NCBI GenBank assembly: GCA_009746045.1
Contig: RPFO01000156.1
Location: 4,720,091 to 4,784,090 of the forward strand
Source of the DNA: Mesostigma viride
Taxonomy: Eukaryota > Streptophyta > Mesostigmatophyceae > Mesostigmatales > Mesostigmataceae
Reading direction: 5' to 3'
DNA: 64,000 nt
Below the pieces are notes generated by a model. The model did not search any database, was not told the DNA's origin, and saw nothing but the letters and a program-made list of their open reading frames with translations. The position numbers and the translations under genes are program-made. Positions 1 to 64,000 of the stretch are shown piece by piece (within the stretch, counting starts at the first letter, position 1; every line of letters starts with the position of its first letter).

Positions 1-40
1 GCCCATGCGCATGACACGCAAGTACTTACTTACTTATTTA
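1..40 (+). mobile_element. 3' terminus of a CTTA-tailed non-LTR element
   Basis: The sequence GCGCATGACACGCAAGTACT at the window edge recurs just before the CTTA tract at 23733 and again near 38173. At 23.7 kb it is the end of an identifiable LINE 3' UTR, so I read this as the last bases and the start of the tail of another copy of that LINE. The body of the element lies outside the window. It sits upstream of the first visible prolidase exon, so probably in an intron. Confidence 0.55.
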
Positions 41-330
<290 letters not shown>

Positions 331-831
331 ACATACATACATACTTACTTACTTACGGACTGCTGGTACGGATCGGACATCATGCGGCTCCTTCCCGGTA
401 GGCACGTACGATGATTTCCCCCGGGATCATCTGTAGCACAGGTTGCAATATGCTGCTGGACAAGTGGACATGGGGGCCTGGGGCAGATCCCTACCGGTAC
501 ATGAATAGTACTAAGACTGTGCAACTAGTAATACTATTGCTATGACTATTTTTATTATTGTAATAATACACACTTGTAGATTGCCACAGAATGAAGAACG
601 GGTGATTGCCTCGCGTTCATGCATCAGCCAGTAAGCACCTGCACACTCTGGTCATTTTGCACCCACAGTAGAGGCCTGAGTCCCCGCGTGAGTGGGGATG
701 ATTGCACCTCTGGCCTGTCTTTGGGCATGAGAGGGGGCATGAGAGGAGGGAGTCCCTGCACCCCCTTCTTGTTGAGTACAGGCAGGGATGGAAATCACTC
801 CGTAGATAGTGCCCCGCGTCTCCCTCACGTG

Positions 832-935
832 AACGTTTGTTTTAACTGTTTTGCCCCCCACAGGAGTGTTTGCTATAGCTATTCGACCCCTCACAGGAAC
901 GTTTGTTTTAACTGTTTTGCCCCCCGCGGGAATGT
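832..935 (+). repeat. 70-bp direct duplication in intron
   Basis: The phrase GAACGTTTGTTTTAACTG followed by a TTTTGCCCCCC run occurs twice about 70 bp apart, and a third partial copy follows. The first copy ends in a splice-acceptor-like CCCCCCACAG. It lies upstream of the first recognisable prolidase exon. Confidence 0.7.
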
Positions 936-1012
936 TTTGTTTTAACTAACCGATCAACGACACACCCTCTTACCTGCCCGTTGCCGGACTCCCTGTATGC
1001 ACGCCCATGAAG

Positions 1013-9227
<8,215 letters not shown>

Positions 9228-9593
9228 GGCTCGCAAGTGGGGCCTGCGCCGCTCCGCTAAAGCGGGGGCTTGGAATGCCTCTCGTGAAAGCGGAATTGTG
9301 GGTGAAGCAATTTCATGTCGAGTGAGACAACTACACTCATGTATGTTTAAGAGACTTAGTATTTTTGTTGATAATATTTTTATCATCATTATTAACATCA
9401 TTAGTGAGACAACTATAATTAGTATCCTTGATAATTAGTATCAATCAGACAACCAGAATATATTCTTATTCTTTTTAACATCACTCATGCAGCGCAGTCA
9501 CCATACCAGCAGCTAGCGACCGTGGTGTACATAACATGCATCATGCAGTGGCCACTTTATACTCATGTTTATACTCATGATAATAATATACTA
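9228..9593. other. Intergenic spacer downstream of PEPD
   Basis: AT-rich after about 9340. The phrase GTGAGACAACTA occurs twice (9320, 9401) and recurs on both sides of the element at 38477-40464, so it is a dispersed repeat. I see no gene. Confidence 0.5.
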
Positions 9594-10030
9594 ATTAATT
9601 AATTAATTAATTAGGAACATAACTCCGTTGGGAGTATATGTAGCACATAGCCCAGAGAAGGGGCATATGGCCTATCATACATTCTAAGCTACTTCCTGCA
9701 AGGGTGGGAATGTAAACGACCCTTGCTCTAGGTGCACCAGGGCACTTGCAGCCCCATGATCTTCAAGCTATGCCCAGCGAAGGGGAAGCCTGTCATGGGG
9801 GGGAAGATCAGCATAGCTAGACAAAAAAGCTAGGGCATGGCGTCTCAGCAGAGAGTTACTCCCTGCATGGGCACAATATAACTAAATAAAGCTAGGCATC
9901 ATCTGGAGGGTGGCTCATCATAGGCACACATGTACATGACTAAAAATGCTAGGCATCAGCTGGTATAGTGCCTCTAGGAGGCGTACATGTACATGGCCAG
10001 AACAGAACTCCGTTGGGAGTATTGAATTGA
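9594..10030 (-). mobile_element. ORF1-only family (subfamily A2) 3' UTR copy
   Basis: Read on -, this is the 3' UTR ending in the stem-loop ACTCC-CAAC-GGAGT followed by TATGTTCC and an AATT tail (9594-9613). It is about 85-90% similar to 10031-10440. It is truncated on its 5' side near the internal tail of the next copy. Confidence 0.8.
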
Positions 10031-10820
10031 ATTGAATTGAATTGTAACATAACTCCGTTGGGAGTATATGTAGCACATAGCCCTTGAGAGGGGGCGTATG
10101 GCCTATCATACATCCTAAGCTACTTCCTGCAAGGGTGGGGATGTAAAGGACCCTTGCTCTAGGTGCACCAGGGCACTGGCATCCCCATGATCTTCAAGCT
10201 ATGCCGAGCGAAGGGGGAGCCTGTCATGGGGGGGAAGATCAGCATAGCTATACAAAGAAGCTAGGGCATGGCGTCTCAGCAGAGAGTTATTCCCTGCATG
10301 GGCACAACATAACTAAATAAAGCTAGGCATCATCTGGGGGGTGGCTCATCATAGGCACACATGTACATGATTAAATAAAGCGCGTGGCTTAGCTGGGATA
10401 GTGCCTCTAGGAGGCGTACATGTACATGGCCACGGTCTATCTATTCTACACTACTACTGCTGAATTCCCCTAAGCTGGGGCGTCTGGAGTCGCTGGGGCC
10501 GCGGGGGTCGCCTGCCAGGGCTTGTGGCCGACGTAGATGGCCGCCCCCTTCCAGTACACCGGCTGCCCCGCCTTGGTCTGCCGGAGCTGGAGGTAGGTCG
10601 GCCATAGCTCCCGTCGCCGTTGTTGCTGCGCCAGGGTCAAGTCGTCATCAAGGGTGAAGAGAGTCTTCTCGAGCCGCTTGCGGCGTCTGAGAAAAGAAAT
10701 CTTGTATATACTCATGTTCATCCTTTCTTTGTGTGCCTCAATACCACCACACACCTGGGACTGATCTGATATCGCAAGGAAATGTACTCGCGAATGTCCA
10801 ACTAACATACTACTATGCAT
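10019..10820 (-). mobile_element. ORF1-only family (A2), 5'-truncated copy
   Basis: On -, the order is the C-terminal part of ORF1 (10820 to 10470), a 3' UTR, and the terminal hairpin followed by an AATTG-type tail (10020-10045), a pentanucleotide variant of the usual AATT tail. The 5' end is lost near 10820. Confidence 0.8.
10470..10700 (-). pseudogene. ORF1 C-terminal fragment (A2)
   Basis: The frame ends with FTLDDDLTLAQQQRRRELWP, the most conserved part of the family's ORF1 protein, followed by a variable YW-G-A tail. The segment upstream of about 10700 in this frame is not homologous to the other copies. It is a truncated remnant of an RNA-binding ORF1. Confidence 0.75.
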
Positions 10821-11158
10821 GAGTAGTTACCTTATCCGCGTTTTTTCAGCATGATGGAAATGAATGGAGGTGGAAATGTGTAGCCGTGGACATTAAAATT
10901 ATGGCTGGCTAACGTTAATTCATCGAGACCTAAACAGTTTAGCTAAAAACAACCTCGCGTGATCAGGGCAGGTGTTCCTAGCGGCCAGGAGTGTAAGCAC
11001 CACTGCTGCAATCGCTCTCCCATCATGTAAGACGAGGAACTAATCACGGGCCGATGGGAATAATGAAATACCCCATATAGAACGAGGAATCACCCATGGA
11101 GCTGCCACCAATAGGTAATGTCAGTCATTACGTCAGCCAGACCATGATTCCAAACGTC

Positions 11159-11429
11159 TGAGACAATGATTCCAAACCCCGGAGTCAGCCCAACTCTGGC
11201 TAGACACTCTTATCACTGGACGCGCGGGCGGTGGGGCTTATGATCAGCAAGAAAACGGAGGTCATGGCCATCGGCTTCCCTGGTGGGATAGCCCCACCCA
11301 CCCTCCTCTTGCTGGACGGCAGCCCCGTCCCCCCGGCGACTCGCTTCAAGCTCCTTGGCAGCTGGCTTCCCTCCACGCCCGACGACATCAACACCCGCAT
11401 CAAATGGCCAGGCCTGGGCGGCCCTCCGC
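11159..11429 (+). pseudogene. LINE-2 ORF2 fragment, left of the CACTA insertion
   Basis: From about 11209 the sequence encodes DARAVGLMISKKTEVMAIG and FKLLGSWLPSTPDDINTRI, the post-YADD region of a non-LTR reverse transcriptase. A 13-nt stretch where 9 are expected shifts the frame just before the insertion. The copy is flanked by the 12-bp direct repeat ATTCCAAACGTC at 11147-11158 and 24025-24036, so the left and right parts are one LINE insertion. Confidence 0.85.
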
Positions 11430-11485
11430 CACTATACTTTTCGTCCGAGGGTGGTAAAAAGCATCCGAGGCGTAAATTACGAGGT
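11430..11485 (+). repeat. CACTA element left terminal inverted repeat (56 bp)
   Basis: Identical over 56 bp to the reverse complement of 22833-22888. It begins CACTATAC and ends CGAGGT, after which the two ends diverge. Confidence 0.95.
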
Positions 11486-11600
11486 CTTATCTTACTACCT
11501 AGATCCGAGGCGTGAGATCCAACGCCGTAATCATTACTACGTAGGATGATTGGTAGTAATTTTACTAGCCGTAAGTAAGAGTAACGTTACGACTGCACAT
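11486..11600 (+). repeat. Left subterminal repeats of the CACTA element
   Basis: Degenerate short motifs such as TCTTACTACCTAGATCCGAG and GTAATCATTACTACGTAG, related to the 15-bp units at the right end but fewer and more diverged. Such blocks are transposase-binding sites in known CACTA elements. Confidence 0.55.
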
Positions 11601-11753
11601 CTTTGGTAGTACATTACCGACAGAGTAAATTTTTCGGGGAAATGGGTATATTTTATTAGCCAATTATGGACCAAAGAGGTGAGAGGGGAAATGAGTATCA
11701 GCGAATCCTAATGAAGGTGGGCACACACACGTGTGGCGGTGACAGGTGAAAGG

Positions 11754-12299
11754 CTAATAGGGCGCGTTATTAGACCAGGGAAGCCATTGGACCTGAGTGA
11801 TGTCGCCATGAGGCATACTGGTGAATACCTGATTACGGCCCAGTAGATCATGAAAAAGCTGGAGCGGGCTGGGCTTGTCGTTATTGGGCCCTGGGTCCCA
11901 CACCCTGTGTTGTTCCTGAGCTAACAGCCAGTAGCGGCGCATAGCCGCATTCCATAGGTATATAAAGCGCCGGACTACGCCGCCGCGGGTATACTCCTCG
12001 CGGACCTTAAAGACTGTCTCGTTGCGTATGGTCCAGATCGCGTATAGCATAGTAGTGCGTAGCCATATCCATTCTGCTTGGGAAACTGAAAGCTCGGACC
12101 CTGGTGTGCCAGCAATACCGAAAATGATGGTACGCACGCTGATTGGGAGAGTGGGTGGCGATGCCGTCCATGCGGCCCAGATGTTAATGAGCCACGTCCA
12201 AACCCCAGGGAGATTACAGTAAAGAAACCTGTGCTCAATGGTTTCACTAGGGTGCGTGCACAGGCATGATGCATCATGACCAAAACGCTCGTGGAGCAT
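11754..12299 (-). pseudogene. LINE ORF2 C-terminus with zf-RVT-like Cys/His domain
   Basis: The frame has CLCTHPSETIEHRFLYC followed by VWTWLINIW, the pattern of the zinc-binding region after the reverse transcriptase in plant L1-type LINEs (C-x-C/H ... ETIEH-F--C---VW). The tail holds IWTIRNETVFK, also typical there. About 180 residues are open but no RT domain lies upstream, so this is a 5'-truncated copy of a LINE unrelated to the families elsewhere in the window. It is nested inside the CACTA element in reverse orientation. Confidence 0.65.
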
Positions 12300-12637
12300 G
12301 GCGCAGACCCCTATCGCCCGACAGAGTAAATTACCGCGACGGGTCTTGGTTGGTAATCTACCACCTGTAGATTAGGTGCCAGTGATCCGATGCTGTAAGA
12401 TACGTTTCAGTAAGCTACTTCGGGGATCTTTGCCTGTACACGGCCAGATGGATAATTATATTGTAATGGAGAAGTGGGAGAACGTGCGTGTCTATTAGCA
12501 AATGCAGCGAAATATAAAAATGTAGTTATCAGCCTTTTTCGCCTATTCAGCAGTTGTCGTTGTCGGCCGTTGTCATTAAGCGGCTATAGATTATGTGTGC
12601 TGGGGCCGGTGAAAAGACGCTAGCAAAGTTCGTCTGA

Positions 12638-14662
12638 ATGGCGTCCAATAGAGGGGATTTTATTCTTAGTGGATTGTTGGACGAGGAGAAGGCGAGGTTG
12701 CTGGCGGAGAATGCGAAAGAGCAGAGGGAAGCAGCGGAAGCCGTGCGTGGAAGATGAGGTAACGGGATGGAGTGTGGGCCCTGGCTTCTGGTTATGAAAT
12801 GATGGCGGTTGCAGGCCAGCCGTGCTCGCTGGTAATGGGTGCGTGGTGTTGAAATCCAAGTTCTGCGCGTATTCTGTTTTTTGGTCAATGATTGAAGGGA
12901 TGTCGCCTTGTTTTATTTTTGTGCATCTGCGTCCCGTCGTGACTGCCTCGTCATGGACGCCCAGGGGTAGAAGTTCGAACGAGGGAATGATTTTTCAAAC
13001 GCCTGGATATGTTATGATAGTACGAATAAATGGTAATGGGTAGAGGCGGCCAAAATTTTGTTGGAAGTGTGCCAACGCCGCACATACGACTTGAACAACC
13101 CTAGGTATCTTAGGAAAAGGAAACACGGATACGTCGGAGTGGAGGAAGAGGAAGACGATGACGATGGTGAAGACGGAGAGGTTTACAATGGAGGCCTTGA
13201 GAATGGGGAGACATTGAATCAGGAGAGCAGGGTAGCGGTGAGTGGCCCGTCATGAATTACATTGTGGTTGCAGTTGTTAGCGAGGCGTGTTGATTGCTTC
13301 TTGCCGCGGGTAATCGCTAGCGCGCATAACCTTCTTTTTTCAACAGGTGTTCTGGTGCATTGACTGCCGCAAAGCAATTAATGGGACTGATTATGTGCCT
13401 ATCATGCCGTTTGGGAATCATACATTGCCAACATTTCGTGTTTAGAAGGCGCGCCTTCAGAAGCATATTCAGCACCGCACGAGCCAGGTGCTGAAGGCGT
13501 GCTTGGAGAGGAAGGGGTATAAAGTGCGCATGACCGCATCGAAGAAGAAGAAGCAGCAGGAATCGGGCAAGACCATGATAACCGAGCCAGGATTGGCTTT
13601 CGTGCATGCAGTACATGGTGCGGCGCAGGCAGTGAATGCTGCATCGATTGCAGCGGTGCAGCCTGTGGCCATGGCGGTGCAGGGCGCGGGTCCTGAAGTG
13701 TGGGCGTTGGCGAAGCAGATTCACGATGCTGTCATGGCCACGTTGTGAAGCCAAGGAATGGGTGTTGGTTCCAGTCAGGTGCCTCGCCCGGAGGAAGCTT
13801 TTCTGCTGTAAGCAGAGGTGCGGCATCAAGCATTTGCAATCGCCATGAGAGCAGTGGAGATGTCAGCGGCATGAAGCATTTGCAATCGCCATGAGAGCAG
13901 TGGAGATGTCTGCGGCATTGGGAGATCTGCAGACAATTGCAGGAGGACATTGTGCGGTACGCTTGTAGGGTGTATGCTGTGTTGTTCCGCTCGCTAATGG
14001 ACATGTGCCCCTGTAACCTCTTCCAGGCTAGTATCTGCTATCCACCTCTTCAGGCTTGAAAAGTAAATTGCTGTACGGTTCACAATTGGCATGGCTTGAC
14101 ATGCACGCGTCCTTGACTGTGGTCTGCATGGGTTTGGGGTTTAGCGGTTTACATCAGACTCTGCTGTGTGTCTGCTTAATCAGCCGACGTGTCACATGGG
14201 GACAGCAACGGCGCTGGGATGCAGCCCGGTGTGAATGCGAGTAAGGTACGCGCTGTCATGCATGGCGGATGGGGCGTGGAAGCCACGACCCACGTTTTTG
14301 TGTGTGCACGGGGGGCTAGGGGGCAAGTCGTTGTGTTGCTGCCATCCATATGGCCATGGATATGCGGGAAGCTTTCCCTGTACCCATACTTAATGATGCA
14401 TGGACTGGTTGTGACAGCCAAGGGTTTAGCTGTCGTGGGTTTGCTGAGTGATCATGGCAGTCTGCTAGGCTGGTGCTAGAACAGCAATAGCGCGGTTACT
14501 GCTATGTCTTGCCCGTGCTAACTGATGCTGCAGCCATGCGTGGAGCGCGAATCGTCCCGAGAGGAGAAGGAGGAGGCGGGGCCGGTGCACCCATGGGCAG
14601 GGCCGGAGAAGAAGGACGCGGAGCACCCAGTGTGGGAGAAGGAGAAGGCGGGGAAGCACTGA
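12638..14662 (+). CDS. Possible spliced gene of the CACTA element, unknown product
   Basis: This is a tentative chain of exons. ATG at 12638 opens MASNRGDFILSGLLDEEKAR and a charged helix, with a donor-like GTGCGT near 12749. At about 13058-13233 a frame with NNPRYLRKRKHGYVG and an acidic run ends at donor GCG|GTGAGT. At 13347 acceptor AACAG opens VFWCIDCRKAINGTDYVP and PFGNHTLP. After an in-frame TAG at 13442-13444 the frame continues as KARLQKHIQHRTSQVLKACL to a stop at 13748. The CxxC and spaced His residues suggest a zinc finger. A charged frame at 14534-14662 could be a last exon. I do not recognise the family. It may be a transposon accessory gene, and the TAG suggests decay or a missed intron. 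Confidence 0.3.
13826..13918 (+). repeat. ~44-bp direct duplication
   Basis: AAGCATTTGCAATCGCCATG and the following GAGAGCAGTGGAGATGTC occur twice in tandem with one or two changes. Confidence 0.85.
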
Positions 14663-14727
14663 AGCTCCACCCCATGTCAGGCCTCTAGTATAGGTGCCAG
14701 TTAACTAAACCCATGCACGTGCAGGTT

Positions 14728-15075
14728 GTAGCTCAGAATGTATTTAAAATCATATGCCCCTTTTCAGGTATATGTGTAACAGTGACTCCCAACGGATATA
14801 TGTTCCTAATTTTTTAAATTCTTACTGAATAATTGTTGTCTTTATGAACCCATGAAGAGCAAAGCCCGGTGGGGAGTACATGTAACGCATTACCACGAGA
14901 AGGGGTCCCCACACCGCATTTCTTCGCTCTCTGTTCCTATGCAGAACAAGAAGAGGTGGAAGACCAATGTCCCGGCTCACACGCCAGCCCATGTGGGTAA
15001 GCCCCCTCCCCCAAAGCGGAAGGGGCGCTTTGGGGAGAAGTGTAGTGAGGATTTTGTAGACTAGATAGCACTAAC
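14728..15075 (+). pseudogene. Two LINE 3' scraps in tandem
   Basis: At 14728-14815 there is a decayed A-family 3' end: CATATGCCCC, then ACTCCCAACGGA, then TATGTTCCTAATTT. At 14940-15075 there is the end of a LINE ORF2, reading QNKKRWKTNVPAHTPAHVGK and PPPPKRKGRF and stopping at TAG 15062-15064. This parallels DKERWKKIVKAHTPDPVGK at the end of the intact ORF2 at 43793. Confidence 0.7.
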
Positions 15076-15299
15076 TTACTTACACCAGACCTGGCAATAA
15101 ACAAGCATTGATGGGATGGACCCAGCGATACATAATGGGCGTGCATGCGTAAAAAATATACACTATGCATGGCCCAATGGGCATGCATTCAAATAATTAC
15201 AAATGAAGGCCGCCATGAGAGCACTGAAGCTAAACCAGACCGGGCCACAATTAACCCTCCAGCACCAAAGTTCCACTGCATCATGTAAGACAAGCCTGA

Positions 15300-16494
15300 C
15301 ATCCATCCATCCATCCATCCATCCATCCATCCATCCATCCATCCATCCATCCATCCATCCATCCATCCATCCATCCATCCATCCATCCATCCATCCATCC
15401 ATCCATCCATCCATCCATCCATCCATCCATCCATCCATCCATCCATCCATCCATCCATCCATCCATCCATCCATCCATCCATCCATCCATCCATCCATCC
15501 ATCCATCCATCCATCCATCCATCCATCCATCCATCCATCCATCCATCCATCCATCCATCCATCCATCCATCCATCCATCCATCCATCCATCCATCCATCC
15601 ATCCATCCATCCATCCATCCATCCATCCATCCATCCATCCATCCATCCATCCATCCATCCATCCATCCATCCATCCATCCATCCATCCATCCATCCATCC
15701 ATCCATCCATCCATCCATCCATCCATCCATCCATCCATCCATCCATCCATCCATCCATCCATCCATCCATCCATCCATCCATCCATCCATCCATCCATCC
15801 ATCCATCCATCCATCCATCCATCCATCCATCCATCCATCCATCCATCCATCCATCCATCCATCCATCCATCCATCCATCCATCCATCCATCCATCCATCC
15901 ATCCATCCATCCATCCATCCATCCATCCATCCATCCATCCATCCATCCATCCATCCATCCATCCATCCATCCATCCATCCATCCATCCATCCATCCATCC
16001 ATCCATCCATCCATCCATCCATCCATCCATCCATCCATCCATCCATCCATCCATCCATCCATCCATCCATCCATCCATCCATCCATCCATCCATCCATCC
16101 ATCCATCCATCCATCCATCCATCCATCCATCCATCCATCCATCCATCCATCCATCCATCCATCCATCCATCCATCCATCCATCCATCCATCCATCCATCC
16201 ATCCATCCATCCATCCATCCATCCATCCATCCATCCATCCATCCATCCATCCATCCATCCATCCATCCATCCATCCATCCATCCATCCATCCATCCATCC
16301 ATCCATCCATCCATCCATCCATCCATCCATCCATCCATCCATCCATCCATCCATCCATCCATCCATCCATCCATCCATCCATCCATCCATCCATCCATCC
16401 ATCCATCCATCCATCCATCCATCCATCCATCCATCCATCCATCCATCCATCCATCCATCCATCCATCCATCCATCCATCCATCCATCCATCCAT
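15300..16494. repeat. (ATCC)n, ~1,195 bp, essentially perfect
   Basis: About 298 uninterrupted ATCC units. On - they read as GGAT. The three WMDG/IHPS frames of over 400 codons are translations of the tract, not proteins. It lies inside the CACTA element, directly before a LINE 3' UTR. Confidence 0.99.
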
Positions 16495-16870
16495 TGATCG
16501 GGGTATAGTCCTAGTACAGCCATGCTACGTCCTGGCTATGATGAGATTACTTGCCCACGCTCCTAGTGTTATGCCATGCTCACATGGGTCTTATTGCACC
16601 CACAGATTGCCGGATCGTTAGCGTGTCCGTTTAGCTAGCGTTCCCGAATGCAGCTGTGGCATGCCTTAGGCATGAAGGAGACTGGGGGTCTCTGCCCTTT
16701 CTCCTGTTGTCACACACAGGGATTAAAAGCACTTCGGTGCTCCGTGACTCCCCAACAGGAGCACGTGTTTAATTAATTAATTAATTAATTAATTAATCGG
16801 GGTTAGCTAATGCTCCTTGACTCCCTAATGGGGGCATGAGTTTAATAAATGAATTAAGTAGTTAGTTAAT
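16495..16870 (+). mobile_element. B-family LINE 3' UTR with (AATT)n tail
   Basis: The sequence matches the reverse complement of the B-element 3' UTR at 33312-33600 (ATTGCCGGATCGTT, GATTAAAAGCACTTCGGTGC). It ends in the terminal hairpin GTGACTCCC-CAAC-(A)GGAGCAC, then TGTTT and an AATT tail (16770-16796). A second, more diverged hairpin (GACTCCCTAATGGGGGC) follows at 16815-16840. Confidence 0.75.
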
Positions 16871-17985
16871 TAATCAGGTTGATTCAGATGAGGTCTGTGC
16901 TGGTTCCTTGTGGACTGGCCAGCCAGGGAGATATCTTCTTACATGGTCAGGCCCTTGCCGACCATGTAAGAACCTGTTAGGCGACGCAGTGGCCAACATT
17001 GGACATACCGCCATATGTTTGTCTCCGCGATATGATTTTAGCTGACATGCAGAGCACAGACACTGTTGGCGTCATCCGCTCAACCCCTCTTATTCAGACA
17101 TGGGACCTCGGATGTGTAGGATTAGTAGCGTTGCCCAGGCGGACATTGTCAAAGACTACGACCCCCCAGTTGTGGGTCCTAGGAAATTTAACAAGCATGA
17201 TTGTCTCCTTGTTGATAGGCATTAATTAATCCTTGATGATAGGCATTGCTTGCGTGCAAGATTAGCTCGAGGCCCATATTTTAGACTACTAGCTGAGCTG
17301 TGGACATACATGTTGTTATTGACGTCTTGACGGATATTGACGTCTTGGGGTGACTTCCACTATATCTTCTTTGGGGAATTCAGAGATCCCGGTCCCCCAA
17401 CATGGACATGAGACTAATTAAAATCAATTAATCAATGTCATGAATAGAGCGCGTTCATGACGTTCAGTCATGAACAGAGTCCTAACCTTAAACACATAAG
17501 AAAACAATTATGGCGGGCCATGTGACCAATGTAAGAAGCTTAGCCCCCAAACATATTGTTGTCTCACGTAATGAATCACTTGCTGATCAACAAATCGATG
17601 ATTATCTCATAGGCACAATGTACCTCTGACCATCATTGCTGGCCCATGCATGCATGCACCAATGGCAGCCTACATGACACATACATCGCTTATTTGCCAT
17701 GTAAAAAATGCGACAAAGTGTCCATATAGGTACTCATAGATTAGCACAAATTCCTTAGCACGATGTGGACAACTTTACTTAACGGTGAAAGCCTGTCTCG
17801 CCCTTATTGCCTTGAGGGTTCCCGGCGATAGGTCCTGTCTGTTGGTCGACATTTTTCTTTTGCAGCTGGCCATCGTCGGTAGGTATGAATGATCTCGATG
17901 CTAGCAATTACGATGATGATACCCGAGGTAGTCTATACCTAGGATCGAGAGCTTCTTCTTGTATGGCAATGCCGGCAGTTAACTA
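16871..17985. other. CACTA interior, no identified feature
   Basis: Mixed-composition DNA. A short inverted pair CTTACATGGTCAGG / CCGACCATGTAAG lies at 16938-16972. The 76-residue frame at 16999-17229 has no recognisable motif. Confidence 0.4.
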
Positions 17986-18680
17986 TTACTCCGAATAAAG
18001 AGTTAAGAGGTTGGCCCTCGGCAGTCGGCATGGCGATCACGGAGCGATGACGGGGCGATGACGGGGCGATGACGGGGCGTTGACGCGCGTGATGAATAGG
18101 ATCTGTTTGACAGGCGGCGGCTATTGGTAATATAGATTGTTGATTAAGAGAAGAGTTTAGATGTTGGCCCGTGGGCGATGACGGTGACGGCGTCACCGTC
18201 ATCGCCCTCGACGGGCGTCATGAATACGACCTTTTTGATATGCGGCGGCTATTGGTAATATAGGTCGTTGACTACTACTCCGAATACAAATGTAAAGAGG
18301 TTGGCCCTCGGCTGGCTCGGCATGGCGATCACGGGGCGATGACGGGGCGATGACGGGGCGTTGACGCGCGTGATGAATAGGATCTGTTTGATAGGCGGCG
18401 GCTATTGGTAATATAGATTGTTGATTAAGAGAAGAGTTTAGATGTTGGCCCGTCGAGGGCGATGACGGTGACGGTCGTCACCGTCATCGCCCTCGACGGG
18501 CGTGATGATAAGCCCATGTTTGATATGCGGCAGCTATTGGTAGTATAGGTCGTTGACTATCACTCCGAATAAAGAGTTAACAGGTTAAGGCCCTCGGCCG
18601 GGCGATGACGGGGCGATGACGGGGCGTTGACGCTCGTGATGAATAGGACCTGTTTGATAGGCGGCGGCTATTGCTAATAT
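17986..18680 (+). repeat. ~287-bp tandem repeat with internal palindromes, ~2.4 copies
   Basis: Units start near 17993, 18282 and 18567 at AGAGGTTGGCCCTCGG. Each has a run of GATGACGGGGC modules, a GGCGGCTATTGGTAATATAG segment and an inverted repeat. The best palindrome has 23-bp perfect arms at 18451-18473 and 18476-18498, with a 2-base loop. The first unit's palindrome (about 18174-18215) is shorter. Confidence 0.85.
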
Positions 18681-18706
18681 ATAGGTCGGATATTTGTGTA
18701 CCACCC

Positions 18707-19150
18707 CCCTCCTTCCCGCGGCAGGTACGCAGCGACCCGCTGTTGCATGTCCTGGCTGCAATTGTGTATCACTTGTACGGTATTTGTGTATCACTTGTAG
18801 CGTATTTGTGTATCACTTGTCCTCCTTCCCACGGCAGGTACGCAGCGACCCGCTGTTGTCCTGGCTGCAATTGTGTATCACTTGTACGGTATTTGTGTAT
18901 CACTTGTAGCGTATTTGTGTATCACTTGTCCTCCTTCCCACGGCAGGTACGCAGCGACCCGCTGTTGTCCTGCCTGCAATTGTGTATCACTTGTACGGTA
19001 TTTGTGTATCACTTGTAGCGTATTTGTGTATCACTTGTCCTCCTTCCCACGGCAGGTACGCAGCGACCCGCTGTTATACTGGCGGTATTTGTGTATCACT
19101 TGTAGCGTATTTGTGTATCACTTGTACGGTATTTGTGTACCACCACCCTC
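18707..19150 (+). repeat. ~109-bp minisatellite, four copies
   Basis: Each unit holds CCTCCTTCCCACGGCAGGTA, CGCAGCGACCCGCTGTTG and three copies of a 21-bp sub-repeat based on TATTTGTGTATCACTTGTA. The CCCACGGCAG|GTACGC phrase resembles a splice acceptor abutting a donor. No flanking exon is evident. Confidence 0.85.
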
Positions 19151-20259
<1,109 letters not shown>

Positions 20260-20984
20260 TCCCACCCCCGCTCTCTTGTCCCTCCCCACCCCTCCTCTCT
20301 CTTTCCCTTTTCCTTGGCTGTTGAGAAGGACTGGGGTGAAAACTCCAGACCGTTGGTGGCTGCCTTCAAGCAGGAAGTTTCAAGGATCAACAAGTTTTTG
20401 TGAGCTGTCTGATATGGTCACTGCTGCGACAAAGGTGAGTTATCTTGTTTTTCATGTAATTTTTTTGCTGTAGCTAGGTAAGCCGGCCATTTTGTACTCC
20501 CCTTTCTTTTGCTCTCACGATTTATTCTTGTTGTGGTTTATATGGTCCCGTTAAGTGGCATGCATTATCATTATCCACATTAGTGTGAGAAACCATCCGC
20601 AGTGTTGTAGCTTGCATCTATAACAACAGTTTTTGCTGCCGCCGCCACTGCTATTACCAACATTAAGTCATTCTTGCTTTCTAAGCACTCTTTTTCCTCT
20701 TAGGCTGTTGGTTGGGATACCAGCCACCCTTGCACGCATAAATTCAAGCACCGGGTGCATGTGAAAACACAACCAAGGCAAGAATGTCCCCCTCTCGCAA
20801 TATCCCACCCACGCAACGCACCCAATGCAGCAAGAATGGGACCACCTTGTTGCCATGAGCTCTAGCACCGTTGCCACCCCTAGCTTTCTACTGTTCCCGT
20901 CCATCCTTATTTACACTGGCTGCTTTGCTTGCATTTCTGGCTCAGTGCCAGTTTGCACTTGCTAGCTTGCTAAGACAATAATGC

Positions 20985-21400
20985 AGCTTGCAAACGGCAA
21001 GGGCAAGCACCCGGGTAAGAGCAAAGGCAACCGCACGAGCAAAGGAAAGGGAAACTGGAAGAGCAAGCACAAGGCCAAGGAAAGGACAAAGGCACTTGTG
21101 CTTGCCAAAAGGGCAGGCTCAAGGGAAATGACAAGGGCAAGGGCAGGGGCAGGCACAAGGGAAGCGGATAAGGGCAAGGGCAGGCGCAAGGGAAAGAGAT
21201 TAGGACAAGTCAAGCACGAGGGAACGGACAAGGGCAAGGGCAGGCACAAGGGAAAAGATGAAGACAAGGGCAGGCACTAGGGAAAGGATGAGGGCAACGG
21301 CAAACACTGGGGATCAAAGGATAGGGGCAAGGGCAGATGCTAGGGTAACAGTTAGGGCAAAGGCAGGCACAAGAGAAGAATAAGGGGCCGTGAAGTATAA
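20985..21400 (+). repeat. Purine-rich degenerate minisatellite (GGGCAAGGGCAGGCACAAGG)
   Basis: Irregular units of GGGCAAGGGC, AGGCACAAGGGAA and AAGGCAA over about 400 bp. The Lys/Gly/Arg-rich 99-codon frame and the Leu/Pro-rich frames opposite it arise from this composition. Confidence 0.75.
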
Positions 21401-21594
21401 GTGGAAATGCGGGTGGCGACATGGGGTTCGATCGGGCCTGCTGATGCAAATGCAGATTTCAACTGCAGTGACAAACACAAGCGTAGACATAGGCAACGAC
21501 AAATTCCTTGCATGCGTGCCTTGCTCTTCACCGGCTGGCTCGTTTGCTAGTTGTCTAACAGTTTCTACCGATAAACATCACTTGCCATTGTAAG

Positions 21595-21850
21595 GTCTGC
21601 CTTGCTGCCGTGCTAGTGGGTAGCTGGGTGATCGTGCTTGTTCCTTGTCAAGGGAGGGATGCATGTGGAGTAGGTGGGTGGGTGTGCTTGTTCCTTGCCA
21701 AGGAAGGGATGCACAAAGGTTAGATAGGTGCACGTGCTTGTTTCTTGTCAAGGGAGGGACGCACAAAGGGTAGGTGGGGGCACATGGTTGTGCCTCGTCA
21801 AGGGCGGGATGCACGAAGGGTAGGTGGGGGCATGTGGTTGGTCCTTGTCT
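21595..21850 (+). repeat. ~55-bp minisatellite, five copies
   Basis: The unit holds GTGCTTGTTCCTTGTCAAGG, GAGGGATGCAC and AAGGGTAGGTGGG. Copies are 80-90% alike. Confidence 0.8.
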
Positions 21851-22559
21851 TTTCACCGCCCAAGCGATGGCGATGTAGCATGCATTATACATTTATTCGT
21901 GCATTAAAAATCACTTTCCTTACAAGCGGCCTTAGCCGACTCCATCTGCCGTTGCCATTTCTCCGTATTGCATTGTCCGGACACGGTTTTTGTGTCGCAG
22001 GTCTTCCCCCGTAAAGGCACAAGCTGCCTGCGCGCGGAATTATGTGCAGACACCTCGGTTTCCAACACGACGGCTTCCCGCACATATCGAGCTCTGGATG
22101 TACAACATCTTCCCCCGGCGCACTTGCTCCCGGATGGAGCTTCTGTGCGGTGCCGACATCCCCGGAGCTGTCCTAAGCACCGCATGGAAACAGTATTTCA
22201 AGCCACGAAGAGAAGCCACGAATTTGATATTGACTTGATATTGTCGTCAGAAGACTTGATATGCTATTTTCTGTGAAGGCGTTGGATTTTTGTGCATGAC
22301 ATGTAATCCTGCATTTAATAATGAAATTTTTTATGAAATAGGAACTCGTCTTGCATGAGCCTTGCTGCAAATGCCATTCATTTTTTTCCCCCGGGTAAAT
22401 GGGTGTTAGGGGTTAGGTTGACCGAAATGATGTGAAATCAAAGTGAAATTCTGATAAGTGACATGCGTACTGCAATTCAGAACGACATAGCGACATGATT
22501 GTAGTACCGGTAGTGTACGCGAGAAGCATACGACGTCTTAACCTACGGGACCGAGTACC

Positions 22560-22760
22560 GGGATCGTAAATTACCAACTCGTAAATTACTACCTCGCAAA
22601 TTACTACCTCGTACCTTACTACCTCGTAAATTACTACCTCGTACATTACTACCTCGTACATTACTACCTCGTACATTACTACCTCGTAAATTACTACCTC
22701 GTAAATTACTACCTCGTAAATTACTACCTCGTAAATTACGACGTCGGATCTTACCTCGGA
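22560..22760 (-). repeat. Right subterminal 15-bp repeats of the CACTA element
   Basis: About 13 tandem units of CTCGTAAATTACTAC (variants CTCGTACATTACTAC) end 75-90 bp inside the right terminal repeat. Dense short repeats just inside the ends are the recognition sites for the DNA-binding protein in known CACTA elements. Confidence 0.8.
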
Positions 22761-22832
22761 TCTAACTCGTAGCTTACGAGAAAGATCCGACCTCCTATGC
22801 AAACGGTAAGAGTAAAAGCGGAGTAAATTACC

Positions 22833-22888
22833 ACCTCGTAATTTACGCCTCGGATGCTTTTTACCACCCTCGGACGAAAAGTATAGTG
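22833..22888 (-). repeat. CACTA element right terminal inverted repeat (56 bp)
   Basis: Ends in GTATAGTG, the complement of the left CACTATAC. It is followed by the GC duplication at 22889-22890. Confidence 0.95.
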
Positions 22889-23731
22889 GCCGCCTCGACA
22901 GGTTCTGGACCTGCCGCTACCTGAGTGAGCGACGCAAGCGCATTCTGTTCAAGGCCCTTGTCCTCAGCATCCTCCTTTACGGCTGCGAGGCGTGGACCCT
23001 GGACCAGGCGCTGAGCCAGCAGCTTGACGGCACCGTCACTAGAATGCTCCGTCATATCCTCGGCGTCCGCTACCAAGAACGCCGCACCCAGGCCGAGCTC
23101 TACTGCGAGCTCCCTCTTGTCACCCATACCACCCGACACCGCCGCCTCCTCTTTGCCGGCCATCTTGCCCGCACAGACCAGGTGAATACCGATGTGGGCC
23201 CTGCCACAGGGGGCCGGGCTTAAGACGGGCCAACCAGGTAGACACCTCCTCCTATGGCAGCCGGGTCCCCTTGTCCCATCGCAACCCACTTGCAAACTTG
23301 CGCGCGCCCGGCACCGGCGCGGCGCGACCCGGACCTATGTGACACAACTGCTTGAAGATGCAGGGCTTCTGGGACTATCCGTACTCCGCGCCCGCATGAT
23401 TGACAAGGAGCCGAAATGGGCTGCCACCTGCGATAAGCACCTTTCTGAGGGGTATGCTCCTGTTTTCTCCCCACGGGCCCCGCGGCCCGTTGCTAGCCAG
23501 GGTAGAAGTCCGCAGGTGGAGGTTATTGGCCCTGAGGATAGCCGCTACACTATACCGCCTCGTCTGCCATTACAGTAGAGGACAGCTCGGATGAGGATTA
23601 CATCCCCATCTAGTGCTTAACGGTTGGGGGATGATGATGCAGACGATATTTGTTTAAACTTTTGTGTAATTATTTTTTCTAATGAGATTAGCATAGTACT
23701 CCGTGGCATGCCTTTGCGCATGACACGCAAG

Positions 23732-23792
<61 letters not shown>

Positions 23793-23793
23793 G

Positions 23794-23873
<80 letters not shown>

Positions 23874-23874
23874 A

Positions 23875-23969
<95 letters not shown>

Positions 23970-23970
23970 A

Positions 23971-24006
<36 letters not shown>

Positions 24007-24024
24007 GTACTTACTTACTTACTT
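22889..24024 (+). pseudogene. LINE-2 ORF2 C-terminus, 3' UTR and CTTA tail (right of CACTA)
   Basis: This continues the LINE broken at 11429: CRYLSERRKRILFKALVLS, LLYGCEAWTL, LDGTVTRMLRHILGVRYQER and RRLLFAGHLARTDQVNT. They match the C-terminal third of the LINE ORF2 at 43220-43500. A frameshift near 23190 moves to a second frame ending at 23578. The 3' UTR ends GCGCATGACACGCAAGTACT before a CTTA tail. The 12-bp duplication ATTCCAAACGTC closes the copy at 24025-24036. The LINE itself is about 1.4 kb, 5'-truncated and dead. Confidence 0.88.
23733..24024. repeat. (CTTA)n LINE tail expanded to ~290 bp
   Basis: CTTA repeats with a few ACTAA and TTGTA interruptions follow the LINE terminus without a break and end exactly at the target duplication. 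The tract is therefore the element's own tail. Confidence 0.95.
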
Positions 24025-24036
24025 ATTCCAAACGTC

Positions 24037-24530
24037 CAAGAAAAGCTGCATACAGTGCAGTGCACACAGTGCACAGACAAAAACAAGATATCGCAGCACG
24101 GTGCAACAGTCGGCAGGATCTAACAGGCTGCCCGCAGCGCAGACTGTACTGCCGGAAAAGACGCAACGTGGCGGCGACTGGGAAAAAATTGGCACGTACA
24201 TGATGTGGAAAATCGCTGAAGGTGAGCAGGCACCCTAGTGGTTTAGATGCGCATGTATATCATGCAGTGCCGGCGCGGCTGCGAAGATCAAGAAGGAGAC
24301 AACCATGCAGCGAAGATTACCGGCTCGTGATGCATGCAGTTGATGGAAATGGCTGCAGGTCCATGTGGACCATGTAGTTGTCTCACTTAATTGATGTGCT
24401 TCCGCTGGGGAGTCACGGAGCACCAATTAAAGTCCTTATGCCTAAGTGTGCACAACGCGGGTAGCCTCCAGGGAGGCAGAGAACCTTATTATGGTTGGGG
24501 CATGATGCAGACAATATTTGTAATTAATTA
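24037..24530. other. Host spacer with a B-type LINE 3' remnant
   Basis: The downstream flank of the LINE-2 insertion. At about 24400-24470 on - there is GCTCCGTGACTCCCCAGCGG, a decayed B-family 3' hairpin region. The 77-codon + frame at 24005-24238 has no known motif. Confidence 0.45.
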
Positions 24531-24745
24531 ATTAAGAACATACCTCCGTGGGGAGGATATGTAACACATATCCCTGAGAAGGGGCATTAATGAATTAATT
24601 AATTAATTAATTAATTAATTAATTAATTAATTAATTAATTAATTAATTAATTAATTAATTAATTAATTAATTAATTAATTAATTAATTAATTAGGAACAT
24701 AACTCCGTTGGGAGTATATGTAGCACATAGCCCTTCGCAAGAAGC
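24531..24745 (-). mobile_element. Stacked LINE 3' ends with (AATT)n tails
   Basis: At 24534-24588 on - there is an E-type 3' end with hairpin CCTCC-CCAC-GGAGG, then an AATT tail. A 105-bp AATT tract (24589-24693) follows, then a 45-bp A-family 3' end (hairpin ACTCC-CAAC-GGAGT). These are very short 5'-truncated insertions. Confidence 0.75.
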
Positions 24746-24885
24746 GGTGGCAGAAGATTGTCCAGGCTCACAACACGTGCCAGCCCCTAGCTGTGGGCAA
24801 GCCCCCCCCCCCCCCAAGAGGAAGGGGCGTGTTCAGCGGCTGAGTAGAGTAATTAGGATTTTCTAGACTACTAGATAGCTTAGAG
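24745..24885 (+). pseudogene. LINE-C ORF2 C-terminal scrap
   Basis: Encodes KKRWQKIVQAH and VGKPPPPKRKGR, parallel to the last 35 residues of the ORF2 ending at 43793, followed by the start of the same 3' UTR. Confidence 0.7.
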
Positions 24886-24922
24886 TTTCCGTGTCGATCC
24901 GGCTTACGGTGTGTCGAGCTAT

Positions 24923-26996
24923 TAATTAATTAATTAATTAATTAATTAATTAATTAATTAATTAATTAATTAATTAATTAATTAATTAATTAATTATAAT
25001 TAGGAACATAACTCCGTTGGGAGTACATGTAGCACATATCCCTGAGAAGGGGCATATGGCTTTTAATACATTCTGGGCTACTTCCTGCAAGCTAGGGTGG
25101 GAATGTACATGTGTGGTGTAAGCTACCCTTGCTCTAGGTGCACTAGGGCACCTGCACCCTCATGATCTATCAAGCTATGCCCAGAGCTCTAAGGGGGAGC
25201 CTGTCATGTGGCCGGGGGAAGATCATCATGGCTATACAAGAGCTAGGGCATGGCTTCTCAACGTACAGAGAGCATCTCTCTGCATAGGCATAGCATGGCT
25301 AAATTCTTAATGCAACATCCATGGGGGTCCCATCATAGGCATGGCTTGGCTAAATTCTGAAGGCATCATCATCCATGGGGGCCATTATGGGCGCACATGC
25401 GCGTGGGCCACATGCTAGGCTAAGGCTGACTAATCTACACTACTGGTATATATTCCCTAGTCTGAGGTGGCAGGAGGTGCCTGCCAGGGCTTGTGGTCAA
25501 CATGGATGACCGCCCCCCTGCTGTATACCGGCTTCCCCCTTGCGCTCTGCCGGAGCTGAAGGTATAGGTCGGCCATAGCTCGCGTCGCCGCTGTTGCTGG
25601 GCCAGGGTCAAGTCGTCGTCCAGCGTGAAGCGAGTCTCCGAGCTAGCTTCTTGCGGCATATTATATTTAAGGAACGCCAGCTTGTCCGCCATGTACTTAA
25701 AGGTGAGGAGCACGGGTGCCGGGCCAGCCTTCCCCCGCGCGCGGGGGAGGCGGACAGCCGACATCCGCAGCTCACCAGTGAGTTGCATGGGGGCAAAAAT
25801 GCCGCGAGAAGGCTCGTGGAGGTCTCACCTGCCGGCTGGTCGAAGTGCTTGACGATGACATTGTGGCTGCGCTGATGTCGGCCTCCTCGCGAAGGTCGAG
25901 GGCTTGTTGCTTGAGTTGTGCCGCCGCCGATGGTGGAGGTGGTGGAGGTGGTGTGATGCTTAAGCAAGTCCGGCGCCCAGGTGCATGGTGGGAGCATCAC
26001 CAGCCGGGCCAGCAGGTGCCGGCTGGGCGGCAATGTCCTTCACCGCCTGGGCGGTGAGGCCGGCGGTAGTCATGCAAGCACTCAAGGGCGGTGGCGGTGG
26101 CTTGAAGGCGTTGGTCGAGGTCGAGGAGGAGCTGCAGGGCTTTGATGTCGGCAGTGGAGGCGGAAATGGCAGTGGAGGTGGAGGCGGCGGTGGTGGAGAG
26201 GTGAGGAAGTTCAGTAGCCAGCGTGCCCCCCATTGCTGCCACATTGGCGGCAAGGGGGGTCACGTGCTGCTGAAAGGCTTCCGTAAGGATGGAACGAAGG
26301 GTGGGGGCGGAGATGGATGGAGCCCAGATATCTCGCCGTCAGAGCGCTGGAGAAGGGAGTTGAGGATGGCATGTGCTGGAGGCAGGGGCGGGGGGATCCG
26401 AACTGATCATGCTGACGTTGTGCCGGCGGCTGCCGTCGGTGCAGAGGAGGCGATTGGTGTCGTGGAGACATTGGAGGCACAGACAGGTCGTAAAGCGAGG
26501 CGTAGTGCCCGTAGAAGATGCAGTGCATAGCATCGGCCGGAGAGATGTTGGTCCCGTCGTGATCATCGACCTGGAAAGGTTGGGGCCGAAAGCGCGGTTC
26601 CGAGGGGCGTGAAGACCCTCCTGTTTTGTCGGCTGAGCGGGTGCGTTTAGGGTCAGGCGATGCCGATCATTGGCGATGCAGTGAGCCCGGGAGGGTTTGG
26701 GGCGACCACCAGTGCGCGACTAGTGTCACCGCTGCCTGCCGGATCTGAGGGCGAAGCTGCAGCCTGAGCTGCAGACGTATTTTCATGGCTGAGCACATCT
26801 GCTAAACTGCGTTGCGTCGAGGAGCGTTTGCTCGTCATATATTGCGTAATAGATTCGGAAAATTCTATCAGCATGTGCGTCTTAGAAAGACGAAGCGATT
26901 GTGATATTCACAGCTGAGTTCGGGGCTCAAACGTGAAAGTTATGAGCTCCGCCGTCAGCCATGGCTACCTCGTGGCTCGTTAGTGAGCTATTTCAT
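24923..26996 (-). mobile_element. Complete ORF1-only retroelement (family A), 2,074 bp
   Basis: It is flanked by a perfect 13-bp target duplication TGTGTCGAGCTAT (24910-24922 and 26997-27009). Read on -, it has a 5' region (GAGCCACGAGGTAGCCATGG, GACGGCGGAGCTC), one ORF (26838 to 25456), a 3' UTR, the hairpin ACTCC-CAAC-GGAGT and an AATT tail (24923-24997). There is no reverse transcriptase or room for one. The 3' UTR starts right after the ORF1 stop, as in the copies at 38477 and 50265. Confidence 0.88.
25456..26838 (-). pseudogene. ORF1 of the family A element (L1-ORF1-like RNA-binding protein)
   Basis: It starts MTSKRSSTQRSLADVLSHEN and ends at TAG 25456-25458, about 460 codons. The order is a Pro/Ala/Ser-rich N-terminus with SGDTSRALVV, a middle block FYGHYASLYDL, a heptad-rich segment (TTTSTSTAISASTADIKALQ, DLDQRLQATATAL) and a C-terminal RRM/CTD-like block with VIVKHFDQPAGE, RLPRARGKAGPAPVLLTFK, YMADKLAFLK and FTLDDDLTLAQQQRRRELWP. 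The last pattern is what L1-type ORF1 proteins show. Several frameshifts break it, so this copy is dead. The role is inferred to be RNA chaperone/binding in a retrotransposition particle. Confidence 0.75.
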
Positions 26997-27259
26997 TGTG
27001 TCGAGCTATGGATGCCGAGAATGCTCATAACTTTTGACTCCGCCGGGCATTAAATTTGGTCGGGTTAATTGCAGTAGACTCGTCTTTTGATGACAAACAC
27101 GCTGATCTAATTTTTGGCAGCCATTGCCCAGGATTTTGCAAGCTATTGCCAGCGGGCTGCCCAGCAGATCTCGCTATTTTTCTGCACATCAGTATGGCGG
27201 CACCACGCACATGATCAGTGCACCCAGTGCGCCCCCTGCCATCGTCTAGGTGCTATTAA

Positions 27260-28510
27260 ACGTAGATATGGAGGTCCCCGCATCTTCTTCAGCTCCTGTC
27301 GCCGATTCTCTTGATGCCCACATCGCTGCAAACAAAGTCGCCAACGACATTGTCGCCGCCGAGAACGCCGCTCACAAGCGACCCAAGGCTTCGGAACCAG
27401 CTCCAATGGCGGCTGAATCCTCCTTGCCATACACCATCCCTGCATCCTTCTACATGCCAGGCCAGCGTTTGAGCCTGGTCGACATCGACGATACCTTACT
27501 CGCCTACAACGCCGCCGCTGTGATAAGCGTGCTAAAGCTCCGCAAGGAACACGACGCCCCGATTCGCAACCCTCGCAGCGGCCAGGTTATGGAGGCTGCT
27601 TCGGATGAATGGCCTTGATTGGGATGAGAAACACTGAGCGTCGGCTTGCCTGTCTTATTTCGTGCTGCCCTGCATGAACTCGTCGAGCTGCCGGCGCCGG
27701 CCATCGCCAGGCCAGCCCCCGCGACCGATGCTACTGTGCTGCTGCAGAGCCTCGCATAGTCTTTTACGACTGTGCTGGGCGACATCAAGGTCCTGGCGGA
27801 TCGAGGCGTCTGCAGCTACGACGGCAACACCGCTGCAGCATGGAGCTGAAGAAAGCCATGGCAACCCCCGCCATGCAAGACCACCACGTTCGCCGACGTC
27901 ACAGGCAAGAACTTGACCGCCATAGTTCAACAGGCGGGCAAGTCTGCCGCTACCGCCGCGGTATCACAGAATGCAGTGCAACAACGCCAACGCAATATAG
28001 TAATCAAGAACTTCCAGACAGGCGCGGATGCAAAAGCAAATGAGACAGCCAGCACTTGCCGAGGAGCTGTGCGGCCCAGCGTTTCTGGGTGTGATGCAGC
28101 TCCAGAACCGTGTTGACAGTCATTGAACGAGCCATTCGGCTGCCAGGCCCTACTATATGGGCCTGGTCGACCGTCGTCACCATGCATGGCATCCATGCAC
28201 GATAAACACCTCCTGCTGGGAGCACGTCGCCTGCTCCACCCCACCTGCTACAGCCTCGACGAGGACTACACGCCCGGCGGCCCAATTATACTGAAGGCGA
28301 GGAGCGCGGTGTGGAACAGCCCCAGCGTCCAGGCGGCAAGGGCGCACGAGACAAAGCCGTAAGCGCATTAAGATGCCTCTGCTTCAGGATGGCTCCTTTG
28401 CAGCTTTCTTTAACGGTGTTCAGATTAACACCCCGGGAGCAGAGTCTCGTGCGGTGTCTTTTAGTATATAGCAAGAAGGGTGCTGCCTCTGGTGGTGCCA
28501 GTGGGTAGAC
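27260..28510 (+). pseudogene. Degenerate ORF1 of a further family (D)
   Basis: The first frame (27250-27618) opens with MEVPASSSAPVADSLDAHIA and holds SLVDIDDTLLAYNAAAVISV. After frameshifts, 27885-28120 reads TFADVTGKNLTAIVQQAGKS and NIVIKNFQTGADAKANETA, which parallels the NVIVKNFDQPAGE--TTLL block of family A ORF1. The LINE-C tail at 28847 follows. It looks like the ORF1 of a related but distinct element with several frameshifts. Confidence 0.45.
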
Positions 28511-28846
28511 TGAACCTTCCTCGTCGGCTCGCGGCTAACACGCTTCGGAGACAGCCTCTAAACAGTCCCCCCCCCCGCTCCACTCCCCATGCCTCGACCT
28601 AGCAGTCGGGTGATAGACATGGCCGGTGGTGCCGGTATTTTGGGCTAGAACGTCATCTGTCAACTGTCACTGGATTCGTAAAACCCAACACGTGCTAGTA
28701 GGTTACCTACGCCTCGGCGTTGTGTAATCAGCCCCCCCCCGACTACCCCGAGCACGCACGCGGCAGGCTCGCATCCTACGCCTGCAAGACAAAATCAATT
28801 CGATGAAAAGCACTATTCCCTCCGTTTCCATTCCCTCCGTTCCATC

Positions 28847-29072
28847 CCCACCCCCAGGCTCACACGCCAGCCCCTGTGGGCAAGCCACCCCCCGCCCCCA
28901 AGAGGAAGGGGCGTTTTGCTGAGTAGTACGTGTAGTTAGGATTTTATAGACTAGATATATAGCTTAGAGTTAGGTTAGTTCGATTACGCGGCTTCCTCCA
29001 TGCACCCCCACCCACCCATGCATCAAGGAATATGTGCTGCATGATCTCCCCGGCGGAGGCATATTATAATTT
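28847..29072 (+). pseudogene. LINE-C ORF2 end and 3' UTR
   Basis: It reads AHTPAPVGKPPPAPKRKGRF, then a stop and the LINE-C 3' UTR with TAGTTCGATTACGCGGCTTC and a terminal CTCCCC-GGCGGAGG hairpin, ending TTATAATTT. The tail is interrupted here by the array 29073-31616 and resumes as AATTTAATTT at 31617. Confidence 0.8.
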
Positions 29073-31616
29073 CATGTCCCACGTAGCTCCCACAAAAACC
29101 AGCATCTTCATTAAAACAATAAGTGGAAGCATACATGTGACACTAATTGACATGCCCGGAGGCACGCCGTTCAAGGCCCTTCATGAAGTACGTTGCCCTA
29201 GAGGCAACCAAGACACGGGTGGGTGGGTGGGGAGCAAAGAAAGAGGCCGACAAAACCAGCCAGAGCGGCTTTTAGTCGCAAAACCTCAGCCCTTATCCCT
29301 AGCTAACTGACGTCATTAAACCCTTATGTTTAGTGGATGCTAGTAAGACGCTAACCGTACAGACCGGGGGTAGAATATCCCGAATCTGCACGGCTAGTAT
29401 TAAATAATGCGTAGGTTGTTCTTTTCAGGGGCACTGCACCTCACGCCCCGTTCCGCCCGGGTATAATCAACCCAAGCGCGGAACGCACATTTTATTTAAT
29501 TCATTTTTCAACCATGCACTATATTGCATCTACTAATCACAAAAGCTCTAGCCAAACAGCTACGAGTAAACACTACGACCTATAAGCCGCTCATCCAGCG
29601 GCCTCTTGTTCCCGCATTCACGTATAGAAGAAACTCCGTTCAAAGAACCCCGATTCATGTCCCACGTAGCTCCCACAAAAACCAGCATCTTCATTAAAAC
29701 AATAAGTGGAAGCATACATGTGACACTAATTGACATGCCCGGAGGCACGCCGTTCAAGGCCCTTCATGAAGTACGTTGCCCTAGAGGCAACCAAGACACG
29801 GGTGGGTGGGTGGGGAGCAAAGAAAGAGGCCGACAAAACCAGCCAGAGCGGCTTTTAGTCGCAAAACCTCCCTTATCCCTAGCTAACTGACGTCATTAAA
29901 CCCTTATGTTTAGTGGATGCTAGTAAGACGCTAACCGTACAGACCGGGGTAGAATATCCCGAATCTGCACGGCTAGTATTAAATAATGCGTAGGTTGTTC
30001 TTTTCAGGGGCACTGCACCTCACGCCCCGTTCCGCCCGGGTATAATCAACCCAAGCGCGGAACGCACATTTTATTTAATTCATTTTTCAACCATGCACTA
30101 TATTGCATCTACTAATCACAAAAGCTCTAGCCAAACAGCTACGAGTAAACACTACGACCTATAAGCCGCTCATCCAGCGGCCTCTTGTTCCCGCATTCAC
30201 GTATAGAAGAAACTCCGTTCAAAGAACCCCGATTCATGTCCCACGTAGCTCCCACAAAAACCAGCATCTTCATTAAAACAATAAGTGGAAGCATACATGT
30301 GACACTAATTGACATGCCCGGAGGCACGCCGTTCAAGGCCCTTCATGAAGTACGTTGCCCAATCACCCCCGCCCTGGCTTTCCCTTGAAGCCGCACTCCA
30401 CCTTGCTCGTTGTCACAAGTGACCGCCCTGCCGCAAAACGGGAGCCCCCCCACATCGGGAGGCGTGTGCCCGGCGGCTGTGGATGCATGGCCAGGCCCAA
30501 AAAGGCCCAGCGCATTTGCACTGCGATTGCGCACGGCCAGCCTATCATGACCCCTCTCGAGGCCCCGAGTCGGTACCGCTATGGCCGTCTCCCCATAGAC
30601 CCGGGGTGCTTCGAGAAAAAACGTGGACCTAGCCCAGGCCCCGCCAGCCCGGATGCCCGAGGCCACAGCCCCAGGCACCTGGCTGAACGAGAGTCCGTTC
30701 AGCCAAGACCGCATTCCCCCCCGAGGTTTCTATGCGTGGGGAAAAAATTTCTAGCTTAGGCGCTTTTCCCATCGCCGTCCCCAGCCCCAACCACCCCCCC
30801 TCGGCGGAAGGCAATTGCAAAGTTTGCTGGCCAGCAGCAATTTCCGAAGAAAAAGCCGCAGGCCGCGGACCGAGACACGGGTCGCCAGTGCCAGCCATCC
30901 GGCTCCAACCCGGGGTGCAAGCATCCCCAGGTACGGAGCACCAGCTCGCGCACTGGGCCGACCAAGCGACAGTTGAGCACCTGTCACGGCATCCGGCCCA
31001 CCAAAGACCCCAAGCTGGGGAAAAGGTGCGGACCGGAGGTAATCATTTTCTTTTCTTTTAGTTAACCGAGCGAGGAACTACGCCTGGCCGGTTAACAACT
31101 GGAAGTCTCACCACTGGCCAAGTGGCCAGTGCAACCAGTGCTTTTGGGATTTTGCTCCGCAGCACCCATAGCTGCGGCTGCCGCCGCAACGACAACGAGC
31201 AAAGAAAGAGGCCGACAAAACCAGCCAGAGCGGCTTTTAGTCGCAAAACCTCCCTTATCCCTAGCTAACTGACGTCATTAAACCCTTATGTTTAGTGGAT
31301 GCTAGTAAGACGCTAACCGTACAGACCGGGGTAGAATATCCCGAATCTGCACGGCTAGTATTAAATAATGCGTAGGTTGTTCTTTTCAGGGGCACTGCAC
31401 CTCACGCCCCGTTCCGCCCGGGTATAATCAACCCAAGCGCGGAACGCACATTTTATTTAATTCATTTTTCAACCATGCACTATATTGCATCTACTAATCA
31501 CAAAAGCTCTAGCCAAACAGCTACGAGTAAACACTACGACCTATAAGCCGCTCATCCAGCGGCCTCTTGTTCCCGCATTCACGTATAGAAGAAACTCCGT
31601 TCAAAGAACCCCGATT
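29073..31616 (+). mobile_element. Head-to-tail array of ~580-bp units, third unit with 836-bp extra core
   Basis: Three direct units begin at CATGTCCCACGTAGC (29073, 29656, 30235) and end CAAAGAACCCCGATT. Units 1 and 2 are 583 and 579 bp and almost identical. Unit 3 is 1,382 bp: bases 30361-31196 replace about 34 bp (CTAGAGGCAACC to the GGGTGGG run). The outer borders coincide with unit borders. The array splits a LINE-C tail and is flanked by AATTT on both sides, either a 5-bp duplication or a precise T|T insertion. The unit ends are not TG...CA and no LTR or rep/hel gene is visible, so the element class is unknown. Confidence 0.8.
30361..31196 (+). other. Long-form core of the array unit; coding not established
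   Basis: GC-rich, unlike the AT-richer arms. The + frame to 30759 (about 130 codons) contains GCGCMARPKKAQRICTAIAH and the - frame is also open; neither shows a recognisable motif. Near the right end CATTTTCTTTTCTTTTAG resembles a splice acceptor. It may be the internal region of the full-length element from which the short units were deleted. Confidence 0.4.
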
Positions 31617-31783
31617 AATTTAATTTAATTTTTAATAGCTTAGAGTTAGGTTAGTTCGATTACGCGGCTTCCTCCACCTCCACCCATCCATCAAGGAATA
31701 CGTGAGCTACATGATCACCCATGCAACGGAGGCAATTTTTATAATTTAATTTAATTTAATTTAATAGCCCTGAGACGGGGCAA
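31617..31783 (+). mobile_element. LINE-C tail and a second LINE-C 3' end
   Basis: The resumed AATTT tail of the 28847 copy is followed by another LINE-C 3' UTR end (GTTCGATTACGCGGCTTC ... GGAGGC) with its own AATTT tail. At 31765-31783 on - lies AGCCCTGAGACGGGGCA, the 3' UTR of the A2 element that the next LINE-C copy interrupts. Confidence 0.7.
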
Positions 31784-31930
31784 ATCAAATTTAAAAAAAT
31801 TAAATTAAATTATAACATGACTCCGTTGGGAGATCATGTAGCGCATATATATTCCCTTGCTGGATGGATGGAGACCTGTGGGCAAAGCCGCGATTCAAAC
31901 CGAACTAATTGAACTCTAAGCTAATCTAAT

Positions 31931-33252
31931 CTAGAAAACCCTACCTATTCTACTCAGCACGCGCCCCTTCCTCTTGGGGGGAGGGGGCTTGCCCACAGGG
32001 GCTGGCGTATGACTCAGCCTGGACATTGGTCTTCCACCTCTTCTTGTCCTGCATAGCAGTCCAAGCAAGAGAGAGGGAGTGAATGCGATGTTCAAACGGG
32101 GCTGGGACCACTAGCTAGGTCGGCCAGCAACTGCTGTGGGTAGGTCATGACATGTTTGCCTACCTTCTCAGTTAGGTATGTCCTTAAGGGGCCAGGCCTG
32201 GCAGGTCAGGATATGCCGCCCTAGCTGACCAAGCCGCTGGGGGCCGGCCAGACCGAGGTCGGTATCTACCTGGCTGGTGTGAGCAAGATGTCCTACGAAT
32301 GCTATAGCCTACGCCGCTGTCTAATCTCGTCCGAAATGCAAGGCATGCCCTCAGGTACAAAGATTCTAAAGACCTATGCGTGGAAACACCCTACATTCAG
32401 GGCCTGACGGAGCATCCTGGTTACCGTGCCATCTAGCTTGGCGGCCAGCGTGTCCGTGAGCGTCCATGCCTCGGCGCCATTATAGGTGAGCACCGTGAGG
32501 ACCAGGACTTTGAAGAGCATGCGCTTGCGGAGCTCGCCGAGGGCCTTCGAGTGCCAGTAGGTTTTGAGCGAACAATGCCTAGCCCATGCCAGGCCGATGC
32601 GGGTGTCCACATCGTCGGCGGTGTCGGGGAGCATGCTCCCCTGGCAGCAGTTTGAAGCGATCACGAAACGGGACCTCCGTCCCGTCTAGCAGCCAGTGAC
32701 GGCACTTATTAAAGCGGCGGGCGACTGGAAGGTGCAATCATGCACCATCGCCTCAGTTTTGACACTAATCTCCAACCCCACCGCTCTCGCCTCCAAGCCC
32801 AGACAGTCCAGCCAGGTCTGAATGTGCTCGGGGCGCGCGATGAGGGTGGTGTCATCCGCATAAATCAAGTCGGACAGGCGGTATAGCCCGGTTCAACGCC
32901 GCCGTGTTCGCGCGCGTTAAGGATGTCCAAGCCGGGCTCGAACGAGCAGTAAAGCGCGCACGTGCCCGGCGCATGAGATGATCCACGACAATAATGAACA
33001 GATATGGGGACAGGACACAACCTTGCCACACCCCGTGGTGAAGGGGGAATGGTGGGGTGGTGCCTTCCGCAGTCCGCGGCACTATACTGCCTGTGAACCC
33101 TCATACAGTCGGCGAATGGCAGCAATAAACGCCGGTGGTACCCGATCCAGAGAGCTTAATCAGGATGGCCCAAAGAGCCTGAGTCCCAGCTGGAGGACCG
33201 TGTCAAAGGCCGCCTTGATATAGTCAACAAAAATGAAGACTAGCGGCAAACT
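31931..33252 (-). pseudogene. LINE-C ORF2, RT to C-terminus (decayed)
   Basis: Frames cover HHGVWQGCVLSPYLFIIVVD, LIYADDTTLIARPEHIQTWL, LEISVKTEAMV, WTLTDTLAAKLDGTVTRML and the PPPPKRKGRV end. RT motifs B and C (YADD) are present, but frame changes near 32640-32700, 32860 and elsewhere break it. The product would be the reverse transcriptase of a non-LTR element. Confidence 0.85.
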
Positions 33253-33263
33253 GTCAGGGCAAA

Positions 33264-35289
33264 TTAATTAATTAATTAATTAATTAATTAATTAATTAAT
33301 TAATTAATTAATAAACACGTGCTCCCGTTGGGGAGTCACGGAGCACCGAAGTGCTTTTAATCCCCGTGTGTGCACAAGGGCAGAGACCCCATTCTCCTTC
33401 ATGCCAAAGGCATGCCACAGCTGCACTCGGACACGCTAAACTGTGTGTAAACGATCCGGCAATCTGTGGGTGCAATAAGACCCATGTGAGCATGGCATAA
33501 CAAGGAGCGTGGGCAAGTAATCTGATCATATAGCCAGCCTGGACGTAGCATGGCTGTACATACAAGGACTAAGCTAAGGCTAAGGCTGGTTGTGTACCGT
33601 GGGCGTTAGCGGTGCACATGACTAGGTATGTTGGCACGTACAGCTAGGCAAACATTCTAAGCATGGCTGCCATAGCGGCAGTGACTACCAATGGATACAA
33701 GCTAGGGCTATTATGCAAGCTATTCTAGCCCGCTGGGGGCGTCCACATCTTGTGGTTGATCATCAGGTCCCCGCCCCTCCAGTACATACACCTTGGGCTT
33801 CTGGTGGGGGTCCTGCTTGTGGCGGAGGTATTCCGGCCACAGGTCGCGTCGAGTGCTGCTGCTGCTGAGCGGGCCGGGGTCAGGTCGTCGTCCAGCGTCC
33901 AGGTGAGGTCATGCAACCGCTTGCGACGAGAGAGGAACCGCTGCTTGTCCTCACGGGAGGGGAAGGTGTCTGAGCAGGACTGGTGGGGGAGCCGCCTTGT
34001 CCCGTGTCAGAGTGGGGAAGGCGGTGGCACCCTCGCAGTTCTACCTCACCTATTACCAGGCCCATGAGGGTAAGGAGCTGGTCCTTAAGCTCGTCGGCAA
34101 GGGAGGTTGACGTCTCACCTGGCTTCTGGGGGAAACGACGCAGCACCACCCGGCAGTCGTGGCGGGCGCGGTCGGTGGCCTCCCGTTGTTGTGCCTGGCG
34201 AAGGTCTTCAAGCTCCTGAAGTTTCGTAGCAATGGCGTCGGTGGTGGAGGCGGTCGCTGTCCGCAGCAGGTCCGCATAGGAGAGGGGCGGGAGGTCACCA
34301 GTGCTCATCCAGCCGGGGTGGCTGGGATGCGATCAGGTGGCAGTCTGCTCCGCGATCTTTGGGACCTGTGAGGCCAGGGCCTCAGTGTGGGCGGTGATGG
34401 CTTCAAGCTTCTTCATGAGCACGCCGCACTTGCCCTCCACCTGGTTTAGGCGAGAGACAAGTGCAGCGTGCGTCTCGGATGCCTGCGCCGCGGTAATTGT
34501 GGACGACTTTGGTTTCCACATTGGAGACCCGGGCCTCCACCGTGTTGAGCGTCGTGTTCAGCAAGGTCAGCTTCTCGGCCAACAGCCAGGTCACGTGCTC
34601 CTCCATCACTGCTCGGATGTCATCCTTGCAGAGGGAGGGAGCCGATGTGGCTGTCGGCCGCACAGGCTGGGCTGGGGTGCGGATCTTGGCGGCGATTTTG
34701 TCTATAGGTATAGCTGGAAGAAGCTGCACATGATAGCGAGGCGGTGGTCGTATTCTGGCAGGGTGAGGAACCTCTCCAGGCCGTCGGCGGAGATGGGCGC
34801 ATAGGGCCCATGGAGCATGCGTTCCTGTGCTAAGAAACGCACTATTTCGGCGCATTCTGCTTTGGTCAGTTGCATCTGGAATTTGCTGAAGGAAAAGCGG
34901 TCGTAATCTGGTACTAGGTACTGTCGATCGCCATTTGTGTTTGTGGCAGGGTTTCTTGAGCTCGGGCGACTGGCGCTGGGCGATGGGTTTGCTGGTGGTG
35001 GGTTGGCGGGCCCAGAAGGCTGGGCCAGGACAATGGCGATCGAGTGGGTTGGGCTGGGAGCCGGCATTGAAGCTCCTTTTCCAAACCTCGCTTGGCATTT
35101 GGAATCGTCATAGAGCTGCTTGTCATGTGCGTAATGTAACTTGTCAATACTGCGTTTTAGCCGTAACCGATTATACTGGCGGGTGCATCTTAAAAAGGCG
35201 CATCGAATGCAAGTGGTCTGACCGAATTTGGGGCTCAGACGCAAAAGATCTGAACTCCGCCGTCAGCCATACCCCCGTCAGCCATTTTC
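33264..35289 (-). mobile_element. Complete ORF1-only retroelement (family B), 2,026 bp
   Basis: It is inserted in LINE-C ORF2 with an 11-bp duplication GTCAGGGCAAA (33253-33263 and 35290-35300). On -: a 5' region with a duplicated ATGGCTGACGG motif shared with family A, ORF1 (35067 to 33725), a 3' UTR, the hairpin GTGACTCCC-CAAC-GGGAGCAC and an AATT tail (33264-33312). No ORF2 is present. The 3' UTR matches that at 16495-16796. Confidence 0.87.
33725..35067 (-). pseudogene. ORF1 of the family B element
   Basis: It starts MPAPSPTHSIAIVLAQPSGP. Then come YLVPDYDRFSFSKFQMQLTK, a coiled-coil stretch (LAEKLTLLNTTLNTVEARVS, THAALVSRLNQVEGKCGVLM, AITAHTEALASQVPKIAE) and a C-terminal block with CRVVLRRFPQKPGETSTSLA and HDLTWTLDDDLTPA. 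The architecture is coiled coil followed by an RRM-like/CTD block, as in L1-type ORF1. It is related to family A ORF1 at the C-terminus only. A few frameshifts interrupt it. Confidence 0.7.
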
Positions 35290-35300
35290 GTCAGGGCAAA

Positions 35301-36171
35301 GGCGACGCACCTCCTCCATCAACCGGCGCGCGACAAACACAGCCATGACAGTGTTGCGACCTTGACAGAAAACCATCTGATGACTCACCCAGGCGACATG
35401 GGTCCAGCGCGGCGCGGAGCCGGTGCAGCATCATGCGCATGAAGACCTTCAGCGCGGAGCTCTGGAGGCATGTAGACACCCCGATTGTTACCGGGGTCAC
35501 CTGCAGAGCCCTTCTTGTACAGCATGACTCGGATGGCCGTCTGCCACTCAGCAGGCGGAGGCTCATCAGAGAGCAGGACACGGTTGCAGAACGCCAGCAG
35601 AAGCTCCCTCACCGCCAGGTCAGGGGTCTTCAGCAGCTCAGCCGAAACTGTGGTCGGCACCGACCGCCGCGTCGTACCGCAGGCGAGCAAGGGCGCCGTC
35701 CAATTCCTTCAAAGTGAAGGGGTGGACGACGCCGTCGGTGGCAAGACAGCCCTCCTGCAAGGCGGGGACAGTCTTGGTAGTCCGCGGCCGAGGAGGGGGG
35801 CGCAGGCGGCGGGGGGGGGCCGGTAACACCGAGACGGGCGGCCGTCTCGGGATGACGCGGCGGGGGAGGGGCGCGAGCCGCACCTGTCAAGGAAACATTG
35901 TGGGCCAACCAGCGGTCAAGGCTGACGGGCGCCGTGCCGTCCCCCATGTGCTCCACTGGGGTGCGCTGCCGCCGGCCGGCCGCCAAGGGCTCCGGTCGAG
36001 GTGGTACCACATGTCCTTGCCCTGGTTGCGAGCTTGGCAGGCCTTGGCATCTGAGATGCACTGGGCCGCCTCTGCGTCCTGAGCATGCGCGTAGGCCTCC
36101 ACAAGGGCGGCCATGAGCACCGGTTTCAGCAACGGGTACCGGTTTCGCTTGAGGCGGTGCCGGGCGGCCAA
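35301..36171 (-). pseudogene. LINE-C ORF2, N-terminal part and RT start (decayed)
   Basis: Reads AALVEAYAHAQDAEAAQCIS, KACQARNQGKDMWYHLDR, a Pro-rich linker, FTLKELDGALARLRYDAAVG, then TPDLAVRELLLAFCNRVLLS and AIRVMLYKKGSAGDPGNNRG. It corresponds to 41740-42530 of the better copy. The linker to RT needs a frame change. The 5' end is lost at 36171. Confidence 0.8.
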
Positions 36172-36221
36172 GAATATATATTATATGGCCTATAATACAC
36201 TCTTGGCTACTTCCTGCAGGT

Positions 36222-37254
36222 AGTTATTATAAATAGTGACGGAACCTTTTTGCCACTTGGGCAATTAGGTCCGTCACTATTTATCCGGCGAAAACCACTC
36301 GCCGGCATCTATTCCGCGTTAAGTTCACGTGAACGTGGCGCGGAATTGATGCCGGCGAGTGGTTTTCGCCGGATAAATAGTGACGGACCTAATTGCCCAA
36401 GTGGCAAAAAGGTTCCGTCACTATTTATAATAACTAAAACGTCGTAGTGTGGGGGCCGATATCTATCGTACCGCTAATGCCTACTGCAGTACCGAATCTC
36501 GCCTTAACGATATTCCAACCGGGCATATTTTCCCTTCTGGCACTTTCGTTTGGCCTTCTGGTATCAATTCCTTCCGGTATTCGGAAATACCTGTGTCACC
36601 ACAGGGATTCGAACCCCCGACTTACGAGGTCTTAGTTATTATAAATAGTGACGGAACCTTTTTGCCACTTGGGCAATTAGGTCCGTCACTATTTATCCGG
36701 CGAAAACCACTCGCCGGCATCTATTCCGCGTTAAGTTCACGTTGGCGCGGAATCGATGCCGGCGAGTGGTTTTCGCCGGATAAATAGTGACGGACCTAAT
36801 TGCCCAAGTGGCAAAAAGGTTCCGTCACTATTTATAATAACTAAGACCTCGTAAGTCGGGGGTTCGAATCCCTGTGGTGACACAGGTATTTCCGAATACC
36901 GGAAGGAATTGATACCAGAAGGCCAAACGAAAGTGCCAGAAGGGAAAATATGCCCGGTTGGAATATCGTTAAGGCGAGATTCGGTACTGCAGTAGGCATT
37001 AGCGGTACGATAGATATCGGCCCCCACACTACGACGTTTTAGTTATTATAAATAGTGACGGAACCTTTTTGCCACTTGGGCAATTAGGTCCGTCACTATT
37101 TATCCGGCGAAAACCACTCGCCGGCATCTATTCCGCGCCACGTTCACGTGAACTTAACGCGGAATAGATGCCGGCGAGTGGTTTTCGCCGGATAAATAGT
37201 GACGGACCTAATTGCCCAAGTGGCAAAAAGGTTCCGTCACTATTTATAATAACT
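36222..37254. mobile_element. Nested fold-back element P-S-P-S'-P, 1,033 bp
   Basis: Three ~210-bp palindromic modules P (36222-36435, 36634-36842, 37041-37254) begin AGTTATTATAAATAGTGACG and end in the complement. They alternate with a 198-bp spacer S (36436-36633) and its exact inverse S' (36843-37040). The whole is therefore a palindrome centred near 36738. A 5-bp duplication CAGGT (36217-36221, 37255-37259) flanks it, inside a LINE 3' UTR. No protein-coding capacity; the TSD-TIR structure suggests a DNA-mediated MITE-like origin. Confidence 0.88.
36843..36890 (+). other. tRNA 3'-half-like segment with Pol III B box
   Basis: GGTTCGAATCC at 36861-36871 is a perfect B box/T-arm core, flanked by GACCTCGTAAGTC and CCTGTGGTGAC, which resemble the 3' half of a tRNA. 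The inverse copy is at 36605-36615. No matching 5' half or D-arm exists, so this is not a functional tRNA gene. Confidence 0.4.
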
Positions 37255-38040
37255 CAGGTGGGGGAATGTAAACTGCCACAGCTACTCTGGGTGCACAAAG
37301 GGCACCGGCACCACCATGATCTATCAGAGCACAAAGGGGGCCCGTCATGGGGTGGAAGATCAGCCGCATGGCTGTATGTACAGGAGCTAGGGCATGGCTT
37401 CTCAGCAGAGAGTAGCTCTCTGCGTGGGCACAGCATAACTAAATAAATCAAGCTAGGCATCATCTGGTGTGTGGCGCATCATGGGCACACATGTACATGA
37501 CTAGATAATGTTCATGAGCCAGCTGGAATAGTGCCTGTAGTAGGCGTGCATGTACAAGGCCACGGTCTAACTATTCTACACGACTACTGCTGTATTCCCC
37601 TAAGCTGGGGCGTCTAGCTGGAGTCGCTGGGGCCGTGGTGATCGCGGGGGTCGCGTGCCAGGGCTTGTGGCCGACGTAGATGGCCGCCCCCTTCCAGTAC
37701 ACCGGCTTCCCCGCCGCGGTCTGCCGAAGCTGGAGGTAGGTCGGCCATAGCTCCCGTTGCCGGTGTTGCTGCGCCAGGGTCAAGTCATCGTCCAGGGTGA
37801 AGGGAGTCTTCTCGAGCCGCTTGCGGCGTCTGAGAAAAGAAATCTTGTCCGCCGGGTTCTTAAAGGTGAGAAGAAGCGGGGGCGCCCCTCCCTTACCCCG
37901 CGCGCGGGGAAGGCGGTGGGCGACCAGCTCATCTCACCAGTAAGGCCCATGCGACCAAGGATTTCTCTCTCAAACGCACGTTCAAGCTTCTCGGAATTCT
38001 CACCTTCCACCAGGTCGAAGTTCTTGACGAAGGGGCATAT

Positions 38041-38200
38041 GTATGGTTTTCAATACATTTTAGGCGACAACCTGCAGGTGGTGGGTGTAAAGGGCCACCT
38101 ACGATATTTGTAACTTTTGTGTAATGACTTTTCTAGGGAGATTAGGATAGTACTCGGCCGTGGCAAGCCCATGCGCATGACACGCAAGTACTTACTCACA
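38041..38200 (+). mobile_element. LINE-2 3' end, truncated
   Basis: ACGATATTTGTAACTTTTGTGTAATGAC through GCGCATGACACGCAAGTACT matches the 3' UTR at 23640-23735, with only a short remnant of the CTTA tail. Confidence 0.75.
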
Positions 38201-38267
38201 AGTTACCGGAGTGCGGTGCCAGTAATTCGGAAATTGTGCCAGATATACTACGTGAGCTACTGTAGTG

Positions 38268-38370
38268 GCCAAAATCACTTTGCGACAAAGTACTTTGCAA
38301 ATCGACCTCGCAAACTGCTATTGATGGGCTTCATTTTGGGTCGCAAAGTTCAAAAGTTACCGCGCCTCGC
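38268..38370 (+). repeat. Left TIR-like end of a TA-flanked element
   Basis: TA followed by CTGTAGTGGCCAAAATCACT and TTGCGACAAAGTACTTTGC is an imperfect inverse (about 75-80%) of the block ending at 44690. The pair may bound one old element now stuffed with LINEs, or two related solo ends. Confidence 0.45.
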
Positions 38371-38476
38371 CGCACAGCCCGTCTAGCCAGCGAAAGCGTC
38401 GAGCCACAATTTACGCGATATTATTAAATGAGACAACTACTATGAATTGAATTAACTACTATTATTTCATGAAGTA

Positions 38477-40464
38477 ATAATTCATTAATTAATTAGAAAC
38501 ATAACTCCGTTGGGAGTACATGTAGCACATATCCCTGAGAAGGGGCATATGGCTTTTAATACATTCTGGGCTACTTCCTGCAAGGGTGGGAATGTAGGCT
38601 ACCCTTGATCTAGGTGCACCAGGGCACCTGCACCCTCATAATCTTCACACTATGCCCAGCTAAGGGGGAGTATGTTATGTGGGGGAAGATCATCATGTCT
38701 ATACAAGAGCTAGGATATGGCTTCTCGACAGAGAGCATCTCTCTGCATAGGCATAGCATGGCTAAATTCTTAGTGCAACATCCATGGGGGTCCCGTTATA
38801 GACATGGCGTGGCTAAATTCTTAAATGCATCATCCATGGCCATTATGGGCGCACATGCGCTGGGGCCGCGTGGTAGGCTAGCCTTAAATCTACACTACTG
38901 CTATATTCCCTGGACTGGGGGTGCCTGCCAAGGCTTGTGGTCGACGTGGATGACGTCCCCCCTCCAGTATACCGGTTTCCCCCCTGCGCTTTGCCGTATC
39001 TGGAGGTAGGTCGGCCATAGCTCGCGTCTCCGTTGTTGCTGGGCCAGCGTCAGGTCGTCGTCCAACGTGAAGTGAGTCCTCGAGAGCTTCTTGCGGTTTT
39101 TATAAGAAACAACACCTTGTCCGCCATGTACTTAAAGGTGAGGAGCACGGGTGCCGGGCCAGCCTTGTAAACCCCGCGCGCGGGGGAGGCGAACAGCCGA
39201 CATGCGCAGCTCACCAGTAATGTGCATGCATGGGGGCAAGAATGTCGCGCTTAAATGCCGTAAGAAGAGTCGTCGAGTCCTCACCTGCCGGCTGGTCGAA
39301 GTTCTTGACTATGACGTTGTGGCTGCGCTGGGTGCGGTCGGCCTCCTCGCGGAGGTCGAGGGCTTGTTGCTTGAGTTGTGCCGCGATGGTGGAGGTGGTG
39401 GAGGTGGCGTGGTGCTTAAGCAAGTCCGCCCAGGTGGAGGGAGCATCACCGGCCGGGCCAGCAGGTGCCGGCTTGGTGGCGATGTCCCTCACCGCCTGGG
39501 CGGTGATGCCGGCGGTGTTCTGCATGCACTCGATGGCTATGGCGGTGTCCTTTAGGCGTTGGTCGATGTCGAGAAGCTGGGCCTTGAGGGTGGCGGTGGA
39601 GGTGGAGGTGGCAGTGGAGTTGGAGGCGAGGAGGGTGGAGGTGGAGGTGACGGTGGTGGAAATGTGAGGGAGCTCAGCAGCCAGCGTGCCGCCCATTGCC
39701 GCCACATCTGTGGCAAGGGGCTCACGTGCTGCTCGAAAGCTTCCGTAAGGAGGGTGCGGACGATGGCTTCGGTCGCGACGGTTGGAGGGGGGGCCCAGAT
39801 CTCGGCGTCGGAACGCCCGAGGAGGGAGCAGAGGGCGAAGCGCTGGAGCTGGGGGCGTTTCATGCGCAGAATGATATTAATGTCATCGGTGGTGCCAGGT
39901 TGGCCGTTGGGCCAGCGGCCCCTGTTGTGGGTGATGAGGTGCAAGCACAGGTCTACAAGCGAGGCGTGCGTGCCGAAAAACATGTCTTCCATAAAGGCTC
40001 CCGGGGTTCTAGTCCAGAAGCCAGGTGCGTTGATGTCGAAGGCGATCTCGTTCCAGTGCGGCTCGGCAGGGCGACTGCGCTTAGGTTCAGGCGATGCAGA
40101 TGGCGAGGCAAGCCCGGGTGGGGGCTGGGCAACCACCAGTGCGCGACTAGTGTCACCGCTACCTTCCGGACCTGAGGGCGAAGCTGCAGCCGGAGCTGCA
40201 GACGTATTTTCATTGCTTAACGCATTCGTCAGGCTGCGTTGCGTCGAGGCGCGTTTGTTCGCCATAATAGCAGTTCGCGTAATAGCTGCAGGCTGGTCAC
40301 AATACTGCGTTACAGCTGTAACCGTTGATAGTAGCAGATGCGCCTAGAAAAGATGCATCGGTTGCAAGTGATCTGACGGAATTTGGGGCTCAGACGCAAA
40401 AGTTCTGAGCTCCGCCGTCAGCCATGGCTACCTCGTGGCTCGTGGCTCGGGCATGGTGTTTGGG
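38477..40464 (-). mobile_element. Complete ORF1-only retroelement (family A), 1,988 bp
   Basis: Flanked by the 10-bp duplication TCATGAAGTA (38467-38476, 40465-40474). On -: the shared 5' region, ORF1 (40265 to 38901), a 3' UTR, hairpin ACTCC-CAAC-GGAGT, and TATGTTTC followed by a short AATT tail. There is no ORF2. Confidence 0.88.
38901..40265 (-). pseudogene. ORF1 of the family A element (best N-terminal copy)
   Basis: It starts MANKRASTQRSLTNALSNEN. The N-terminal ~235 codons are open to about 39555 and include SGDTSRALVVAQPPPG, DMFFGTHASLVDLCLHLITH and SDAEIWAPPPTVATEAIV. A one-base shift near 39703 moves to the frame AAMGGTLAAELPHISTT, a heptad-rich stretch (LKAQLLDIDQRLKDTAIAIE), then NVIVKNFDQPAGEDSTTLLT. 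Another shift near 39200 leads to the C-terminal FTLDDDLTLAQQQRRRELWP block, ending at TAG 38901-38903. About 450 codons: an L1-ORF1-like RNA-binding protein, recently disabled. Confidence 0.78.
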
Positions 40465-40474
40465 TCATGAAGTA

Positions 40475-40757
40475 TCAGTGAAGTGAGACAACTACATATG
40501 CCTGGACGCATGGCGATCCAACGCCGCGGAAGGACTAGGGTAGTTGTCTAAGAGGAAAGACGTGAAGGCCGCGGGAGCCGCGTGGCTAAGGAGACAGCCA
40601 GCGCAGGCCTGAAATCGGGAGAATCCTGACCATGGTAGCGCGAGCCTGCCGTTATCGTGTCCGCGTGTTTGAGGCGTTCAGGATGATGAATATGAATGGA
40701 AATCTCTAGGTAGACCTGCATGGAGGGAGACAGAGGGTAACAAGAAAGGTTGATAGG

Positions 40758-40802
<45 letters not shown>

Positions 40803-41128
40803 ACCACCACCACTACCAACAAAAACAACCAAAACTAAGAAGGAAAAGAGGGAACGCATACACACATACACGAAGGGGCTAAAAGAAAAAGTAAGGAGTA
40901 TACATTACAAAGGGAAAAAGAAAAAAGAAAAAGAAAGAAAGGAAAAAGGAAAGAAAATGTAAATGGTAATAATACGAACAATAATAAATAAAGACAAAGT
41001 AAAGAGTACGTAATAGTTTTAACAAAAACAAAAATGGAATAAAGGAAAAAGTCATTGCTGGGATGTGGTGAGGCACAGGCGATGTTGGAGTATGGGTCAG
41101 GACTCAGAAGTTAGATTTTTCAGCACCC
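40475..41128. other. Spacer with (CA)n and A-rich DNA
   Basis: Contains GTGAGACAACTAC (40481), a CA dinucleotide tract at about 40763-40800 running into CACCAC, then about 200 bp of A/G-rich DNA. No gene seen. It may be the interior of the element bounded at 38268 and 44690. Confidence 0.5.
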
Positions 41129-41140
41129 ATGGTTCCTGGC

Positions 41141-41676
41141 TTAAGCAGCACACCACCTCCACCACCTCCACCACCTCCACCACCTCCACCACCTCCACCA
41201 TCTCGGCACAACTCAAGCAACAAGCCCTCGACCTTCGCGAGGAAGCCGACATCGCCCGGCGCAGCCACAATGTCATCGTCAAGCACTTCGACCAGCAGGC
41301 AGGTGAGACCTCCACGAGCCTTCTTGAGGCATTTAAGCGCGCCATTCTTGCCCCCATGTTACTCACTGGTGAGCTGGACATGTCGGCTGTCCGCCTCCCC
41401 CGCGCGCGGGGGAAGGCTGGCCCGGCACCCGTGCTCCTCACCTTTAAGTACATGGCGGACAAGCTGGCGTTCCTTAAATGCCACAAGAAGCTCTCGGAGA
41501 CTCGCTTCACGCTGGACGACGACTTGACCCTGGCCCAGCAACAGCGGCGACGCGAGCTATGGCCGACCTACCTTCAGCTCCGGCAGAGCGCAAGGGGGAA
41601 GCCGGTATACTGGAGGGGGGCGGTCATCCACGTTGACCACAAGCCCTGGCAGCCCCCTCCTGCCACCTCAGACTAG
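41141..41676 (+). pseudogene. ORF1 C-terminal half (family A), open frame
   Basis: One uninterrupted frame of about 175 codons covers a Thr/Ser repeat, ISAQLKQQALDLREEADIAR, HNVIVKHFDQQAGETSTSLL, MSAVRLPRARGKAGPAPVLL, TFKYMADKLAFLK and FTLDDDLTLAQQQRRRELWP, ending at TAG 41674-41676. This is the best-preserved copy of the conserved C-terminal domain. N-terminal half absent by 5' truncation. Confidence 0.8.
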
Positions 41677-41719
41677 GAATATATACCAGTAGTGTAGATT
41701 AGTAAGGCTTAGCCTAGCA

Positions 41720-43793
41720 AGCGTAACCGGGACCCGCTGCAGAAACCACTGCTCAAGGCCGCCCTTGTGGAGGCCTACGAGCATGCTCAGGACGCGGAGG
41801 CGGCCCAGTGCATCGCGGATGCCAAGGCCTGCCAGGCTCGCAACCAGGGCAAGGACATGTGGTACCACCTCGACCGGCTCGGCGGCCGGCGGCAGCGCAC
41901 CCCGGTGGAGCACACGGGGGACGGCACGGCGCCGGTAAGCCTTGACCGCTGGTTGGCCCACAATGTTTCCTTGACCGGTGGGGCTCGCGCCCCCCCCCCG
42001 CCGCTTCACCCCGAGACGGCCGCCCGCCTCGGGGTCGCCGGACCCCCGCCGCCGCCAGCGCCCCCCTCCTCGGCCGCGGACTACCAAGTCCCCGCCTTGA
42101 AGGAGGGCTGCCTTGCCACCAACGACGTCGTCCACCCCTTCACTTTGGAGGAATTGGACGGCGCCCTTGCTCGCCTGCGGTACGATGCGGCGGTCGGGCC
42201 GACCACCTTTCTGCTGAGCTGCTGAAGACCCCTGATCTGGCGGTTAGGGATCTTCTGCTGGCGTTCTGCAACCGTGTCCTGCTCTCTGACGAGCCTCCGC
42301 CTGCTGAGTGGCAGACGGCCATCCGCGTCATGCTGTACAAGAAGGGCTCTGCTGCTGACCCCGGTAACTACCGGGGTGTCTGCCTCCAGAGCGCCGCGCT
42401 GAAGGTCTTCATGCGCATGATGCTGCACAGGCTCCGCGCCGCGCTGGACCCACACCTGGGTGAGTCTCAGATGGGTTTCCGTAGTGGTCGTAACACTGTC
42501 ATGGCTGTGTTTGTCGCGCGCCGGTTGATGGAGGAGGTGCGTCGCCTTCCCCCTGACAGTTTGCCGCTGGTCCTCATTTTTGTTGACTATATCAAGGCCT
42601 TTGACACGGTCCTCTGGGAGGCTCTTTGGGCCATCCTAGCTCTGGACCGCGTGCCACCAGCGTTTATTGCTGCCATTCGCCGACTGTATGAGGGCTCACA
42701 GGCAGTAGTGCGGACTGCGGAAGGCACCACCCCACCATTCCCCCTTCACCACGGGGTGTGGCAAGGTTGTGTCCTGTCTCCATACCTGTTCATTATTGTC
42801 GTGGACCACGTCATGCGCCAGGCACGTGCGCGCTTTACTGCTCTTAAGGGGTTCGAGCCAGGCTTGGACATCCTTAACGAGCGTGGGCACGGCGGGGTTA
42901 GCACGGGTTACCGCCTGGCTGACCTGATTTACGCGGACGACACCACCCTCATCGCGCGCCCCGAGCACATTCAGACCTGGCTGGACTGTCTGGGCCTGGA
43001 GGCGAGGGCGGTGGGGTTGGAGATTAGTGTCAAAACTGAGGCGATGGTGATTGGGGCCTCCAGTCGCCCACCGCTGCCGCGCCTGCTAGACGGGACGGAG
43101 GTCCCACTCCGCGACCGCTTCAAGCTGTTGGGGAGTTGGCTTCCGGACACTGCCGACGATGTGGACACCCGCATCGGCCTTTCCTGGGCCAAGCTCCGTT
43201 CGCTCAACACCTACTGGCGCTCCAAGGGCCTGGACGAGCACCGCAAGCGCATGCTCTTCAAGGTCCTCGTCCTCACGGTGCTCACGTATGGCGCCGAGGC
43301 ATGGACACTCACGGCAACACTGGCAGCCAAGCTAGACGGCACGGTAACCCGGATGCTCCGACAGGTCCTGAATGTCGGGTTTTCTCAGCGTAGGTCCTTA
43401 GAGTCTTTGTATCACGGTATGCCGCGTATTTCGGACGAGATTAGACAGCGTAGGATAGCATTTGTAGGACATCTTGCTCGCACCAGCCAGGTCGACACCG
43501 CCCTTGGTCTGGCCGGTCCCCAGCGGCTCGGCCAACCGGGGCGGCACATTTTGACCTGGCCTGGCCCCAAGAACATTCCTAAAAAGGTAGGGAAACATGC
43601 CATGACCTATACCCAGATGTTGCTGGACGACCTAGTGGTCCCAGCCCAGTTTGAGTACCGCATCCACTCTCTCTCCCGTCTTTGGACTGCCATGCAGGAC
43701 AAGGAGCGGTGGAAGAAGATTGTCAAGGCACACACGCCCGACCCTGTGGGCAAGCCACCTCCCCCCAAGCGGAGGAGGCGTTTTGATGAGTAG
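41720..43793 (+). pseudogene. LINE-C ORF2: reverse transcriptase, one frameshift from open
   Basis: Codes for about 690 residues. The N-part (41720-42200) has KAALVEAYEHAQDAEAAQCI, WYHLDR, a Pro-rich linker and FTLEELDGALARLRYDAAVG. A missing base near 42198 (GGGCC where GGGGCC is expected) shifts to the frame 42228-43793. RT motifs are NYRGVCLQS, QMGFRSGRNT, LIFVDYIKAFDTV (motif A), GVWQGCVLSPYLFIIVVD (B) and LIYADDTTLIA (C, YADD). FKLLGSWLPDTADDVDTRI and LTYGAEAWTL follow, then a C-terminal RRIAFVGHLARTSQVDTA, and the end is PPPPKRRRRFDE. The endonuclease domain is lost with the 5' end, so its type is unseen. The clade is RTE/L1-like but not resolved. Confidence 0.93.
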
Positions 43794-43874
43794 TGTAGTT
43801 AGGCTTTTCTAGATAGAGTTAGGATAGTTCGATCACGCGGCTTCCTCCACCCCATCCATCATGAAATATGTGCT

Positions 43875-43899
43875 ACATGACCTCCCCACGGAGGCATGT
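43875..43899 (+). promoter_or_regulatory. LINE-C 3'-terminal stem-loop
   Basis: Stem ACATG-(A)-CCTCC pairs with GGAGG-CATGT around the loop CCAC, with one bulged A, 2-3 bases before the AATTT tail. The same design closes families A, B and E. By analogy with known LINE 3' stem-loops it would be the RNA structure the reverse transcriptase recognises. Confidence 0.65.
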
Positions 43900-44029
43900 T
43901 ATAATTTAATTTAATTTAATTTAGCCTAGCATGTGGCCCACGCGCATGTGCGCCCATAATGGCCCCCATTGATGATGCCTTTAGCATTCAGGCACGCCCT
44001 GCCTATAATGGTACCACCATGGATGTCGC

Positions 44030-44140
44030 CTAGAATGTATTAAGTAGCCTAGAATGTATTAAAAGCCATATGCCCCTTCTCAGGGCTATGTGCTACATCT
44101 ACTCCCAACGGAGTGATGTTGATAATTAATTAATTAATTA
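44030..44140 (+). mobile_element. 111-bp A-family 3'-end insertion
   Basis: Only the last ~90 bp of the 3' UTR plus an AATT tail, flanked by the 11-bp duplication ATGGATGTCGC (44019-44029, 44141-44151). An extreme 5' truncation, inserted into another A-family 3' UTR. Confidence 0.85.
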
Positions 44141-44574
44141 ATGGATGTCGCATTAAGAATTTAGCCATGCTATGCCATGCAGAGCGATGCTCTCTGTCGA
44201 GAAGCCATGTCCTAGCTCTTGTATAGACATGATGATCTTCCCCCACATAACATACTCCCCCTTAGCTGGGCATAGTGTGAAGATTATGAGGGTGCAGGTG
44301 CCCTGGTGCACCTAGAGCAAGGGTCGCTTACATTCCCACCCTTGCAGGAAGTAGCCTAGAATGTATTAAAAGCCATATGCCCCTTCTCAGGGATATGTGC
44401 TACATTGACTCCCAACGGAGTGATGTTCCTAATTAATTAATTAATTAATGGTTCCTGGCCGGGGGTCTCCACTCCAACAGGGTCTAAATTATTTCATGAA
44501 GTATATTAAAATCAGTACTATACCCAATTGATCAATCATATGACTTAGGTAGGTACAAGCCACTGACCATAAAC

Positions 44575-44692
44575 AAGTCGTCATCGCAATCCTAAAACTT
44601 TGCCTTCATTTTGGGTCGCAAACTATAAATTTCACCTTGTTTTGGGGTCGCAAAGTAGTTTGTTGCAAAGCGATTTTGACCACTACGGTAAT
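44575..44692 (-). repeat. Right TIR-like end of a TA-flanked element
   Basis: Read on -, TACCGTAGTGGTCAAAATCG, then CTTTGCAACAAACTACTTTG and CGACCC repeats. It is inverted relative to 38268-38370 and followed by TA. Confidence 0.45.
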
Positions 44693-46138
44693 GGTGCGTA
44701 GGAGTACTACACACCTGTCCACTCGGTACCCAAGGTATCAAATTGAGAAACGGGTCGACCACGGATGGATCTGAACAGAAAATGGGAGATATGATGGGGT
44801 GATGTGATGAGTACTGACCGATTATTATGTGTGCACCGGCATGCAGAACATAAATTTTTGTAAAGCGATTGAGCACTGCAGAGGGAAGGGGGAATAAAAT
44901 CGATAAAGTACACCTTAAGTGCTTCAAACAAGGTTACATCCACGCTCTCTTCACATCAACCTATGTCATCAAGCCACGGTACAGCTCGACAATGCTGTAT
45001 GCTGTCATGCACACGCTGCAGCACGGATGGTATGCCGACAATTGACAGGTCTCAGTAGTAAGGACCTGCACCCACACTGCAGCTCATGGCATGGGCAAAA
45101 TGGATGCAGGGCCCTCTGGCCGATTGTACATCAAACCAGGTTGTGACTGACCACAATGGCCTTCTTTCTTCTGTTTAGTCCGCAAATGCTCTACGGTATT
45201 TTCTCCCCTTAACTCCATCGGCATTCAGTCGATGACTTTGTTCACAAATGTGCTTGCCAGCTGGACAGTTTTATGCTTGTGGACATAATCCTCTTGGCCC
45301 GCAGTTCTGCAATGTTTGGACCCCAAGGCCTACCGGCATCCGTCACGGAAAGTCAGCATGCCATCTGTCTCGCCTGGCGACTAGCTACTGTTAGCACCCT
45401 AGAAACGCCACGCGTGGCAGCTATATAATTCCCGAGCTCAAGAGCTCCGAAAACGTGTGTCTGAAAAGTTGTGGCTCACACAACCCACCTATGTGGGTTT
45501 CTGGTCCAGAAATGTTCTGCCGGCTGTACCCAATCCAGAGACCCATGCAGTAATGGATGACAGCACAACGGTGCTCTGGCAAGGTTCACGCCGGGCCACC
45601 CGCCAGGGCAAGTGCGAACTTGTCATTCACATCTTGCTGGCACGCCCGTAGCTTCCCCAGCTTAAATGCAAGCCTTTGCAAGCAAACTGGCAGCCAATCA
45701 ACGCCATTTGTGCTTCAAACATGGCACTTGGGCGTCAGGTGCAGCTGCTGGGACAGGAAAGCCCGGACATGTGACGTCCTTTTATTCTCGATTGCCAGAA
45801 CATGGCTGGCCATGCCATAAAGACGTCGACCTGGTACCAGGTCGAGCTGCAATGGCTCGTTGGTGCGTGACTGTAAATGTATCAATAAATACGCCGTCGA
45901 GAACCATGAAGCCTTCACCCGCTCTGCAGTCATGATATAACGCAGGCACATCCATCATGATATTCTCGATCGTAGTAATCGTCGGATGCTTCCGAGCTGC
46001 ATAAGTCGGCAAGCGTGTAGGCATAGCAGGAGCCCAGGGTTTATGAGCAACACAAATTGTAGCAGAAAAAACATAGGACATGAAGGAATGGTGTTGGTTT
46101 CAAATGATATTTTGAGAGCGGAATGCTAAAGCACATAC
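44693..46138. other. Low-copy DNA, possible introns/exons of the gene at 46139-46308
   Basis: Not recognisably transposon-derived. Frames on - include NIMMDVPALYHDCRAGEGFM (45782-46081) and LAIENKRTSHVRAFLSQQLH (about 45720-45800), which could be downstream exons of the - strand gene. The + frame at 45457-45651 holds WLTQPTYVGFWSRNVLPAVP. None has a recognised domain. Confidence 0.35.
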
Positions 46139-46308
46139 CAAGCTTCGTATTCTCGAACGGCGACAAGCTCCTTCCCAATCTCGTCGACCCAGCACACTCG
46201 GCGCTTTGAAATTCCCCCGGTTTCGTCAGGTAAGGTTGGAAGTGGCGGCTCCTCAGGCTGACTTGGAAGCGTCTGTTCTGTTACAAGTGCCGTGGATGTC
46301 ATGGACAC
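46139..46308 (-). CDS. First exon with PP1-docking motif (PPP1R3-like)
   Basis: ATG at 46308 opens 56 codons: a Pro/Glu-rich N-terminus, then KRRVCW and RVCWVDEIGKELVAVREYE. It ends at donor GCTTG|GTATGT, which splits a codon that would be Trp if the next exon starts with G. RVxF followed by D--G--L--V-E(F/Y)--W is the protein-phosphatase-1 docking segment of glycogen-targeting subunits (PPP1R3 family), where RVSFAD-G--L--VKEFD-W is typical. A carbohydrate-binding (CBM21) domain would be expected downstream, but I could not find one in 44.7-46.1 kb. Other PP1 regulators are possible. Confidence 0.45.
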
Positions 46309-47642
46309 ATCGACAATGAGCGCATATAGCTATGGAGGGCCCAGTCCCCAGCAAGGGCCCTGCCTGCGCACAGTCAATAATACGTCACTGCCTTCCCCGC
46401 TCATGAGCCAGCCCTACTGATACTGAAACCTGCGTTTGCCTGCCATAAAATGGCCGACCAAAATTCAGCCGCCCGTGGTCGGAGTGTCTCAATGCTCGCG
46501 AACAATTCCAAAAAATTACTAGTCGTTCATCACCAGCTCGGAAGAAAGTGTTCGCTGCATTTAGAAACCCCAGCTGCAAAAAGCCAAGGTGCGACTACTG
46601 ACGACGCGCCAGGCGCCGCGACGTATGCGCACCACGTCTTGTACACATGCAAACGTCTGTGGCACGGGGTTTTCCACTGCAGTGTATCCAGGATCCTGCA
46701 AGGATTACGGCATTGACGCGGAGGATCCAGCTGGTTTCCGTCGCGGATGTCGGGACGGATCGCAAAATAACAACAGGATCAAAACTTCAAGAGTAACTTA
46801 TTCCACTTGGTGATACTAAAATGTGGACATGCAAGAATGGAAACAATTCATCTGAACATGGAGTTTGACCTTTTAATAGAACGAGGTGGGGAACTCGTCG
46901 AGTAAGATAACATGCCTAATGTATAAGATAATAAAAATGAGTGGCGTTCGATCCAAGAAAAGCATTTAACAACGACGCCAGTTCGCCCATCGCCAGATGC
47001 CCGTTGCGACATCGCGCATCTCAGCACATAATCATCATGGGGAGGCTGATGGAAACGTTCTTCTTGGTCGTTTCGCAAGGGATTAGAAATAGGCAGAAGA
47101 AAAGAGGCTCCCCTGGATAAATCCCTACAAAATATTCCCGGGAAATGCCCTAGAGTATTTGTCTGTTGGGGCAGAAGGTAAGAAGCCACCCATTACGCGT
47201 GCCTTTTTATTGCAACCGCCGAAACTGGAAGAACGGTATAGTATCCGTGCCCACCATGTTTTAGACCAATACACCCGCTCGAGAGCTGCCGATAACGCGG
47301 ATTGCTGTCGGGGCACGAATCGGTCATTCAGGTGTCGGGCGTGGTCACGACCAGGACTCGTGACTATTTTCCTCCGGAGCGGAATCGAAGTGGCATGCAT
47401 TGATTAGGCAAGTTTAGGGGTTCTGCGCCAGGCGTTTAGCATATATGTGCCGTTTTATCTTCGGCTGCCTGCGCGCACTTGGAAAGAGGGCTCATTCTCG
47501 CAGTCGGCGACCTGGGAGGTGTGACAGAAGCATCAGGCATCAAGGAAAACGTGTCGCAGCGACCTACTCGCCAATTCTTGTCATCAGTATAGAAAGAAAG
47601 GGTACATAAAAAGAACTGTACAGCCAGACAACGATGGCTGTT
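46309..47642. other. Low-copy DNA with unassigned ORFs
   Basis: A + frame from ATG 46450 (MADQNSAARGRSVSMLANNS, 88 codons) starts 141 bp from the divergent - exon at 46308 and could share its promoter region. Another + frame is at 47159-47407. No domain is recognised in either and coding status is unsure. Confidence 0.3.
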
Positions 47643-47693
47643 GTAGAAAAGGATAAAAATGAGTTTGGGAAACTCATTTTTATCCTTTTCTAC
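47643..47693. repeat. Perfect 24-bp hairpin, GGG loop
   Basis: Arms GTAGAAAAGGATAAAAATGA + GTTT (47643-47666) and exact complement (47670-47693). No mismatch. No T-run terminator context; function unknown. Confidence 0.95.
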
Positions 47694-48540
47694 ACTGCTT
47701 ATTATGTCTTGGTGCGCTTACGTCATCTAGGGTCATAGTTTGAGAACTTGTTTCTAGCCGCAGTAAGCATGTCGGGCCGTGGATAATGCAGGCACGCTTT
47801 GGTGCACCTGCGAAGAAGGATACCGCCACCTGCTATAAGAAGATAATCAGCAGACTGCGACCAAGTTCCTTGAAGCAGTTTGTGAACACGGCAACGTCAA
47901 GATATACCAAATTCATCTCATGAGGATTTCCCCCTTGCTTTCATTTGTCGGTGTGCGAGTTGCACGCGTTTCCTTATTGAATGGTACTTGTGGTCAAAAC
48001 TAGGCGTGGTTGTCGTTTTCCTTCTGTGCTGATATTGCATCGTATGAAATCATCAGCTCCATTACATCAAGCCACGTGCTCAGCCCAGCCGCCCTGTAGC
48101 TGGTCGCCCGCTCCTGCTCACTTGACTTAGCCACCGAACCATGTACGTCCATGAACATGCTGAGGTCCATCGCTCCTCATGCATGAAAAAAAAATGATAT
48201 CAGGAGCCATGCAGCAACGAAAGATGTGGCGCGTAGTAGACCTGCATGTTAAGTCAGCTTGCGATATATTTAATTAGTAGTGCTGGCTCACCTGAAATGG
48301 CGGTAGAGCGATCGCAGCAGTGGTGATTACAACTGGACACTCGTGGCCGCTAGAACGAACGCACTGATCGTGTGCGAGTTTTGTAGCTAACTTGCCTTTA
48401 CTTTTTAGCTAAACTGTCTAGGTCTTGTTTGCCAGCCATGATTTGAACGTACAAGGCTACACATTTCCACCTCCATTAATTAATTCCATCATCCTAAACG
48501 ACTCGACAAACGCGGACTTAAAATAATGCAGGCTTGAGCT
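47694..48540. other. No feature identified
   Basis: Mixed DNA without convincing ORF, tandem repeat or transposon end. A faint similarity to the 10.8-10.95 kb spacer (TTTAGCTAAA, ACATTTCCACCTCCATT) in inverse orientation suggests a dispersed repeat. Confidence 0.4.
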
Positions 48541-49180
48541 ATAATTAATTTTACACTCGTGCTCCCGTTGGGGAGTCACGGAGCATTGACCCCGGTGGGT
48601 GGATGGATGGATGGATGGGTACACGCAATCCTACCGGTCTAAGCTATCTACAATCTATCTACAAAAAATGAGCTACCATTAATTAATTAATTAATTAATT
48701 AATTAATTAATTAATTAATTAAGAACATAGATCGCGTTTTCCACGTTTTCCGCGGCCCGGCACTGAACGCAAAGGTTTTCACCTTTGCGGAGTGCCTGAT
48801 CAGAATAGCTCCGTGGGGAGCATATGTAACACATAGCCCTGAGAAGCTAGGGGCATCTATCGGTTTATAATACAATCTGGGCTACAACGTCCAGGTGGAG
48901 GATGTAAACTGTCACCTGCTCGGGGCCAGTGCACAATGTGCACCTGCACCACAATGATGGATCATACATCCCGATCATGCTTGCACGGGGCGACATGGGG
49001 AGATGGCCTATAAGAAGGCCTGCATGACATATATTCATTAACCCATAAGAATGATAAAGTACGGTGGTGAGATTGGCATGCAACACAAGGAAAACCCCGA
49101 AAAGAAGAAGAACCCTGAAGAAATAGTAATCTGACACGGACATCCAAGCCATCACGCCAGCTGCACAAGGGTATGACATA
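48541..49180 (-). mobile_element. B-type remnant, (AATT)n and E-family 3' UTR
   Basis: At 48551-48590 on - lies the B hairpin (CTCCGTGACTCCCCAACGGG). An AATT tract follows (48679-48721), then E-family 3' DNA. It has the hairpin GCTCC-CCAC-GGAGC near 48790, GGCTATGTGTTACATATGC, and CACCTGCACC on the - strand. A 60-bp stretch (about 48725-48785) with the near-palindrome AAAGGTTTTCACCTTT separates the hairpin from the tail. Confidence 0.65.
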
Positions 49181-49182
49181 TA

Positions 49183-49338
49183 TGGGGTGCAGCAGGGCTA
49201 TTAGGTTCCTCCCGTTAGGCGTTTCCATTGGTCTTATGGTAGTATAGAGCTTTGACATGGCTCTGTATATAGGTTTATAGCTGGGCGTTTGCTTTGGTTT
49301 GAGTGATTTCACTCTGCTGTAAGTAATTATATTTTTCA
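49183..49338 (+). mobile_element. R-element 3' UTR copy (R3)
   Basis: GCAGCAGGGCTATTAGGTTC through CTGCTGTAAGTAATTATATT matches the 3' UTR of the RLE-type elements at 54490-54640. Placed in an ACATATAT site. Confidence 0.85.
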
Positions 49339-49346
49339 CATATATT

Positions 49347-49590
49347 AAAAATATAATTACTTACAGCAGAGTGAAATCACTCAAACCAAAGCAAACGCCC
49401 AGCTATAAACCTATGTACAGAGCCATGTCAAAGCTCTATACTACGATAAGACCAATGGAAACGCCTAACGGGAGGAACCTAATAGCCCTGCTGCACCGCA
49501 AAATCAGCCCGCGTACGGCGGAGCATGATGTCAGCCATGGCCCGAGTCAGCGCCACCGACAAGCGCTGACGCCAATATGACGTCCATTTT
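49347..49590 (-). mobile_element. R-element 3' end copy in inverse orientation (R4)
   Basis: On - it holds the last ~25 codons of the RLE-type ORF (LTRAMADIMLRRTRADF) and the whole 3' UTR. It faces R3 tail to tail, so 49183-49496 forms an almost perfect 150-bp inverted repeat with a small AT-rich loop. Confidence 0.85.
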
Positions 49591-49651
49591 TTCACATATA
49601 TGGGGTGGAAGATGTATATGGCTAGGCTAGAGCTGGGCATGGCATCTCCGG

Positions 49652-50097
49652 TTGGTTTGCACATTAGTAATGAGGATTTGTACGCTGATTTGCCCTATGT
49701 TTCCCACATTATTAGGCACAGGCGCCTGGGCCTAGCCGGGCACCTGGCCCGCACAGATCAGGTAGATACATCAGATAGACTAGCTGGCACCAAGCCCGCC
49801 CAGCCTGGGCGATATGTCCTCACCTGGCGTGCCCCCGGCCGCGCGCGGCAGGGACGCCACCCGTGGACTTTTCGTGATAGACTCGGCATGGACATGTGCT
49901 ACACTAGACGTGACGGGCTCACCCCCGGGCAGCCTCCTGGTTTGTCTGTAACATGGAGGCAGATGGTGCGCAAGGATAGATGGCAAGTAGTGATGAAGGA
50001 GACCACCCCCAAGCCTGTGGGGGCTCCGCGTGTGACCAAGTATGGCATTCATAGCGATTCGGGCCGCGGTGCCCACACCCCTGTAACTAGGACCTAG
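49652..50097 (+). pseudogene. F-family LINE ORF2 C-terminus
   Basis: An open frame to TAG 50095-50097 with RHRRLGLAGHLARTDQVDTS, QPGRYVLTWRAPGRARQGRH and KDRWQVVMKETTPKPVG. The GHLARTDQVDT and R-KRW-----P-PVG blocks align to the C-terminus of LINE-C ORF2. 5'-truncated; the remaining frame has no stop. Confidence 0.8.
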
Positions 50098-50185
50098 ATA
50101 GCTATACCATCCATTCCATCCCATGTTCCCCTCCCACTGAGGACTTATGCTCACGTGACGCAGTCACGTGTCTATTTATTAATTA
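49652..50185 (+). mobile_element. F-family LINE, 5'-truncated, 534 bp
   Basis: Flanked by the 13-bp duplication ATGGCATCTCCGG (49639-49651, 50186-50198) inside an A-family 3' UTR. ORF2 C-terminus is followed by a short 3' UTR, a perfect TCACGTGAC/GTCACGTG hairpin and TATTTATTAATTA. Confidence 0.85.
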
Positions 50186-50264
50186 ATGGCATCTCCGGCA
50201 GCAGAGAGGAGCTCTCTGCATAGGTGAGGCTTGGCTAAATTCTTAATGCATCATCCATGGGAGT

Positions 50265-52274
50265 ACGTCCTCTGTAGCACATAGTATCTGTAGTAGCACG
50301 TATGCTCCCCACGAGCCACGAGCCACGCGGTAGCCATGGCTGTCGGAGCTCATAACTTTCATGTTTGAGCACCGAATTTAGCCGTGAATATCACTATCGC
50401 TTCGTCTTTCTAAGACGCACAAGCTGATAGAATTTTCCGAATCTAAAACGCAAGATATGACGAGCAAACGCCTGTCGACGCAACGCAGTTTGGCGGATGC
50501 GCTCGCCCGGCCATGAAAATGCGGCAGCTGCGGCTGCAGCTTTGCCAGCTCCGGCAGGCAGCGGTGACACTAGTCGTGCACTGGTGGTCGCCCAGCAACC
50601 TCCCGGGCTTAATGCCTCGCCATCGGCATCGCCTGACCCTAAACGCGCCCGCTCAGCCGATAAAACAGGAGGGTCTTCACGCCCCTCGGAACCGCGCTGT
50701 CGGCCGGCTCCAACCTTTCCAGGTCGATGATCACGACTGGACCAACATGTCTCCGGCCGATGCTCTGCACTGCATCTTCTTCGGGGACTACGCCTCGCTT
50801 TACGACCTGTGCCTCCATCTCCACGACAACAATCGCCTCCTCCTCCCGGACGGCCGCCGATGGAACGACATCCGCCTGCTGTTCGGGTGCCCCCGCCCGG
50901 CGGCCCAACTCCAGCTAGCACACCATCCTCAACTCCCTTCTCCAGCGCTCTGACGGCGAGATCTGGCTGGGCTCCATCCATCTCCGCCCCCACCCTCCGC
51001 TTCCTCCTCACGAAAGCCTTTCAGCAGCCTGTGACCCCCCTTGCTGCCGACGTAGCAGCAATTGGTGGCACGCTGACTGCTGAACTTCCTCACATTTCCA
51101 CCGCCGTCGCCTCCACCTCCACTGCCATTTCCGCCTCCACTGCCGACATCCAAGCCCAGCTCCTCGACCTCGACCAACGCCTTCAAGCCACCGCCACCGC
51201 CCTTGAGAGCTTGCATGACACCGCCGGCCTCACCGCCCAGGCGGTGAAGGACATCGCCGCCCAGCCGGCGCCTGCTGGCCCGGCCGGCGATGCTCCCTCC
51301 ACCTGGGCGGAGCATCACACCACCTCCACCACCTCCACCATCACGGCACAACTCAAGCAACAACAAGCCCTCGACCTTCGCGAGGAAGCCGACATCGCCA
51401 AGTGCAGCCACAATGTCATCGTCAAGCACTTCGACCAGCCGGCAGGTGAGACCTACACGAGCCTTCTTGAGGCATTTAAGTGCGACATTCTTGCCCCCAT
51501 GCTACTCTGACACTGGTGAGCTGGACATAATATGTCGGCTAGCTGTCCGCCTCCCCCGCGCGCGGGGGAAGGCTGGCCCGGCACCCGTGCTCCTCACCTT
51601 TAAGTACATGGCGGACATTGAAGCTGGCGTTCCTTAAATGCCGCAAGAAGCTCTCGAGGACTCGCTTCACGCTGGACGACGACTTGACCCTGGCCCAGCA
51701 ACAGCGGCGACGGGAGCTATGGCCGACCTACCTTCAGCTCCGGCAGAGCGCAGGGAGGAAGCCGGTATACTGGAGGGGGGCGGTCATCCACGTTGACCAC
51801 AAGCCCTGGCAGCCCCCTCCTGCCACCTCAGACTAGGAATCCATACCAGTAGTGTAGATTAGTCAGGCTTGGCCTAGCATGTGGCCCACGCGCATGTGCG
51901 CCCATAATGGCCCCCATGGATGTTGCCTTCAGAATTTAGCCAAGCCATGCCTATAATGGGACCCCCATGGATGTTGCATTAAGAATTTAGCCATGCTATG
52001 CCTAGGCAAAGAGACGCTCTCTGTTGAGAAGCCATGCCCTAGCTCTTGTATAGCCATGATGATCCTCCCCTGTGCCGGAATCCCCTTAGTTGGGTTGAAC
52101 CCGAGACAGCATGGTGGTGCCGGTGCCCTTGAGGCACCTAGAGCAAGTGTTGCTTACATTCCACTCTTGCAGGAAGTAGCCCAGAATGTATTAAAAGCCA
52201 TATGCCCCTTCTCCGGGATATGTGCTATACATGTACTCCCAACGAAGTGATGTTCCTAATTAATTAATTAATTA
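50265..52274 (+). mobile_element. Complete ORF1-only retroelement (family A), 2,010 bp
   Basis: Flanked by the 8-bp duplication ATGGGAGT (50257-50264, 52275-52282). It has the 5' region with GAGCCACGAGCCACGCGGTA, ORF1 (50459-51836), a 3' UTR, hairpin ACTCC-CAAC-GAAGT and an AATT tail. It is inserted into an A-family 3' UTR of opposite orientation. Confidence 0.86.
50459..51836 (+). pseudogene. ORF1 of the family A element (multiple frameshifts)
   Basis: Starts MTSKRLSTQRSLADAL and stops at TAG 51834-51836. Recognisable blocks in shifting frames are SGDTSRALVVAQQPPGLNAS, FGDYASLYDLCLHLHDNNRL, LAADVAAIGGTLTAELPHIS, LLDLDQRLQATATALESLHD, NVIVKHFDQPAGETYTSLLE and FTLDDDLTLAQQQRRRELWP. At least five indels. 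Same architecture as 38901-40265. Confidence 0.75.
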
Positions 52275-52282
52275 ATGGGAGT

Positions 52283-52402
52283 CCCACTATAGTCTGCCAG
52301 AGCTTGGCTAATTAAGGCATCATCCATGGGGAGTCCCGTTATAGGCGCACATGCGCGTAGGCGTGTGCCACGTGCTAGGCTAAGCCTGACTAATCTACAC
52401 TA
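52283..52402 (-). mobile_element. A-family 3' UTR segment of the interrupted host copy
   Basis: Continuation of the A-family element (-) whose parts lie at 49590-49651, 50199-50264, 52283-52402, 53333-53352 and 55620-55832. Confidence 0.65.
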
Positions 52403-52755
52403 CCCTTGCAACAGCCGTAGCAATTTAGAGTCATGCTTTGCCCATGCAGGGAGTTACTCTCTGCTGAGAGGCCATGTGTACCCCAGCTATAGCCTAGCCA
52501 CATACCTTCCGCCCCATATGTCATGCAGGCCTTCTAGGCCCTCTCCTCAAGCCGCCTTGTGTGCTTGTGCTTGTTTAGGAGGCATGAACCATCATGGCGG
52601 TGCAGGTGCACCTTGTGCTCCCAGAGCCGGTGATAGTTGTACATCCTACACCTGCAGGTTGTCGCCCTGATTGTATTACAACCCCATAGATGCCACTTTC
52701 TCAGGGCTATGTGTTACATATGCTCCCCACGGAGCTATGATTTTAATTAATTAAT
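52403..52755 (+). mobile_element. E-family LINE 3' UTR insertion
   Basis: Ends with the hairpin GCTCC-CCAC-GGAGC, TATGATTTT and an AATT tail. Flanked by TAATCTACACTAC (52391-52403, 52756-52768), a duplication of up to 13 bp that partly overlaps the tail. Confidence 0.8.
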
Positions 52756-52767
52756 TAATCTACACTA

Positions 52768-53330
52768 CCGTAGTGGCTTTAATCAAATTGCGAATAAGTA
52801 TTTTTTTTTAGGGTTTTTTGGCATGGATTTGACACTTTACGGGGAAAGTTCAGCCCGGGTTAGATAAATTTCGAGCCCGGGAGCTTGTTTATAGCCAGTG
52901 GCAGACTGGCAGTAGTCAGTCAGGGCGCCTAGTTCAGTGTCTGACTTGGATTATAACCTATCAAGTACATTAATTACCCACCAAGCGCAGTTCCTATAGG
53001 ACAATTGAGTACCAGTATGACATATGGTCCTATCAGTGCTAATAGGGCCCCTAATCAGTGCTAATCAGCCGCGGCGTGGCGTGGCGAGCGCGGCGCTCCA
53101 CTTTTACCTAGCTGCGCCGCGGCCTGCAGCCAGAAACAGGTGTTGCGCATCCCGTTCTTTTTTTTTCGGGTAAATGGGTATCTTTTATTAACCAATAGGA
53201 ATATCGTTAGGTTAAGAGGATTGCGCATCCCGGTTTTCATACTTTACGGGGTAAATTGAAGTATTATTTTAGCACTTTTCGGGGGGTCATTCGAAAAGAA
53301 TTATTCGCAATTTGATTAAAGCCACTACGG
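52768..53330. mobile_element. TA-flanked MITE (mariner-like), 563 bp
   Basis: Terminal inverted repeats of 30 bp start CCGTAGTGGCTTTAATCAAA. TA flanks both ends (52766-52767, 53331-53332), and removing the element restores the A-family sequence CACTACTG. TA duplication plus TIRs is the Tc1/mariner pattern. No transposase inside. Confidence 0.85.
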
Positions 53331-53352
53331 TACTGTTACATATATATTCCCT

Positions 53353-54505
53353 GACTCGTGCCGCCCGGCTGGCCCCAGCAGCATTTTTGGGCTCCGTCGC
53401 TCAGTCGTGGGCGGAAAGCTGCCGGCTCCTGCCCCTTTTGGCAACGGCAGCGCCTGACCTCCTGGACCCCAGCAGCCCTTTGCCCTTCGTCACCGCCATC
53501 CAGGAGGCCTATGCTGAGATCCAGCAGGCCTGTTCTCCCGTCCGTGCCGCTCAGGCGGTACAGCGCCACCTCCCTCGCGGCACTCCCTCGGTCGCCTCCG
53601 TTCAATCTCCCGCCGCATTCCCTGCTCGCGTCATCGATAAACACCAGAAAACCTACGCGGGTATTCTGCACACGGCTGATTGGATTGCTCTTTTCGCGGA
53701 CCTCAACGCCCAGGGACGTGCGTGGCTGTTCTCGCTTTCCTTGCGGAGTGTGGGCTCGGCGTACCTTCGTGCTCTTCCCATGGCCCCCCCATTCGCCTTG
53801 GCTCCCAGCCACTACTCGGTGGCGCTCCGGCACCAGCTATTTGCCCCGCAGCCTCTTGTTCCGGCCGGGCGGCCTTGTGGTAGCTGTGGGCAGCCGCTGG
53901 ATCCCACGGGGACTCACTACCTTGCCTGCATGGGGGCCAACAGAATCAGAATTGGTATTTGTATTTGCACACTGTCCTCCTGACGGTGGTGCTCGCCATG
54001 ATTCGGTCGGTTTTCCCCCACGCGAACATCCGGTCCGAGGATGCGGATGGCGCTGCCTTCTATTCCCCCAACCACCGGCCTGACATCGTGGTGCTGGACT
54101 TTGAGGGGGTGGCCGGCATCTGCTTATTGACGTTTCGGTGGCGCGGCCCTTGGCTCTTAGCCACGTGGCTGGGGCCTCCCTCACGGCAGGTTACACGGCG
54201 GACCGGGCGGAGCGGGCCAAGCTCGATCCTGGCCTACGGCGACGTCGGGCACCATCGTGTGGTGCCCTTTGTCCTGGAGGAGTTTGGTGCCATGGGGCCC
54301 CTGACCTCCGCCTTCTTCAAGGAGTGTTGCCGGCTCCGGGAGGACCGGCTGGACCTGGAGGGCCAGCGGGCCCCATGGTCGGCGCGGACCTGGACGTCAT
54401 ATTGGCGTCAGCCGTCAGCGCTTGTCGGTGGCGCTGACTCGGGCCATGGCTGACATCATGCTCCGCCGTACGCGGGCTGATTTTGCGGTGCAGCAGGGCT
54501 ATTAG
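53353..54505 (+). pseudogene. R1: C-terminal zinc knuckle and restriction-like endonuclease region
   Basis: The first frame (to 53983) ends with the CCHC motif CGSCGQPLDPTGTHYLAC. After shifts it continues AMIRSVFPHANIRSEDADGA and NHRPDIVVLDF with LLxDVSVARP expected, then YGDVGHHRVVPFVLEEFGAM and LTRAMADIMLRRTRADFAVQ, stop 54503-54505. CCHC followed by PD...D is the layout of the C-terminal endonuclease of R2/CRE-type and related algal non-LTR elements. Two G runs are one base shorter than in R2, breaking the frame. The RT domain is not in the window. Confidence 0.7.
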
Positions 54506-54650
54506 GTTCCTCCCGTTAGGCGTTTCCATTGGTCTTATCGTAGTATAGAGCTTTGACATGGCTCTGTCTATAGGTTTATAGCTGGGCGTTTGCTTTGGTT
54601 TGAGTGATTTCACTCTGCTGTAAGTAATTATATTTTTAATATATATATTC
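53353..54650 (+). mobile_element. RLE-type retroelement copy R1, 5'-truncated
   Basis: Lies between ATATATATTCCCT (53340-53352) and an AT-rich junction at 54640. It has an ORF C-terminus and 3' UTR identical to R2. Confidence 0.82.
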
Positions 54651-55484
54651 TGCACACGGCTGATTGGATTGCTCTTTTCGCGGACCTCAACGCCCAGGGA
54701 CGTGCGTGGCTGTTCTCGCTTTCCTTGCGGAGTGTGGGCTCGGCGTACCTTCGTGCTCTTCCCATGGCCCCCCCATTCGCCTTGGCTCCCAGCCACTACT
54801 CGGTGGCGCTCCGGCACCAGCTATTTGCCCCGCAGCCCCTTGTTCCGGCCGGGCGGCCTTGTGGTAGCTGTGGGCAGCCGCTGGATCCCACGGGGACTCA
54901 CTACCTTGCCTGCATGGGGGGCCAACAGAATCAGAATTGGTATTTGTATTTGCACACTGTCCTCCTGACGGTGGTGCTCGCCATGATTCGGTCGGTTTTC
55001 CCCCACGCGAACATCCGGTCCGAGGATGCGGATGGCGCTGCCTTCTATTCCCCCAACCACCGGCCTGACATCGTGGTGCTGGACTTTGAGGGGGGTGGCC
55101 GGCATCTGCTTATTGACGTTTCGGTGGCGCGGCCCTTGGCTCTTAGCCACGTGGCTGGGGCCTCCCTCACGGCAGGTTACACGGCGGACCGGGCGGAGCG
55201 GGCCAAGCTCGATCCTGGCCTACGGCGACGTCGGGCACCATCGTGTGGTGCCCTTTGTCCTGGAGGAGTTTGGGGCCATGGGGCCCCTGACCTCCGCCTT
55301 CTTCAAGGAGTGTTGCCGGCTCCGGGAGGACCGGCTGGACCTGGAGGGCCAGCGGGCCCCATGGTCGGCGCGGACCTGGACGTCATATTGGCGTCAGCGC
55401 TTGTCGGTGGCGCTGACTCGGGCCATGGCTGACATCATGCTCCGCCGTACGCGGGCTGATTTTGCGGTGCAGCAGGGCTATTAG
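54651..55484 (+). pseudogene. R2: CCHC and restriction-like endonuclease domain
   Basis: The frame to about 55215 reads CGSCGQPLDPTGTHYLAC, HTVLLTVVLAMIRSVFPHAN, NHRPDIVVLDFEGGGRHLLI and DVSVARPLALSHVAGASLTA. A frame change at CTCGATCCTGGCCTACGGC, shared with R1, leads to AYGDVGHHRVVPFVLEEFGA and ends LRRTRADFAVQQGY at TAG 55482-55484. The PD-x(n)-D core (RPDIVV, LLIDVSV) is intact. The shared shift means the source copy already carried it or the alignment there is unusual. Confidence 0.75.
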
Positions 55485-55619
55485 GTTCCTCCCGTTAGGC
55501 GTTTCCATTGGTCTTATCGTAGTATAGAGCTTTGACATGGCTCTGTCTATAGGTTTATAGCTGGGCGTTTGCTTTGTTTTGAGTGATTTCACTCTGCTGT
55601 AAGTAATTATATTTTTAAT
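54651..55619 (+). mobile_element. RLE-type retroelement copy R2, head-to-tail behind R1
   Basis: It starts TGCACACGGCTGATTGG, more 5'-truncated than R1, and ends in the same 3' UTR before ATATATATTCCCT (55620-55632). Confidence 0.85.
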
Positions 55620-55832
55620 ATATATATTCCCTAGACTGGGGTTAACGTAATTGCTGAGGTGGCAGGGGGCGCCTGCCAGGGCTTGTGGTCGACGTGGATG
55701 ACCGCCCCCCTCCAGTATATGTACCGGCCAGTTTCCCCCCAGCACTCTGCCGGAGCTGGAGGTAGGTCGGCCATGCACATGCATAGCTCCCGTCGCCTCT
55801 GTTGCTGGGCCAGGGTCAAGTCGTCGTCCAGC
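55620..55832 (-). pseudogene. ORF1 C-terminal remnant of the interrupted A-family copy
   Basis: On - it reads TLDDDLTLAQQQRRREL and continues to AVIHVDHKPWQAPPATS. The 5' side stops abruptly at the TTG tract. Confidence 0.75.
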
Positions 55833-57215
<1,383 letters not shown>

Positions 57216-57219
57216 ACGT

Positions 57220-58460
57220 TGACTTCATGCGTGAGTTGGGCAGGTGGCTGGCTAGGTGAACGGGGCGTGTATGGAGGGACCTGATGGTGCGGGCGTGCGA
57301 GGGCAAATGGGCGGGCACATGCCTGGCTGGTTTGGGTGTTGGGTGGTTAGGTGGTTTGGTGATCGGGTTGTTGAGTGGTTAGGTGGTTAGGTAGTTGTGT
57401 AGCTGGTTGATTGGTTGGTTGGTTGTTCAGTTGCCCTGGAAGTCTTGGGTGGGAGGCTTAGGCTGTAGATGCTTCAAGGGATTCCTAGACATGGGTGGGT
57501 TCAATGGCAGGTGGCTGGCTGAAAGGTGGATGCCTTGGTAAATGGCTGGCCGAGTAGCTGGGAGCACAGGCAGGTGGAGAGGGTGGGTGGATGGGTGGCT
57601 GGTCATGATGGGTAGACGAGTGTTAGGGTGATCGGTTGTAGGCAGATGGCCAGGTGTCTGCGTGATGATAGGCTTTGGAGACTCCTAAGTGGGTGGGTAG
57701 TTAGATGTGTGAGTGAAACAATTGCATGGGTTTGAGGATGGTGGGTTAGTGGTTGGGTGGTTAGGGATGCGTGTGGGTGGGTGGGTTGGTGGATGGGCCA
57801 TTGGTGGTTGGTGGCTGGTGGATGTGTAGATGACTAGGTGTGGGTCGGTGGGCGAAGGGACGGGTAGATGGGCGGGTGGGCGCACAGATATGGATGCGTG
57901 GGTGGGTTTATGGTTGGGACCGACTCACCTGATATCGCTGGTGAAGGGCTGTGCAGGTTGGGGGTGAGGTGGGGGGTGGCTGGCTGAGAAAGTGCATGTG
58001 TGGGTGGGTCAGTGGGTATAAGGGTGGGGGGGCACTGAGTGGTTGAGTGGGTGGGTGGGTGGGTGGGTCAAGGGTGGGTGGCCGGATGGTGCATATGGGG
58101 CATGCTGGCTGGGTGTTTAGGTGGTTGGGTGGTTGGGTGGTTGGCTCATTGGATGGGTGAGTGCTTCCTTATTACCTATTATAGGTGTGTGGGTTGCAAG
58201 CGCAGGTGCCTTGCTGGGTGGGTGAATGTCCAAGTGGGTTGGTTAAGCTGGTTGGGTGCCTAGGTGCATGCGTGGTTATATAATAAGGTGGGTTAGCACG
58301 TGCACGGCTGGCTGGCTGGCTTTGGTCACTAGGTGGGTGGACGTGTGGGTGGCTGGGTGCACGGGCGCGCAAGAGTGTAAGCAGTTCATTGGGTGGGTGA
58401 CCAGGTGGCTGCATGGGTGGGTTACTGCATGGGTGGCTCGGTGCCCACAAAGCACAAGAG
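57220..58460 (+). repeat. Degenerate GGGTGG/GGTTGG-rich region
   Basis: About 1.2 kb of irregular GGTGG, GGTTGG, GGGTGGGTGG and GATGGG motifs, G-rich on +, with no fixed period. Several clusters, for example near 58045-58075 and 58110-58145, have four or more GGG/GG runs that could form G-quadruplexes. Confidence 0.7.
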
Positions 58461-58942
58461 ATGGAGACATGGGATATGCCAATACCATATCACGTGAGCA
58501 TACGTGGATGCCAGGTGACATGTGCCAGCGGCTGGGTGTCACTTCACCTTGATGTTCGCTCGGCATGTTCTTGACATGTATTACACGTATATATCACGCA
58601 TGGTGCGTGTTGGTAGCAACCAAATGGCTGTGTTCTAGTGACGTGGCATGTATTGTCCACCTTTCCTTCCCATTTTGCAATGTGCCAAGTAGTTTAAAGG
58701 TATGGTGTTATGGGGTATATATGGACGTGCACTGCGCATCACAGCAATGTGGCATACTGGCAATGTCTACCTTACATTATACATTCTGCTAGCTATGGTC
58801 ACCACTCAGGCATTCACATGCCCCAAGGTTTTGCACGCTGTTTGTACTAGTCATTCTTGAGTTGCCTGCAAAGAATTAACATGATGTGCCCTAGCTTGGG
58901 GAGTGTCTTGGTGGTTAGTGTTGTTAAAATTGTGATAAAAAA
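58461..58942. other. No feature identified
   Basis: Unique-looking DNA, no convincing ORF. Confidence 0.4.
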
Positions 58943-58989
58943 GAGCCAAAATGGTGACAAATGCAGGCAAATGTCACCATTTTGGGCTC
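58943..58989. repeat. Inverted repeat (17-18-bp arms)
   Basis: Arms GAGCCAAAATGGTGACA and TGTCACCATTTTGGGCTC around 12 bases; one extra base in the right arm. Confidence 0.85.
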
Positions 58990-59115
58990 CGTATGATCTG
59001 AATTTTTGCACATGAATTGTGGGGACCCTGTGTCAGGTGTTGGCATGATGACAATAGGTTTGGGTGTCATTCTGACATTATTTGGATTTAATATTAATTA
59101 AAAATTGCCATTTAC

Positions 59116-59149
59116 GACAAATGCTAGCACTATTTTGCTAGCATTTGTC
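59116..59149. repeat. Inverted repeat (14-bp arms)
   Basis: GACAAATGCTAGCA and its exact complement around 6 bases. Like the hairpin at 58943, the right arm is followed within 12 bases by GGGCTCCG, so the two hairpins are probably diverged copies of one small element. Confidence 0.8.
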
Positions 59150-59470
59150 ACTAAATAGGGCTCCGAATGCCCTAGAACTTTGTACAAGGTCAGAACAACT
59201 CGTATTCGTCACCCTTGCAAAGTTACAGCATAATCTGATATCAATTATTGTTGCTATGCAAGTGCAAGTGGTTTAGGTGGCCAGTTTTGGCCTTGGATCT
59301 GGAGTTAACTTAAGCAGGGAATACCACGTAAACTTAACATTTTGACTCAACTACTCCACCACTAGCCAGACACATCCCGGGGAGTCGTGGGATCCAATCC
59401 TAGGTTAATCCAACCATAAACTTGCCATGGGCCAGAATTTATGTAAAAAAAAGGCCATTTCAAGGTGTTG

Positions 59471-60193
<723 letters not shown>

Positions 60194-61138
60194 GTCCCAC
60201 GCCGCACATGGGCAGCAGAGAATCTATAGTGGCCGAGGGCCGGATATATTTAGGATCGGTGGTACTATCGGGGCACTGCAGTCTGCATGGGACATGGAAA
60301 GACGGTTGCATCATCGGATACCTTCGCGTGAGTTCACAACGGGGTGTATCCTATATAGCAATCGATCGCACGCCAAGTAGATGGAGTGGCATAGAGAGGG
60401 GAGAGCACATTCCCAGATACAGCATGGATACTAGTTCCCGGATGCACATCGACGTGGCCCCCAACCTCCGCCTGGACGGGAACCGCAACGCGGAACGGCA
60501 GTAGTCTCCTCGAGTGGTTGGTGCAGGATGTATGTACCTGGACGTACGTGTGGGGGTGGGTTGGTGGGGGCGTGGGTCTGGTTGGTGGCTTGTGGCCGTG
60601 GTCAGTCAGGTCGGTCACAGCCGGTGCGTCGCTAGACTACAATACTGGTCCGAGGTATTGTTGTGTGTGTGTTTCAATTAAGGGGGGGGGGTCCCACGCG
60701 GAATGGGGTAGATTTTTGCAAGAAAAAAACGCTAATTTCAATCGTCCGAAAACCGGACATTGCGCCGAAATTCTTGCCGAAAATTTGGCAGCCGAGCGAA
60801 TTTTTCGCCGACGGACTTTGCGCCGAAATTTTTGTCTGCCGTGCTTCGAACTCAACCGACTCCTGCTGTTGCGTGCACTTTGTCCGATGCCTGCAGGCCA
60901 CGCACGAACGAATTTTGCGACCGAAATATGACGACTAGACAAGTTTATCGACGACCTACATCGATCTATTGCCACTTTTGAAGTCCTTGGCTTGCTAGCA
61001 GCTTTTGATTATCAATGCCGGGAACAAAATTGCCGAAATTTTTTATTGAATCAGTACATATATGTGCACATGTCCGTAATTTTATCATTCGAATTTGACA
61101 TTGACATTGTCGAGTATTTGACAACTTAGGCATTGCGC
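60194..61138. other. No gene identified
   Basis: Contains a GT/GGGTGG-rich patch (60535-60600) and AT-rich DNA after 60960. Overlapping frames of 60-137 codons lack motifs. Confidence 0.4.
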
Positions 61139-61576
61139 CTAGAAAAAGGTGCCCCATCCGTCGATGTCAAAATCGCCGAAGGAGTACACTCCCTGGTACT
61201 GGTCTCCCCTGTAGTTGGGAGGCTCGCCTGTATACATTTTGGTGTTCCACTTGGCCCCGCCGTTCTCCGCAGCAGCCAGGAACTCCTGCTGGGCCTCGGC
61301 CCTCAGGCGCATCATTGATACATTGGGAGAGCCCGGAATTTCCGTGCTCTCCACCACCACTCTCGCCTGATTGTCAGGCACGCATTGGTAAGCAGGGTTC
61401 AAATCTGAATCGGGTGGCACCAGATCGATCATGCCATTGCCGAACGCAATGACACCTGCACCCCACTGTGCAGAAGGTCCGAGCAACTCTACATCAATTC
61501 TGATGTTTGCAGCGTGCTCATTTTTGTCGACCATCACATAGGTATGCTGAGAACCGAAAATATTGCTCTGCTCCAT
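61139..61576 (-). CDS. Hypothetical protein, 145 codons from first ATG
   Basis: The frame is open from about 61741, but its first ATG is at 61576 (MEQSNIFGSQHTYVMVDKNE). It then has IRIDVELLGPSAQWGAGVIA, RAEAQQEFLAAAENGGAKWN and a C-terminal YSFGDFDIDGWGTFF before TAG. An overlapping frame (61518-61778) is Cys-rich (SDWWSCPSITPYRQ, CSYNPCASGCRGHQ) and also plausible; a splice or frameshift may join the two. I do not recognise either. Confidence 0.4.
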   Translation of the reverse strand: MEQSNIFGSQHTYVMVDKNEHAANIRIDVELLGPSAQWGAGVIAFGNGMIDLVPPDSDLNPAYQCVPDNQARVVVESTEIPGSPNVSMMRLRAEAQQEFLAAAENGGAKWNTKMYTGEPPNYRGDQYQGVYSFGDFDIDGWGTFF

Positions 61577-61897
61577 TTGTGACAGTGTTAAATTTCGGCA
61601 AGGTTGGCTGCTTGCAATCGACAGGAAATTGGTGACCCCGACAGCCAGACGCGCAAGGGTTATAACTGCAGGTAGAACCCAAAATTTGTCGATAAGGAGT
61701 AATGGAAGGGCACGACCACCAGTCACTAGTATTCGCTTCACCGGACACCTTTTTCAGCTTCCGGATAAAATTCAGCAAGAGCAGCGGCGATTAGATACTA
61801 AATATTGCGTTATTGGTTCGTACCGTACCCAGACAAAAATTGTACTAGTGACGCAATTGTACTAGGCGGAATGACAACTGCGCCCGGCAAATAAGTA

Positions 61898-62108
61898 TTT
61901 ATTGCTCCAACCCCACAAAACTTGTTCCGGAGCTGTTCGAAGCGAAGAGCAATGGAAGGGATCGGACCCGAGCCAGATTTGAGTGCGGAACATGATGGCT
62001 GGCCTACCTCACTCCGAACATTAATGTGGACCCGGGTTCGAATCCTGTCAGTGCTATTCGCTTCGAACAGTTCCGGAACGATTTTTTTTGTGGGGGTGGA
62101 GCAATAAA
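61898..62108. mobile_element. MITE-like element, 211 bp, ~50-bp TIRs
   Basis: The ends TTTATTGCTCCAACCCCACA and, 3' of it, TTCCGGAGCTGTTCGAAGCG match the complement of the right end with few differences. The interior holds GGTTCGAATCC at 62035-62045, a Pol III B-box match. No ORF. No clear target duplication. Confidence 0.75.
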
Positions 62109-62396
62109 TTCTCGACATGCAGAAACAAATGTCGAATAGATTGTGCAAAAAAATATCGAAATCCTTATCATTATTTAAATATACAGCATAAAATTATGTT
62201 GCAGTAAAAAATAACTGTTAATTGAAGGCCGCAAAAAATTATCAACTACCCTTAAACTTGACCACAGAAAGATCTCGAAAAATATATACAATATATGCGG
62301 CCACCTTTTTACACCCTACTGAAGCCCCACTCTAAAGATATAATACGAGCCGAAACTAGGGCGTCGTCTACCCGCAGCGAGACCCCAATTTCTTGT
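62109..62396. other. AT-rich spacer
   Basis: 3' flank of the - strand gene ending at 62397. No feature seen. Confidence 0.4.
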
Positions 62397-63142
62397 TTAA
62401 GTCGGTGCCGGCCCCTCCGGGGCTTCATCCTTGATCACCAGCGCAGTAAGCCACTTGTCGAGCTCCTTGCTCATCCTGATGTCGGCACACATTCCGTCGC
62501 TGCGCACGCGTGCTTCTAGCCGGAGAGCCGGAGCGACGCAGAGATAGCAATTCACAAGCTCGGGCTGGCGTGACGGTGGCCAATCCTCAACGTTGAGCGT
62601 GAAATGCAGGGGGTCATGCTTATCCCGCTTCCAAATCCGAACGGGAAGAATGCCGTTCCCGGCGAGGAACAGCTCCTTCTCCCGTCCGTTCCGGCCCTCG
62701 ACCCACCTCTCGAAGTTTCGTCTAACACGATCGGCCCGGCTTCGCTTACAACCTCAGCCAACCAGAACGGGTGGATGGGATCGTGATCCGTGTCCTTGTC
62801 CGATGGAACTGCCACATAGTCGTGGAGTCTCATCTGCCGGCCCATCGCCTCCCGCTTGTCCTTCAGCTGCTCCCCCCGCGTCACCATGCGAACCGGAGGG
62901 TTGGGCTGGCTCGGTGGCAGCAAACGGACAGTTTTCATCGAGCTTCCTGCATCATTGAACTCGATGATAAACGACCACTCGCTTAGACATCCCTCAAACC
63001 GCCCAGCCAAACAGGGCGGACAGTAGCAGGAATAGCGCCTAATCATCAAAAGGCCAGGGTCGGACTTGTCCAGTCGCCACCAATGCGCCTTCTTGATGCC
63101 AGGCACCTCCTCCACCTCCGCGCGTCGGCCGGACTCGACGTC
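62397..63142 (-). pseudogene. Transposase-like gene, last exon with frameshift
   Basis: It begins DVESGRRAEVEEVPGIKKAH after acceptor GATGACAG. A one-base deletion in an A run near 62727 (GACGAAACTTC where an AAAA run would keep frame) ends the first frame at 62552. The alternative frame continues for about 110 codons through DKHDPLHFTLNVEDWP and LEARVRSDGMCADIRMSKEL. It could also be a sequencing error. Confidence 0.6.
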
Positions 63143-64000
63143 CTGTCATCAAATAGTTAGGACAAAAAGAATACCGTTCAAGTTAGCAAAATTGACCAAA
63201 AATCAATAAAACAGGGTATAGCTGCAGAGAGACCCCTTACAAAAAAAAAATTAACGACAAGACATCAAGTGATCAAAATTCGACACAGGGTATAGCTGCA
63301 GAGAGACCCCATTCGAATCATAATAACAACGTACGACAAGATATCAAGTGATCGAAATTCGACACAGGGTATAGCTGCAGAGAGACCCCATTCGAATCAT
63401 AATAACAACGTACGACAAGATATCAAGTGATCGAAATTCGACACAGGGTATAGCTGCAGAGAGACCCCTTCATACCGATAGAACAAGCGAAATTTCATAC
63501 CTAAAAGAAAAGCAACCCATTGACAGTATATAGGGTCTCTCTGCAGAGATACCTTTATTGGGTTTGAATTTTTATAGAACAGCGGCAGTTGACGTCTTAA
63601 AACCTGAAATAACACAAAATTCCGTACCGGGGGTAAAAGGAAGAAGTGGCGAGTGACGTTCTCGGCCCGCGCGCGGGCCGACTCCCTGCTCGATGTCTTG
63701 CCGCCCTGCCAGTTCTGGTTCAAGTAGGCGACTAGCTGGTGGGTCTCAAGTATGTGCTGGTTTTCGGGAATCCTCTGCATTTCCCTCAAGACGCACTTGC
63801 ACTTCGCTCCTTGACCATCCACCTCCCCCTTCCCATGCTGCTCCCCCATGTAGTGGAACTCAAAGGCCTGCAGGTCGGGATCCCCCATGAGCAGACCGTT
63901 AATCTGGTTAATCACGTACCTGGACTTAAACTGCACCGCGCAGTTGTCCGAGCACATGTACAGGTTTCGCACCTCTACCCCTACTTCTACCCGCAGGGTT
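62397..64000 (-). CDS. Transposase-like protein (SDN-QFKSRY / HGKGEVDG type), 3' part, one frameshift
   Basis: Two exons on -. The first is open from the window edge to 63628 and has MCSDNCAVQFKSRYVINQI, FEFHYMGEQHGKGEVDGQGA and IPENQHILETHQLVAYLNQN, ending at donor CCG|GTACGG. The second starts after GACAG at 63142 and has KKAHWWRLDKSDPG, a Cys cluster SCYCPPCLAGRFEGC and HDYVAVPSDKDTDHDPIHPF. SDG/SDN--QFKSR followed by H-HGKG--DG-GA-K, a Cys cluster and a DYVAV...FWLA block recurs in uncharacterised transposon-like proteins of many eukaryotes. I recognise the pattern but not a named superfamily. Near 62727 one A seems missing; after it the other frame reads FERWVEGRNGREKELFLAGN to TAA at 62397-62399. 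The first half lies beyond the window. Confidence 0.7.
63204..63475 (-). repeat. ~78-bp minisatellite in the intron
   Basis: About three and a half copies of a unit with CACAGGGTATAGCTGCAGAG, AGACCCCATTCGAATCATAA and ACGACAAGATATCAAGTGAT. A related inverse piece (GGGTCTCTCTGCAGAGATAC) lies at 63530-63551 near the 5' end of the same intron. Confidence 0.9.
63628..64000 (-). CDS. Transposase-like gene, upstream exon
   Basis: Phase-0 end at CCCCCG|GTACGG. It holds the SDN-QFKSRY and HGKGEVDG motifs, followed by a basic stretch SSRESARARAENVTRHFFLL. Open to the window edge. Confidence 0.7.

Follow-up and report, generated by a model that had tools for sequence, protein, structure and literature searches.

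The window analyzed here, a 64,000-nucleotide stretch of the genome of Mesostigma viride, an alga of the earliest-diverging streptophyte clade (PMC7027972), contains LINE-like insertions that carry ORF1 and lack ORF2. This raises the question of where such elements obtain their reverse transcriptase (RT), and whether they form a lineage of their own or are remnants of longer elements. With moderate confidence, we favor a long-lived, non-autonomous lineage of ORF1-only LINEs, mobilised in trans by an RT-encoding LINE (RT-LINE) with the same 3' hairpin.

Results

The initial annotation reported four ORF1-only insertions (E1 to E4), and we confirmed their coordinates, their lengths and their perfect target-site duplications (TSDs; Table 1). 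By simple arithmetic, the chance of even an 8-bp TSD match at fixed ends is ~1 in 65,000. All four copies have the claimed layout of 5' region, ORF1, 3' UTR, hairpin and (AATT)n tail, and their reported lack of ORF2 holds, as an RT match is absent between ORF1 and the 3' UTR in every one. They had also been called complete, which fails as to coding capacity because ORF1 is broken in all four. From the ATG to the first stop, ORF1 runs for 61 codons in E1, 70 in E2, 237 in E3 and 19 in E4, and the matching ORF1 frames change along every copy. The 5' motif GCCATGGCTGACGG, described for all, is matched exactly by E1 and E3, and E2 and E4 carry variants of it. The 5' end of E4 extends ~32-37 bp beyond those of E3 and E1.

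Two ORF1 families on one plan were likewise recovered: family A comprises E1, E3 and E4, and family B is represented by E2. Within family A, nucleotide identity is 80-85% over the main stretches; between E1 and E3 it is 72% in the 5' part of E1. E2 and E3 are 83% identical across 126 bp at the 5' end, and the ORF1 protein of E2 is just 33-39% identical to the family-A ORF1 of the composite copy F (41141-44447). The two families have a 5' region in common, and a hairpin with an AATT tail terminates both.

Table 1. Positions of ORF1-family and RT-LINE features in the window.
Feature	Position	Strand	TSD	Description
E1	24923-26996	-	13 bp, TGTGTCGAGCTAT	Family A, 2,074 bp; ORF1 frameshifted (element positions 159-1540), 3' UTR, hairpin, (AATT)n tail
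E2	33264-35289	-	11 bp, GTCAGGGCAAA	Family B, 2,026 bp; inside RT-LINE copy RT_G; ORF1 frameshifted (element positions 164-1565)
E3	38477-40464	-	10 bp, TCATGAAGTA	Family A, 1,988 bp; longest open ORF1 piece among E1-E4
E4	50265-52274	+	8 bp, ATGGGAGT	Family A, 2,010 bp; ORF1 frameshifted
F-host	41141-44447	+	12 bp, ATGGTTCCTGGC, at 41129-41140 and 44448-44459	Family A, ORF1-only, 5'-truncated, split by RT_F
H1	10025-10684	-		Subfamily C; ORF1 C-terminal part directly into 3' UTR, hairpin, (AATTC)n tail; no ORF2
H2	37263-38028	-		Subfamily C; ORF1 38028-37637, 3' UTR 37444-37263, no intervening ORF2; palindromic insert ends copy downstream
E2b	16505-16795	+	8 bp	Family B, 5'-truncated, 3' UTR only
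ORF1-family 3' end	52405-52755	+	14 bp	5'-truncated; hairpin GCTCC/GGAGC
K55	55654-55835	-		ORF1 C-terminal fragment; unrelated repeat follows directly
RT_F	41719-43920	+	10 bp, TTAGCCTAGC, at 41709-41718 and 43921-43930	RT-LINE, ~40 bp past ORF1 stop of F-host; own hairpin, (AATTT)n tail
RT ORF of RT_F	42330-43793	+		487 aa; PF00078, E 1e-23
RT_G	31797-36150	-		Second RT-LINE copy, split by E2; two parts 91% and 81% identical to RT_F; 3' hairpin of same kind
RT-LINE relic	49652-50185	+	13 bp	Related RT-LINE, 5'-truncated: RT C-terminus, 3' UTR, TTATTAATTAAT tail; different terminal hairpin

Beyond E1 to E4, the window holds further members of the ORF1 families: F-host, H1, H2, K55 and several 3'-end fragments. 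At seven of the eight ORF1 loci, ORF2 is absent between ORF1 and the 3' UTR, F-host being counted among the seven only once a TSD-flanked RT insert is set aside. The eighth locus, K55, is uninformative on ORF2 because an unrelated repeat cuts it off right after ORF1. The ORF1 proteins of subfamilies A and C are ~60-73% identical, and the ORF2-less junction between ORF1 and the 3' UTR is common to both and can be aligned.

We checked the window for RT between ORF1 and the same 3' UTR, and the absence of ORF2 stood. The sole apparent case was F, and we rejected it as an ORF1+ORF2 parent: its junctions reveal an ORF1-only copy interrupted by an RT-LINE that has a hairpin, a tail and a 10-bp TSD of its own. 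Two other candidates were also rejected. Positions 14912-16797 were considered as a family-B copy with ORF2; the 3' UTR there is itself an insert, which is 5'-truncated, has a separate 8-bp TSD and adjoins a (CATC)n array. For K55, considered as ORF1+ORF2, ORF1 is followed by a ~980-bp repeat in tandem duplicate, which gave no match in blastx against RT homologues (P0001-P0034) and possibly P0035-P0081.

The insertions carry hallmarks of target-primed reverse transcription. TSDs flank E1 to E4, F-host, RT_F, E2b and the copies at 52405-52755 and 49652-50185, and 3' tails consist of simple repeats; F-host, E2b and these last two copies are 5'-truncated. TSDs were also sought for H1, I9634, J24714, K24522 and G in H2, and none was convincing.

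RT-LINEs are present in the window as RT_F (the insert in F), RT_G and relics. The RT ORF of RT_F is 98% identical to a Mesostigma viride gene model (67% of the query covered). Its best PDB sequence matches are the 'reverse transcriptase-like protein' 8gh6 (E 3e-11), which we take to be R2, followed by R2 (E 2e-8) and L1 ORF2p (E 3e-8); our impression is of an RTE-like affinity. In neither of the two larger RT-LINE copies was an endonuclease region detected: no match to an APE endonuclease domain appeared among 1,094 six-frame ORFs of at least 35 aa, in which RT was recovered as a positive control. A metagenomic relative, P0082 (40% identity), comes from a contig of 3,380 bp and is an EN+RT protein of 1,058 aa. 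Because EN precedes RT in this relative, RT_F and RT_G may merely be missing their 5' part. RT_F starts within ORF2, and RT_G starts at nearly the same point.

Similarity between the ORF1-only copies and the RT-LINE is confined to the last ~57 bp; the 3' UTR is otherwise not in common. Across 10 ORF1-family ends and 2 RT-LINE ends, these ~57 bp form a bulged hairpin with a 10-bp stem and covariation. The number of pairs changed on both sides was reached in 200 of 500 shuffles, and that of further pair types in 35. Eight of the 120 cells in the hairpin count are unpaired, RT_G contributing at one pair. The more distant RT-LINE relic at 49652-50185 lacks the shared hairpin. As judged from sequence, the shared stem-loop probably places the ORF1-only elements and the RT-LINE in the pattern of stringent-type LINE/SINE pairs, with the hairpin as the putative recognition site.

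No Rfam family reached its gathering score anywhere in the window; with a loose threshold, the 5' end of E3 gave two weak matches far under that score. A tRNA scan of the window found no tRNA genes, and no relatives were found in prokaryote genome contigs or viral contigs.

The fold predicted for the ORF1 protein resembles that of human L1 ORF1p, with a coiled coil followed by an RRM, as in L1-type ORF1p. After the RRM, a helix (209-227) and two strands (234-237 and 240-243) are predicted, yet pLDDT is <50 for nearly all residues from 221 on. No L1 ORF1 family of Pfam was found for the ORF1 query or in the family listings of 26 aligned members. ORF1 gave no match in PDB sequence searches, either as a single query or as a profile, or in an NCBIfam search. 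Many gene models are homologous to ORF1, among them models of 240-321 aa in Mesostigma.

Between family A and subfamily C, ORF1 dN/dS is 0.30-0.53, calculated from a small set of related sequences after masking of indel codons and with the first 25 codons and K55 left out; among young copies it is near 1. Within the limits of the window, the dN/dS check favors an ORF1-only family: ORF1 shows purifying selection from one subfamily to another, and young copies change almost neutrally. An initial run that included K55 (54 codons) and the repeat-rich, poorly aligned N-terminal codons gave the same pattern as the trimmed run, with values for K55 of 0.11-0.24 against family A and 0.43-0.47 against H1 and H2.

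Discussion

Under the explanation we favor, the ORF1-only elements would be transcribed from their conserved 5' region and would encode an L1-ORF1p-like protein, with coiled coil and RRM predicted and the CTD uncertain. They would then be copied by target-primed reverse transcription, a process taken from established knowledge and agreeing with the TSDs, tails and 5' truncations observed. RT would be provided in trans by the RT-LINE, which presumably recognizes the bulged 3' hairpin that both carry. The junction common to the subfamilies suggests that purifying selection on ORF1 acted at least partly in elements already lacking ORF2, although this selection could in part date back to an ORF2-bearing ancestor. 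The likeliest reason for keeping ORF1 would be that ORF1p coats, in cis, the RNA that encodes it and aids this RNA in competing for the borrowed RT. Single insertions would afterwards decay neutrally.

Outside the window, which spans only 64 kb, there may be a parent that has both ORF1 and ORF2 along with the 3' UTR of these elements. If another part of the genome holds such an autonomous L1-type LINE, the ORF1-only copies could be its deletion derivatives, perhaps formed repeatedly. Such an origin would suit the predicted similarity of ORF1 to L1 ORF1p, and several independent origins are described for the mammalian HAL1 elements (PMC5753468). We nevertheless consider it unlikely. None of the eight ORF1 loci, one of them uninformative, has ORF1 with ORF2, the sole apparent case being the nested insert with its TSD and tail, and the RT-LINE of the window has just its terminal ~57 bp in common with the ORF1-only elements. 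Moreover, since A and C have one alignable junction, independent repeated deletions would need to have struck the same place.

The two types of element might instead be halves of a bipartite LINE, in which the RT-LINE never had ORF1 and relies on the ORF1p of the ORF1-only elements, so that they would be mutual partners held by the shared 3' hairpin and not parasite and host. In the window, ORF1 does occur apart from RT, and RT apart from an ORF1 of its own, with the hairpin and TSD range in common, and the EN+RT protein P0082 on its 3,380-bp contig agrees weakly with this arrangement. However, both RT-LINE copies begin at nearly the same point, RT_F inside ORF2, so the missing 5' end may once have included an ORF1, and we regard such a partnership as quite improbable. 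Hardly credible is that the copies are chance products, processed from a single transcript of the host or of a LINE, with ORF1 unselected and no distinct lineage: the broken ORF1s of E1 to E4 and the dN/dS near 1 of young copies would fit, but families A, B and C are laid out alike, A and B have a common 5' region and each terminate in a hairpin with an AATT tail, dN/dS between subfamilies is well under 1, and homologous gene models are numerous.

The likeness to HAL1 drawn in the initial annotation stands insofar as an ORF1-only LINE-like family exists in the window, but HAL1 is not the sole analogue, as TRE5-A.2 of Dictyostelium discoideum fits too. HAL1 of mammals is described as a non-autonomous L1 derivative encoding only an L1-type ORF1p, with ORF2 absent (PMC5753468). 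The Mesostigma elements resemble it in having a predicted L1-type ORF1p alone; unlike HAL1, they have no parent in the window, where the only RT-LINE shares just the terminal hairpin. The host kingdoms also differ, and the Mesostigma elements end in (AATT)n, whereas the tail of HAL1 is poly(A). Our literature search on ORF1-only or ORF2-lacking non-LTR elements returned, within its results, human or mammalian work only.

TRE5-A.2 retains ORF1, is missing the entire ORF2 and is reported to be moved in trans by the ORF2 protein of another element (PMC5391098, PMC5633606), and thus provides a protist precedent. The same sources describe it as derived from the full-length TRE5-A.1 and integrating at tRNA genes, and the TRE5-A ORF1 protein is reported to have no similarity to ORF1 proteins of other non-LTR elements (PMC5391098, PMC5633606). 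By contrast, neither a tRNA gene nor a full-length relative was found in the 64-kb window of Mesostigma, and their ORF1 is predicted to be L1-like.

HeT-A, which encodes Gag only, is telomere-specific and is not known to have TSDs. This element of Drosophila telomeres depends on the RTs of other elements, likely TART and TAHRE (PMC6114517). The Mesostigma elements would resemble it in borrowing RT and differ in that their insertions have TSDs. Finally, SINEs of stringent-type LINEs (the UnaL2/ZfL2 class) have a 3'-terminal stem-loop in common with an RT-encoding LINE, as in the Mesostigma pair, but SINEs are not known to code for protein, in contrast to these elements, whose ORF1 shows purifying selection.

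These findings bear on why an element that parasitizes the RT of another retains ORF1. ORF1-only LINEs were already known from HAL1, TRE5-A.2 and HeT-A; what the Mesostigma elements add is an ORF1 apparently selected across subfamilies with a common ORF2-less junction, and a probable RT donor linked only through a ~57-bp hairpin end. If this holds genome-wide, ORF1p and RT would be naturally separated in Mesostigma, and what ORF1p does in cis could be examined on an RNA that carries no ORF2.

Four insertions with a common plan and broken ORF1s

The initial annotation described four complete ORF1-only elements (E1-E4). A base-by-base check bore out their ends, perfect target-site duplications (TSDs) and AATT-type tails in all four; completeness did not hold for ORF1, whose reading frame is broken in every copy. 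Compared with Mesostigma gene models, the matching frame changes at least two times in each copy, and only 61, 70, 237 and 19 codons separate the ATG from the first stop in E1, E2, E3 and E4, respectively. Thus, these are insertions with the full structural plan but dead ORF1s. E1, E3 and E4 form one family (A), whose main stretches are 80-85% identical in nucleotide sequence (72% for the 5' part of E1 versus E3). E2 represents a second family (B): its ORF1 protein is only 33-39% identical to that of F, a 5'-truncated family-A copy. Despite this divergence, 126 bp of 5' region are common to E2 and E3 at 83% identity, which may reflect exchange of a promoter module. Within the additional 5' bases of E4, the 3'-terminal motif TATGTGCTAC occurs as its reverse complement, perhaps owing to a template switch or a 5' inversion during insertion.

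Features of the window
Feature	Position	Description
E1	24923-26996	ORF1-only, family A
E2	33264-35289	ORF1-only, family B
E3	38477-40464	ORF1-only, family A
E4	50265-52274	ORF1-only, family A
E4 extra 5' bases	50265-50300	
5' region common to E2 and E3	35270-35145 (E2); 40425-40300 (E3)	
F (F-host)	41141-44447	Family A, 5'-truncated, split by RT_F
RT_F	41719-43920	RT-LINE
F-host 3' UTR	43921-44447	Two ends, at 44102 and 44409
G (RT_G)	31797-36150 (-)	RT-LINE
H1	10025-10684	Subfamily C
H2	37263-38028	Subfamily C
K55	55654-55835	ORF1 C-terminal fragment
E2b	16505-16795	Family-B 3' UTR, 5'-truncated
RT relic	49652-50185	Hairpin end RT_50028
RT relic	22816-24025	Another RT-LINE subfamily
~980-bp unit	53662-55629; 49183-49586	Direct tandem; further pieces
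Inverted repeat	36222-37254	
(CATC)n	15300-16494	1.2 kb, 100% match
(TGT)n	59466-60193	0.7 kb
(TCGG), (GTCC), (TTCC) arrays	5473-6785	Adjoining one another

The ORF2-less plan and selection on ORF1

We searched the window for an ORF2 between ORF1 and the 3' UTR, and the sole apparent case was F. There, an ORF1 part (90-93% DNA identity to E1 and E4) is followed by an RT ORF (PF00078, E 1e-23) and by the 3' UTR of the ORF1-only elements. We rejected F as an ORF1+ORF2 copy because its RT part has its own terminal hairpin and (AATTT)n tail and is flanked on either side by TTAGCCTAGC; this 2.2-kb RT-LINE has inserted into an ORF1-only copy, which has a separate 12-bp TSD. The F-host 3' UTR carries two hairpin-plus-(AATT)n ends in succession, which would fit insertion or duplication of one 3' end within another.

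H1 and H2 form a third subfamily (C), with ORF1 parts 73% and 67% identical to F at the protein level; by eye, they match the numerous gene models that share about 60% identity with F. E1 and H1 align continuously from ORF1 across the stop codon and on into the 3' UTR (691 columns, 71% identity, 94 gap positions; largest gap 13 in the printed part), and a companion alignment includes six copies. ORF2 is absent from seven of the eight ORF1 loci in the window; the eighth, K55, is truncated by another repeat. That repeat, a tandem unit whose copies are 98.8% identical, breaks K55 immediately downstream of ORF1. A perfect inverted repeat (509-bp arms, 100% complementary, 15-bp spacer, smaller palindromic units inside) adjoins the cut end of the H2 3' UTR; it could represent either a foldback element or an artefact of assembly.

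The proposed check for purifying selection gave dN/dS below 1 between family A and subfamily C (0.30-0.53; upper limits 0.59-0.81) and close to 1 among F, E1 and E4 (0.82, 1.12 and 0.96). Values for E3 against F, E1 and E4 were 0.30-0.39 (upper bootstrap limits 0.62-0.72), and H1-H2 gave 0.72, its interval being wide (0.22-3.11). As a reference, three pieces of RT_F versus RT_G gave 0.18 (the largest piece), 0.77 (75 codons, 0.26-3.25) and 0.29. These ratios point to source copies under selection and insertions decaying neutrally. Since A and C have the ORF2-less junction in common, part of this selection most likely acted after ORF2 was already gone.

Copying mode and the shared 3' hairpin

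In both ORF1-only and RT-LINE copies we see the hallmarks of target-primed reverse transcription: 5' truncation, tails of simple repeats, and TSDs 8-14 bp long. A convincing TSD was sought and not found in five further cases (H1, I9634, J24714, K24522 and G in H2). The two kinds of element have only their last ~57 bp in common, which fold into a 10-bp stem carrying a single bulged base; RNAalifold recovered the same structure. Across 12 of the 18 listed ends, including two from RT-LINEs, pairing holds in 93.3% of cells (8 of 120 unpaired) and seven cells show both-side changes. The pairing fraction, the both-side-change cells and the covariation score were each reached by 1 of 500 shuffles; two pairs had a double change, a value reached by 200 shuffles, and the count of further pair types was reached by 35. 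Of the six ends left out, J24714 repeats the 37 bases of I9634, RT_28856 and RT_31763 have a changed loop or stem, and E2 and E2b form a longer stem of similar type (CTCCC-CAAC-GGGAG in E2). The sixth, RT_50028, has a different hairpin, which counts against one hairpin common to all RT relatives.

G, the second RT-LINE copy, is split by E2, and by eye its 5' flank resembles the H2 3' UTR, a resemblance that no clear TSD backs up. Homology between RT_F and RT_G begins at the same codon, the RT_F truncation point (41719 and 36150), with RT_G extending at most about 30 bp further by eye; this common start could be chance, a truncation hotspot or proximity to a real 5' end. No endonuclease was detectable within the 64-kb window. 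A long (TACT)n array comes after the relic of another RT-LINE subfamily and may be the relic's expanded tail; very long tetra- and trinucleotide arrays occur elsewhere in the window.

Scoring of the protein searches covered the 8,000 candidates with most words in common. Over 67% of its length, the RT protein matches Mesostigma viride gene model P0001 at 98% identity. Mesvir1 models account for 8 of the 34 matches listed for RT and 45 of the 47 listed for the ORF1 fragment, pointing to Mesostigma viride as the probable host. Such elements are absent from the descriptions in the consulted parts of the two Mesostigma genome papers.

Discussion

ORF1-only non-LTR elements are an already known kind, because there are precedents: HAL1, an L1 derivative, codes for ORF1p alone (PMC5753468); TRE5-A.2 lacks the entire ORF2, and is reported to be similarly active to TRE5-A.1 (PMC5391098); and HeT-A probably depends on RTs encoded by TART and TAHRE (PMC6114517). 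In LINEs of zebrafish, the segment separating endonuclease from RT strictly binds the cognate stem-loop (PMC4176376), and by this analogy the RT-LINE probably supplies the ORF1-only elements with RT. As in SINE-LINE pairs, the probable donor matches in the terminal hairpin only. The ORF1-only elements would be partners of the RT-LINE, and their ORF1p would act in cis. What seems different in Mesostigma is that no parent is visible in the 64-kb window and that the plan is common to diverged subfamilies with a selected ORF1.
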